64,000 nt of DNA, taken from Isoetes taiwanensis. Its lineage: Eukaryota > Streptophyta > Lycopodiopsida > Isoetales > Isoetaceae. The position numbers were made by a program, and so were the translations under genes. This document shows positions 1 through 64,000 of the stretch, piece by piece; position 1 is the first letter of the stretch; every line of letters begins with the position of its first letter. The stretch is from contig JAJEKV010000063.1 in assembly GCA_021234155.1 (NCBI GenBank), forward strand, positions 7,398,095 to 7,462,094, given 5' to 3'. A model generated the notes under the pieces. It did not search any database, was not told the origin of the DNA, and saw only the letters and a program-made list of their open reading frames with translations.

Positions 1-344
1 ATTGATGAGTATTGTGGCACCGGATGTCAAAGTGGTTGCACCTAGTGTTGGCATGAATGAAGAAGTTTCTCTACTATATTTACATGTTTGTCAAGCATGT
101 AGCAACTTTAGATATTTACCTCTTGCATCACAAGCAAATGCAACTTTTTAAGGAAAACTTGTGACAAAGTTTCATGTAATTTCAGTTGCCATTCCAAATA
201 GTATGTTTCTTCTATTGGGTTTAAATTTCGATTATTGTTAATGCTTGTTCCAGTAACATACTCCAATCAATATGCTTTTGTTGATTCCTTAATTCACATG
301 TAGCTTGTCCAAAAGTTGTATAAGGTAGAGGAAGGTCACCTCTA
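1..344. other. no recognisable feature
   Basis: A+T-rich sequence downstream of the LINE relic that follows. No frame gives a recognisable protein, and no repeat or RNA gene is apparent. Confidence 0.5.
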
Positions 345-2115
345 CTATAAAGAGAAAGTGCTCAATATGGAAAGTCGATGCTTAGAAGACCCAAATATCA
401 TTATTTTGGATTTTCTCAAGTTTACCTTCATCTTGCGAGTCTCACAAAAGGATTTCAAATTATCAAAATGTTTCTGGAGACCATTTGAATTTTCAGAGAT
501 AAGCACAACATCGCCAGCATAAAGCAACAACTGGAAAACATAGTGTTCTAAACAAGAACCTGCATGCCCTCTTACTCTCAACCATTATTCTAACTCATCA
601 ATGTAGAGTTGAAAGAGTGTTGGAGAGAGCAGACAAACTTGTCGGACTCCAATTGTGCTTGAACCTCTGCTGGTACTTGAGCTGACAGTTTTGTAATGAC
701 CTCCTCATATAATCTAGCAACTGCTCCTCTAAGAGAAAAAGGAACCCCAAAATGTTCCATGCATGCATGAAGACCTTCTCGTGGCACTGTATCAAAGGCC
801 TTCTTGGCTTCCTTGCCTGCTCTATAAGCAATCTCAAGATAAGAAAATGATCGAGGGTACTATATTTCTTCCGAAAACCAGCTTAGGCAGCAGCTCTTTT
901 AATTTAGAAAAAGTGTGTCCAACCTTGACTTATGAATCGGAATAACCCTGCATTCCTTCCAAGATTTAGGCAATCCCAACTGAACTACGGCATTTAACTG
1001 CCTGGTAACTACTTGGATGAGTTCCTTACTATTTCGTTTTATCAATTCAATAGAAATGCCATCAAGATCAAATGCTTTACCATTACTAATCTTCTTCAAT
1101 TGGCGATGCACATTTTCACAAGAAAATAAATCTTCTACAACATCTAATATAGGCAAGCAGTCTGAATTCTCAACATAATACAAAGATCTCACCAAACCAA
1201 GTAAAGCATCCAAATCAACTTTGGCCTGATCAGGCTTATGCAATAGGCTTTTCCAAAAAAGCTTAGGTTTTGTTTGAAACAGAGAACCCATCATAGCTTT
1301 TCTTCTTTCAAAGAACAAATGCTTCTTACCTCTAATTAGATTCTTGAACCACTTGGGTTTAAGACGGCAATTCTTTGGAAGGTGAGCACGGGCATCATGA
1401 CATTCTTCATCCCACCAACCATTGCATGATCGTCCAGGAATTCATTTTTTGGTGCATTCAAAAGTGGAGTGAGCTGCACAAAGCAATATGTCAGAAAGCA
1501 AAGCTGATTTCTTTTCTAGCATACTAGTCCGTTTCACGGCCTCAAGAAGCTTACTAACTTTCTTCTTGTAATTTGCATTCAAATTAAAATCTAATTTGAG
1601 TTTAGACACAAAAATATATATTTGTTTTGTTTTTTCCAAAACTAAGTTCAATTCAAAAAGTAAGCCTACATGGTCTGACTCTGTCAAGCATTTCAAATGA
1701 TTTGATGATATTAGATGTTGCTGGGGCCAAAAGGTAATCCACTGTACTCTCACCAAAATGAGAAAAGCATGTAAATCTATCCGATTTTTTGAACCTGCTT
1801 ATAGCATTCAAGATCTTTAGTCCATATGTTGTGCCAAAATCTATCAAAAAGTCACATATGGTATTACTGATCTTATCTATTGATTGCCTTCTGAATGTCT
1901 CATCATCCAAATTCTCAAAAGAGACTGATTGCAATTTTTTACTATGTGCATTAAAATTCCCAACCACAATCACCTCTCCCTTATCCTGTAAATACATCAG
2001 ATCCAAGCTCAAATCATGAAGTAGATTCTTTTTGTCAAACCCGACTTGCTCATATACTTTCATATTTGCCCTTTATTCCAAAATCTGGACCGTACATAGC
2101 GATCCTCGTTTGTGG
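345..2115 (-). pseudogene. degenerate LINE (endonuclease plus reverse transcriptase)
   Basis: This is a non-LTR retrotransposon relic read on the minus strand. The apurinic-type endonuclease comes first (about 2110-1640), with VGNFNAH near 1945, STVDYLLA and SDH near 1670. It is followed by a linker and then reverse transcriptase: GKAFDLDGISIELIK near 1060, PKSWKECRVIPIHKS near 935, a PREGLHACMEHFGVP block near 770, and finally the palm motif. The palm reads YAGD instead of YADD at about 510-521, so a catalytic Asp is lost. The domains lie in at least four frames separated by stops, so the copy is dead. The endonuclease N-terminus is missing and recognisable sequence stops just before the CACTA element. 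No poly(A) is visible at the left end. The linker and palm wording resemble the relics at 43.2 and 62.0 kb more than the L1-like copies at 38.9 and 51.6 kb. Confidence 0.85.
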
Positions 2116-2158
2116 GGTATGCATGTACAAGTTTTTGTATACTGTATATTAAATTTTA

Positions 2159-2178
2159 CACTACAACAGGATAGGGTG
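2159..2178 (+). repeat. CACTA left terminal inverted repeat
   Basis: It begins with CACTA and matches the reverse complement of 12842-12861 with one mismatch in the first 17 bases. Confidence 0.9.
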
Positions 2179-2800
2179 TTCTTCGTCAAGTATAGCGTCC
2201 AAAAAATTGACACTAAATTTCTTTTCAAGAGCCACAAATTGACAAAAAATTGTCACTATATATGTCGTGGTTTGATGTCACACGAGCGTCACTTGTTGTG
2301 TTATTTATTGCGTCATGCCGACATGATACAAGGATGACGCAATAACAATATTAATAGCAATTTTACGTCACATTTGAGGCAAATTTACGTCCATATTATT
2401 GTATACTTGCATCTTACATTACATCACATTAGCATCGATTATAATGTTTAATTGGTGCATCTTCGTGGCATATACGTTGTCCATAAATTGACACCTTTAT
2501 GTGACTATTGTGGCACTTTCATGATACACTTCCATGCTAGTTCATTGCAACATTGCGTTAACTTTATGACCTTTTTGTGACAAAATAATGGCAATATCTA
2601 TACGTTTGTGACATGTCAATTAATATATTTACCATACATCTACATCAATATTGTGACAACCTTTTACAAAAATGAAGCAAATTGTTGTGTCAATTTTGTA
2701 ATACTTTTATGCCTAAATAGTATTGGTTTGATTTTTCTTTTATGACAGGCTTGCATTAATTTTTTTGTCATTCTATGTTTAAACATGATTTTTTCCAATG
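2179..2800. repeat. CACTA left subterminal repeat zone
   Basis: There are many copies, in both orientations, of short motifs such as TTGACAC, TGTCACT, GTGACA and TTTACGTC. In En/Spm elements such arrays are binding sites for TnpA. No coding frame is visible here. The stretch from 2800 to 3017 is A+T-rich 3' flank of the minus-strand gene. Confidence 0.7.
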
Positions 2801-3017
2801 TTCTCATATGAGTTGAAGTAAAAATATTGCTTGTAACTTCAGTTAATAAAAGTCAAATTGAACAAAGATCATTGAAGGAAGTGATTGCATTAAACTTGAT
2901 AAATAGTGTTCCACTCAATAAAAATGTTAATTGCTAACGAAACAAATACTAAGTTTGCATAAGATACATGAAGTTATGCAATACTTCAAGCATTAAAGTA
3001 AAACTAGCTTTGATTCA

Positions 3018-4530
3018 TCATTCTGCATCATCTTCATGAGGAGAGGGACTTTGTTCACGTCCAGTAGCTTCTCGATCTTCATTATCCTATTAAAAAAGTG
3101 TACATGGTCAAAACGTTGCTCAAAAACATGCACTTTCCTCAAATAATGTAATAATAGCTAACTATGAATCCTTAACCAATGGTTGGAGTTTCATTGTTTA
3201 GGACATGAAATTCAATGGAAAAATAATTTTGAACATTATGTTACTCACCCTTTCTTCGTCTTCTTCAAAGTCAAGATAAATAGGTTCTTGCTTCTTTGAA
3301 ACTTCTTCGCCTCTTTCTAACTTTTTCATCTTTTTCTTGAATACAATTCCAGGACTAACTTTTTTTACATAATCACTTGCTTTATGCTGCAAGACAATTG
3401 CATCAAAATAAAATAATACATAAAAATAAATTATCATTCTTCCTACCTTTTGTACTTCATGACCCTTTTCAAGCATTCTTTTCTTCCATGCAGCATAGCC
3501 ACCATCTTCTTTGATTTTTTGCATCAAATCATCAACGGGGAAACTACCCCAATCAGAAAACTACACAAAGATTAAAATAAAAAAGTTACAAAGAGAAATA
3601 ACAATTAAAACGAAGCAGCTTGCATAATAATATGAAACAAAAATAATACTTACAAACTTGGATCTAATAGATGCATCTCCACCAGATCCTGTACGTTGCC
3701 TCCTATTTCGTCTTGCGGCTGCATCCTTCTGACGTTGGTATACTTGACCACATTGCTCAACAAATCTTTCCCAACATTCTTTGCCTACTTTCAATGGACG
3801 ACAATCTTTTCCAGCCCGTACCTTTCTTCGTAAATTATCCCTATATTATGATCAATCAAGTATCAATTACAAAGGGTATCCATTCAAAGGGTGGAAAAAA
3901 GAAAAGAAAAAAAAAAAGAGTAGAGAGAATCACCTGTAGTGTCTCCATCTCTTTGCCAGTAATTTGTTAAGTTCTGCCTCATTTAATCCATGACCAAAAT
4001 TGTCAATTATATACCTTATTGCCCGTTCTCGATGTCGTGCCTTAACTTGACGCCAAGTTTTATCTATCTCGTGGCAATAAGCCTTCATAGCATTTGTTGC
4101 TTGCTCCACGAATTCCTTTCCTGCATCATCAAGATAGGGCATCCCTTTGTAATAATACACCTGTAAAAATACAATAACATCATTTTAGAAAAATAACACA
4201 ATTGGAATCATTTCTAATATATTTAAAGAAGATACTAGAAGAAAGGAAACACATATTAAAAAAAAGAACCATTACGTCAGATTTGGATAATTTTTTGAAC
4301 TGAACACGATAAGATAGTTCGATCTCCTCGGCAGAACGTCCTTCAAGATCATCTTTGTCATCATCAGAAGAATGCACGGAATGAGATGAGTGAATCTGCT
4401 CATCAGAGGATGAATCACTCAAAATAACACGTCCTCTGGTAATGACGTAATCTTTCTTCTTGTTTGCTTTACTGCCTTGTCTTGATGTTTCTCCTTCTCC
4501 TGAGCTACTTGACCTTCTACGCGCTTTCAA
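3018..4530 (-). CDS. CACTA accessory protein (TnpA / plant transposase Ptta-En/Spm-like), multi-exon
   Basis: This is a minus-strand gene inside the CACTA element. Visible exons in order are about 4530-4273 (basic, Ser-rich, with an acidic SDSSSDEQ stretch), 4162-3932 (KTWRQVKARHRERAIRYII; LNKLLAKRWRHYR), 3840-3658 (GKECWERFVEQCGQVYQR, then RRNRRQRTGSGGDASI), 3560-3450 (YAAWKKRMLEKGHEV), 3385-3248 (Lys-rich then acidic) and a last short acidic exon ending at a TGA at 3018-3020. The W-x-x-F-V/K-rich/TGSG layout resembles the PF03004-type domain of plant En/Spm accessory proteins, which bind subterminal motifs and help bring element ends together. The visible exons are open with plausible GT/AG borders, so this gene may be intact. 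The first exon is not certain; 6250-6520 is a candidate. Exon limits are by eye. Confidence 0.65.
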
Positions 4531-4693
4531 TGCCTTCATAGCTTCCTTGCTACAAAACAATATTAAATTAGTTAAGGCAAACAAATTAATAACATGACTA
4601 ACAAGCTTGTCCTAAAAGTTACATGGAAACAAATATCATAACCTATATCTAAGATGGAATGCTCCTGATTGCATGCAGCATTAACAAAGAAAC

Positions 4694-4930
4694 ATTAATA
4701 AAAAAGGTCAAACCTGTTTGGAGAGCATCTGGGCAATCAAAAAGCATCAATAAAAGAGGTCAAAGTGTTTGGAAAGCATATGGGCAAAAACCTTTCAAAA
4801 CAACCACATCTCTGCGTTTATTGCAGCCCAAAACAAAGGTAACTGCTTCTATCCCCCCGCATTTATTGCAGCCCAAAATAGTGCAATTGCAGCCCAAAAA
4901 AAAGGCAATTGCTCTGCTAGCATCCTTTTC
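4694..4930. repeat. short tandem duplications inside the CACTA element
   Basis: A unit of about 50 bp (AGGTCAAA..GTTTGGA.AGCAT.TGGGCAA) occurs twice between 4694 and 4790. It is followed by three copies of TTGCAGCCCAAAA between 4815 and 4900. No coding frame is evident. Confidence 0.65.
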
Positions 4931-5301
4931 TATAAGCAAGAATAAATGACAAAGCATGCAAAGAATGAGAAACAAAGACATTGTGGATCTCTTTGCTATC
5001 AACTTAGGACTGGAGAGGGCAATCTGAAGTTAAACATCATTGATCATGATAAAGACCTACAATAAAAAGTAGTCAAGAAGGATCTCCACTCCTCAACAAG
5101 CTTTAACAAAGAAGCCGCTGAAATAATGCAAGAGGCCGACTTTGAAATAAAAAGCACAGATCCAAGTTTAATAGGGAACCACAAAGAATAGAATAGCCAA
5201 AGAATATTTGATTCAAAAAGCCGCTTTTACATCAATCGGACTTAGCGTAAGAGAATCTTTTGTCCATGAACAACCATGAAGATGGCTACAAGAAAACAAC
5301 C

Positions 5302-5565
5302 CAATATAGGTCCGATACAATTCAAATACAGGTCTGATACAATTCAAAAATGACGATCTGAAACCGCAACTCAAAATTTCAGCAAGAAGGCCACTCTACG
5401 TGAAGATTGCAATAGGCATGGTCTAACTATGAAGATAACCCAATATAGGTCTGATACAATTCAAATACAGGTCGACACAATCCAAATATGAGGATCTTAA
5501 ATTGACAACTCAGAATTTCAGCAAGAAGGCCACTCCATGAAAAGATTGCAATAGGCATGGCTATA
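5302..5565. repeat. tandem duplication, offset about 139 bp
   Basis: The block beginning CAATATAGGTC.GATACAATT at 5302 recurs at 5441. Both copies end in GCAAGAAGGCCACTC followed by GATTGCAATAGGCATGG. The copies differ by scattered substitutions and small indels. The stretch 4930-5300 is otherwise featureless. Confidence 0.75.
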
Positions 5566-5569
5566 GGCT

Positions 5570-5880
5570 CACAATAAAATTCAAGATGCCATCATCCACA
5601 TCAAACTTAGCAATACTTATAGATAGTGAATATAATACACGAGTAGCTGATTTTGGATTGGCTAGGATGACTCCGAAGGGATGATGATCCGACAACAAGA
5701 GTACCGTGTACCCCAGTTTGCATAGTCTGTTGAATATGCTTTGTATGGACAATTAGTGAAAAAACGGATGTTTACAAGCTTTTGGCCCGACATTTTGTGA
5801 TTTGCCTATGCTAGACAACCTGATCGACCAATTGTCCGCTCGAATAGATATTTGGTCACGCCATCGCCCTTGTAAGCAAG
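5570..5880 (+). pseudogene. captured receptor-like protein kinase fragment
   Basis: Conceptual translation across frameshifts gives a catalytic-loop remnant (IIHIKLSN near 5592). The sequence continues as LIDSEYNTRVADFGLARM, which is kinase subdomain VII with the DFG metal-binding motif. After two stops come EYALYGQLVKK and TDVY, corresponding to the APE-like region and subdomain IX of plant receptor-like kinases. A Pro-rich QPDRPIVRS tail near 5820 may correspond to the C-terminal side. The order matches a kinase C-lobe, but much of the activation segment and the rest of subdomains IX-XI are missing. The fragment has several stops and frameshifts and cannot encode a kinase. It lies between the two CACTA genes, on the plus strand and opposite to the accessory gene. 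That is the pattern of host-gene capture by a CACTA element. The donor gene is not in this window. Confidence 0.75.
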
Positions 5881-6249
5881 CAAGTGCTGCTTTTCTTTCA
5901 ACCCTATTTGTTAAATCGAGCCCGGGAATTGAACCTTAAAAGAGCCTATTTATTACAAGATATATCACAATCTTTTTATTACAAGATATAAAGATCGTGA
6001 AAGGTTCCGGGTCTATCCCCTTGGCCTCGCTACATATGTGAAGTCGACAACAAGGTCTATATCACCGCCAAGAAAAGTTTACGAAAAGTTTGGGACCAAA
6101 GAAAGAATGTGGCTTACAATTTGCGGTAAGAAGAAGAGATTTAGGCTAAGACTTTAAGACTTGGAAGAAAAACGAATGCAATATGCAAATGATGCAGTTT
6201 TTTCATGCAACCCAAAGAAATTTAGTGCATTTCAAGATGGACTGACTCC
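5881..6249. other. unassigned CACTA interior
   Basis: There is no recognisable protein or RNA. The near-repeat TTTATTACAAGATAT occurs twice near 5948-5985. This could be more captured host DNA, but nothing identifies it. Confidence 0.4.
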
Positions 6250-6520
6250 GCCCATCGAAGTTAGATCTTGGTTCCAGATCTTCACTAGTTTCCTTCTCCC
6301 TTTGTTTGATTTGTAAACTCTTCGTCACTCTTTTTCTCCATTTCCACAAAGAAATCCTCATAAATTTCTCGAGGCATGTTGGCAAAAAAATTTGCCATTC
6401 TTTTCTCGCTTCGGTTGTTTGCATTATCTTCACCATGGCTATCATTCTCATCCCCGTAACCATTGCTCAGAGCGGGGGCTTTTCCTTTTTTATGTTTGTC
6501 TTGCCGACTTCCAGCCACCG
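6250..6520 (-). CDS. possible 5' exon of the CACTA accessory gene
   Basis: An open minus-strand stretch encodes a hydrophilic, charged sequence (KKGKAPALSNGYGDEND, then FFANMPREIYEDFFVEMEKK). Its charge pattern suits the start of the accessory protein whose other exons lie at 3018-4530. Joining them would need an intron of about 1.7 kb containing the kinase fragment. No domain is recognised. The hydrophobic N-terminal half of the same frame, above 6520, looks like non-coding read-through. Confidence 0.3.
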
Positions 6521-6699
6521 CAGAACGAAAAACCAGGAGCTCAAAATGGAAAGTTTTAGGATAACTAATAATCAAACAATACAAAAAAATACTTTTCCGG
6601 GTGAGCAAAAGAGGCGCAGGATGCAATATGTGTCGAAAGGGAGAGCAGAGAAATGAGAGCAAGAGAGCAACTAAATGTGGATGTGGGATTTGTAAGGCG

Positions 6700-7760
6700 G
6701 GAGATTGAACAACTTTTGCGCCTGTGTTCAATTTCATCTTGCCTTGCATTTCGATTTGTTATTTTGGCAAAGTGTAATTTTCATGATGTATTTTGGCGTT
6801 GTAATTTTCATGATGAATTTAGTTGAAATTTTGGCATTTTTGGACCTTTTGGATTTTGGCCATCTCTCATTTTATATTCTGAACCGCTTGTTTTATCATC
6901 TCTCAATTCTAAATGCAAGCAATTTAAATATCATATTTTAAGTCTTTTTCTCAATCAAGCATTTTAGAATAAAACATGAAAGATGGAATATTTAAGTAGC
7001 CATATTTTGGCATTTTACTTGCCATTAGTTGATATTTTCTCTAGCATGAAATCCTAGTGCTTGCATTTTTACTTGCCATTAGTTGATATTTTCTCAAGCA
7101 TTCCTAGTGCTAGTGTTTTTTTACTTGCCATTAAATTCTCATGTCAATTGAATTGTAAGTACAAGGAGTCATCTATTGCATATCAACGTCTAGAACTTTG
7201 TTTGTGGAATCTGAGTGGATTTTTAATTCAAGAAAACCTTAGGCTATAGAGCGCCGATGTATTGGTAAGAGTTTGTGCGCTAGCATATTCGTGCTTATCT
7301 TTTCATTCAAAAGCTATCTTGCTAATTTGCATGATATACGTCTGTTGTTTTGATAACTTTAACCTTTACCACCTTTTTTGGTACCCTCACAATATAGAAT
7401 GGAATTTTTGCGAATGTACATAATGTTGGTGGGTTTGCTTCAATAACTTTAACCTTTTCAAATTTTAGTTGGTATTTTGGCAATTTTGATTGGAATTTTT
7501 GCATTTCGGTACATTGCGTAGATGCTCATGGTTATCTTCTCATTTTGATAGTTATATTGCATGGTAAGATTGCGTAAAATGGCTAATTTTCATGATGTTC
7601 GTTTGTTACATTTCCATAATAACTCTAACGTTTACCGCTTTTTTTTTTTTTTATCACTTTTGTTGTTATTATTGGCAATTTGGTTGGAATTTTGGCATTT
7701 GGGACACTTGTTGGTACTACTCATGGGTTATCTTCTCATTTTAACAGTTATATTATTGAG
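6700..7760. promoter_or_regulatory. A+T-rich spacer between the divergent CACTA genes
   Basis: This is about 1 kb of T-rich sequence between the minus-strand accessory gene and the plus-strand transposase, so it probably contains both promoters, although no specific box can be assigned. It includes a tandem duplication at about 7011-7130 with the repeated core ACTTGCCATTAGTTGATATT. Confidence 0.4.
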
Positions 7761-10700
7761 ATGAACAATAGCAGTGGTAGCAACACGAGCAGTGCAAGGG
7801 ATTATTTACCAGGTCGAGCATGCTCATCTTCAACTTCATCTTCTTCGTCCCTCCGTCGAAGGCACAGGAAAAGACCTAGAAATAACCCTGTTGAAGCTTT
7901 CTACCGTCATCGCGAAAGTTGTTGGTGCAATACTTGTCGGGGAACTGCTACACGTTCTTATCATGTGCGACAGCAACACGAGGCACGATATGGTATGTGG
8001 CGAAATAGACCCCAACAAAGCGACGAGGAACACCAACTTGAAGGGGAAGCAAATGAGGTACGCTACATATATACCCCTCTAGGCATTTAAATTAATTAGT
8101 TGGCACGCATTTAATCATTTGGAATGTTTAAATACGTGCAGGTTCGTTATGTCACCAAATAAATAGTAGATGCCCATTTATTTACGCCTTGATGAACGTA
8201 AATGTAGTGTTGCAACACAATTCAATCACGCCAAACTTATTTGCAAAGTGTCGTAGAGAGCGTTAAATTGTTTTTATATACATTCTAGTACTTTATTTAT
8301 TGTATTGTTATTACAATCGTGATGTAATAGAAGTTATACAATGTGATGGATATAAAGTTGTATAATGCATTAGAAGTCATACAATTGGTTCAAAATATAT
8401 TGTATGATCCTTAAATTACCACCTAGCATAAAAGCAACTAACATTTACGTGTCCAGTCTTCGAGTGATGAATCATTGGATGGAGTTCAAACATCAAGTTC
8501 AAACAATACTTTCCTTGGTGGGGATGCGATACATGAAACAATTACAAATTATTTTCCGGCAGTTCAACATCCTGAAAATGAGAACAATGGTGACAAGGCT
8601 GAATTCCTGCACAATGAGGCAACAACCCCATTGTTTCCACATGCACGTGTATCTCGTCTTGCTGCATGTTTGCTAATTTTGAACCTCCAACATAAAGTCG
8701 GTTGGAGCAACAACAGTGTTTCTGAGCTTTTCAGGTATGTATATATGCTCTTATAGATTTTTTTTTACAATGTTGCTACTAACAATATTAAAATATGAGA
8801 CATGTACTCTAGTTTGCTAGACAAAATACTACCAGAAGGGCATTGCCTTCCGAAGTCAAGAAGAGAGGCAAGAGAATTGTTGCGAGCATTAGGGCTAGAA
8901 TACAATTGTATACATGCATGCGTGAATGATTGCATACTATTTCGCAACGATTATGCGGGGAACCAATCATGCCCGAAGTGTAATGAGCCACGGTATGAGG
9001 AAGGAAGAAGGTCAAAAGTGGCAAGGAAAACATTGCGCCATATGCCTATAATCCCCCGCTTACGTTATATGTTTCGATCTCCTTCAATTGCCTCTTTTAT
9101 GGATTACCATGCAAAAAATCGGAGCATAGATGGAAAAATGAGGATGCCCGCAGATGGAGAGTCTTGGAAGAATGTCGAAGAAAAGTGGCCACAATTTAAA
9201 ACAGAGCCTCGCAACATTAGGCTTGGGCTAGGGCTTGATGGAATATGTCCATGGGGAACTATGTCATCATCACATAGCGTATGGCCGATAGTTGTTGTAA
9301 ACTACAATATTCCACCATGGATGGCTATCAAACCTGGTCATATCATGTTGACATTGATTGTTCCAGGTATTATGTTATGGTCATATCTTGCTGTATGAAC
9401 ATGTAACAAAGTGGAAAAATGTTTCTTGCAGGAAAATACCAAGTAAAAAATATGGATGTTTACATGGAACCTTTGGTAGAGGAACTAGAAATATTGTGGA
9501 AGGGGATTCACATGTATGACATTGCAAGAGAGCCACATGATTTCACACTACATGGGATGCTATGTTTCACAATTCATGATTATCCAGGCTTTTATGTGGG
9601 ATCAGGCAAGTATATCACCACAAAATTATATAAGCTAAAAATTCTAGTTGCTTGTAAACCATGATCCTAAAATCAAGTGCTTACTTTGTGATGTAACAGG
9701 TCTACAGACAAGTGGAGCATATGGATGTCCCTCATGCGGAACTAGCCTAACATCCTACAGATCCAAACATCTCAAGAAGCAAATTTACATTGGCCACAAA
9801 AAATATCTGCCTGAAGGGCACCATGCACGTGGGCGTGAGGTGACACCCCCACCAAAGCGATGGACAACTAGGGATTGGCTCCATGCATGGAAAGATGCAA
9901 ATCCAAATTTGGATTACTTGGCTAATATTGGAGAAGGCAATAGCATACTCCCCCCTGGTATGAAACGTTTATCTATATTTTATAGATTGGAGTACTGGGT
10001 AGACTTGGAGGTCGTACACTTGCTTGATCCAATGCATATATTCAAAAATATTGCACATTCTTTATGGAAGCATTTAACTGGTGAGTGGGAGATATTAGGA
10101 GCCCGAGAAGACCTTAAAGAAAGAAAAATAAAAAGAGAATATTGGCCAATTGAGAGGGCTGGAAGACTCAAATGGAAAAAGGGTGCTTGGGTGTTAGAGA
10201 AACAACAGCTTGCTACAGTGCATAGGAGAATACAAAATATTCGCACACCGACTGGACATGGTGCTTCTCTACAAAAAGCATTTACAAAAGATGGAAAACT
10301 CAGTGGTCTCAAGACACATGACTGGCATAAGTTTCTGCAGGTATTTTATTATGAGTTTTGTTGCATGACTATTGAAAATATTTTCATGTATTAAACCATT
10401 GTTTGTTGTGGATGTAGCATGTGCTTCCTTGTGCCATTGGAAGCTATCTGACACCAGCTATAAGGAATATTATATATCGTTTAGGCAAATTTGTGAGATG
10501 GGTGTCTTTGAAGGAAATTGATATCTCTGACATTCCAAAGATGGAGGAGGAGGCCATTTTACTATTATGTGATATTGAGAAAGAGTTTCCTACGAGCTTC
10601 TTAGATCTACAAGTATTATATTGTCCTTTCCTTAAATCTTTCTCACTATGCTTCTTTTTCTTATATTATATATAGATCTGATGATATTAATGCAATGATA

Positions 10701-12223
10701 TTATTGGCATAGGTGCACCTATTAATTCATATTCCAAATGAGATCAAATTAGCGTGTCCCCGCTCCCGCACGATGGATGTTCTTTCTCGTTTATATATGA
10801 AAGTGCTCAAGGGGTTTGTCCGCCAAATGGCTAGGGCGAGGAAGGGTGTATAGCGAGGGCCATCTCATACAAGAAACACTTTATTTCCCGAATGATGTGA
10901 CGATTGCATGCAATCCGGATGGCCTTAAAATGTGGGAGGAAAAAAGAGCCCGATGAGATTATATCAGAAGTTCTACAAGGCAAAGGTGTGGAAAGGAATC
11001 TAAATGATGAGATGTTTCGTGCCATAAATACATTTGTCTTGAATAACACAACGAGTCTGCAATCTTGGCGAGACATGTATGAAATTGCAAAGGGAGAAGC
11101 ACGAAGAAATAGCTCACATAGGCATGGTTCAATAATTGAAGAATGCACCTTGCCAGACACAATGAGCAATGATTGGTTATTAGCTCGTATGGATGAAGCA
11201 AGAGATGGTGGACAAACTGTTCCAGATGATGATTATGAGCTTGCCATTGGATGCAATAGAAAGGTATGTAATTTAAATGTTTTTATACAATAAACTATAT
11301 AATTCACTAAAATGCTTTCATATTAGGCGCGATTTCATACATCCATGTGGGCATATGGGCAACACTTTCGTATTAGTAAGGTTGATAAATGGAGAATCAC
11401 ATTTGACTCTGGAATCATGGCACAATTTGAACAAAGGAGTCAAGCAAGCAGTAGGGATCGTAACCCCATTGATGGTGAATTATATTACGTTGGAACCATA
11501 TCAGATATCATTGAGTTAAACTATCGAACCTTTCGCGTAAATGTATTGAAAGCACAGTGGTTCAAGGTTGTGTATAGAGGTCGGGGAAAAACAATTAGGA
11601 CACATGCTTCTGGATTTGTGGAGATTGATTCCACAAAAGTGCTACCCGACATGGACGAGCCATTTGTTTTCCCAAATCAGGTTGAGCAAGTCTTTTTTCA
11701 TCCAAATCACGACAACAATAATTGGTGGATTGTGATACATTCCCACCCTAGGTCGCGTCGTGTGATTGGAATTTCCACATCTGCAAACAATATCGAGCCA
11801 ACATCTGATGACGATGATGGACAATCAAGTCATGTAGCAGAAGATGTCATGTCTGCAGCAGAACATGAACTTGATGTGCTAGATACTGATACTATTGAAG
11901 GTGATGTCACATTTACAGGAGATGGCGAGGAGACAGATAATGAGTTACCTCAAGCATCTTATTTCCATGAAAACATCGATGATGAAGATGCTAGCTTCAT
12001 TTTGCGATCTCCAATGATCTCCCCTCCACGAGAAGAGGTTGGAAATATTGTGCAAATAAGTCACGCTGGCATTGATGATGAGGACTATATTGAAGATGAA
12101 GAACTTTCAAGTATTGATTCACATTTTCATCCACACAGGAGTTTACATCTACATCTGGATGATGATGAGTTAGACGACATTGAGCATGACATCAATGACC
12201 AATCTAATCTTAATGCTTTGTAA
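7761..12223 (+). pseudogene. Tnp2-family CACTA transposase with DUF4218 and DUF4216 regions, broken
   Basis: Exons by eye are 7761-8057, 8457-8734, about 8800-9366, 9432-9605, 9700-10340, 10418-10612, 10713-11263 and 11327-12223. The start at 7761 opens MNNSSGSNTSS. A Cys/His-rich N-terminus (SCWCNTCRG) leads into the Tnp2 core: CPKCNEPRYEEG, MRMPADGESWKNVEEKWP, NIRLGLGLDGICPWG and PPWMAIKPGHIMLTL. Further on are CPSCGTSLTSYRSKHL and HLLDPMHIFKNIAHSLW. DUF4218 begins HVLPCAIG and continues VHLLIHIPNEIKLACP. DUF4216 reads RFHTSMWAYGQHFRISKV and ends with an acidic tail. A TAG and frame changes at about 10849-10940 interrupt DUF4218. The frame join into the third exon also does not fit cleanly. 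Intron 4 has a GC donor (9606-9607). This is the cut-and-paste transposase of the element; this copy is probably inactive. Confidence 0.9.
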
Positions 12224-12329
12224 AAATTGGTTTTAGATATTGAATAGCTTGACATGTTTCTTTCTCTTTGTTGAAATGGATACTAGGATTTTCATCGGAT
12301 AAATAAACCATATACTATGTGATATATGG

Positions 12330-12841
12330 CATGACACATGGCCCCTTTTGCGTCAAGATGTCTATGCATTTCTAATTCACAATGTCACTATATTGACACT
12401 TCTTTGATGCAATCATGATACGTAAGTGCCACAATATATAATAGAAAATTGATATAAAATTGCCGATGTGTCTGACACTGTAAAATGACACAAACGTTTT
12501 ACAAAAGGTGACAAGAAGCTATCATAAAATGTGACACAAAAGCATTACAAAATTGAATCAAAACTGTAGAACTAGCGATGTTATAGTGGACATAAACTTA
12601 TTGTTATTCTTGACTTAAATTATGTCACAATCCTTTCACAATACATGATGTAATCGTCATTACAAATGCTAATGAAAAATTAATAAAATTTTGACACAAA
12701 TATATGACAAAAATGACGACGTTGTTGACACAACTATACTGACACAAGTATTGACGCAATCAAATTAATTTGTGTCACTTTCAAGCTTCTGACACAAATC
12801 TGACGAACCTTAAATGGTAGTGACGCAGGGCTTGACACAAA
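12330..12841. repeat. CACTA right subterminal repeat zone
   Basis: It is dense in TGACACAA, TTGACAC and GTGACAA motifs, mirroring the left subterminal zone. The interval 12224-12330 is the 3' flank of the transposase gene. Confidence 0.7.
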
Positions 12842-12861
12842 AAGCCTATCCTCTTGTAGTG
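12842..12861 (-). repeat. CACTA right terminal inverted repeat
   Basis: It ends ..CCTCTTGTAGTG at 12861 and pairs with 2159-2178. The next base begins Copia LTR sequence. Confidence 0.9.
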
Positions 12862-13488
12862 TGGCAGTGAATATATTGTAGCTACAAAAACAACCTATGA
12901 GAAGCAGTGGCAGTAGGTTGTAAAGACAAGAACAGTTGAAGATGCAAACGTATACATATAAGTGCTTTATGTGCTTTTAAGTACATATAAGTGCTTTATG
13001 TGCTTTCCTAAAGCAGGTATGTGGGATAAATCGAAAGTAGCAGATTTCCTTAGCCAAGCCTGTGGGATATAGTTCAATAGACAACAGCCTCAGATTGGAA
13101 AGCATGAATGATGCGTTAACCGCCGGACAGTTCTATTATAAGGTGAAGCAGAGCCTTAAAGAATTATTCGGGTCCAAGGATGGTTTGATCCGTCTCATAT
13201 ATGATTGAATGGAGGCAGTCAACGTTGCTACAGCAGCTCAGTCAATCCCTCTGCTACAGTGATCGTTTGCAATATTTTGTATTGGGATTTTAATGATTGA
13301 AGAATTATATCCCAAGTTGACTAGTGCTTACTTGTTGTTTTTTTTAATTGATTTGAGCAAGGAATTATTGACCATAATGTGGCTTCCTTGCTGGTGTGAA
13401 GGATTTGATTGAAATGCTAATGGTGTTGTGAAGCATAAATAAGACATCTTTGCTAGGATAAGTTTGAACGTGTTGTCTAGTTCTAACA
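12862..13488 (+). repeat. displaced, inverted major part of the Copia 3' LTR
   Basis: This stretch is nearly identical to the reverse complement of 57210-57807, which is the 5' LTR of the Copia element at 48.2-57.9 kb. It starts at TGGCAGTGAATATATTGTAG, lacks the first 70-odd bases of the LTR and ends with the LTR 3' end CTAGTTCTAACA. Next come CTAGG (13489-13493), matching the target duplication on the other side of the Copia element, and unrelated sequence with no primer-binding site. It is therefore a 3' LTR end. Compared with the 5' LTR it carries two small extra segments of about 10 and 17 bp. Confidence 0.93.
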
Positions 13489-13493
13489 CTAGG

Positions 13494-14215
13494 CTTAATC
13501 TGAAATTGGGAGTTATGACAATAATAGGAAGTACTAGCATGTCAAGTACAAACATGTTGCTTATTTATATCACAATCAAAAGTTTAACATCTTCCAAATT
13601 GGAAATGAGAATTTATTGTTTCCCAATTTCAGTGAATGGGAGAACCATATATGAGGGTTGTGGCCTTCTGTTTTCAGAAGACTAGGAATTGCATGTATAA
13701 GATAGATCATGTGGTCCAGGGTTTCCCTTAAGAAAAATTCTTAAGTGGTTTACTTTAGAACACCTGGCGAACTTCAATTTTAAAGGTTAGTCAATAGTGG
13801 CGATTTTTTTATTTTTTTTTGGGAAGTTTTGACATAGCGTTGAAGACGAATTTTTGAACAATGACATTATAGAAAGAAATGAAAAGTACATGCACAATTA
13901 CGTTTTCAACTATTTCTTACTTCAGCTATATGCGTGCTTTGAATTGAACACATTGCATGCAAAAATAATGGCTTACAGTAATGCAATAATTTGAAAAAAA
14001 AAAAGGAATTTTTTTTTTTATATTTTATATTTCAATTAAATGATACCAATTTGTGCCAATTTTTTTTATCATTTTGTGATTGTTGCTAGAAGAGGAAGAG
14101 TTCTTTAGCATGTTTTACAATGATAACACGCAAACTAGGACTAATATGGCAGAGTTGGAAACTAATAATAACATATTTGGTAGAAAATGTTACAACATTT
14201 TAATTTAGAGTGCAA
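13494..14215. other. no recognisable feature
   Basis: A+T-rich sequence with short homopolymers. In the reconstructed ancestral order it is the flank of the Copia insertion. No gene is recognised. Confidence 0.5.
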
Positions 14216-14219
14216 TCTG

Positions 14220-15870
14220 CATTTCTTTGCATTTGGCATGAGTACAGCTTCAACTGCTTGTCCGATTGAAAAAACCCACTTTTCACATATATCTAACATG
14301 TAGGGCTATCTGCAAAAGAAGAGAATATAATAAATTGTGAAGAGAAAATGTGTTTCATGTAGGTGCATAATTACCAGAATGTCTTTTATTGCCAATGCCC
14401 TTCATGCATCAGTTAAAGCAAGGAGTCCAGTTGTGTCTATTGTTATCACCGCTGCATCAAATATATGCAAGAGCATAAAATATTTAAGGGCATATCAGAG
14501 CAGATTTTAATCTTAGTTCAGAAAAAAGAGCAGATTTTAAACTTTTATCTTGATTACAGAAGGGTTTATATACTAAATATAATATATCTAATCATACTTA
14601 AATTCCTCTCTCTTATATAATTATGCATTGTAGAAGATTATAGCTGCATCAACACATATTATGAGAACGTCTTTTATCCTATCTACATCCAGATATTGTA
14701 TGGTGCTCCTAAAGCAATGTTCCTGGTAACTACCCTAGTACTAAAATCTGCGGCCCAACCATGGTTGGATCATAGTTGTATTCTATCACACAAGTATATC
14801 TAAAATTGAGTATTATGTACTATTCACATCAATTTCTGGTCCAATAGGTATAGAGATGAAGAGGACTCCTAAAAATGCTCCACGAATTGGCAGGAAACCA
14901 ATTTCGTCTACTTCCCATATGATCAAAGCTTCAATTGATTCAATAAGACAATGACTACACAGAAAATGATTGTGAAAAGGATGGCATTTGGGGTGAAATG
15001 GAAGAGAGGCATAAGCTGTAGGAGAGTCATCATGATCATCATTGCTAGTAGAATGTTAGAGAATGCGGTCATGCAATCTGCACTAAAGTCAGTGCTTGGG
15101 AATAAATCAAGCACATCAATTTTAGCTCATAAGTTATGTAATTCAGACATTTTGTTACCTATAGTGGCATAGTGAGATTCATGATGCCGACACAACATCT
15201 CTTTGTTGCTATCAGCATCGTAACCATTCAGAAGGAAATGTCCGTACTGCAATCTCTTCCTACATTTACTTACCTGTCATGATAAAAAACCTTAAACGTG
15301 AGCATGAGTTTGTACACACAGACATGTAGGGATTACCATAAGAGATACCATTGTAGACACCAAACCAATCTTGATGCTTTTCAAAAAGTATTCACCAAGG
15401 AAGAATCCTTTATGTGAACATATCGGATTAATCCCTTTTTGCATATGCCCTATCCTACAGTGTAACTTTCTTAACAAAATACGAAAAGGAAGACCAGACA
15501 GGGTTTGTTCTGCTTACGCTTCCAAGACCATATTTGTTGTCCTATGTTAATCAGACAAGGCAAGAGGAGTGAAAAGGCCTCCTCATGCTCCTCTGGTAGA
15601 AACTTTGTGTGGCAATACGTTTGTGGCCCAACTGGAGCTGGAAAAAAAACATGAAAAGCTTTAGAAGAGAGAACTTATCTAAGGTTAGCACAATGCTATT
15701 ACTTCCAGAACACACCATATAACGGATCAAATTAAAAAACTCTTGAAGCAGTAAAACAATTCTGATAATATGTTCTCCCATGCAACTTGAAAAATAGACG
15801 CCTGGCATTTTTGGTGTGCAATCTCCAGTTAAGAAGAAGGGAATATTAAAAACAGGAGACACGAAAAGAA
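14220..15870 (-). pseudogene. sulfate transporter (SULTR family) pseudogene
   Basis: Minus-strand exon remnants follow the order of a plant sulfate permease. IGHMQKGINPICSHKGFFLG and the following KSIKIGLVSTMVSLM lie near 15450-15340. The segment STDFSADCMTAFSNILLA then MPLFHFTPNAILF lies near 15105-14985. ALIIWEVDEIGFLPIRGAFL lies near 14930-14860. DVLIICVDAAIIFYNA is near 14670. The STAS-domain part VITIDTTGLLALTDA is near 14440, and the C-terminal part CEKWVFSIGQAVEAVLM is near 14270. SULTR proteins are proton/sulfate co-transporters with about 12 membrane helices and a cytosolic STAS domain; here only the last helices and STAS survive. Several exons contain stops or frame breaks (a TGA lies in the STAS stretch), so the locus is not functional. 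The part upstream of 15480 is only weakly recognisable. Confidence 0.8.
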
Positions 15871-16200
15871 AAAATAGAAAAAGCCATACTTAAAGCAACA
15901 ACTTGTCTTTTTCGAACTCTTAGGTAGCAGTGGCTACTGGTGGTAAGAGGCGAATCCGGCTTGAATATGGAGATCTATTATCGAGATTTCGGCGAATAAT
16001 TGAAATTCCATAATCATTTTCAAGGCGACCTCAACTGGGATGGGAACCTAAACCAACGAAACAAGAGCGAAAATAAAAAATTGAATTGAATATGGAACCT
16101 AGTCGAGATTCATATCCATTTTTCTTTAAACCCTTAAATAAGACCCTGATGTGGTCAGATCTACCATGTTATATGCTTCAGCATTGTGCTATAAAGCATG
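15871..16200. other. no recognisable feature
   Basis: No gene or repeat is recognised. It may hold the decayed 5' part of the sulfate transporter relic. Confidence 0.35.
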
Positions 16201-17310
16201 CATTGCATTGCATCTCGTTGTGATTCTGAAGCTCCTGCTAGCATTTTGGACGAGCTTGACTTTAAGGAACTCAAACCATCAGAATCAGATGATAAAGAAG
16301 AAAGTGTAGAATCCACAAAAGAAGTAGAAAAAAAGAAGCAAGGTCAAAAATGATAAAAAGAAGGTGGCAATTAAGAAAAGATCTGCAGGAGAAACCAGCT
16401 CCAGCACTTCTTTGTTCAATGATCCACCAAGCAAAGACTTCCAGCCAGTCAAATTGGTAAAGAAAAGACTCACAAGAAGTGCTACAAAGAATAATGCTAC
16501 AAAGCCAATGAACAAAGGTGCTTATCAGTTTTTTTTTTTCAATTATTCCTTGCAGATCCAGTTGATGTAGAAAAGGTAAGTCAAATGAAGTTTTCACACT
16601 TATCTCGTGAAGGAAGGCCTCAGATAGCCATAAATCAGAAGATAATTAATTTAACATTGAGATTTAATGCACATTTGTTTACTTAAGATTTTTTTTACTG
16701 TAGACAACACTAATATTAACAAAAGTATAGTTGATGAACCTTCTCAAAGTGAAGAAGTTCTTGAACAAGAGGCTGATGTGGTTGTAGACAACATTGTCCA
16801 GTACTTTTTGCATAAGAAAATCTATCATCAAAGATGAAACGTAAGCAATATTCTAGCATAGGGTTCACTGATATGTTTATAACTTATAGCAGTTCTTTGT
16901 GTTGTGGAAAAAAAATCAAATGAATCTATTGAGGAATTAGAAAAGAGTAGCATGATAAAAAACGCTCCATTTAACAATGGAAAGTAAGTTTTGCGTATCT
17001 CTTACTACTCAAAGTTGTAACATGACAATTTGCACAAAGCCGAATGACAAAGTTAGCTTCTTTTCTATGAACACTCCACGAGAAAAAGGTAAGGAGTTTT
17101 ACAGCATATGTTTGACTTGTAGCCTATGCAGATCCTCAAGTTCCAATTGCAGTGGCTAAGCTTAATCAAATTACAACTCCCACAAGCACATATGAGTGTT
17201 AACTTGCATAAATTGCTTTCACTGGCTTGCTTGGACAGTAGTGCTTTCACCAGCACATCTACTACTTTCTCCAACATCGAGGCAAGTGCTATTGTTTTCA
17301 CAAAACCTAG
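16200..17310 (+). pseudogene. unrecognised gene-like relic, charged protein
   Basis: Several open stretches separated by intron-like, T-rich gaps encode a charged protein. Near 16225-16340 it reads SEAPASILDELDFKELKPSE followed by a Glu/Lys-rich run. Near 16364-16525 a basic Ser/Thr-rich frame includes KKRSAGETSSSTSLFNDPP. Near 16730 it reads DEPSQSEEVLEQEADVVVD, and near 17125 ADPQVPIAVAKLNQITTPTS. GT/AG-like borders can be drawn, but stops interrupt several parts. I recognise no domain. It could be the N-terminal region of the relic at 18.0-18.9 kb, since both are on the plus strand, or an independent decayed nuclear-protein gene. Confidence 0.35.
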
Positions 17311-18025
17311 ATAGTCCTCTGGAGGATGATGTTACCATGGAAAAGTGGTTCGAGAAAAAGTTTAGATGATGAATGCAGCTGTAAAGAAAATGTTCAAGTG
17401 ATATTTGTTGTTGAGATGAATAAAATACTTGGTCTTGTTTAAACTATGCATGACTAAAACTGCACCATTTTTTGCTTATTATAAAATTTTATAAGCTCTC
17501 TTTTGGAAGTTTGTCTTTATAGATAGTAGATACGTCTTTCTAAATCTGCAAGTTTTAGACTTCATAGTTTGCTATTTTTCAAGTTTTCGAAGAGCTTCAT
17601 TCTTCATTTTTTGTAAGTATTCCAACTTGCAAGTATTCTTTCCAATAAGTTCTCTTTTCAAGTATGTTTTACAGTTTGCAAGTTGACCTTAGTGCACTTG
17701 AGAGCATAAAAGTCCACGTTCTCTTTATTGTTAGGCTCTGAAACTACAGACAAATTATCTTCAAACTGCAAGAATGTCAGACTTCCATTGAGGATCACCT
17801 TAAAAAACAAGGTCATCCATAACATCTCCCACATAATCAGCACCTAGCCTTAGCTCAGTGTATTGCCATGTACCTATTCTACCTTAATTAGGACACTTGC
17901 CATATTTGTCGAACAAATAGCTATGACAGAAACAATTGTAATCCATATGAGCTAGTTGTCTAGGATCTATAACTTGAATTGGCCTGTTAGAATGGAACTT
18001 GCTTGTCACGGGTACTTGAGCCTAA
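17311..18025. other. no recognisable feature
   Basis: A+T-rich sequence with no coding frame that can be supported. Confidence 0.4.
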
Positions 18026-18029
18026 GCCT

Positions 18030-18860
18030 GATGGCAAGGGAGGGTACAAGATATCTAACAAACCTATTATCAAACTGGTTTACAAATGCACAACTGCTGT
18101 ATAGATTATCCATCAAGCCAAGACAGTTTTAAAAGAATTTATACTACATAATTATGAAGGAAGATGGCAGGTCAAGCAATTTAGAGAGTGTGCAACAACG
18201 ATTCCAAAGGATACAATTGTGTCTGTCATAGATTTTGCTGAGAAATATACTTTTAAATTCAGCAAAGAGATACAAAGCATATATTGAAAGAATGATCAAT
18301 GCACAATATTAGTGCATATTACATATAGACATGCTACTAAGTTAGATGACCGAAATCTTAGATAAGAATGAGAAAAGAATTGTAAATGGAACTCACTTCT
18401 ACATATCAGATGATAGGAACCGTGATATTTTTTTGTGCAGCATTGTGTTGAATACGCATCATGCATTTTTGACAAGCAACGATGTAAAGTATAGCAAACA
18501 CTTCATGTAGTCTGATGGTTGCTTCTCATCAGTTCAAAGAAGCAATGGCCTTTTCTTTCCTTGGTAGGTACTACCATAACAATGGCATTCTAATAAATTG
18601 GAACTACTTTACTGCTTATTGGCAAAGGTAACTACATTTTATATGAGTGTAGTTGTAGTTTTATTTTTTGTTTTTACTTCCTTGCTTTTCTTTCCTGACA
18701 ATTACTAGAATAGATGAGCATGATGGTGTTGAAGTTGTCATAAAACGAGCTCTTACACACATGAAATGTTGAAAAGAAGTTCAAGTGCCACTTAAAAATG
18801 CACATGATATAGTAGTTTTTATGATTAAACATTTTAGGGACAACTTCACATTCAAAAGAA
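18030..18860 (+). pseudogene. relic of an SDGC...QFK / NYF / HDG family protein, possibly transposon-related
   Basis: With frames joined across stops, the plus strand reads GRWQVKQFRECATTIPKDTI then VSVIDFAEKYTFKFSKEIQS near 18160-18270. HITYRHATKLDD is near 18320, FVQHCVEYASCIFDKQRC near 18440, and SDGC followed by QFKE near 18510. LINWNYFTAYWQR is near 18595, and after an intron-like gap EHDGVEVVIKRALTHMK is near 18720. From memory, the order DFAE, FVQHC, SDGC-QFK, NYF, HDG-KRAL fits a poorly characterised protein family that is repeated in many animal and some plant genomes and may derive from mobile elements; I cannot name it with certainty. Conserved acidic residues (SDGC, HDG) could be catalytic, which is inference. 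Multiple stops make it non-functional. Confidence 0.5.
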
Positions 18861-18999
18861 AAAAAATAGATATAGGTTTGCTGAAATACTGCTTTTTCTT
18901 TTTTTATTGGATGACATCGAAATAGTCTTTCTTAGATAGGTTTTTCTGGGAAATTAAAGTTCTTCTATCCAAATTAATTGCTTTGCATAGGCCCTTCTA

Positions 19000-19515
19000 T
19001 TTGTGTCAACATTAACAGAGTAAGCCATAGCAGCACTTCTTGCTCTTTATGCATCTATATCCTTTGCATATTTGTGAGTTGCAAATGAATCCTTCAAGTT
19101 CTCCACTATTGCGTTCATTGTCTTCATGTCTTTGGTGGTTTGAACACCAACTCCAAGAATCATTTCATTGCACCACTTAAAAAATCTTTCCATCCTTTTC
19201 ACTAGCATTCTCACAAATATCAGTAACAAGTTTGCCAATATTCTTTGACAACCTTTAGCTTCTTCATCACCTACAACCTCCCTTTCTCTCTGTCCTTTTT
19301 TCTTTTCCTTCTTTGCTCGGCTCTCCTCTTTCTAAAAAGAACACCCGTTCTAATAGATAAAGGAAACAAAATAAACAATTTCAAATTAAACATGATTTAC
19401 ATTCAATATCTGTTTTAGCATGTATCTCCTTCTGTATGACTTCACCAGGTGCCTTCTTTGCCATGAATTCAGTATATGCTTTTTTATAACAAAATTCAGC
19501 ACCAAAACCTGAAAA
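19000..19515 (-). pseudogene. unrecognised exon-like relic
   Basis: The minus strand gives FMAKKAPGEVIQKEIHAKTD near 19465, a basic KKEKKKGQREREVVGDEEAK near 19300, and CNEMILGVGVQTTKDMKTMN near 19150. It then runs through AIVENLKDSFATHKYAKDID to a stop near 19047. Frames change once or twice. The composition is coding-like, but I recognise no domain. It sits about 1.7 kb downstream of an hAT C-terminus on the same strand and might be unrelated to it. Confidence 0.3.
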
Positions 19516-19643
19516 GATAAATTAGAAACTAAGATTATAAACATCACATAAAATCTTTATCCAAACAAGCAAACAACCATTAAATAAAGTCCTCTATGAA
19601 ATAAGCATAAGTGACATTAGACACTCACTTAAACTAAACTGAA

Positions 19644-20918
19644 GTGAAGTGGTGTTCCATTGAGCTGAATGAATGAGTACAATGATATATATGGGTACCC
19701 AATGATGAACCCAAAATGAGTAAGAAACAATAGCATCCCCGATTGGCTAGTCAAATCCGAGGGTAACACAAAATCCTTCATAGTGAGGCTAGGCTCCAGT
19801 AGAATGTCAAGACAGAAGAAAGCCTGCAGATCGCCCCCGCACCACCCAAACTGAAACTCCAAAACTACTGCCACTCGTCGAAGCTGCGCCCCAACAAGTC
19901 TTACTAAGGTCTCCACCATAATATTACACGCGCCCACCTTGGCAACCATCCAAGCTGCAATTCAAAAAATGTCTTGCTAAGGCTGCCACACCAACTCCAT
20001 GCGCCGACCTTGGCCGCTCATCTGAAAAAACAACTCCACCCGCGCTAGTGAGATCGGAGCTAAAAATTGGGCAGCTTGGCAAGATACGCTACTCTATGAG
20101 CATTAGTGAGGTCAGAGCTTCAAAAACAGCAAAAATCACGTCAATAGTCGAATGCGTAAGGGTTAGGAGCCACACATGGCCATGCCGGGAGACTATGAAA
20201 GTAGGCCAACCATACAAGAATTACCGTATCGAAAAAGAGAAATGATCCATAAGGATCTCCAGAAACCCCGGGGCTACACTGGAATCGAGAAAGACAAGAA
20301 TCACAACATGAATAATGGGAAAACAAACCATGAGGATCCTCGAAACCTATGAGGCTACGCCGAGATCGAGAATTCCAATCTCTATATACAAGCTTGACCA
20401 AGGGGAGCTTCCCCTTGGTGCCCTCCAGAAGTGACAAGTGCTACGCTGGGTAAAAATAGGGGCCTATTGGCCAACTGAGAATAAACCTGATAGTAATCAA
20501 ATAGTTATGACCAAGCACAATAGCACAATATCAAAATTTGAAAAGATGATCCATGAGGATCCTCAGAAGCCACAGGGCTACGCCGAGATAAGGAAACATA
20601 GGCTCAACCCAGGGGGGCTTTCCCTTGGTGCCCTTTAGAAGCATCATGTGCAATGCTGGGAAAAAACGCAGAAGCCCATTGGCCAACACTGAACGAAAAA
20701 GTAAAACCTATATAGCAGAACAAGAGGTGGGAGGGGGAGAACTCCGTACAACAACAAGATTCAGCTCAGAGGAAACGCCGATGAGGAATGCAGGAAGACA
20801 CAAGGCTTTTATGGGAGAAAGGGCCAAAGAAAGCCTGGGTCTGAAAGGAGAGCTGGCGCCAAAACTGGCGTCCCTTTCCCTAAAATGATGGTTCTCTTCT
20901 ATATAAGAAGAGAATAAG
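19644..20918. repeat. GC-richer inserted block with internal repeats
   Basis: This block is visibly richer in G+C than its surroundings. Near-identical sequences flank it: GACACTCACTTAAACTAAAC (from about 19620) and GACACTTACTTAAACTAAAC (from about 20920). Internally, a motif around ATGATCCATGAGGATCC..GGCTACGCCGAGAT recurs near 20243, 20328 and 20545. A second motif, GCTTCCCCTTGGTGCCCT then GCTGGG..AAA..GCC.ATTGGCCAA, recurs near 20408 and 20618. Long open frames exist on the plus strand but match no protein I know. An unclassified insertion is the simplest reading. Confidence 0.5.
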
Positions 20919-21201
20919 CTTAGACACTTACTTAAACTAAACTTGAATTATCTATATTCAATGTTAAAATCTAACCATTTTTGAAAGACAAGCAAAATAA
21001 TTTTATGCCTTGTGACAGAAAGTTCTCAAATTCCCACCTTTCAAATGCCAAACAAAAATTCAAAATGACAGAGTCCAATTTTTTAATCAAAAAATATAGA
21101 ACAAAGGCACATTTGCATTACTTGCACTACAACTCAAAAAGAGTACATAAATAGATCAACTAACGAGCACTTGAGTTATAATGCATTACTTGCACTATAA
21201 C

Positions 21202-21480
21202 TCAAAAAGAGTACTTGAAACATGTTTGCCAATCTATGGATTCAAATGGTTCATCGCATAATGAGACCATCATTGTTGTGTCATGTGTCTCTAAATTCAT
21301 ACGAGTTTTTATAACACTCTTGATACTAGCATTTTGGCGAGAAAAACCTCGCTCACAACTTGCTCTGTTTCCAGGAATGAGCATCCGACATGGCCGAAAA
21401 TTCATTAGGGTTGGAAAACTGTTCCACCAACTATCACAAGTTCCATTTTCATCTCTACAAATAGATCAAGCCACCATTAT
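21202..21480 (-). pseudogene. hAT transposase C-terminal dimerisation region
   Basis: The minus strand reads WWNSFPTLMNFRPCRMLIPG then NRASCERGFSRQNASIKSVI and RTRM/KTRMNLETHDTTMMVS. The SCERGFS core followed by a basic K/R-rich helix and RMNLETL-like sequence is the hallmark of the hAT C-terminal dimerisation domain, in the variant seen in ZNF862-like proteins. Only this last part of the transposase is visible, ending FESIDWQTCFKYSF. It lies immediately next to a (TC)n tract and the LINE insertion, so any upstream part would be separated by 4 kb; none is recognised beyond it. Confidence 0.75.
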
Positions 21481-21514
21481 ACCTTTATTCTTCATAGCCC
21501 TATAAATCAACAAG

Positions 21515-26299
<4,785 letters not shown>

Positions 26300-27250
26300 C
26301 AAGTGCACTTAAGCTAGGATCTCCTTTGCCATGACGAGATGAATATTCCTGATATAGCAGCTATGGATGCCATTGTAATGATCTGATTCAGTTTTGTTTG
26401 TGCCTTCTAGTCTACTAGCAGATTCAAAATGGTGTTCTCTAATGATGCCCTCTTTAACACCAAATGAATAATATTTTACAATATCAATAGGCTCTAAAGA
26501 CTCAAGATGTTCTTTGAGAAATGAACCATGCCATCTAAAGAACACTAGTTAACGTGTTCCCGGTGTTGCTCGGCTAATGTCACCTGCATCATTCTCATCA
26601 TAGCTCGATCAACACTATAATAATCGATAGGTGCAGCTAGCAACCACTCTATCCTCTAGTTTACTTCGTCTACATCCTCATTTAGTATCACATATGTAAG
26701 ATTACTTCAAGTAAGCATACACAATTTGGAGTCAATTTCCTCGTGGAACACGGGGTGGAACATAGGTGGAACCTGGCAAAAATCTCTTCCCAAAACAACA
26801 ATAAGTACCCCAAATAATTTGTCACATGACATCATATCACAGAGCGTTCCATCCAGGACTTCATAAACATGTTTATGCATCATTGAGGCCTCATCCACAT
26901 ATAATCATAAGAGTCGTCTTATCAATTTTGCCAGCATGGACTGGTATCTTGAACCTTGAATGTGCATTATCAATTTTGCCAGTGTGGACTGCTTTGAAAT
27001 ATTGCAAGTTGATGTCTCATCTATGTTTATCGATATCTTGCATCGGCAAAAGATACAATAAAGAGACTATTGCAAGCCATATGTTTTGTTCCACCATCAT
27101 TTGGAGCACGATAGTTTCTAGGGAGGCAGTATTCTAGTGCCATAATCCTAAATTTGAAATATGGAAAACTATGAAAAAGGATCAAGTCTGGCAAAATCTG
27201 TCTCGAACCCCTTAAACCAATGAAGACCAAAAGATGCCACTGCTTCTAAG
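26300..27250 (-). pseudogene. Helitron PIF1-like helicase relic
   Basis: The minus strand carries SRFKIPVHAGKID near 26940, then VDEASMMHKHVYEVLDGTLC near 26880 (Walker B-type DEA box) and LIVVLGRDFCQVPPMFHP near 26800 (the GGDFRQ-type motif of PIF1 helicases). NEDVDEVN and APIDYYSVDRAMM near 26620-26680 match the linker after the helicase core. SFLKEHLESLEP near 26520 is also consistent. This order is that of the Rep/helicase protein of rolling-circle Helitron transposons. Stops and frame breaks occur throughout. The upstream Rep domain is not seen and neither Helitron terminus could be placed. Confidence 0.75.
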
Positions 27251-27384
27251 AGAAGCCATAAACTATAATATGCAATAGGAAAGGAAGCCTAAATAGTAAG
27301 AATCAAGTTAAAGCAAGCCAGACACACCAAATAATCAATCTGCAATGGCATTGGAATTTTTCCAGAACTCATGGCATTGAGCAC

Positions 27385-28660
27385 CTTTGAGACAGTTGTT
27401 TAGAAGAAAGAATTTCTACTTGATCAGGCAAACGCTCACATTTTGATGCACATTTATAATGGGTTGCATTAAATCATCTAGTTGAGCTCTGAATCTTTAT
27501 CTAAGTTGTCGATGCCTTACTCAAAACTATAAGCCCAAAAGATACCAATAACTTACCAAGGAACAATCACCAACAACTTCTAGTATATATATAGAAGGCC
27601 ATCAAGTCCTCCTTAAGAAGTCATGTAAACTTTATCTTATTGAGAAAATAATCACCTCTGAGACAGTTGTTTAGAAGAAAGTGACCAAGATGAAGCTCAC
27701 ATTCTGATGCACATTTACACCAAGCACTCCGATAACAACACATATATAACTTGTTGTCCTCAAATTCCATGCCTGAATCCATTGTATTTCCCTCATGGTG
27801 CCTGCTGCAATCATGCACATGTGTTTACTAAAGGATAAATCGCTTACCCCATTGAATGCATAGCCTAGACTGATATGTACATTGATTCATAGCATAAATA
27901 GATGTTCACACCTACAATACCAAGTTTTGTAATACCCCCGTATAGTGTCTCCACAATAGATGAATTTGGTTAGCATGTAAAGCCAGTCCAACAACGTAAC
28001 TTTGACGCGTTTTGATACTTACTGTTTAGCTGGTAACTAATTAAGCTCTCATTCCTTTATCTTAGATGTTTCATTCTGGATGTTACCATTGACTGTTTTC
28101 TTAGCACATAGTTTCTTAGTTGTCATTTCTGTTTGATATGTTCAAACCCTGCACTTTATCTAATCCTCACTCTTGAGGGCATGAATTTTAATTGCTCCTG
28201 ACTATATAGACATAGCCAGATAGACAAGTATTCCTTGCAGTGCTATGTAAATTGTGACTACATAAATACGCATGGAACAGAAAGGAAGACCACCTTAAGG
28301 CTTACCCTGAGATTAAAGCACAAAGAAGACTTATATACCGTAGAATATAGGTTTAAGTTACCAATATCATTTGTGGAGACATTGTACAGGGGAATTACAA
28401 AGCTTGGTATTGTATGTATGAACATGTATTTATGCTACGAATCAATTTACATGTCAATCTAGGCTATAAATTCAAAGGAGTAAGCCTTAATCCTTTAGTA
28501 AATACATGTGGATGATTGCAGACAAGCAGCATGAGGGAAACGTAATGGATTCAGGCATGAAATTTGAGGACAACAGGTTATATATGTGTTTTCATTGTCG
28601 GAGTGCATGGTATAAATGTGCACATCGGAATGTGAGCTTTGTCCTGATCAAGTACTCCTT
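27385..28660. repeat. repeated Cys-rich segment in direct and inverted copies
   Basis: The segment around GAGACAGTTGTTTAGAAGAA with CTCACATT.TGATGCACATTTA occurs near 27390-27465 and again near 27658-27715. Its longer form (about 27650-27800, minus strand) encodes GNTMDSGMEFEDNKLYMCCY followed by WCKCASECELH. The same sequence in plus orientation lies near 28530-28645 (GNVMDSGMKFEDNRLYMCF). The copies differ by substitutions and indels. I do not recognise the encoded peptide. The segment is adjacent to the Helitron relic and may be part of it or captured by it. Confidence 0.55.
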
Positions 28661-28864
28661 GTAGCATTTTGTTGTTTTACTTTAAACATAGATTGCCTAT
28701 TTCAGATAGTTTAACCAGTGTGTGAGATAGATGCGGTTTTGTTGGAACATATTGCAAATTAGCTTCATAGCAATTTTTCTCTAGCAACCAATGATACATA
28801 GCCTTTAGTTAGCATGGCATGTGGCCGCAGCAGCAGATGTGAACTTGGGCATGGGATAAGCTAC

Positions 28865-29458
28865 TTCATCCTAAAGTGGTAGTTCTTTGGTGGCAGATTC
28901 TTCATAGATGCCTTCGGGTTAACGTGCTTGTCCACAAGTTTAACCCTAGAATATCAGATCAGTGTCCAGTATGCAGGCGTGAATCTGGGACCATTGAGCA
29001 TTGCTTTTTTGTATGTGACCAACTCAGACAGGTATGGGATTGGTTGTTCTCTCTTTTTCAAGTTTCATTAACAAGTCAACAAGTGCTTTTGGCAATTTAC
29101 CCAAGTACTTGGATGGAGTTATAAAGCCAGGCTTTTCATCTTGTAGCAGAATGATTTCTTTGGACTATCTGGAAAAGACGAAGACTGGTAATCTTCAAAG
29201 GTTTGGATGTGGTAGATAACTGCGTTCTTCAAGAAGCTCAAGGTCACATTGCTAAGTCGTACCATTGTTCTTCACTTGTTCCTCGTAAGAGGCGATTGAT
29301 CTTTCAGGAGTATTTGGATGTGCGCTCTTATGATTAGGCAGGTTGCTTCACTTGGTGGGCCTTTGCTTACCTGCTAAGATTTTGTTCATGTCTTTGCACT
29401 TATACTTGTATTTGATTCTTTGATAAAATAGAGTCTGACGTCCTTCAACAAAAAAAGA
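28865..29458 (+). pseudogene. LINE 3' end with zinc-binding RT C-terminus
   Basis: The plus strand begins LRVNVLVHKFNPRISDQCPV near 28915 and continues CRRESGTIEHCFFVCDQLRQ, the C-x2-C...H-x4-C knuckle that follows reverse transcriptase in plant LINEs (zf-RVT). It then runs through FLWTIWKRRRLVIFKG with one frame break and ends near 29335. The following 120 bp behave like a 3' untranslated region ending in a short A-rich tail (AACAAAAAAAG at about 29447). The sequence closely parallels the C-terminus of the LINE at 38.9-42.3 kb (LRVNMWVHRINPRISNMCPM), so it is a strongly 5'-truncated relative. Confidence 0.8.
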
Positions 29459-30520
29459 AAATCATTCATGTTGAAAATAGTGCCTTTAGAGAGTCCTGTC
29501 AAGTTTATTGTCTGATAGCATTCAACATATGCTTCTTGATTAGTAGTTATTGTTGCAGGAAAGTCACTGAAATGATAGAGGCAACTTGGCCTAAAGATCG
29601 ACATGAAACTGAATCTTTGGTAATCGTCAAGTGCAAAGCTTAATATGCTTTAGAGCAAGGTGATCTTTTTTCAAAAAGATCTGCTAGGTCATTAAAACAT
29701 CTTTAGGTAGTGCACCAGAGCTCTGCTGCCTTGTTGAACACCAGCATGCAGAATTGAATATCTACAAATTGTCTTCCCTATTGTTAGCAGGGGGCAAACA
29801 ACATCAATGGTGGATGTACATGGCTGAAACAAACCGATTTAGCAAACATGACTAGTGGATGCTCCTTTCTCGCACCAATGACAGATGTATGAGAATCTTG
29901 AACAAGCTCAAATGTCTTAAAATATTAAAAGGTTAACAATAGTTAATAAAAAGGTTGAATGAAATTAAAGGGAACAATTTTAACGTTTTTCTGTCATATA
30001 TGATGCAAGAAGTTTTAAAATTTTCAATGGAGCTCATACATAGAGAATTTCCATATGTGCCTACATGATTCTACTCTACTACATGCATTTTTGTCTTTCA
30101 GAGACATCTAGACCGAAATTGCATTTCCCTTAATTATCTACCATCCAACTCATCGAGTTGTGTTTGTAGCTAAAAAATCAACGAGTTTCATAATGAATTT
30201 TAGAAAGCACATGACTGGTGACATGTTGATTATTAATGCAGTTTGCAAAAGAAGAGCTCATTCTGAATGCCCACAATTTAAGATACCTTACTAACGTAAT
30301 TTAAAGGCCTATCAAAATAAGGGAGAATGTTGATAAACAAACCCAATGCACACACACTCATACCTACTATGAGACATAAACCCTTAGATTACAAAATTGG
30401 TTAGTACCACTTGGTGTTGCAATTTGTGAGATGTCAAGTATTTTTCAATTTATTGTTAAATAATGTTTTAAAAGTGGAGGTCCAATGTCGCATGGCAATA
30501 ACAACAACATATTTTGTCGT
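29459..30520. other. no recognisable feature
   Basis: A short open stretch near 29560-29620 on the plus strand (EMIEATWPKDRHETESLVIV) is coding-like but unassigned. Nothing else is supported. Confidence 0.4.
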
Positions 30521-30529
30521 TTTTATCAT

Positions 30530-30720
30530 ATCATCAAAGTTCTAAAGTAGAAACTTATATTATTGGTGCTGCCAAAGTTAAATAGATCTCTATAACCACA
30601 ACAAAAGCTACTTTCGAGAAGCGCTCGAAAAAATGATTGCAAATCTTGGTTCTCAAACTTAGGAGTGTTCATGCAAGCAAATACACTATGCGAACTTTTG
30701 GTTGCATCTCTAGTTGTTGG
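30530..30720 (+). pseudogene. possible Copia RNase H fragment
   Basis: QSSKVETYIIGAAK near 30535 resembles the Copia RNase H block SSTEAEYIAAA. FREALEKMIANLGSQ near 30615 resembles the helix that follows it. Only these two blocks are visible and stops intervene. The call rests on short similarities in the right order and spacing. Confidence 0.4.
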
Positions 30721-31109
30721 AATAGTGCATTTATATAGTAAGTTTCTTCTGTATTTCGTAATCCCACGAAACCGCCAAGGGCTCTATGTCCATAGGAAGG
30801 CATTTGCTCCTAGTTAGAGACATCCGTAGAAAAATGTAATTTGTATCAATAATGACCTTAGGCCATCAATTATGTAACAAAAGAAGTGGTCGTTCCAAAC
30901 ATCAAGGTTAATAAGAAAAGGCATGAGATTGTTGTGCTTTGTTGCTTCTATTTATTGTACATAAGCTTTTGCCTTCCAGTTCCGTCCGCGCAAACAGTGG
31001 GTGGTCATGCGGCCACTTCATGGGGGGCATGCATGGGTCATGGGTGGGGCATGCACCATGCCTCTAGGCCAATAGATCAAAGGGGGATTGTTGGATCTTA
31101 TGTTTCTAA

Positions 31110-31745
31110 GTGAATCTTGACAGAATGTTGGGGAATTTAAGGGAAACTTGAAGAAATCTAAGAGAATCTACATGAAACCTCAGAAAATCTTGAGGGAATT
31201 TTTTCCAATCTAAGGGAATGTAGGGAAATACTGAAGGAATCTATGAAAAGGAAAATTTTGAAAAATGAGAGAGAATTATAGAAATCATGAAAAATACGAG
31301 AAACATCTAGGAAAATGTTGAGGGAATCTAAAGGAATCTTGATGAAATCTTAGAGGGACCTAAGCAAAGCCTAAATATTTTGTCAAAATCTTAGAGAATA
31401 CTGATAGAGATCTTGAGGATGAAATTTTAAGAGAATCTAGGACACGACGTATAACCTCGACGTATATTGGCGGGACAAGGATTTTTGACCCTGCACCTTG
31501 CATCGTAGGTGTTGCTGTTATCAAAATTTAGAAGAATTTGAATGATAATAGATAGTATCCTATGGATCTCCTATAAATCTTGGAAAGTTTTGAAGGAGGC
31601 TTGAGGGATCTCAGGAAATCCTTAAGGGATGTAAAAGAATCTGTGGGAATGTTGAAGAATGTGATGAATCTAAGGGGATGTGCATGGAATCCTAGGGAAT
31701 ATAAGGGAATCTTGATGAATCTTGATGCTAAGATCTTTGTATATC
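31110..31745. repeat. degenerate minisatellite of a GGGAATCTTGA-like unit
   Basis: Short units such as GGGAATCTAAG, GAATCTTGAGG, GGAATGT and AGGGAAACTTGA recur every 10-20 bases over about 630 bp, with many substitutions. A non-repetitive interruption of about 100 bp lies near 31440-31545. Confidence 0.65.
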
Positions 31746-32100
31746 CTTTGACTTTGATTTCCTAAGTTGACCTTCGCGTTATATATTGACTTTCCCTCAT
31801 GGATTGGCTTTGATAGAACTATGTGATTTGACTTTCACTTTGAAGTTAGTTTTCATGGGTTGACACATGCATTCCCTACAGGCAACTTGATACAGACCCC
31901 TAATTATGAGTTTGGCATTAGATTTGATTTTAACTTCGTATTTGCTTTGATGTTTTGGAAATGATTTTGATGGGCAAGAATACATATATTCGAGTTGATG
32001 CAGTTCTACATGACTTTGACTTTATGATTAACTCTCAATTTGGAGTTGACTTTTGCCCTTGGAGTTTGTTTTCAGGGTTGGAAATTAAAGGCTGCAGGGC
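31746..32100. repeat. degenerate TTGACTTT-rich stretch
   Basis: TTGACTTT, TTGACC, TGATTTTGA and similar units recur irregularly, directly after the GAATCTTGA minisatellite. It looks like a second decayed simple-repeat region and no frame is recognised. Confidence 0.45.
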
Positions 32101-33664
32101 TTGCAAGACCCCTTTTACCAGGCAAAATAAAGTCTTAAAAAAAAGGGCATTCAAAAGCAAGCCTACATTTCACATAGCTTTGCACAATAAAAGTCAAGAA
32201 ATAAAATAGACATGCAACAATATTGCAATCCCATATACACAAATCACCAACGTACCAGATACAAGATACAGAGAAATAAAAAATTAGAGAGAAAATTAAA
32301 GAATAATATATCATAATTTAATAAAATGGCTTAGCAATTAATATTGTCAAATTTTCCTCCAATGAACAAATCCAAAATCAGTTGTTTGAATATGAGGAAA
32401 AAGTATTTCTCTTTCCTTTCACTGTATTATCCCTTCTGTACGCGGCATCGTTCTTTCTCCTATACAGCCAATGCCGAATCACACCAGTGGGTTGGGCCAC
32501 AGGGGCCAACAGATTTTGATCAGGTAGCCGAATTAGGTGTAATGAAAGCGGTATTAATTAAAAGAACTACATCTGTATGTACTATAAATATATTGCATGT
32601 ACTGTGCATTATTACTTTTGGACTAACAATGCAAATGAAAGTTTAATTTAAATTATGCCATGCAATTTGAAAGTCCACTTTTTAAAGTGACCTCACCCTT
32701 CAATTTCCAACCTTGGTTTATCTTAATCAGTTGGCCTAGCACTCATCTATATGCATTTCCTAAACTAGATGGTCCAACACTCACCTAATACATTCCCTAG
32801 AGTAGATAGTCATTTGCAGAATGTCCAAGGAATATAAATCCAATAGTACATTATCTCAAGTTTAGCATAAGTATTTCAGACTACAACAACTTTGCACCCG
32901 CTTGAATAGACAACAGTCGGCCTCATGCAGTCCTTAAATAACAAGGGACTTGTATATATATCTCTATTAACTCTGATACCCATATAAAGCATTATAAAAT
33001 AAATGTTGGTAGGCTGGAACTCTATTAACTTTGGTACCCAATAGCATTATGAAATATATGTTGCTAGTCTGGAAAAATAGAATTGTAAAAATGTTGTCCT
33101 TTGAAATCAATAACTAATTAACTAAAACAGCCTAACAAAGACTTGAAGGTTGTGAGCTCTGTTGATCATTTATTTCTAAAAGCACCCTGAACTCTATAGC
33201 ATAAATTAAACAATCAAACCTGCTGGCAACTGGTGCCATACTTATTAACTTTTGACAGCTTCAAAAATCTTGCGCCAATTATAATACATGGAAAGAATCT
33301 TTTGTACAGGAGATGATAGCTCAGCAGTAGATGTTTCAACTCATGTTTCTGCAAGCAAGCAATACATCAAGACATGTATTGACCAGTAGGTGCATGCTGA
33401 TATATCATCAAAAATGCACTCAGAGGCTATATTCTTATATATAACTTGATATAATGCTCGTAAGTAGGCTTACCCCGATGTTACACATTAAAAAATTTAG
33501 CTGGAGAAAACATGCACGCAGATTATATTCACACAGCAGTTGCAAAACTAAGTGAACTTCGCCTCAGATTCTGGACGCAGGAAAGAAGCAACACCAAAAT
33601 CTTGCCAAAGATAGAAAGCGGAAAGCCAATATAACACCGGGCGTAAAGACAGCAAATGACTAGC
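32101..33664. other. intergenic, no recognisable feature
   Basis: A+T-rich sequence between the minisatellites and the 3' end of the GDAP2-like gene. The part next to 33665 should contain that gene's 3' untranslated region and polyadenylation site. No single signal can be singled out. Confidence 0.45.
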
Positions 33665-36600
33665 TTAAAGTGATCCCTGCCCATTTCTGATGACGTGCCT
33701 AGGTTTGCTATCAATTCCCAATGCTTTCTCCCCATTTACTTCCAGATCATGCCTGCATAATTCAACTTTTGTGATCCAAATATTCTTTGAAATCTTAATT
33801 CCATTCATTAGTACGACAGTGGAACTCACTGGAAAACAAAATCTGGGATAGTCAGTTGTTCTCTTGGTACATATCTGAATAGGTCAAGCAATCTTTCAAC
33901 ATACACCACTTGCTTCCAGACCTGCCAAAATCATGATAAGCAATGATTAGCTTTCCATATTTTATATGATGGCTACAGAGTTAAAATACCTCTTGATCCA
34001 CTAATAACTGTAAAGCGAGTATAGTAGTTTTGAGCCCAAAAGTTGGATGCAGCACATAAATTGCCTGTGCAAAACAGTTTAATGCGCAACTAATTATAAA
34101 CCTGATAAATTAACAAAAAGGGAAATAATACCACAAAACTGTGCGGCAAGATCCAACATTTCAAACTGCTTATAATTCATGAAATAAGAAAGCTAAACCT
34201 TTATATCAAGGATTGAAAAAACCATTAGTGTGTCCTGCTTCTCTATTAGGTAAGATACTTATTTTACATATTACTATGGTCCCTCAGATGCAATATAAGC
34301 GGCTGATCTATGATGAAATCAGACATTTTATGCTGCTCCTTTTGTACCCGCCCTTTGGTCATTAGGTGCCTTGTTCCATTCAACCCAACGACTGCCACAA
34401 TATTTCTCATCCTGCTCCCAATTAACAGTTGACAATTTTCCCTCTCTATTTCTGGGCCTTTCCGCCTTTATTCATGTGCTCTTTCAATTGCAAGTAAATG
34501 ACCACCACATGCAAGATCAGGCCCCATGAATATCAATAAAACAGAGCCAAAATATACATACATGCAAATTGCGCCTATGCTTTCTTCCAAGAATCTGTTG
34601 CATTCTTTTCATCCAACCTAGATCAGGTGCACTACACATTCATAAATAGATTATAAGTACTGTTCTCTTCATTGTCAACTGTCAGCATATGCAATTTCTT
34701 ATTCCTTTTTTGCTTACATCTGAAGAGCAGCGGCAGAATGGAAGTAAACAATTGAGTATGGTCTTTGAATTATAGGTTCGAACTCCTGAACATCAGTAAT
34801 TTTCACAGTTAAAGCACTTCATCTGGAACCTTTGCTGCTTACTAGAAGGGCTCCCAAAATGGCACACCTTTACAATATATAAAACAAATCGTTCCAGATC
34901 AAGGCAGCGAAGAAGAAAATGAGCGCCTACAATTACCAATACTGGTCGACCATCAGCATCTACACCTCCTCGGTATCTGCAAAATGAATTATATTGCATC
35001 AATCTATCCAGCTCAACGTAAAATGAAAAGTAACAACACATAACAGACAACATGGGCACTTACATAATCTTCATTTCTGCAACCTCAGTAAGATTGACAA
35101 CATTTGCTCTCGCTAGGTATCTTGCATGAAGGGAGTCTTCTTCGACTGGGGACAATTGAGGTCCACCAAGCCCAGTAAATCCAATCCATTTACTGAAATT
35201 CCAACCTGCTTGGAGCTGAGATGCTTTTTCCCACTGTTCCTGCCGCCTCAGATCTGGATCCTTTGCCATTGACATGAATACTGGATCAACGAGTGCATCT
35301 AAAGAATCCTTCCTGTAGAAAGAGCAAGAGTTCAGGACAATACACATGCATGTAAGTTATTTGCTGTAGACCACTTAACCTTTTCATTAGTGCAGATTGA
35401 TGATTTATTAAAGTATCGTCAGTTATTGCCTCTGGATACTTCCCAGCTGGAAGGGCAGAGATCCTTATTTTGCGCTCTGTAAGAGTAGTTTCTCCATTCT
35501 CATCTCCAACATCAGCCGGTAATTTCATTGATGCAAGTTCTTCCTCATTTTCATCTCTTGGAAAATATAGAGGCAGCAATCTGTAAAATCCTAAGAAGAT
35601 GCTACATTTAGATTCATATCACATGGTTTAGTGCATGAAAAGAATTCGAAACATATTTCATCTTACAAAACCTTCTGTATATTTCTATATCAGTTGCTGC
35701 AGAGAGACAAAAAACAACTGCTGTAATTTTGTCCTTGTGTTTCTCCAGGAATCGTCTCACAGTCCCTAATTTATCAGGAATAATTGTAAAGACCATTGAT
35801 GTTATAATTGAAATGCACATGATCATCACATAGAAGATGGCTTCTTAGATGCTTACTGATAGTAACATGGGCAGCAGGCTCCCGCGGGTAACCTTTTACT
35901 TCCGTGTAGATGCACCCCATAGCAATGCTGCTTGCATAGAAAACGCAAAAATTTTCCATATAAATATTATCATATTGATGAGCTGTTAAAAAGATTCAGT
36001 AGAAAGTCTGGCAGACGAATACCTTTCAAGATCATTCTCAATAAGGAGCTCAAGGCATGCACGGTAACAGTGACTAAGTGCATTCTCTGCAGCAGTGTGG
36101 TATTTCAATGCATATCTAGGGCCAACAGTATGGATTACACGTCTGTAAAAGTTTATGCACGTCAGCACATTATGAACATCGAAGGAAAGTACACATTTAC
36201 ACATACCTAGCAGGCAGATCATATGCTCCAGTGATTTTAGCCAAACCAGTGCGACAACCACCCTACAATAGGTATTACACATTTAGAGCTATCTGAGATA
36301 CTGAGAAAATCTGAAACCAACACATACCAAGGTTGCACATTCTTCAGCAAGACCAGTTCCAGCTGCAGCATGCAAACCAGGACTACTGTGCATCTCATCC
36401 AGGCTCTGTTAACCAGAATCATTAGTAACAAGACAGAATATCAAGGTCCAACATGGGCAATTAAGTAGCAGTTAAGAGAATAAAGCAGTTGTGTTTTTCC
36501 ATATACCAGTCAGCATGTCAAGTACCTTAAACTACAGAGCGCGTATACATAAATGTTTAATAGTGGCCCGCCGCATTTCACAGGTCTCAATTTCTACTTC

Positions 36601-37348
36601 GGATCATAATTACCAACTAAAATGCTGTCCATGCAAACTGGGATGACAGGCAGTACATCTCGCACTTCAGGGAACAAACTCAATTGTATGATGTGGATAA
36701 CAAGCCAAGGTCTTTATACTCAACACAAACTTTTCCCTTAAGTGGAACAATGATTGACATGATAAACAAACGTTCAGGTCAACTGAGAGTGTAAATTAAT
36801 CCATGTAGATTGCAATAAGGTGTCCTCTTTTAGCACTTTAGACTATAATGAGCACACATGAGATTGTCCAGAAAAAGGTGACTTCCTTCGGATTTTGGCA
36901 TTATTACTTGGATTGGATCATTCTGCAGTACCAAACATATAATGCCTATACAAAGAAGAAAAGGATATATCTCATTTTCATGAACTGATCCTCTAGGAAC
37001 ATCAGAACCTAAGAAGCTTGAAATTGAAATATGAAGAATATTATAATAAAAACATGCCTCATTGGTGGAGTTGACAACAGCATCCACTTCGAGGTTCCAG
37101 GGAGGACCACGCCATATGTATAACTTCTGATTGACTTCATGATCAACTGAGAATTTCGATGACCTATTACTTCCTCCACCGAATGATGTAAGAGGGTCTA
37201 CAACCCTATCGTTGGAAAATACAGCTGCATCAGACCTGGATACAGAAGAAATGCGTGGATCCGCATCAATCCACCTTGGAACTTGGTCGAGTTTCACAAC
37301 CCCACCAGGGTTGTAGCTCCCACTTCTTGTGTTTACTCGGCTGTACAT
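33665..37348 (-). CDS. GDAP2-like protein: macro domain plus CRAL-TRIO/SEC14 domain, 14 exons, 554 aa
   Basis: Exons (minus strand) are 37348-37058, 36405-36328, 36262-36207, 36142-36023, 35930-35857, 35765-35672, 35580-35380, 35312-35064, 34976-34868, 34785-34718, 34631-34562, 34064-33990, 33921-33830 and 33752-33665. Phases join without a stop to give 1665 nt. The start at MYSRVNT fits the plant family better than the Met five codons upstream. Residues about 75-250 form the macro domain, which binds ADP-ribose-type ligands: NLEVDAVVNSTNE, GGCRTGLAKITGAYDLPARR, VIHTVGPRYALKYHTAAENA. Residues about 385-520 are SEC14-like: VGAHFLLRCLDLERFVLYIV, SIVYFHSAAALQ, DLGWMKRMQQILGRKHRRN, VPREQLTIPDFVFQ. 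Length and order match plant GDAP2 homologues (about 560 aa). Intron 1 uses a GC donor (37057-37056). It is the only apparently intact host gene here. Its ligand and cellular role are unproven. Confidence 0.94.
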
Positions 37349-38886
37349 TTTATCAATAATCAAGACTTCATCTCAGCATTTACAACTTGCATCAGCAAAA
37401 ACGCCATTGCAATTCAAGCCATAAATCTGAATCCATGGAACCCATCTCAAAGGATTGTTAGAATTTTTTGCAAATCAAGTCACTCATCGCGCAAGAAGCC
37501 CAACTCGATTTACAACCTAAATGCCACAATTCCACATTGGCGAAGAAGACAAATCCGACACAGTAAATAGGGCCCAACAAAGCGTGATCTAGGAGAGCAT
37601 CAGTCCAGTATTATTCTAAATCTAAAGGCGCCGGCTAGGGCAAGGTTTTACAAGAATGAATATGTAGTGTTTGTTCTCTTGCGTGTGGTTAACTTGGTTG
37701 ATTTTGCTGCTCTGCTTCCTTCAAATGTCCTGGTCCCCACATTATGGGAATGGTAGAAATACGTGTAGGAGGAAATACGCTTTAGAAGTCAAAGGTATTT
37801 GGTATTTAAAAAATGTGTTTCATATGCACATTACTTAGGCACTCACGCCTAAAACTTGTCCACAAAACTGTCATGAAGAGTTTAAATACCCCACAATCTT
37901 CTAGGACAATAACTTATTTCACTTTGTTATTTTATTAGATGAAGTGAATTTCAAGCAAAACATGGATTTTGGAGCCATGTTGTCCTTGTACATAGATGAT
38001 GTGCAAATCATAAATGCATTTGTAGGAAAGTCATTCAATAAAAAAAAATCCATCAATTTCTACAAACAGCAATCCACTGTGTGAAAGAACTCGGTGTGCA
38101 ACCATTGTAACCAAGGCTAAAATGAACTTTATTAGTCTCCAAAACTGAAATGTAGTTAGACCATGCCAATAATCAACAATCTTGCTTTGATGGTCAAATG
38201 TCAATAATCGACGTGTATCAGTCAAATTTCGGGCTAATTACAATGTGAAGATGTCAATATTGATGTCGATTCCATGTCGGACACATATATGTAGTTTGAC
38301 TATCATACGTGGCGTTTTAACCTGGACTCTATGCCAATAGTTGACGTTCTGCTGATGTTGGTTACATACACTGGTATGGTGCTCTGGCATGAGTGTCGCA
38401 TCGTTATCAATGTTGATAATCAACGTTGACTTGGTGGAAAAGAATGTATGATCCTTTAGCTATGGTACAAACTATTTTTTTACATCCATTATGCTTTGAA
38501 TGTGCACCAATGCCCTCAGAAGGTAAGATATTTGAACACCTCTGACGTTTCTTGATAGTATATATTAGCATTAACTAAGTCTTCCGTGGTGTACTCTGGA
38601 CTACCACAGTCGTCGGATTCGTCGATCCTACGACCCAGATCGTATGTTGGGGCCTCTGGGCACCTCTCGTTTCGCTTATAGTCATTTGTGATTGGAGGCG
38701 CCTATGATTTTGAAATATGAAATACGATTTCGCCTAAGGTTTTGATGGAATATCGAATCTCTATACGGCTTTGCCTAAGATTTTAGATTATGAAATACGA
38801 GGGCTCGAACCTCTACCAAAATGACTCAATGTCCTTATAAGACTACTTTAACCAAGCTAATGTAATTATTTTTTATCTTGAATCTA
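37349..38886. other. intergenic; upstream region of the GDAP2-like gene
   Basis: The first few hundred bases should hold the 5' untranslated region and promoter of the minus-strand gene, but no core element is clear. From 38150 to 38430 there are several short self-complementary motifs built on TCAATAATCGACG and GATAATCAACGTTGAC. From 38690 to 38800 a GAAATACGA..CGCCTAAGGTTTT.GAT motif is repeated about twice. No gene is seen. Confidence 0.45.
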
Positions 38887-41800
38887 TTTTTTTTTTTTTT
38901 TTTTTTTTTTTTGAAAGATCAAATTAACTAATATTAATCCAGAATAAATACAAGATGAGCGATATTAGGGTACTCCTGCCCACACCAGAGCAAGTACCCA
39001 CCTAACATATGTACCTATCTATGACTCGTGTCACAAATCTACCCAGAGCGTCTACAATGTGGAGGGTTCTTTCCCAGACTACTGCTTTGAACTGCTCTTT
39101 CCGAGGGGACGCCAGGTAAGACAGATATAATTTGTACCTCAACTGCGGGACCAAAGCCTCGGTCGCATCTCCATTCTCGAACACCTTCATACGCCGCTTC
39201 CAAATGAGCCACAACAACCGGGCTTTACACAAATGAAAGGCCGGACTCGAAAATTTGGGACCACTGTTAGGGTACACCCCAAAAGAACCTCTTGACTACT
39301 GAGCGAGGTATGGAAGAGGTTTGGACCCATCGCCATGCCTTTTGGATCTCTCGAAAGCAAAGAAACATGCAATGTTCCAGAGTCTCCACACAGGCACCAC
39401 ACATAGGACACATGTTGCTTATCCGCGGGTTGATCCTGTGTACCCACATGTTCACCCTCAGGGAAGGGTGCACGATCTGCCACAGCAGTATCCGGATCTT
39501 GGAGGGCGAGATTGGGTTCCATACCCATTTCCAGATATAGGCCCAATCATCCTCTGACACCTGAAGACTCCACCCGTCCGAGGGAGGCAGCTCATCCTGA
39601 ATCGCCAAAAGCCCATAACAGGATTTCACGAAATTTGAGGGATCTACTTCCGGGTGACACTTCCACACACGTCCCGAGGCCTGCGGAGGGTGCAACGGTA
39701 GAGCATTAGCCACCTGCGCCCAGATAGCACAGTCCCGTTCCTGAAGCTGAAATTTATGGCGAAAAAGCTGTCAGGGTGCCAGCTGCCCGTCAATATACCA
39801 TTCCGCCACCGTCAATACCTCGCACTGCATCCATCTGCGCTGAACTCGGGGGTCAACGGATGCTGCCAGAACCAAAGGTGTGCGTGGTCCGAGCGAGATC
39901 CACCAAGGCGATGCCTCCAACTGAATGCACCTAGTGGCGTCAATGGCAAACAGCGGACGGACCTGCTCCCAGGCTCGCAGGAGCCCCTTCAGAAATGGAG
40001 AGGCATGAGCATACGGCCTGATATCCACGAACAGCGCCCAGGGGAGCCGCGCAGGCACAGACGGCTTGTGGAAAACTATCGAGTGAGACAGCGACTGATG
40101 AAGCAACACCATGCCCCGGGAGTCGAGTGCATTCTCAAGAATGGCAAAGATAAACTTAGACAAAAGGACCTTGCCATGCAGCGAGAGGTCAAAGAAGCCA
40201 AGTCCACCCGCAGCTTTGGGGCGCACACACTTCCACCAGGCCACCTTCACGACCGCCCCTTCCTCATTGCCTCCCCATACGAAATTACGAACCATAGAGG
40301 AGATTTCCCGCACCTTGCTTTCTGGCGCCAGGATGATGGAGGCCATATAAATATGAGTCGAACATAGACCGGACTTCGCCCTTTGTGACCACCCGACCAT
40401 GGGCGGCTCCCCCTTCCACCAATTAAGGTGCCGCCGCAATCCCACCAGAATGTCCTCCCACGCAGCTGACGCTGAGATGTCGATGCCGAATGGGATGCCC
40501 AAAAGCCTAGAGCACGTGCCCAGCGGCTGCATTCGCCAAGGAAATTGGGACACCACCATAGGCATGGGATCCGCTGTCGGCCACAATGCTGAGCACTTCG
40601 TCCAATTCATGAGGCAGCCAGAAGCAAGGGAGAATGTATCCAGCAGCTCCTTCGCGTTTAACAGATTTCCCTCATCAGCCTGCAGGAAGAGGAACGAATC
40701 ATCCACGTACTGACTCCCAATCTGCTGCGACCCATCTGCAATTCTCAGCCCCTCCACCACACCCGCGTCCACTGCGGAAGTCAACAACAGCGAGAGGGCC
40801 TCCGCGACAATAGTGAAGAGAAAGGGCACCAAAGGGCATCCCTGGCGAACGCCACGCCCCACACTAAATATCGGAGATGACTCGCCGTGACAGGAGGGTG
40901 GCTCTGGCGGACATTAAGAGCTTCATAGCCACTGCCGTAAAGGTCTCCCCACATCCAAAAGCTAACATCATCCTTTTCAAGAACGTCCACCGAACACTAT
41001 CATAGGCCTTTGCGAAGTCCAGCTTCAAGTACACAATCTGCTGACCTGTTCTGCGCGCCCAGTGAATCCCTTCGAATGCCGCTGCTACATTGCTAAGAAT
41101 CTGCCTGCCCGGAATGAAACCAGACTGCATGGGACTAATGGTCTCTTTCAAGACAACTTGCAGTCTAAGCGAAAGTGCCTTTGCAATGATTTTGTATACT
41201 GCCGACAGAAGCGTGATTGGGCGCCAATCAGAAATGACAGCTGGCTCCTTCACCTTCGGTATCAACGAGATGCAGCCCGTGTTAAGCCTATAGTCCAACG
41301 CTTTTGCCTGCAGCAGATCTTGATAGGTCTGCAACACCGAGTCCCCCACCCAATCCCAATATTGTTGGAAGAACTCAACCGGAATGTCGTCCAGACCAGG
41401 GCACTTATGGGGGGCCAAGGCACGGCAATCCTCCTCAAGCTCCTACTTTGTGAGCGAGCGCTGCAACATCTGCCTCCCATCTACCGACGCATTGCATAAC
41501 ACTTTACTGAGCACAATCTCCTCCATCACGTCTGTGTAGGGGTATCTCTTTTCCTGAAAGAACTGAGAGAAGTGCTGAAAAGTAGCATGTTTGATGTCCA
41601 CCGGCGAATTCAGAATACGACCATCAGCCAATGCCAGTGGCATTGATGACATAGAGGCCGCGTACTTCTTCTGTCGCGCATCCCTAACGAACATTCGGGA
41701 ATTAGTGTCCCCTTCCTGCAACCAGGTGATCCCTACTTTTACCCTTGCTTGAGCAGCCCTCCTGGATTCATCTGTTGCAATGTAGCGCAAAATCTCATTC

Positions 41801-42330
41801 TCCCGCACCCCATCAGATGGCTAAGACCTAAGGGCTTCCAATTTGCGATACAATGCCTCTAACACCTCTCTCTCTCTCTTGCCGTGCTCTCCGACTTCCC
41901 CACGACTTGGCAAATGCCTTGACCTCAGCTAAGGCCTGCACCATTCCCGCCATCCCGAAATTATCCCGGAAGGTACGAAACCAGATCTGTTGGCATTCCC
42001 AAGAGAAATCAGCATCCTTCAGGTAAGCGGTATTCAACTTGAACACAGTGCGGCTCGGCCTGGCTGCAGTCGCTCCCTGGGAGATTAACTGAGGAAAATG
42101 GTCAGAGACCGCGGTAGACAAAATGTCCGCCCGCCTGAGCTGAGGCACCTGGTCCGCTGCTAGGGTATTAACATAGCATCTGTCGTGTTGAGCATACGCC
42201 CGACTGGCCCCCGTCCACTGATTACACCACGCAAATGAAGAGTCGCCCGCCGCCTCTGCCAGATGCAAGGAGTCCAGCAACATCACCCACTGCTGCCGCT
42301 CAAAACCCTGCACAATTTCCGCTGCCATTC
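38887..42330 (-). mobile_element. GC-rich L1-type LINE, 5' truncated, poly(A) at 38887-38912
   Basis: A 26-base T-run at 38887-38912 is the poly(A) tail of a minus-strand LINE. The 5' end (near 42330) is inside the endonuclease: FAWCNQWTGASRAYAQHDRC, then SDHFPQLI. Reverse transcriptase follows: HKCPGLDDIPVEFFQQYWDW, NTGCISLIPKVK, SDWRPITLLSAVYKIIAKAL, MQSGFIPGRQIL, LKLDFAKAYDSVRW and GVRQGCPLVPFLF. An intact YVDD is near 40700, then a thumb region and a zinc knuckle (MCPMCGACVETLEHCMFLC) near 39400. A stop near 41820, a stop near 41444, and frame changes near 40863 and 39770 inactivate it. Base composition is much more G+C-rich than the surroundings. Confidence 0.92.
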
Positions 42331-43229
42331 AATTGTTTTAGGGACATATGGTTTATGGTTTCAAGAATTGTTATTTTTACATCCATATCAAATCCCCCTG
42401 GAACCCCTGTTATTTTGCTACATATTGATGGAGGAGGAGGAGAAGGAGGAGCGGGATAGATTTTCTAATATCCACGAAGATCAATTGACCATAGAACCCA
42501 TACAGTGTGCTAATACAACCATTATTGCTAGGACTAAGAAACCCTTACCGTGAACGGATTTCAAGGAAAAAAATTGTAGTAATGATGATATTAGACAGTC
42601 AGTAATTAATGAGTTTGTACAAAGAAGGTCATGGTAACTATTGATAGCTCAACAATTGAAGATGTACAGCTAGTACCTCAAGTACATATAATGTTAAGTT
42701 ATGCATAGATGGTGCTTTGAGAAGTTGTGGAAGCATATAGAATGTAATGCTAATGTCAAATAACGATTCTTGGTCATCACAAAAGCAAGAAATATCAAAA
42801 GTGTATGATTTTCATCTTCAATAACATAAAACTATCAACTTGCACATAATCTCACCTCCCATGGCAATCGTAGCAACTCTTACCTTGCTTTGTGGGACCA
42901 TGTATGAATTGATGCAATAGCTATAAGCTTTTTTCTAGACAAGGAAGCAAGCAAATAAGCTTGTGGCCCTTGTCTCAAAGTGGGGCTTATATGTACATGA
43001 TAATGACCGGTTTCAACTTGGGCCAAGGCATGTGCATCCCATAATTTTTGAAAAAATATGACCATCTAGATAGTAAGTTTAGGATCAAAACTTATATAAA
43101 CATCATGCCTCGTTTTTATTGCATAGACTAGCGAGCAAACCATGTACTATAATGCCCTTTCCGACACCTTTTCACCGCCATGGCAAGCGCTAGAAGAAGG
43201 TACATATCCTCATCCATGTTTTGCATCTT
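42331..43229. other. no recognisable feature
   Basis: A+T-rich flank of the LINE. No protein or RNA gene is supported. Confidence 0.45.
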
Positions 43230-43960
43230 TTATATATAGTGGATATGGCACTTCATGGCAGAATGTTTAGGAGGCCAAAACCATGTCTCTTGTAAAACAA
43301 TAGCATCTGTAGTTTCCACTCCTACGTTGTAAGTGAGAAGGGATTTTGTCACATGTTCTAAACTCTCCCAGACGTTAGCACTAATGGCAGACCCCAACAA
43401 TTCAGAACCATGTAGTAAAACGTGCTTTTCGAACCCTATACTAAAGCCCGAAACAAGTGGGCTTTTCGTGACCAATCATGAATCTGTATGTACGAAAATA
43501 ATTATGTTGATTGTATAAAGTGCTCACGCGCTTGGTGATACACTATTTCCAAAGTGTGTTCTTATGGAACTCTACACTAAGATATTTATAGCTACCTATA
43601 ATTTCAACTTCGTGGCTATCATAGTGCAAATTTAGAACAGTATGCTGAGAAGAAAGAACTACCAAGAGTTTGGACTTTTGAAGATTAACGCGCAACCTTG
43701 TGTTCTCACAAAAAGTGTGCAGGGCATGTAAATGTTGTTGCATACTAGAAACTATATGTGCCATAAGCGAAACATCATTAGCATACATAAGTTCGTTGAT
43801 GATGTAGTATGCCAAATGGGGTCCTCTGCCACCATGATTATCAATGTGCAAGTCGAAGAGTTTAGGAAATAGAGGACAACCCTAACATACTCTAATGTTG
43901 CTTGGGTACTTGATGTTGAAACCCAGTGGTGATTGAGCAAGGCCATCTTAAATGGAGAGA
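43230..43960 (-). pseudogene. LINE relic (RT palm and C-terminal part)
   Basis: Minus-strand frames give INELMYANDVSLMAHIVSSM near 43790, in which the palm motif reads YAND instead of YADD. Next is LHTFCENTRLRVNLQKSKLL near 43700. After a break comes LLHGSELLGSAISANVWESL near 43400, then EHVTKSLLTYNVGVETTDAI. The order is that of reverse transcriptase followed by the segment that precedes the C-terminal knuckle. It resembles the relics at 345-2115, 60240-60470 and 62040-62735. Stops separate the parts and there is no tail. Confidence 0.75.
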
Positions 43961-45920
43961 ATTGGATGATATACCGAGCTACTTTAATTTGTTGCTTTTT
44001 ACTGAATCTTCTTCAAAGATTATTTGATTCTTTGGCTTGTGCATTCATGGACATACGTTGTTCTTATTCGGCAAGTAGTGTAGGCGTGTGGACTTGAGAC
44101 TAGTGCAAAGGCATTGAAGATTGCAGAAGAAGATTAGATCGAGCAATATCATACAAAATGGGCACAGGTTATGATGATGAGGAAGGATACAATAATGAAG
44201 ATGGTGGCTCCATTATTGATAGATTATGACTGCATGAAGTTGAAGAACCTAATGATATGCCGTCCGATGAAAGGTGAAGAGCCTAGAAAATTCGTAGCTT
44301 ACCTGTGATAGCTTAGGCATTTACCCTATACAAGGCTAACATGCTTCTGGTTCTATTGCAGGTAACTGGATTTCCTACTCCTTGTGATGTTTTCCGTATC
44401 TTATCAAGTATTTTGGTGGGCTACACGAGATTTCAAGTGAATATTAGAACTAAGAACAAGATGTTTTAAATTATTCATGTATTTTACAAATGTGGCCTAT
44501 TGTATTATTTTGGGAAGTTATTGTATAACATTGTATTAATGTAAGTAATAATATGAATAATAGGAAGAACTTTTTGCCATTTGACCATTTAGGTCTCGAC
44601 CCTTATTTTATAGTATGTTTGCCTATTGGTTGCCATCTGGCCAACCCTCTTCATCATTACATCAAGTGCGACTGGCCTCCCTTCTTCATAATCCCATTGA
44701 GAAGTATTTTCTCCTATTGCATGGTTAATCCTGTTGGATTAGCACGAAATTTGTTGAGAAGTAGACCATAGAGATGATTTTGAAGAGTTGTTTATGGTAT
44801 GTCATAGTGTATTGTCATCATTTCTGATGGATAATAATACATCATCAACAAAATCAATTGCCTTTTACAAGCCCTCCTTGGATAAGACCTCCCTCTTGAA
44901 ATATCTAACCTTGTTAGGGCTCAATTCTTCATGCAAATCTTCTTTAGAGGGTAATAGGTTTTGAAGACTTCTTCTTCTTCTTGCTGACAGAGGCAGGAAC
45001 TATATCATATAATCAGGAGCTGTTGTAGAGGCACAACATATGATCTCTTCATAATATTCACATTAGAAAGGAAAAGCAAAGACAGAGATAAGAACTGGAA
45101 GAGCATGACTGCTGGAAGGGGAGGAAGCATAATTTATAGTAGAATTTTGCTTGAATAATAATTGAATTAAAGGTTAGAAGTAGGCCATATTATCAATCTA
45201 AGAGACATGGCATTTCAGCGATCAGATGCACAAAAGCTCTACATGAGGCATGAATACAAGCAATTCGTGCAAGTTTTCAAAAAGCATGAAGGTAAATAAT
45301 TTATTTGGCTGCAAATTTGCTTTAATAATTCAACGATTTACGTTGTATTGTGTTACTTTGCACCTTTGAACATGAATATGTAGCATAATAACAGGGGGTT
45401 TTCTTTGTGTTTTTGTACGCTTTTCACAAAGGTTTTCCTAAGATTTCATGGCGTATTCGAATAGATGTACTAATGCGTACATCTAGAGTGCACCATTTCT
45501 TAGTCGTTGATTTAGCTTTTTTTTTTCAATGGTCCAACATCCAAGGGCTCACAACAAAAGCCCTCTTTTTATTTTAGTTGCCATTTTCAGAGTTTTGCAT
45601 GCAAGCATCGTGCGATCATGTTTTAGGGTTAGGAAGAAAGAAGACAATGCTGCAGGGTTTGAACATGCTTCAAGATTCAGCATTCGGCTTCAAGAAAATT
45701 TTGTTCAGATTTTGGTTCAAGAGGGCGGTTGTGATATGCTTCATCGCAGGGACCGCTTGGGTCCAGCGGATTTTTTTTGTCAGAACTGGACAGAGTTCGC
45801 TTTGCCACAACAATTGCGTTGATATCGATTGCCGGGTAATATGGGACCACTTTTTCCCGCACTCCATTTATCCGCCAATGCTGATTACATATAACATATA
45901 ACAGCCTCATCAATGGCCTC
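43961..45920. other. no recognisable feature
   Basis: Short coding-like stretches occur (for example near 45540-45900), but none matches a family I know. No repeat or RNA gene is supported. Confidence 0.4.
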
Positions 45921-45924
45921 TGCC

Positions 45925-47150
45925 GGGGCAAACAAAATGGAGAAGGCGCATGAGGTTTTGGCAAGAGATGTGCAAAAAGGGATACAAGCCCCGATATTTT
46001 CACGGCCACCACTTTGATTAGAGGGCTCAAGAACGCCGGGCTAAGTCAGATGAGGCACTATTTAAACCGGATGGGGCCTTGGATCTTCCGGACGAAATGG
46101 TAGAAAGAAAGATTCATCCAGATTTGGATGTGCCTTGTAATTGTGCGAATCAATCGAGATCTAGTAGATTTTTTTGACGAGGGTGCGTAAGCTTTCGACA
46201 ACACATAGATTCTAAGTTTATTGGCGGGATGAAGTCAAGCTTCTTTTGAAAGAGGATTCGGAGGCTACAAATGATCTGCGAGAGGAGATAAAACTTTGAT
46301 CATACCTGAGGAACATCCGAACCATTTCAAGACTTTATAGAATACCGGATATTTAGGCGTGGGTCTCTCTTTGATCTATTTTTGGCATGCTAAGAGGAAA
46401 AGCGTCTTTTGTCATCTTGGTAAGTACACTCAAGTCACCTTATCCATTCCCGCTATAGGCAAAATATCCATTTTAGTTGTTGCGTTTATGCTATATAACT
46501 GGACAAGGTATTCTATGGTAAAGGTTTGCATGTCTTGCAACAATGCCCACTTAAATTACAGGGTAATTATGCGTAGCCCTCAAAGATGATGAACTTGATA
46601 GCTATGTTTCGTAAACATGATGTGATGTATGATTGATTCATTTCCTACAGGATCTTTAGCTAATATCACCGATTCATGTGTTCATGGGGTGCAATAGAGA
46701 TGACTAAAGATGCAAGTCGCGATTCACCGGTATTAATTTCGCATTATAAGAGAGCAGAGGATGTTTTAGATCTTGAAGATTAGATCTTCAAGATTGTTTC
46801 ACTTAATGTGAAATGCAAGATATAGGAGATTCATCTACGAGATGGGCCTTTTGATAGATGAGAATATTCCATCTATAGAATACCTGGCCTTTGATAATGA
46901 GCCATAAGTGGCTGATGACATGTCTTGATCTGATAGACTCATTGGTAATATGTTAGATAGGATGCCTTTCAGCTCGAGAACCATGAGTGAGAATGGTCGC
47001 AAAACCGGTATTTTCACATATAATACTTTGTTAGATGGATTTTTAAGGCTGGTAGAATTGAGAAAGCACATGAGCTATCAAGGAGATGATTTAAGGTCGC
47101 ATTTCGAACATGACCGCTGCGGTCTTGCACGACAGCCATGATGGTCTTGG
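45925..47150 (+). pseudogene. pentatricopeptide repeat (PPR) protein relic
   Basis: Scattered PPR units can be read on the plus strand across frame breaks. KMEKAHEVLARDVQKGIQ is near 45935. PDIFTATTLIRGLKNAGLS follows near 45990, then LPDEMVERKIHPDL near 46095. Much later come NMLDRMPFSSR, FTYNTLLDGF and, after a one-base frame change, KAGRIEKAHELSRR near 47050. The FTYNTLLDGxxKAGRIEKA signature is diagnostic of the 35-residue PPR helix pair. PPR proteins bind organellar RNA in chloroplasts or mitochondria. The repeats between about 46160 and 46930 are not recognisable, and stops are frequent, so this is a dead copy. Confidence 0.75.
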
Positions 47151-48178
47151 ATTTCATGCAAGCCTGTTTGTGGTAAAGTTTTTACTTCATAGATGTCTTT
47201 TGCTCGTTTTTAATGGCCATTGTGTTGCATTTGCCTAAATATCCTTTTTTCCTTTCAACTGGGTTGTCATATACCGGCACAGATCTTTGGACCTCATTCT
47301 CTCGTTTTCTGAATTCTCAATGTTAATCTTGAATCTTTATGACCGGTACGCAATAATGTCCAAGATGGATGCTTAGTCTATATCCATGTGCTACTTTGTT
47401 TTTAGTATCTTAGCATTGGGTCTGTTGTATGACTCAACCTGCCACAATGGATTCACAAGCTCATCTCATGCAGTGCCAACATTTAAAGAGAGGCCATCCA
47501 TATGTTGGGCAGCAGCTGCTTCCGACTTCGAAAGTGCAGACCCTAATGATGTATTATCATCTAAGAGGCCTAATAGATCCGAAAATGGGCTTTTGGCAGA
47601 GGTACAATAAATAAATCTGCAGCTATTCTTCCAGAATTTGGCTGTGCTCTGTTGGTCATTGTAACGGACTTTCCTGAATGTTATTGAAAATGCTAACAAG
47701 GCAACAGTGCCTCGGGTTCACATTTAAAATCATTTTCCAAGCGCTGGCCGTGAATGAAACTTCATTTTTTGCATACTAGAGGTGGAGTTTAATATTGAGT
47801 TTTGACTTAATATGAATCTTTGGCAGGTTAGAAAGAAAAAGAGAGAGTTGGCATCAATAATGATGAAGATAATAAATGGTTTTTTTTTGGAAAAAACATA
47901 CCGCAAATTCACGTGCCTATGTTTGCTTTATTAGGGCCCGAAGGGCCCAAAATTTTTTTTAATATAACAATCAACATACAAAATACTATAAGGTTTGAGA
48001 CAATGTACTTAATGGTGTTAATTTTGTACATGTATTGTAAATATATTTTTTGAGCTCTCGCTGCCCTACGTAACCCCCCGTGTGAATATGCACCCAAACC
48101 AAAGGGGGTTTAAGGGGGATTTTAATTTAAATGTGTTAAATGCAATGGTTTGTGTTAATAATGTTAATGGTAGTTGTG
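47151..48178. other. unassigned flank ending at the inversion junction
   Basis: No gene is recognised; an open plus-strand stretch near 47480-47610 is coding-like only. The last 80 bases, read from the junction leftwards, start CACAACTACCATTAACATT and contain repeated TTAACACA motifs. They abut the Copia LTR fragment exactly at its break. Confidence 0.45.
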
Positions 48179-48252
48179 CCACTGCTTCTCATGAATATAA
48201 GATGACAATTTTCTAAATTCCTTATAATATGACATGACTCACATTTTCAACA
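48179..48252 (-). repeat. Copia 3' LTR, first 74 bp only
   Basis: It is identical in layout to the outer end of the 5' LTR (57807-57880), beginning TGTTGAAAATGTGAGTCATG on the minus strand. It stops at ..AGCAGTGG, the same point at which the displaced piece at 12862 starts. Confidence 0.93.
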
Positions 48253-48262
48253 CTTCCCCTTC
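48253..48262 (-). promoter_or_regulatory. Copia polypurine tract
   Basis: GAAGGGGAAG on the minus strand lies directly upstream of the 3' LTR start, the expected site of plus-strand priming. Confidence 0.8.
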
Positions 48263-48751
48263 ATGTCATATCTCCTTATGTCATATCTGAATCTGTATGC
48301 ATGATTTGCTTTCTGAGTTCAGTGAACCTTTTCTCTGCCAGAACCTTTGTCAAAATATCTGCTACCTGTTTATCTGTACTAATATAATTCACTTGGATCA
48401 ATCCTTTGCATACTGCATCCCTAATGAAATGCATTTCTAATTCTATATGCTTCGACCTTTCATGCATTTTTGGATTTACGGTCATGGCTATGCGGCTTTG
48501 TAATTGTCACATAGTATCTCACTAGAGTTTGGTCGCTCAATTCCAAGTTCCAAAATTAACCTCCTTTCCCATATTAGTTCTTTTTGCACATAATGTGGGT
48601 GAGGCATACTAAACCTTCCGCGATGAGACAATGCTATAGATGATTGTTTTTGCACTTCCAAGCTACAAGACCTCCTCCAAGCATCATAAGGTATCCTCGA
48701 TGTTGATTTTCTTGCATCTAAATCTCCTGCCGGTCAAGATCACAAAAAATG

Positions 48752-49825
48752 TCGTCGATTCGCGTAGCTTAATCGCATTTCTTTCAAGACGAAGCATGCA
48801 TGCATTGCATCGTCGCATGCATGCATCGCATGCGTTTTGGGCCGTTCTTCCGGGTTAGGCGTTTGCTACTTATTGCGGAATTCTTCATCGACGTTTCATC
48901 GGGCTTCCTCTTCTCAGCATACCTTATTCTCTTTGAATTGTTTCGAGGCGGGGAGGGGCTTCTTCCGCCCGTTTGGCTAATTGGCGTTGCTTTCCTCGCT
49001 GTCCTTTTAGGCCTTTAGCCTTCATCCCGTGACCTTCGCCCTCGATCCTAGTTTGTTAAGGAAGTCCTTTGGTATTCGGGCTCTTTGTTGGTTTCATGCG
49101 GTGCAGTTGCAAGAATGTCGTCGATTCGGCGTAGCGGAATCGCATTCTTGCTCAAGACGAGCATGCATGCATTGCATCGCCGTGATGCATGCATCGTTTT
49201 TTGGGCCATTCTTCCGGTTACGCGTTTGCTACTTATTGCGGAATTCTTCATCGACGTTTCATCGCCTTCCTCTCTCTCTCAGTGATACCTTATTCTCTTT
49301 GAACCCACCCTCCCCCTTTCTTTGTTTATTATATTTTGTACAAGTTCTATTTTTTCATGTTTTTCCACCCGGTGGGTGATGCTTTTTTCCGCCTTGGGTG
49401 ATGCTATTCTCCTGGTATGTTTCTCGTTTATTGTGTTGGTGATGTGTGTACGGGGTTGGTTGAGCGCCATCCGTTTTGACTTCTCCATGCGGGGGTTTTT
49501 TGGAGCGATTCTATGCCTTACGTTTGTCTAAGCCCCTTGCCGAAGGCTTATCACTAGGGTTTTTCCTCGAAAACCCGAAAGGGCGGGTTTTTTAATCCCG
49601 GTGATAAGCTTTCTTCGGCGGTACATCAGCCACTCATCTATTAGCATTGTATTTGTTTTTGGGGTCCAAATGATATAATTGGATTTTCCCTTTTTTTTTC
49701 GTGGGTAGTTCGCATGTGTGCGGCTATCCACTGTCCACCATTGTAGAAATCTGCTGAGATGAATGCGAAGCCTATCTATCGGGCGCTTTGTTGGTTTCAT
49801 GCGAGTCGCAGTGCAAAATGCAGTC
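48752..49825. repeat. insertion inside Copia RNase H with two direct repeats
   Basis: About 1.07 kb of unrelated DNA splits the RNase H domain. Two copies of a segment of about 190 bp (about 48750-48945 and 49115-49305) share ATGTCGTCGATTCG, clusters of GCATGCATGC, TTGCTACTTATTGCGGAATT, and CTTATTCTCTTTGAA. A further partial repeat, CTTTGTTGGTTTCATGCG, occurs near 49083 and at the right edge near 49787. No coding function is recognised. Confidence 0.6.
49540..49618. repeat. nested inverted repeat (potential hairpin)
   Basis: CCGAAGGCTTATCAC (49540-49554) pairs imperfectly with GTGATAAGCTTTCTTCGG (49601-49618). Inside it, AAAACCC and GGGTTTT arms surround GAAAGGGC. It lies within the insertion in Copia RNase H. 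Confidence 0.65.
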
Positions 49826-51274
49826 AATATTAAGTTTTTTGAATTGTATGCAATTCCCATATCAATAGTGCCTTTTAAATATCTCAGAACACGTTTTGCA
49901 GCAATCCAATGATCCTTCCCTGGATCATTGTTGTATCTACTGAGCATGTTTACACTATGAGCAATATCTGGCCTTGTGCAATTAGCAACATAGGCTAGGC
50001 ATCCTGTTAAAGATCTATATGAAATCTTCTCCATGATTTTCCTTTCTTCATCATTTTTAGGACACATGTCAAGAGAAAGCTTACATCCTGGTGCAGCAGG
50101 AGTTTTACTAATATTGCATTCTTTCATTTTAAATTTTTCAAGCATACCGACCTCTTTTTGAGTTAAAATGATGGTACCTTTATCTCTATTTCTTGACACC
50201 TCAATCCCTAAAAACTTTGTAAGTTCTCCAAGGTCTGACATTTCAAATCTGCTTTTCAACAACCTTTTGCATATCAATAAACATTTTTTTCCTTTTGCCA
50301 CCATAATGTTGTCATCAACATATAAAGCAATAATGCAATCGGCCGCCTTGACATTCAAATTTATACAAATTCCCATCATTCAAAAACTTAACAAATCCTT
50401 GTTCAATAAGATAAGAATCCATGCATTTGTACCATTCTCTAGGAGATTGTCTTAGCCCATAAAGCGCCCTTTTCAATTTCCAAACCTTATCTTCCCTTGC
50501 TCAAATCCCGGTGCTTGTTTCATGAAAATTTCCTCATCTAATTTTGCATTTAAGAAAGTTTTTACATCCATGTGATGCACTTCTAGATTCCATGCATTTG
50601 CCAAAGCCGGTAGCATTCGACATTTGCTCATTTTTACTAAAGGAGAAAAAGTTTCATCAAAATCCTGACCTTTTTTCTGTGAGAACCCCTGTGCAACCAG
50701 CCTGGCTTTGTATTTAGGTGATTTACCATCTGCTCCAGTTTTGATTCTGAAAATCCATTTATTGCCTACTATATTCTTACCCTCCGAGTGTTCTTTGTTT
50801 CAAAGGTGTCATCCCGACAAAAGAATCCATTTCCTCTTTCATAGCATTTAGCCACTGCTCTTTGTCATTTGAAACTAGAACATCATCTAAGGTTTTTGGC
50901 ACTTCTGGGTTTAGATGCATCAAAATTTCAAAAATATTGTTTACCTCATGCTCCTGTTCAATTTGCAATCTCTTACTCCTTCCAGCTTCATCACGACCAT
51001 GCATCTCAGTCTCAAATTTCAAGCCTACTTGGAGTTTTTGCACTTCTGTCATTCTTTTCTTTTTTACTTGAGGTTGTTGTTGAACTACAGGTACAGATCT
51101 TTCAACCTGACTTGTATCTATTGATTCTTCTTCACCTTCCCTAAAGAGTCTTCAATTTCTTCCTGAATTTCGTTTGTGTTTCAGCCCGGCCTCAAAGATC
51201 ATCATCCTCAGATCAATCTCATTTACTTTGTTAGTAGATACAGTCTTAGCATTCTGTTGACCAACTTAACATTT

Positions 51275-51600
51275 TCAAAGCAGCTTTATAGGTCTAGATA
51301 ATTCTTTGTAAACTTGTCCCTCATCAAAGGAAACATCTCGACTAATAATTACCCTTCTTGCTTTAGGATCATATAACCTATAAGCCTTGGACTGATTATC
51401 ATATCCTACTAGATATGTAATTAGAGCCCGATCATCTAATTTTTTTCTGTTTTCCTTTGGTATATGAACAAATGCTAAGCATCCATACACTCTCAAATTT
51501 TCATAATTTGGTTTCCTTCCTGACCAAAGCATATCAGGAATTCCACCATGTGTACTAGCAGATGGCAACATGTTTTGAATAGTCACAGCAGTTTGAACTG
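51275..51600 (-). pseudogene. Copia integrase, C-terminal half
   Basis: This continues the integrase core from 55187 across the nested LINE: VQTAVTIQNMLPSAS, then YENLRVYGCLAFVHIPKENR and KKLDDRALITYLVGYD, and KARRVIISRDVSFDE. These are the standard conserved blocks that follow the DDE core in Copia integrases. A Met-initiated reading starting just inside the LINE is fortuitous. Confidence 0.88.
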
Positions 51601-54498
51601 AAGGCATTCACCATTAGACTGAGGGAATTCAAGGGCTGGATTAAAAGATGGGGCAGAGAATGGTTTAAAGAGAAGAGGAAGGAGAAATGTGAGATTTATC
51701 TCAAGATCAGTGAAATAAGAAGGAAACTTTTTCAGGATAAGAACAACAAACTGGCATAGCAAGAAGAGGAAGAGCTTGAGAAAAAAGGTAAAGGCAATTG
51801 AAGAGAGAGAGGCTAAATCATTGGCAGTAAGGAGTAGATGTAAATACATCAATGGTATGGATAATGGAGGCTCGGCTTTCTTTTTCAGGACAGCAAAAAG
51901 TAGAATCCTGAATAATGGCATTGTGAAGGTATATGATGACAGTGGGAAAGGCATTGAAGATCAAAAGGAAATAGAAGGTTTTTTCCATGATGAATATAGG
52001 AAGATGTTCCAGAATTACCAAGTACCTGAAAAAGTGATTGATACTTTTTTTCAGAATATTCCTAAGGCTAAGGAGGAGTTAAAAGATGATGAACTTTTAG
52101 CAGTTCCCCAAGAGAAAGAAATTTGGGACACTTTAAAATCTATGGCTGCTGGCAAAAGCCCTGGACCAGATGGATTCCAGCCCGAATTCTATGTGGAATT
52201 TTGGGAAATAATGAAAGAGGATTTGATAACCTTTTTCCAAGGCTCTTGGAAAGCCAATAGCCTCAACCCAGCCATAAATGCTGGACACATTACACTTATT
52301 CCAAAAGTGGATTGCCCAAAAGGGATTGGGGACTGGAGACCGATTTCTTTAACAAACACAAGCTACAAAGTCTTAGCCAAGATATTGGCAAACAGATTAA
52401 AAATGTTTCTGCACTCAACAATTAATCCCTGCCAATCAGCTTTTTTACCTCAGAGGAATATAATGGAAAATTATATTGGAGCTGCTGAAGGTCTGCATTG
52501 GAACAAAAGATCAGGACAAAATTGTATGTTACTCAAGTTGGATTTCAAAAGGGCATATGATACAATAAGTTGGCAGTTCTTAGAGAAAGCTATGACACAT
52601 ATTGGACTTCCAAGCAAGGTCAATCAAAAGGTTTGGAGCTTCAATGTAAATTCAGCATCAGCATTAATTATAAATGGCACACCTACCAAGCTGTTTAAGT
52701 GTCAAAGAGGGGTTAGACAGGGATGCCCATTGGCCCCTTACCTGTTCCTCATTGTGGCTGAGATGGTAACAAGGAAAGCAATACAAATGCAAATTGAGGG
52801 GGAAATAAAAAGCCTTCAGCTACCAGATAATAAAGGTCCCTTTACTATGATGCAATATGCAGACGATACTTTTGTATTTCTGGACAAAGAAGATAAGAGT
52901 TTGGAAAACTTTCTGTCAACTATGGATAAGTTTGGTGATGCTGCAGGAGTCAGACTAAACAAAAACAAGTGTGCCATAATTTATGACTCACAAGATACAA
53001 TGTTACAAGGGATCAAAGTGTTGAGCTCCAATTCTGCCACAAGTATCTTGGGAATTCCTTTGTCAATTAACAGTTCTCTGCAGGGGATATGGGAACCCAT
53101 TGTGACCAGAATAAAGAAGAAGTTGTCCATGTATACCTCCTCATTATCTCTGGCAGGAAGAATTGAAATTGCAAATTCTGTAATAAGTAGCACACATGTG
53201 TACTTTTCGTCTGCTATTGTTGGAGACAAAAACTCTTACAATAAAATAGAGGCAGCAATAAGGAAATTTATATGGCAAGGCTCTCACAAGGTGGCATGGG
53301 CAGACCTAATTAAATCTAAAAAAGATGGAGGTATGGGTTGTAAAGACATGTTCATTCAAGCTCAGGCACTAGCAGCTAAAATGATATGGAAAGCAATGTA
53401 TGTCACAAAGCCATCTCCTGCTTTACAATTGGTGAAATATTGGATTCAGGAATCCTTCCCTGTTGGAAGCCATACTCTAAAACATCAACTTCCAGACTCG
53501 GCTTTCTTCCAACTGTCCCCTTGCCCAGGTACTTCTAACATTCTCAAAAGGATGCTGCAGGCTTGGAACAATGCAGCTTTGTGCTATAGACCTCCTAATA
53601 TTGATGCTACATGTAAAGAGGTGAATTTCTTTTGGCATCCTGATTTTGCACCAGAAAATATAGGGTGTCTTGCTTTGAAACACCCACAGAAGTATATGCA
53701 GTGGTATAAGAATGGAATTAAAACATTTGAGGATCTCAGAATACAGGATAGATGGATGTCTTGGGAGGAATTTGCAGAGAGGACAAAAGCATCTGAACTA
53801 GACAAAGAAATTTTCAGGGTTGTTATGAGCAGGATAGAAGGATATGATGAGTTTAGTAACAACTCAAGTACATGGAATTTGAACAATAAGGAATGGTATT
53901 CAGTCAGAGAAATTTACAAAGCTCTGGTGCCAAATAAACCATCCAAGGCAGGTCCACTATGGCAGTGTAATGAAGACAAACTTGCAGATATATGTGCTCA
54001 AGGATGGTCAAGTTATGTAGCAAATAAAATCAAAGCTTTTAGGTGGCTGGCAGTACACCAGAGTTTGCAAACAAATCAAAAAAGAGCAAAATTTGACAGT
54101 GTCTTTTGGGGTTTATGCCCCCTCGGTGTGGTCATTTGAAACTTCAAATCATGTCTTCACATGTTCATGGTTAACTGAATTTTGGAGTTGGTCTGCCCAG
54201 ATTAATAAAGGAGCCCCTACTGATCAAAATTTGCTTAATTTCTGGGATACCAATGATAGAATGGAAAGTACCACAAGAATTTTGAGCTGCTGGGTTGTTT
54301 GGCTACACAGAAACAGGGTTGTGATTAATAATCAAACTCCTTCCATCATCTGGATTAAGAGAGCTTTTGTAGACATTATCCAAATAACTGCCATTGCTCA
54401 CAGGATGCTCAAAGGAAAGAAATATGATTCAGCTTGGAACTCTCTAGGGAAATTCTATGGCTTATATGATTTCTTTCTAACCAATCTAACAATTTCAG

Positions 54499-54885
54499 AT
54501 GATGTACTGCACAGATGCACAGAGGAGACTCAATAGAGTTGGGAGTATGGATCGAGCAATGGGAGTGGCTGAAGATTCAGAGGATGAAGATACCCAATTG
54601 TCCCAAGATGAACTGGAGGAAAGGGTGATCCAGCTCAAGCAGGCGGTTATACATGCCAAGGCCATTAAGAAAGTACTGAAACGGTCTGAAGTGTGGAGGT
54701 ATAACAGTCTTAAGCCCTATTTCACCTCTCTGTACCATAAGTGGCAGCAGAAAAGAGAGGCCAACGTGTTGCTGCTCCTTGATTTTACAAATTTCCAGAT
54801 TTGTGTACTGGACACTCTTCTTACAATCCTTGGAAACTGGAGAGTTGATGACATTACAATAGAGGATTTACTAAATGAAGACTGA
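54499..54885 (+). CDS. accessory open frame downstream of the LINE RT, unrecognised (128 aa)
   Basis: This frame overlaps the end of the RT reading region by 38 bases and ends in TGA at 54883-54885. The product is hydrophilic and charged: an acidic patch (VAEDSEDEDTQLSQDELEER) is followed by a Lys-rich helical stretch (QAVIHAKAIKKVLKRSEVW) and a Trp/Tyr/Leu-rich C-terminus. I recognise no domain. It may be a genuine downstream ORF of this LINE lineage, a remnant of the RT C-terminus, or chance. Its position between RT and poly(A) with only one lesion nearby makes it worth comparing among copies. Confidence 0.4.
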   Translation: MMYCTDAQRRLNRVGSMDRAMGVAEDSEDEDTQLSQDELEERVIQLKQAVIHAKAIKKVLKRSEVWRYNSLKPYFTSLYHKWQQKREANVLLLLDFTNFQICVLDTLLTILGNWRVDDITIEDLLNED

Positions 54886-55120
54886 AGTGGGAAACAGAAC
54901 CAAAGGAAACTTTCAGATGCAAGAATGCTACATTATCTTGGTTAAACAGTTTATTAGTATTGCTGTATTACTATGGTACATGGATCCTTTCTATAAGGAC
55001 CAGGTAACACATTTTGGCATCATGTATCCTTTGCATGAGGATCATGATTTTTGGCTGAATAGTATCATGCAATTATTAGGTATGTCTGTAATGATATACC
55101 TCCTGATGTATCTTAGATGA
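54875..55120 (+). CDS. second downstream open frame in the LINE, unrecognised (81 aa)
   Basis: The ATG overlaps the end of the preceding frame by 11 bases. The product has a hydrophobic segment (IILVKQFISIAVLLWYM) in its first half and a second near its C-terminus, so it could be a small membrane protein if expressed. It ends 22 bases before the poly(A) tail. No family is recognised, and a 3' untranslated region that is open by chance is a real alternative. Confidence 0.25.
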   Translation: MKTEVGNRTKGNFQMQECYIILVKQFISIAVLLWYMDPFYKDQVTHFGIMYPLHEDHDFWLNSIMQLLGMSVMIYLLMYLR

Positions 55121-55140
55121 AATATAAAAACAACCTTGCC

Positions 55141-55186
<46 letters not shown>

Positions 55187-55188
<2 letters not shown>

Positions 55189-55968
55189 GCCTCTTCCCAT
55201 AAGAAATTTGGTAATCCTGCTGATTTTAACATGCTCCTAACAGCATTTAAAATTGTTCTGTTCTTCCTTTCAGCTACACCATTCTGTTGTGGGGAATGAC
55301 TACAAGTTAGTTGCCTTTTAATGCCTTTATTCTTGCAAAACCTCTTAAATTCTCCTGATAGGAACTCACCTCCTCTGTCAGACCTCAAACATTTGATCCT
55401 TCTTCCTGTTTCAGTCTCCATCTCATTAACAAATTGTTTAAACTTTTCAAAAGCTGCATCTTTAGTTTTAATGCAATACACTTTAGTTTTTCTACTGAAA
55501 TCATCTATTAGAGTCATAAAGTATCTCTTCCCACTCAGACTAACAACATTAAGTGGTCCACACAAATCCGTATGTACCAAATCCAAAATACCCTTTGCTC
55601 TTGCACCTTTTTTCTTAAAAGGTAATTTGTTGTGTTTGCCAAGCATACATCCCATGCATACTTGTTTTTCATTGAGATGTGCTGATATTAAGGAATCCTT
55701 CCTTGTTTAATACCTCAATTGTAGCAGGATTAACATGACATAATCTTTCATGCCAATTTTTCAGAGATGGATAAGTCAGCAAATTGATACTGGACATCAA
55801 ATGTTGTCTGTTTAATCCAAATAAATTTCCAACTCTTTTTCCCACAAACATTTTTTTATTACCAAGAAAAATATTACAATGAAGTTTTTCAAACACCACT
55901 TTATAGCCAAGATCAACTAACTGGCATATTGAAATAAGATTTCTTATCAATCCTGGTATGCACAACAC
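55187..55968 (-). pseudogene. Copia pre-integrase and integrase core
   Basis: The pre-integrase block (LKNWHERLCHVNPATIEVLN near 55740) is followed by the integrase core. Its visible catalytic positions are LVHTDLCGPL near 55585, RSDRGGEFLSGEF near 55380 and SPQQNGVAERKNRTI near 55290, giving an intact DDE triad. The domain is cut after LPNFLWEEAV by the nested LINE and resumes at 51600. Integrase joins the cDNA to the target. A frame break separates the pre-integrase part from the core. Confidence 0.92.
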
Positions 55969-56101
55969 ATTTTTTAGCTTTTTTACATTTTTTGCCTTCT
56001 AGGTCAAACAACTCTTAACTCCAAAGACTCTCAATTGTCTTAGTTCCCCATTTCCAAACTGTACATGTCCTCCTTCTTTTCTCTCGACATTTTTTAGCAT
56101 T

Positions 56102-57175
56102 TTACGAGCTTCCTGTCACGGATCTCTCAGCTCCTGAATCTAAGATAAGAGCATCAGTGTCAAATTTTGTATTAATCTTAGAACAAGCCTTAGACATATT
56201 TACCTCAATGTCTTCATCCTGCTCATCTTCCTCTTGGCTTGTTTCTCGAGCAATATTTAGGCTAAGCTTAGCCTTGGATCCTTTACCTTCAAATTTCTTC
56301 CCTTTCCCTCTTTTTGGACTTGAGCAGTTGGTTGCTATGTGACCTTTACCCTCACAATTATAACAAACAACTTCCTTTCCAAGTTTAGGGCAATTTATTT
56401 TGAGGTGACCATAAGCATCACAGTTAAAGCATGGGCCAATTTGTTTTTTACTAAACACCTTCTTGCCTTTTTTCTGTTTGACAAACATGTTTGGTCTGCT
56501 CAAATTCTGTCCTGATCATTCTAATTGCATGTTCTTTTGATTTAGCCACATTTCTTAACAAAGTAGCTAACTGTGCATTATGGGAGACTGCTCTAGAAAT
56601 AGCTAGAAGTTGATAGTCCTCATTTAACACAACTCCTGCTCCCTCTAAGTCAGCAATTATTGATTCAAATTTTTCCAGAAATTCAGTAATATTGTCTTTC
56701 TCATACAATTTTAATTTTTCAACCTGCTTTTTCCAATACATCTATTTGAGAGGAAGACTTTTGCTCATAATTATCTAACATAAATTTCCACATTTAGTAG
56801 GGATTTACCTCGAAGTTTTAGCTTGATAGCTGTCCCCATCTTTTGGCATATTATGGATTGAGCTTCCATTATTCTTGCCTTCTCATCCACGCTAGCCACT
56901 AAAGTGACTCTTCTTGCTGCATTAGTTCCAGAGTTAGTTCCACCTTCACCACTTGCAGCTGTTCTAGCTTCACCACCTGCAACAGAGGCTGAAGTACTTG
57001 ATTCTTCTCCTCCAGATACCACGACTGCTGTATTAACCACATTAGGATCAATCAAGTACCATAATTTTTCAAATTCTAACACCTCCTGAATGCCTTGCTT
57101 CCAGATCTGGAAACCTGTTTCCCCTTTGAAGACCTCTATGGAGTTTAAGAGATTAGCTCCAAATCGAGTAGACAT
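56102..57175 (-). pseudogene. Copia gag with CCHC knuckles and protease
   Basis: The gag frame starts MSTRFGANLLNSIEVFKGE at 57175 and contains FQIWKQGIQEVL, the usual N-terminal Copia block. An Ala/Ser/Gly-rich expansion follows. A second frame (56741-56451) carries the UBN2-like YEKDNITEFLEKFESIIADL. A third (56503-56102) has two zinc knuckles (CFNCDAYGHLKINC and CYNCEGKGHIATNC) and the protease active site LILDSGAERS near 56130. Frame changes between the parts show decay. Gag forms the particle, and protease would cleave the polyprotein. Confidence 0.9.
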
Positions 57176-57196
57176 CTTGCTTTCCTGGATTTATTG

Positions 57197-57208
57197 GCTC
57201 TGATACCA
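57197..57208 (-). promoter_or_regulatory. Copia primer-binding site
   Basis: TGGTATCAGAGC on the minus strand lies two bases inside the 5' LTR. It is the usual plant Copia site complementary to initiator methionine tRNA. Confidence 0.92.
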
Positions 57209-57209
57209 C

Positions 57210-57880
57210 TGTTAGAACTAGACAACACGTTCAAACTTATCCTAGCAAAGATGTCTTATTTATGCTTCACAACACCATTATTCACACCAGCAAGGAAGCC
57301 ACATTATGGTCAATAATTCCTTGCTCAAATCAATTAAAAAAAACAACAAGTAAGCACTAGTCAACTTGGGATATAATTCTTCAATCATTAAAATCCCAAT
57401 ACAAAATATTGCAAACGATCACTGTAGCAGAGGGATTGACTGAGTTGCTGTAGCAACGTTGACTGCCTCCATTCAATCATATATGAGACGGATCAAACCA
57501 TCCTTGGACCCGAATAATTCTTTAAGGCTCTGCTTCACCTTATAATAGAACTGTCCGGCGGTTAAGGCATCATTCATGCTTTCCAATCTGAGGCTGTTGT
57601 CTATTGAACTATATCCCACAGGCTTGGCTAACGAAATCTGCTACTTTCAATTTATCCCACATACCTGCTTTAGGAAAGCACATAAAGCACTTAAAAGCAC
57701 ATAAAGCACTTATATGTATACGTTTGCATCTTCAACTGTTCTTGTTTTTACAACCTACTGCCACTGCTTCTCATAGGTTGTTTTTGTAGCTACAATATAT
57801 TCACTGCCACTGCTTCTCATGAATATAAGATGACAATTTTCTAAATTCCTTATAATATGACATGACTCACATTTTCAACA
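57210..57880 (-). repeat. Copia 5' LTR (671 bp, complete)
   Basis: On the minus strand it begins TGTTGAAAATGTGAG and ends GTTGTCTAGTTCTAACA, giving the standard TG...CA ends. It is followed by the primer-binding site and preceded by the duplication CTAGG. It provides the reference against which the two pieces of the 3' LTR can be aligned. Confidence 0.95.
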
Positions 57881-57885
57881 CCTAG

Positions 57886-58565
57886 AAATTTCTATCTTTA
57901 GGTTCTGTGAACCTGAGTGTTAGTCTTGGACATCTGCTTGTCTAGAAAACCTTGTAGAACTTGTTCATCTCTTGCAATTCATGTATTGCCACTTCTTATT
58001 CAGGTTGAAGAGCTGCAACTCCATCCAAATCTGCCTCTTCTCCTTTATCTCTTCTTCAAGATAGTGTGCACTGATGCAATTCTCTATTCTCAATAGATCT
58101 GTCTGTTTCTACACCAATTCTTTCTTACTATCTTTCATCATAAAAGAAATTGACTTTATGTGATTCAGCAATGCAGTAGTATTTATTTTGAATGCATTTA
58201 CACGTTCTTTGTTGGCTGCGCTTGGCAAATCCTGTAAGCATCTGATGCTAGGTTCGCCCAATTTACCTTCTCATCAAGACTCTGCAAGCCCTTTGCAGTA
58301 TGTAGCCAGGCGAAAGCCCTTGCAAAAAGAGTTCTAAGTTCATTATTTGGAAGTAGTTTCTGATACACTCTCTCAACCAAATCAATAAGTATTTTCTTTA
58401 AACTAGGGCTTGATTAGCTTGATACGTACCTTATCAGCCTTGGACATTGATTTTTTCCAAACCTGCAAAAAATCACCAGTTGGAACATTTGCCCACTTAA
58501 TACTTCTTGGATTCCTTCCCTCCATAGAAAGCTCCATTTTTTTGCAAATTCAAGGGGTGTTCTTA
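57886..58565 (-). pseudogene. unrecognised exon-like relic flanking the Copia insertion
   Basis: A minus-strand open stretch near 58380-58198 encodes MVERVYQKLLPNNELRTLFA then RAFAWLHTAKGLQSLDEKVN and WANLASDAYRICQAQP, ending in a stop. Upstream, near 58500-58410, VPTGDFLQVWKKSMSKADKV is also coding-like. Composition and spacing suggest two exons of a decayed gene, but I recognise no family. Confidence 0.35.
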
Positions 58566-58569
58566 CAAT

Positions 58570-58680
58570 AGTCTTGTGGCCAAGGATAAATGTCCTGGGC
58601 TGGATGGCATCCCTGTGGAGTTCTTTCAGACTTATTGGGAGTGGGCTGGCGAGTCAAAAAGGAAGTTCTTAACTGTGGGA
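58570..58680 (+). pseudogene. short LINE RT fragment
   Basis: KDKCPGLDGIPVEFFQTYWE on the plus strand matches the block at the start of plant L1 reverse transcriptase, and is nearly the same as HKCPGLDDIPVEFFQQYWDW in the LINE at 38.9-42.3 kb. Only about 100 bases are recognisable. Confidence 0.7.
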
Positions 58681-59025
58681 ATTGGGTTTGGCCGCCATTC
58701 TTGAAGTTGTGTTAATACAGATCAAAATGCATATTTTTTTTGAACAAAAAACAACCAATATCTCCCTATTAAAGCAAGCTATGGAGAGTAATTGAGTCGA
58801 ATGACCTGGAAAATGATGAAATTCAGCCACTCGAGGATGATCGATGCAGAGAATTTTCATTGCAAAAAAATCGCATGCAAAAGGTGGCCTTTTCTGACCG
58901 TCATTACCGGCTCGTTGGCTCGTCAAATTATTGCCCATCACGATAAGTCAGTGTAAAGCAAAAAAAGGGGGCAAAAAATTGCTGAAAAACTGTTTGATAG
59001 ATGAAAAATGGCACATATTAAGCAG
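58681..59025. other. no recognisable feature
   Basis: No protein, RNA gene or repeat is supported. Confidence 0.45.
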
Positions 59026-59029
59026 AGCC

Positions 59030-59480
59030 AAGTGGTTCACTAAGATAGATTGGCATAATGGATATCATCAAATGAAGAAGATTCAGGAAGGTGATCAATC
59101 TTGAATGACATTTCAAACTCGAGTTATGAGTTTTGTTATGCCATTTGATTTCACAAATGCTCTCGTAAGTATCCTCAAAGCGCTTGGATAAGCTTGTGTA
59201 TCCAAATATGGTAGAAGTACATTTTGTTCATTTGGAGCGTATTGCATATTCTTCGCACCAAAAACTTTATGCTAAGATATCGAAGTGTGATTTTCTTAAA
59301 CAAATGATTGCTTAACTAGGATACATTCTCTCAAGAGAGGGAGTCTCACAGGATTCAACTAAGATGCAAGCAGTGCAAGATGGCTACCACTCGAAAATAT
59401 TTTGGAATTGTGTTCTGGGTTTAACTATGTACCATATAAAATTTGCGCATAAATTTTCCAAGGAAGTTAACTCTAATCAT
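59030..59480 (+). pseudogene. Ty3/gypsy reverse transcriptase relic
   Basis: The plus strand reads KIDWHNGYHQMKKIQEGDQS near 59040, then MTFQTRVMSFVMPFDFTNAL near 59105, the conserved gypsy RT blocks equivalent to DLRSGYHQI and MPFGLTNAP. The palm YVDD segment is missing or unreadable. Further on, HQKLYAKISKCDF near 59260 and LGYILSREGVS near 59320 match the region after the palm. Frame breaks and stops are frequent. No LTR or other gypsy domain is seen on this strand. Confidence 0.78.
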
Positions 59481-60235
59481 GGATTTTTTTATTTCCACTG
59501 AGACTAGAATGATATACGTGACCCAAACAACAAAGAACAACTGGCCCACTACTATAAAGAATTTAAAAATCCTGCCCTGAAGAGTTTTCGCAAGAAAAAA
59601 CTTAAACAGTAATGTGTTTGCTGATGAAGTTTACAATTTGAACATGTCAACATTATTTGAGCCCTCCTGTCTGTTATCTCTTAGATGCAAGAGGCTAATG
59701 TGCTCATCGAAGGTGTATTTGTAAGTCCATGTATTGGTTGGTTAGGTCTAACCAACACATCATATCATGCTTATATAGGTGAAATTGTTGGACAGTGCTG
59801 AGGGGAGTGGCTTCATCTTCGATAACTTCAACTGACAGCATTGGTAGATCTTATTTTCTCGCTCTTCCTGAGCCGACCTGCCTGTCTCGATTCTAAGGTG
59901 TTAGGATCCAGTGCGAATGGACGCATGCTTTTTAATGGGCAAATGCATTAACGAGTACCATTAGAGGTCCCTAGCAATATAGGATTGATTTGGCTTTGTA
60001 GTGGGATGTCTTTACTAACTCCACAGGCACAGTCTTACTTTGAAAACATTTGTCTAGATATCGTTTGAAGCGATTGTGGTCTTCATTCTTATGCAACTGT
60101 ATGCACCCCTATTTTTGCACATTCCATCCAGAGAATTAGGATGCTCGTTTCTCCTTTTGATATGCTTTAAGGCATTGTGGACCTATAGAAATGGTGTAGC
60201 GCGAGGTTTAGAAGGTGGAAGCCTCCCATGATTAT
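59481..60235. other. no recognisable feature
   Basis: This could include decayed gypsy sequence downstream of RT, but nothing specific can be read. Confidence 0.4.
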
Positions 60236-60239
60236 CACT

Positions 60240-60470
60240 ATTTGACAGTAGATGCTGTGACAGTTCAGAGCAACTCTTCATAAAAGCAAAAGGCCAGTCT
60301 CCTGTAGAAGAATATATGATATGGAACTGTGGCCTTCTATACCCATTCCAAATCTTCCCAGGTGGTAAGTGATATTACTAACTCCCATACTTCCATTCCA
60401 TACAGAAGTACCGCCTCCACCAACATCCTGAACAAGTGTGATTGATGTGAGCAGTCGTAAAACTCTGCTC
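60240..60470 (-). pseudogene. LINE fragment (region after RT palm)
   Basis: The minus strand reads SHQSHLFRMLVEAVLLYGME then VWELVISLTTWEDLEWV and a stop. The pattern VLLYGxEVWxxxxxxxTW is the conserved stretch between the RT palm and the C-terminal knuckle in the LINE family also seen at 43.2 kb and 21.7 kb. No other part of the element is visible nearby. Confidence 0.65.
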
Positions 60471-61035
60471 TAGTGACAGTTATTTTGCATTACATTTCCA
60501 GCATGCTGTCATGAACCTATGCAAAAACAAGCAAAATACGTGGAAAATGCACAAAAAATATGCAAAGAATTTAATATATAACAAAGAATGAAGAATACAA
60601 TAGCATGAACACAAGTGGGATAACACGAGACAAATGTCTAGAAGGCGTAAGACTAGCATTGAACTAGAATGGTGCGACTAGAATGAGGCTCTTCTATATA
60701 TACCTAGAACAACAATGGCCAGAAACGCGCGACTTCAACGGATGAGATTACGCTAAGTGTCGCACATGCACATCATGAAGATGAGACAATGAAATATCTT
60801 CAACAAGTGTTGGTAACTCACTTGGCAAAGGTTCATAACTCGCAACTAGAAGATTGTGAATTTGAGCTCTGCCATGTGCAACTAACCTTTGCATACGTGT
60901 GACAATTATCTTCATATATGTGAGTATAATACCCGCATGATCGACACCATCTCCCTCTTATGACGGCAACGAGATGGTCAAACTGGAGCTGGAGTACTTA
61001 GACTGGGCTTGTTTGAAAAAGGTCGATAGGACTCC
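60471..61035. other. no recognisable feature
   Basis: No coding region or repeat is supported. Confidence 0.4.
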
Positions 61036-61039
61036 GCAA

Positions 61040-61590
61040 TCTTGTGAGGAGTGATAGTTTTTCGTCAAATTCCAAGGTTTTATCACTTTGAGAATATTCG
61101 TCCCAATCAACTAAATAATAAAGACGACGCCGCAAGAACTTGGAGTCCAGAAATTTTTGAACTTTAAATTCCTCATGATCATCAATCTCGACTGATGGTG
61201 AAGGTTAGGGTGCTTAATCTGGAAAAGGGATTCACCGTATAGGGTTCCAACAAAGAGATATAGAATAATAGGTGCAGCCACCTAATAGTGGAAGTTCCAA
61301 ACAAAAAGTAGCATCACCAACTTGGTCAATGATCAAATATGGCCCCACGCATCAATATTCGAGCTTATTATAGGAATGAGTTGTTGGTAGGTCTTGGTGC
61401 AAGAGATAAACAAGGTCACCAACTACAAAAGAAAAGGAGGGAGGAAGAGTGAAGGGAAAGAGAGGGGGCATCCTACAGATGCAGATCAGCTTGATGGCAA
61501 TAACGTGCTTGGATCTCGAGAAGATGATGCTAAAGATCATTCTGGAGCGTGCGAGCTTCTTGAGCCGGGACTCAACATGCTCATTGTGAA
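61040..61590 (-). pseudogene. Ty3/gypsy chromovirus integrase C-terminus with chromodomain
   Basis: The minus strand carries NEHVESRLKKLARSRMIF near 61570, then VVGDLVYLLHQDLPTTHSYN near 61420, the integrase C-terminal GDxVxL block with its K/R-L following. DQVGDATFCLELPLLG and YSISLLEPYTV follow near 61320-61230. The chromodomain reads FLDSKFLRRRLYYLVDWDEY then SQSDKTLEFDEKLS near 61150-61040. This order (GPY/F-like region, HVSLLKP-like block, chromodomain) is typical of plant chromoviruses, whose chromodomain guides integration. The catalytic core, RT and LTRs are absent here, and frames are broken. The gypsy RT relic at 59.0-59.5 kb lies on the opposite strand, so the two are separate fragments. 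Confidence 0.82.
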
Positions 61591-62035
61591 ACCCCTGGAA
61601 AGGGAGAGGGCGAGGGGGCTATTACCATTGCTGCTTCTACAACACCTTGGGCTACTACTCCGCTACTGCTTTTGCAATCCTTTTGGATGCTGCTCCCATG
61701 CCTACTACTTCTGTAGCTTCTCAAGTATTGTTGCTGCATTGGCGCCAGTTACTTCTTTCGAATAGAGATAATACCTGCATATGGTCTCTCTTGGAACTAT
61801 AGTGGCTTTCTATGGCAGAAGGGGGACAATCTACACTCCATCGCAAGGATGTAGACTTCATTTTCTTATGAGAACATGGGAACATGTTGGTCAAAGATAG
61901 TAGATCTTTAAGATTATGAGCACTATTCATTGTTCAATGATTGCACATGCAAGTGGGGACGTGGCAGAATAGACTGCTACTATAAGAAAACATTGGCACT
62001 TTCAGTTTTCATCTATAAAGCAAATAGACATAATC
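61591..62035. other. unassigned low-complexity stretch
   Basis: A CTRCTR-rich stretch near 61620-61740 gives a Leu/Thr-rich translation only. No gene is supported. Confidence 0.4.
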
Positions 62036-62039
62036 GCTA

Positions 62040-62735
62040 TTTATGGATAAGATTGCAGAGCTAGTATGACAAACCCCTTTTCATTGTGGCATGTTACTTT
62101 CCACATGCATATTCAAACTTTTATCATAGGGATCTGATGTTGATAGGCTGGATACATATGTCGCTCTATATGATGACATCCAACAGCACAGACAACTAGG
62201 ACACGTGATGCTTGTTGGATATTTTAACGCATGCAAAAACACGAAGCAACTAATGAAGCTCAACTCTCTAGCAAATCATATGCTGCAACTACAGACAGCA
62301 GAAGACTTTTAGTTATACGTTGACTGCGGGGATCATCCTGTCATGCAATTTGGAAGACAATTGCTTCAAATATGCAACATCTTTGAATTGCTCATTTGTA
62401 ATGGTCTCACACAATGGGCACTCTCCTCCCACTACACTTGTAGACAGAAGTGTAAAGGGGGCAGATCCAACATCGTCTATTATGTGCTCATGGCAGAGCA
62501 AGACTTACGTCTTGTTAAGCATTTGCAAATATTCTGCCAGACTACTGGGATACGTGTAAATTTAGCCAAAACCAAGGTTCTCCTGGTGTCATTCTCGAGG
62601 CAACAGAGACAACCTTGCTTAGTTAACGAGTTCCTACTACTACATATTGGGATACCTACATCATGCAGTGGTGATGATAGGTGTGACGACTATACGGCTA
62701 TCATACTCGTATGTACAAAGATGGTCATCACTTAG
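62040..62735 (+). pseudogene. internally deleted LINE (endonuclease joined to RT C-part)
   Basis: The plus strand starts with ACYFPHAYSNFYH near 62085. After a frame change it continues DRLDTYVALYDDIQQHRQLG then HVMLVGYFNACKNTKQ near 62140-62240, the endonuclease GDFNA block with D changed to Y. From about 62460 the reading jumps to the region beside the RT palm: YVLMAEQDLRLVKHLQIFC then QTTGIRVNLAKTKVLLVS. The RT fingers and most of the palm, together with the rest of the endonuclease, are missing, so it is an internal deletion derivative. The wording matches the LINE family at 345-2115 and 43.2 kb. Confidence 0.72.
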
Positions 62736-62739
62736 ATGC

Positions 62740-63160
62740 AAAAGGTAGTTGCACAAGGCAGAACTCAAACTTGCAATCTTCTAGTTACAAGTCATGTACT
62801 CTTGCCTAGTGAGATACCAACACTCGTTGAGGACGTTCCATTGCATTGTGCTCATATGCGTTGCGGTTTCCAGGAGGTTCTAGAACATTCCAAAACCTAC
62901 ATGCATGTGCACCACTTGGTCTCATTTGTTGAAGTGGTGTGATCCTGGTCATTGATCTAGGTATATATAGAGGAGCTACATTCTTAACGAACCATTGCGG
63001 TTCAATATCATAAGCCTTCTAGGCATCTATATGTATTCCTGCTTGCCTTCGAGCTATTGTATTTTTTATTCTTTGTTATTTATCAGATTCTTTGCCAATG
63101 GACCAATGAATTGCTACATTGTTTTAGATTTATTTGATTGGTAGAACCCGATGATTTTTT
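62740..63160. other. no recognisable feature
   Basis: An open plus-strand stretch continues to about 62942 but matches nothing known to me. Confidence 0.4.
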
Positions 63161-63164
63161 CATT

Positions 63165-63308
63165 AAACCATCATACTGGTGACCTAGTGGGAAGGCCTTG
63201 AAATGTGGTGATGCCCACTAGGGTTCAAAACCCACTGACTATCATCGTGTGGGAGACGTGGATGGGTGCAAGTCCCACCAACAGCAAAAAAGAAGGGGAA
63301 AAAAAAAA
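63165..63308 (+). mobile_element. candidate tRNA-derived SINE
   Basis: TGACCTAGTGGG (63180-63191) resembles a pol III A box and GGTTCAAAACC (63222-63232) resembles a B box. They are 30 bases apart, a normal tRNA-like spacing. About 50 bases downstream an A-rich tail (about 63284-63308) ends the unit. No anticodon stem or complete cloverleaf was established, so it is not a functional tRNA gene. Other copies in the genome would be needed for proof. Confidence 0.45.
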
Positions 63309-64000
63309 CTAGCAGTAGGTCAAGCTTGGGGCAAAGGGTGTTTGCAGTTCATTTTATGTATGTTGTTCATTATATGCAATTCTCCTTTTAGGCAGTCAAT
63401 TGTCTAATGAAATAAATTTCTACAGTTGGCCAACAATATTAACTTCTCAAGAAATCTTCCTACTAACCATCGGTTATTATGAAATAAATCAATATAGCTC
63501 TATGGGTAAACATACATCAGTTTTCATTGTGCCAGGATGAGTAGCCTTTCAAGCCTATTATATGCCATATTTACTAGTAGTGCTTCTTGTTGTAAACCTT
63601 TATGTGCTTTTAAAGCCAGGCATTTAAATCTTTCTCCTCACTCAAATTGCCTACCATCAGGCATCATATTTTCAACTTAGGCATCATTGCGTTTGGATTA
63701 TACCTGTGTAATTACTGCATTGCCTTCCCATGAATTATAATATCCCATGGAACCATGTTAATAGTTTTCTAGAAGTCATCAGAATAGAACTTCATAAGCA
63801 TCATAAAATATACACCTTAACATACGTGTTGATAAGGGTGTTCCAAAGAAAGTAAGGAGCTTCAGCTTTCCTTCCAAAAGAGGCAGGCATGGACCAATTT
63901 CTCCTTCTCTAGGGACTATATTTTTGCACAAATTTTAGAGAAGACGACAAGTATTAAAGAAGGAACCAACAGTTTATGAAGGCCTTGCATTCAAATACGT
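63309..64000. other. no recognisable feature
   Basis: A+T-rich sequence to the window end. No gene, repeat or RNA is supported. Confidence 0.45.

Follow-up and report, generated by a model that had tools for sequence, protein, structure and literature searches.

A split Copia LTR and a CACTA transposon that probably record an inversion in Isoetes taiwanensis

The Copia element and the CACTA transposon

We analysed a stretch of 64,000 nucleotides of Isoetes taiwanensis (contig JAJEKV010000063.1), referred to here as the window, in which position 1 is the first letter. It contains a Ty1/Copia retrotransposon with gag, integrase and reverse transcriptase (RT) in this order along the minus strand, with long terminal repeats (LTRs) and with a 5-bp target duplication. 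The parts of the element lie as follows:

57210-57880, minus strand: Copia 5' LTR, 671 bp, intact
48253-57209, minus strand: Copia internal region in gag-integrase-RT order (PF00098, PF00665, PF07727)
48179-48252, minus strand: proximal 74 bp of the Copia 3' LTR (alignment to the 5' LTR)
12862-13488, plus strand: distal 627 bp of the Copia 3' LTR (alignment to the 5' LTR)
13489-13493, plus strand: CTAGG, first copy of the Copia target duplication (read in the sequence)
57881-57885, plus strand: CCTAG, second copy of the Copia target duplication (read in the sequence)

The first-pass annotation of this DNA had described a single Copia 3' LTR lying in two pieces of opposite orientation, and alignment of 12862-13488 and 48179-48252 to the 5' LTR at 57210-57880 confirms this description. 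The distal piece agrees with the 5' LTR at 595 positions and differs from it by 5 mismatches and two indels (10 and 17 bp), while the proximal piece is identical at all 74 of its 74 bases. Taken together, the pieces differ from the 5' LTR at 5 of 674 compared positions, and from this low divergence (Jukes-Cantor distance of approximately 0.0075) we conclude that the Copia insertion is recent. Jointly, the two pieces account for the LTR in its full length and have exactly 3 bp, TGG, in common. Moreover, the outer flanks CTAGG and CCTAG are reverse complements of each other and thus form the matching 5-bp duplication that had been claimed for them. The polypurine tract, which had been described as in place, was also found by eye where it adjoins the proximal piece.

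A plus-strand LINE (PF00078) sits within the internal region of Copia and interrupts it. This LINE (51719-55186, RVT_1) contains a pure run of 44 A at 55143-55186 and is therefore probably young; a short exact-match scan found no target duplication for it. Pfam domains were also sought over 4.8 kb on either side of Copia in order to demonstrate an empty site, and none was found to span the site.

The distal LTR piece directly follows a second element, for which we list the features together with the inverted segment that is discussed below:

2159-12861, plus strand: CACTA (En/Spm) transposon, 10,703 bp, with both termini (terminal inverted repeats (TIRs), Pfam, TGTCA motifs)
about 8.4-12.2 kb: predicted tnp2-type transposase exons of CACTA (Pfam)
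2156-2158, plus strand: TTA, CACTA 5' flank, which differs from the 3' flank (read in the sequence)
12862-12864, plus strand: TGG, proposed first copy of the CACTA target duplication, within the distal LTR piece (LTR alignment, flanks)
48179-48181: CCA (TGG on the minus strand), proposed second copy of the CACTA target duplication, in the proximal LTR piece (read in the sequence)
2159-48178: inferred inverted segment, 46,020 bp, containing CACTA, the distal LTR piece, the GDAP2-like gene and several relics of transposable elements (TEs); turning it back restores the CACTA duplication and the LTR and makes the LINE collinear

Judged from its sequence features, the element at 2159-12861 is a CACTA transposon with both termini, which had not been described in the first-pass annotation. 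Position 12861 is the last base of the CACTA terminal repeat CACTACAAGAGGATAG in minus-strand reading, and CACTACAACAGGATAG, read from 2159 on the plus strand, is alike to this repeat at 15 of 16 bases. No further match to the terminal 16-mer with up to three mismatches was found elsewhere in the window. Inside the element PF02992 (4.3e-31) and PF13952 (9e-09) scored above the cut-off, and PF13960 scored below it. The subterminal motif TGTCA, counted on both strands, occurs 11 and 15 times per 600 bp at the two CACTA ends, compared with 0, 2, 4 and 0 times in four further stretches of 600 bp that adjoin the joints. A gene-like stretch on the minus strand within the element (3198-4611) had no Pfam match and possibly encodes a second transposon protein.

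CACTA insertions duplicate 3 bp of their target, and the two flanks of the element should therefore agree. In place they disagree, with TTA on one side and TGG on the other, whereas the TGG copies at 12862 and 48179, which lie 35.3 kb apart, agree once the segment is turned back.

The split LINE and further contents of the window

A LINE relic at the left edge of the window and a fragment near the right end of the inverted segment provide a second marker, and a gene lies between them:

1-2066, minus strand: LINE endonuclease/RT relic, from residue 120 (alignment to 2054, continued by eye to AATATG at 2061-2066)
45240-45380, plus strand: LINE endonuclease fragment, residues ~73-119, ending AATATG (alignment to 45365, residues 73-114; last 15 bases by frame)
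45381-48178: the larger part of a stretch with a PPR repeat, which interrupts the LINE in the turned-back order (PF13041, 4.9e-10)
34550-37372, minus strand: GDAP2-like gene, located in the inverted segment, with approximate limits (PF01661 above cut-off; PF13716; open reading frames)

Residues of the endonuclease are numbered on the better-preserved LINE at 21858. The stretch holding the fragment at 45240-45380 scored 81, whereas 60 random 521-bp pieces of the window averaged 31.4 and did not exceed 47. When joined, the pieces ending at 2066 (minus strand) and at 45380 (plus strand) abut in one reading frame, and they come to lie on one strand and in order only with the segment turned back. 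Compared with the reference LINE the joined pieces are identical at 56 of 196 positions, with a two-residue gap near the joint. Joining them lifts the Pfam endonuclease scores slightly, from 18.4 to 20.1 and from 18.0 to 19.6 bits, and makes the match longer, with all scores under the curated cut-offs of 27.4 and 24.5. Going by these alignments, the LINE marker appears to support an inversion but fits a segment of 35.3 kb and one of 46 kb equally. Since other fragments of this LINE type are present in the window, the two pieces might also abut by chance, for which we would allow one or two percent as an estimate rather than a computed value.

The insert between the two LINE pieces (45381-48178 plus 2067-2158) measures about 2.9 kb, includes the PPR repeat and, by eye, has AATATG at both of its edges. 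A LINE endonuclease running right up to 48178 was rejected, as it scored 24 and 25 and thus below the mean of 31.4 for random 521-bp pieces. One LINE endonuclease ORF was compared with solved structures and gave no match.

That the inverted segment carries a GDAP2-like gene, as annotated previously, holds true: at 34550-37372 PF01661 scored above its cut-off and PF13716 reached 20.4 bits versus a cut-off of 23. The name was taken over from the first-pass annotation and agrees with the pair of Macro and CRAL-TRIO domains. The reference LINE (21858-25171) is flanked by two microsatellites, (CT)73 and (TC)121 (21518-25493). At 60562-63095 two inverted-repeat pairs, 75 and 81% alike, were observed near weak gypsy matches, namely a Tf2-1 SH3 domain and a chromodomain, both below the cut-off. 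A search against Rfam at gathering scores gave no match.

Extent of the inversion and its probable history

An inversion that followed the Copia insertion had been proposed before and is supported by our analysis, with the CACTA target duplication and the split LINE as further markers. The extent proposed for it, 12862-48178 or about 35.3 kb, is probably wrong. Turning back this segment had been thought to restore one complete LTR, but it results in ..GCAGTGG joined to TGGCAGTG.., whereas the intact LTR reads ..GCAGTGGCAGTG.., so that TGG is left twice in the LTR and three bases are too many. Turning back 2159-48178 (46.0 kb) instead leads to the order LTR-TGG-CACTA-TGG-LTR with no surplus bases and restores the Copia and CACTA duplications alike.

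Given the three surplus LTR bases, we rejected the view that the inversion was most simply joined at 12861/12862. Because the 3-bp TGG overlap coincides with the CACTA 3' terminus, 12861/12862 is most simply explained as the junction of a transposon insertion, with the CACTA 3' end on one side and its target on the other, and the joint formerly placed there is probably an error. With the segment of 46.0 kb, one of the two breaks falls on the CACTA 5' terminus or no more than 3 bp into the element. This margin arises because the bases CAC are common to both sides of the joint and would have been present in both ancestral sequences. Within 2 kb of the joints 2158/2159 and 48178/48179 the longest match is 29 bp long, inverted and 86% alike (2616-2644 in the CACTA 5' region and 48025-48053 to the left of the joint at 48178). 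Therefore, no long repeat pair is present at the joints.

We consider it probable that a Copia insertion was followed by the insertion of CACTA into its LTR and then by an inversion which broke at or near the CACTA 5' end. In the first step Copia would have inserted and duplicated CTAGG, as the sequence still shows. CACTA would then have inserted into the Copia 3' LTR and duplicated TGG, which is suggested by the coincidence of the 3-bp overlap with the CACTA 3' end. Finally, the 46,020 bp from the CACTA 5' end to 48178 would have been inverted, whereby the LTR stub, together with its TGG, would have been brought to 48178 and the CACTA 5' end to the flank ending at 2158.

Concerning the mechanism, the position of the joint suggests that a transposase cut which was joined to another break probably made the inversion. 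In such an incomplete transposition, the transposase would have freed the CACTA 5' end only, with the 3' end remaining in the LTR. A second break would have occurred at a distance of 46 kb, and its two sides would have been joined to the freed LTR stub and the freed CACTA end. The structure of the joints, which is read directly in the sequence, has the signature of a one-ended event, in which one CACTA end has moved, the other is in place and the emptied flank has been rejoined elsewhere. More tentatively, a single CACTA element without a second transposon end might have inverted the 46 kb by one-ended transposition in cis, with the nested duplications recording each step. A new 3-bp duplication at the receiving site 2158/48178 was not found, as the TTA at 2156-2158 has no TAA counterpart next to 48178. 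If the one-ended transposition was a clean one, its overhang would therefore have to have been trimmed. As this result speaks against textbook one-ended transposition, end-joining after the cut would be the plainer form.

The proposed extent of 35.3 kb survives only if CACTA underwent a reversed-ends (alternative) transposition. In this scenario CACTA would originally have stood next to the left flank and its TTA. A second, cryptic 5' end at 48178 would have moved along with the CACTA 3' end into an intact LTR, inverting 12862-48178, which requires that another CACTA terminus is present at 48178. Such a single event accounts for the TGG copies and for the mismatched CACTA flanks, although a plain CACTA insertion predicts TGG at both 12862 and 48179 equally well. 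The part of the maize Ac/Ds study available to us describes inversions of this design with matching target duplications at both transposon ends, but also with a transposon at each breakpoint, one of which is missing here (PMC8225341). In favour of this reading, the end at 48178 starts with CAC and shares 7 of 9 bases with the CACTA 5' TIR, which is the case for only 173 of 127,968 positions in the window. Over the full repeat, however, it matches at just 8 of 16 bases, a level reached by 4.1% of positions, and TGTCA motifs are absent from the 600 bp behind 48178 (0, versus 11 and 15 at the true CACTA ends). By its sequence, 48178 is thus disfavoured as an end of the same CACTA family. The last 165 bp before this joint (48015-48178) contain three of the six minus-strand TTAACAC motifs of the window; these three perhaps belong to another element.

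The segment could also have been inverted if CACTA had been present in two inverted copies, in the LTR and at the receiving site, which underwent ectopic recombination, and if the copy left at 48178 was excised afterwards. According to the available text of PMC8225341, recombination between copies usually leaves non-identical flanks, comparable to TTA and TGG here. Against it, only one CACTA and no second CACTA end was found in the window, no TAA is present beside 48178, and the excision would be an extra event. Since no CACTA was found at 48178, we regard the reversed-ends transposition as unlikely and recombination with subsequent excision as slightly less likely still.

Ordinary double-strand breaks might also have been rejoined via the 3-bp CAC microhomology, which is indeed common to both sides of the joint, with the CACTA end being there by chance. 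A random break would have to land within 3 bp of a transposon end, an argument rather than a measurement, and we consider this improbable. An assembly error which placed a correctly read segment the wrong way round would be conceivable in a region rich in repeats, in particular as one inverted pair of 0.6 kb, formed by the distal LTR piece and the 5' LTR, faces across the segment. The window does not contain any N, this pair spans neither 2158/2159 nor 48178/48179, and the matches within 2 kb of the joints do not exceed 29 bp, all of which makes a flip during assembly less likely, so that we give it even less credence than ordinary breaks. Two unrelated Copia LTR fragments which look complementary by accident, an idea that was already dismissed in the first-pass annotation, can practically be discounted, since we found nothing in their favour, while the pieces partition one LTR, have the 5-bp duplication in common and hardly differ from the 5' LTR, and their 3-bp overlap falls on the CACTA end.

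Comparison with known transposon-end inversions

One-ended transposition is known from hAT and Mutator elements, and it would be extended to CACTA if the version with a single element is true. A doppia rearrangement is known from R-r of maize. In Antirrhinum, rearrangements flank the inserted Tam3 element, inversion among them. The present case is similar in that the rearrangement lies beside an inserted cut-and-paste element, but Tam3 belongs to the hAT superfamily. Tam3-induced rearrangements in Antirrhinum are cited in the accessible part of PMC3744419, and doppia is named as a CACTA element in that of PMC2686159, with no inversion mentioned there.

For Ac/Ds in maize p1/p2, the available text of PMC8225341 describes reversed-ends inversions with a transposon at each breakpoint and matching duplications. 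As in our case, the joint lies exactly at the end of a cut-and-paste transposon of which one end stays and the other moves. The Ac/Ds inversions differ by having a transposon at both breakpoints and 8-bp duplications, whereas we found one CACTA and no second terminus. A similar event is the VANDAL5 inversion in Arabidopsis (Fransz et al. 2016, as described in the accessible part of PMC12312487), in which the 5' end was inserted at a distant site and the 3' end stayed at its origin, likewise resulting in an inversion. There, one of two proximal copies of a VANDAL element was involved; here, it is a CACTA element of which one copy was seen.

CACTA elements have also been associated with inversions. 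In Lake Malawi cichlids, copies have been described close to the breakpoints of inversions (PMC12530302), and two CACTA families recur at such breakpoints in rice, where LTR elements and MULEs are the enriched classes (PMC10030860). As far as the available parts of these two sources go, they resemble our case in the proximity of CACTA to the breakpoints but describe an association only. Among the matches listed in our literature search, no title or abstract opening reported an inversion at a CACTA end at base level; subscription papers were mostly outside this search.

Inversion breakpoints are often linked to repeats by nearness alone. Here, two nested elements with their duplications of 5 bp and 3 bp form a built-in record from which the order, the orientation and the breakpoints can be read. 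Of these duplications, the one of 3 bp is mismatched in place and matched with the segment turned back. As the nested duplications record the breakpoints, a single uninverted haplotype could distinguish breakage by transposase from recombination between copies. Inversions at transposon ends are already known from Ac/Ds, VANDAL5 and Tam3, and the present case is another one, which is unusual for its clear record.
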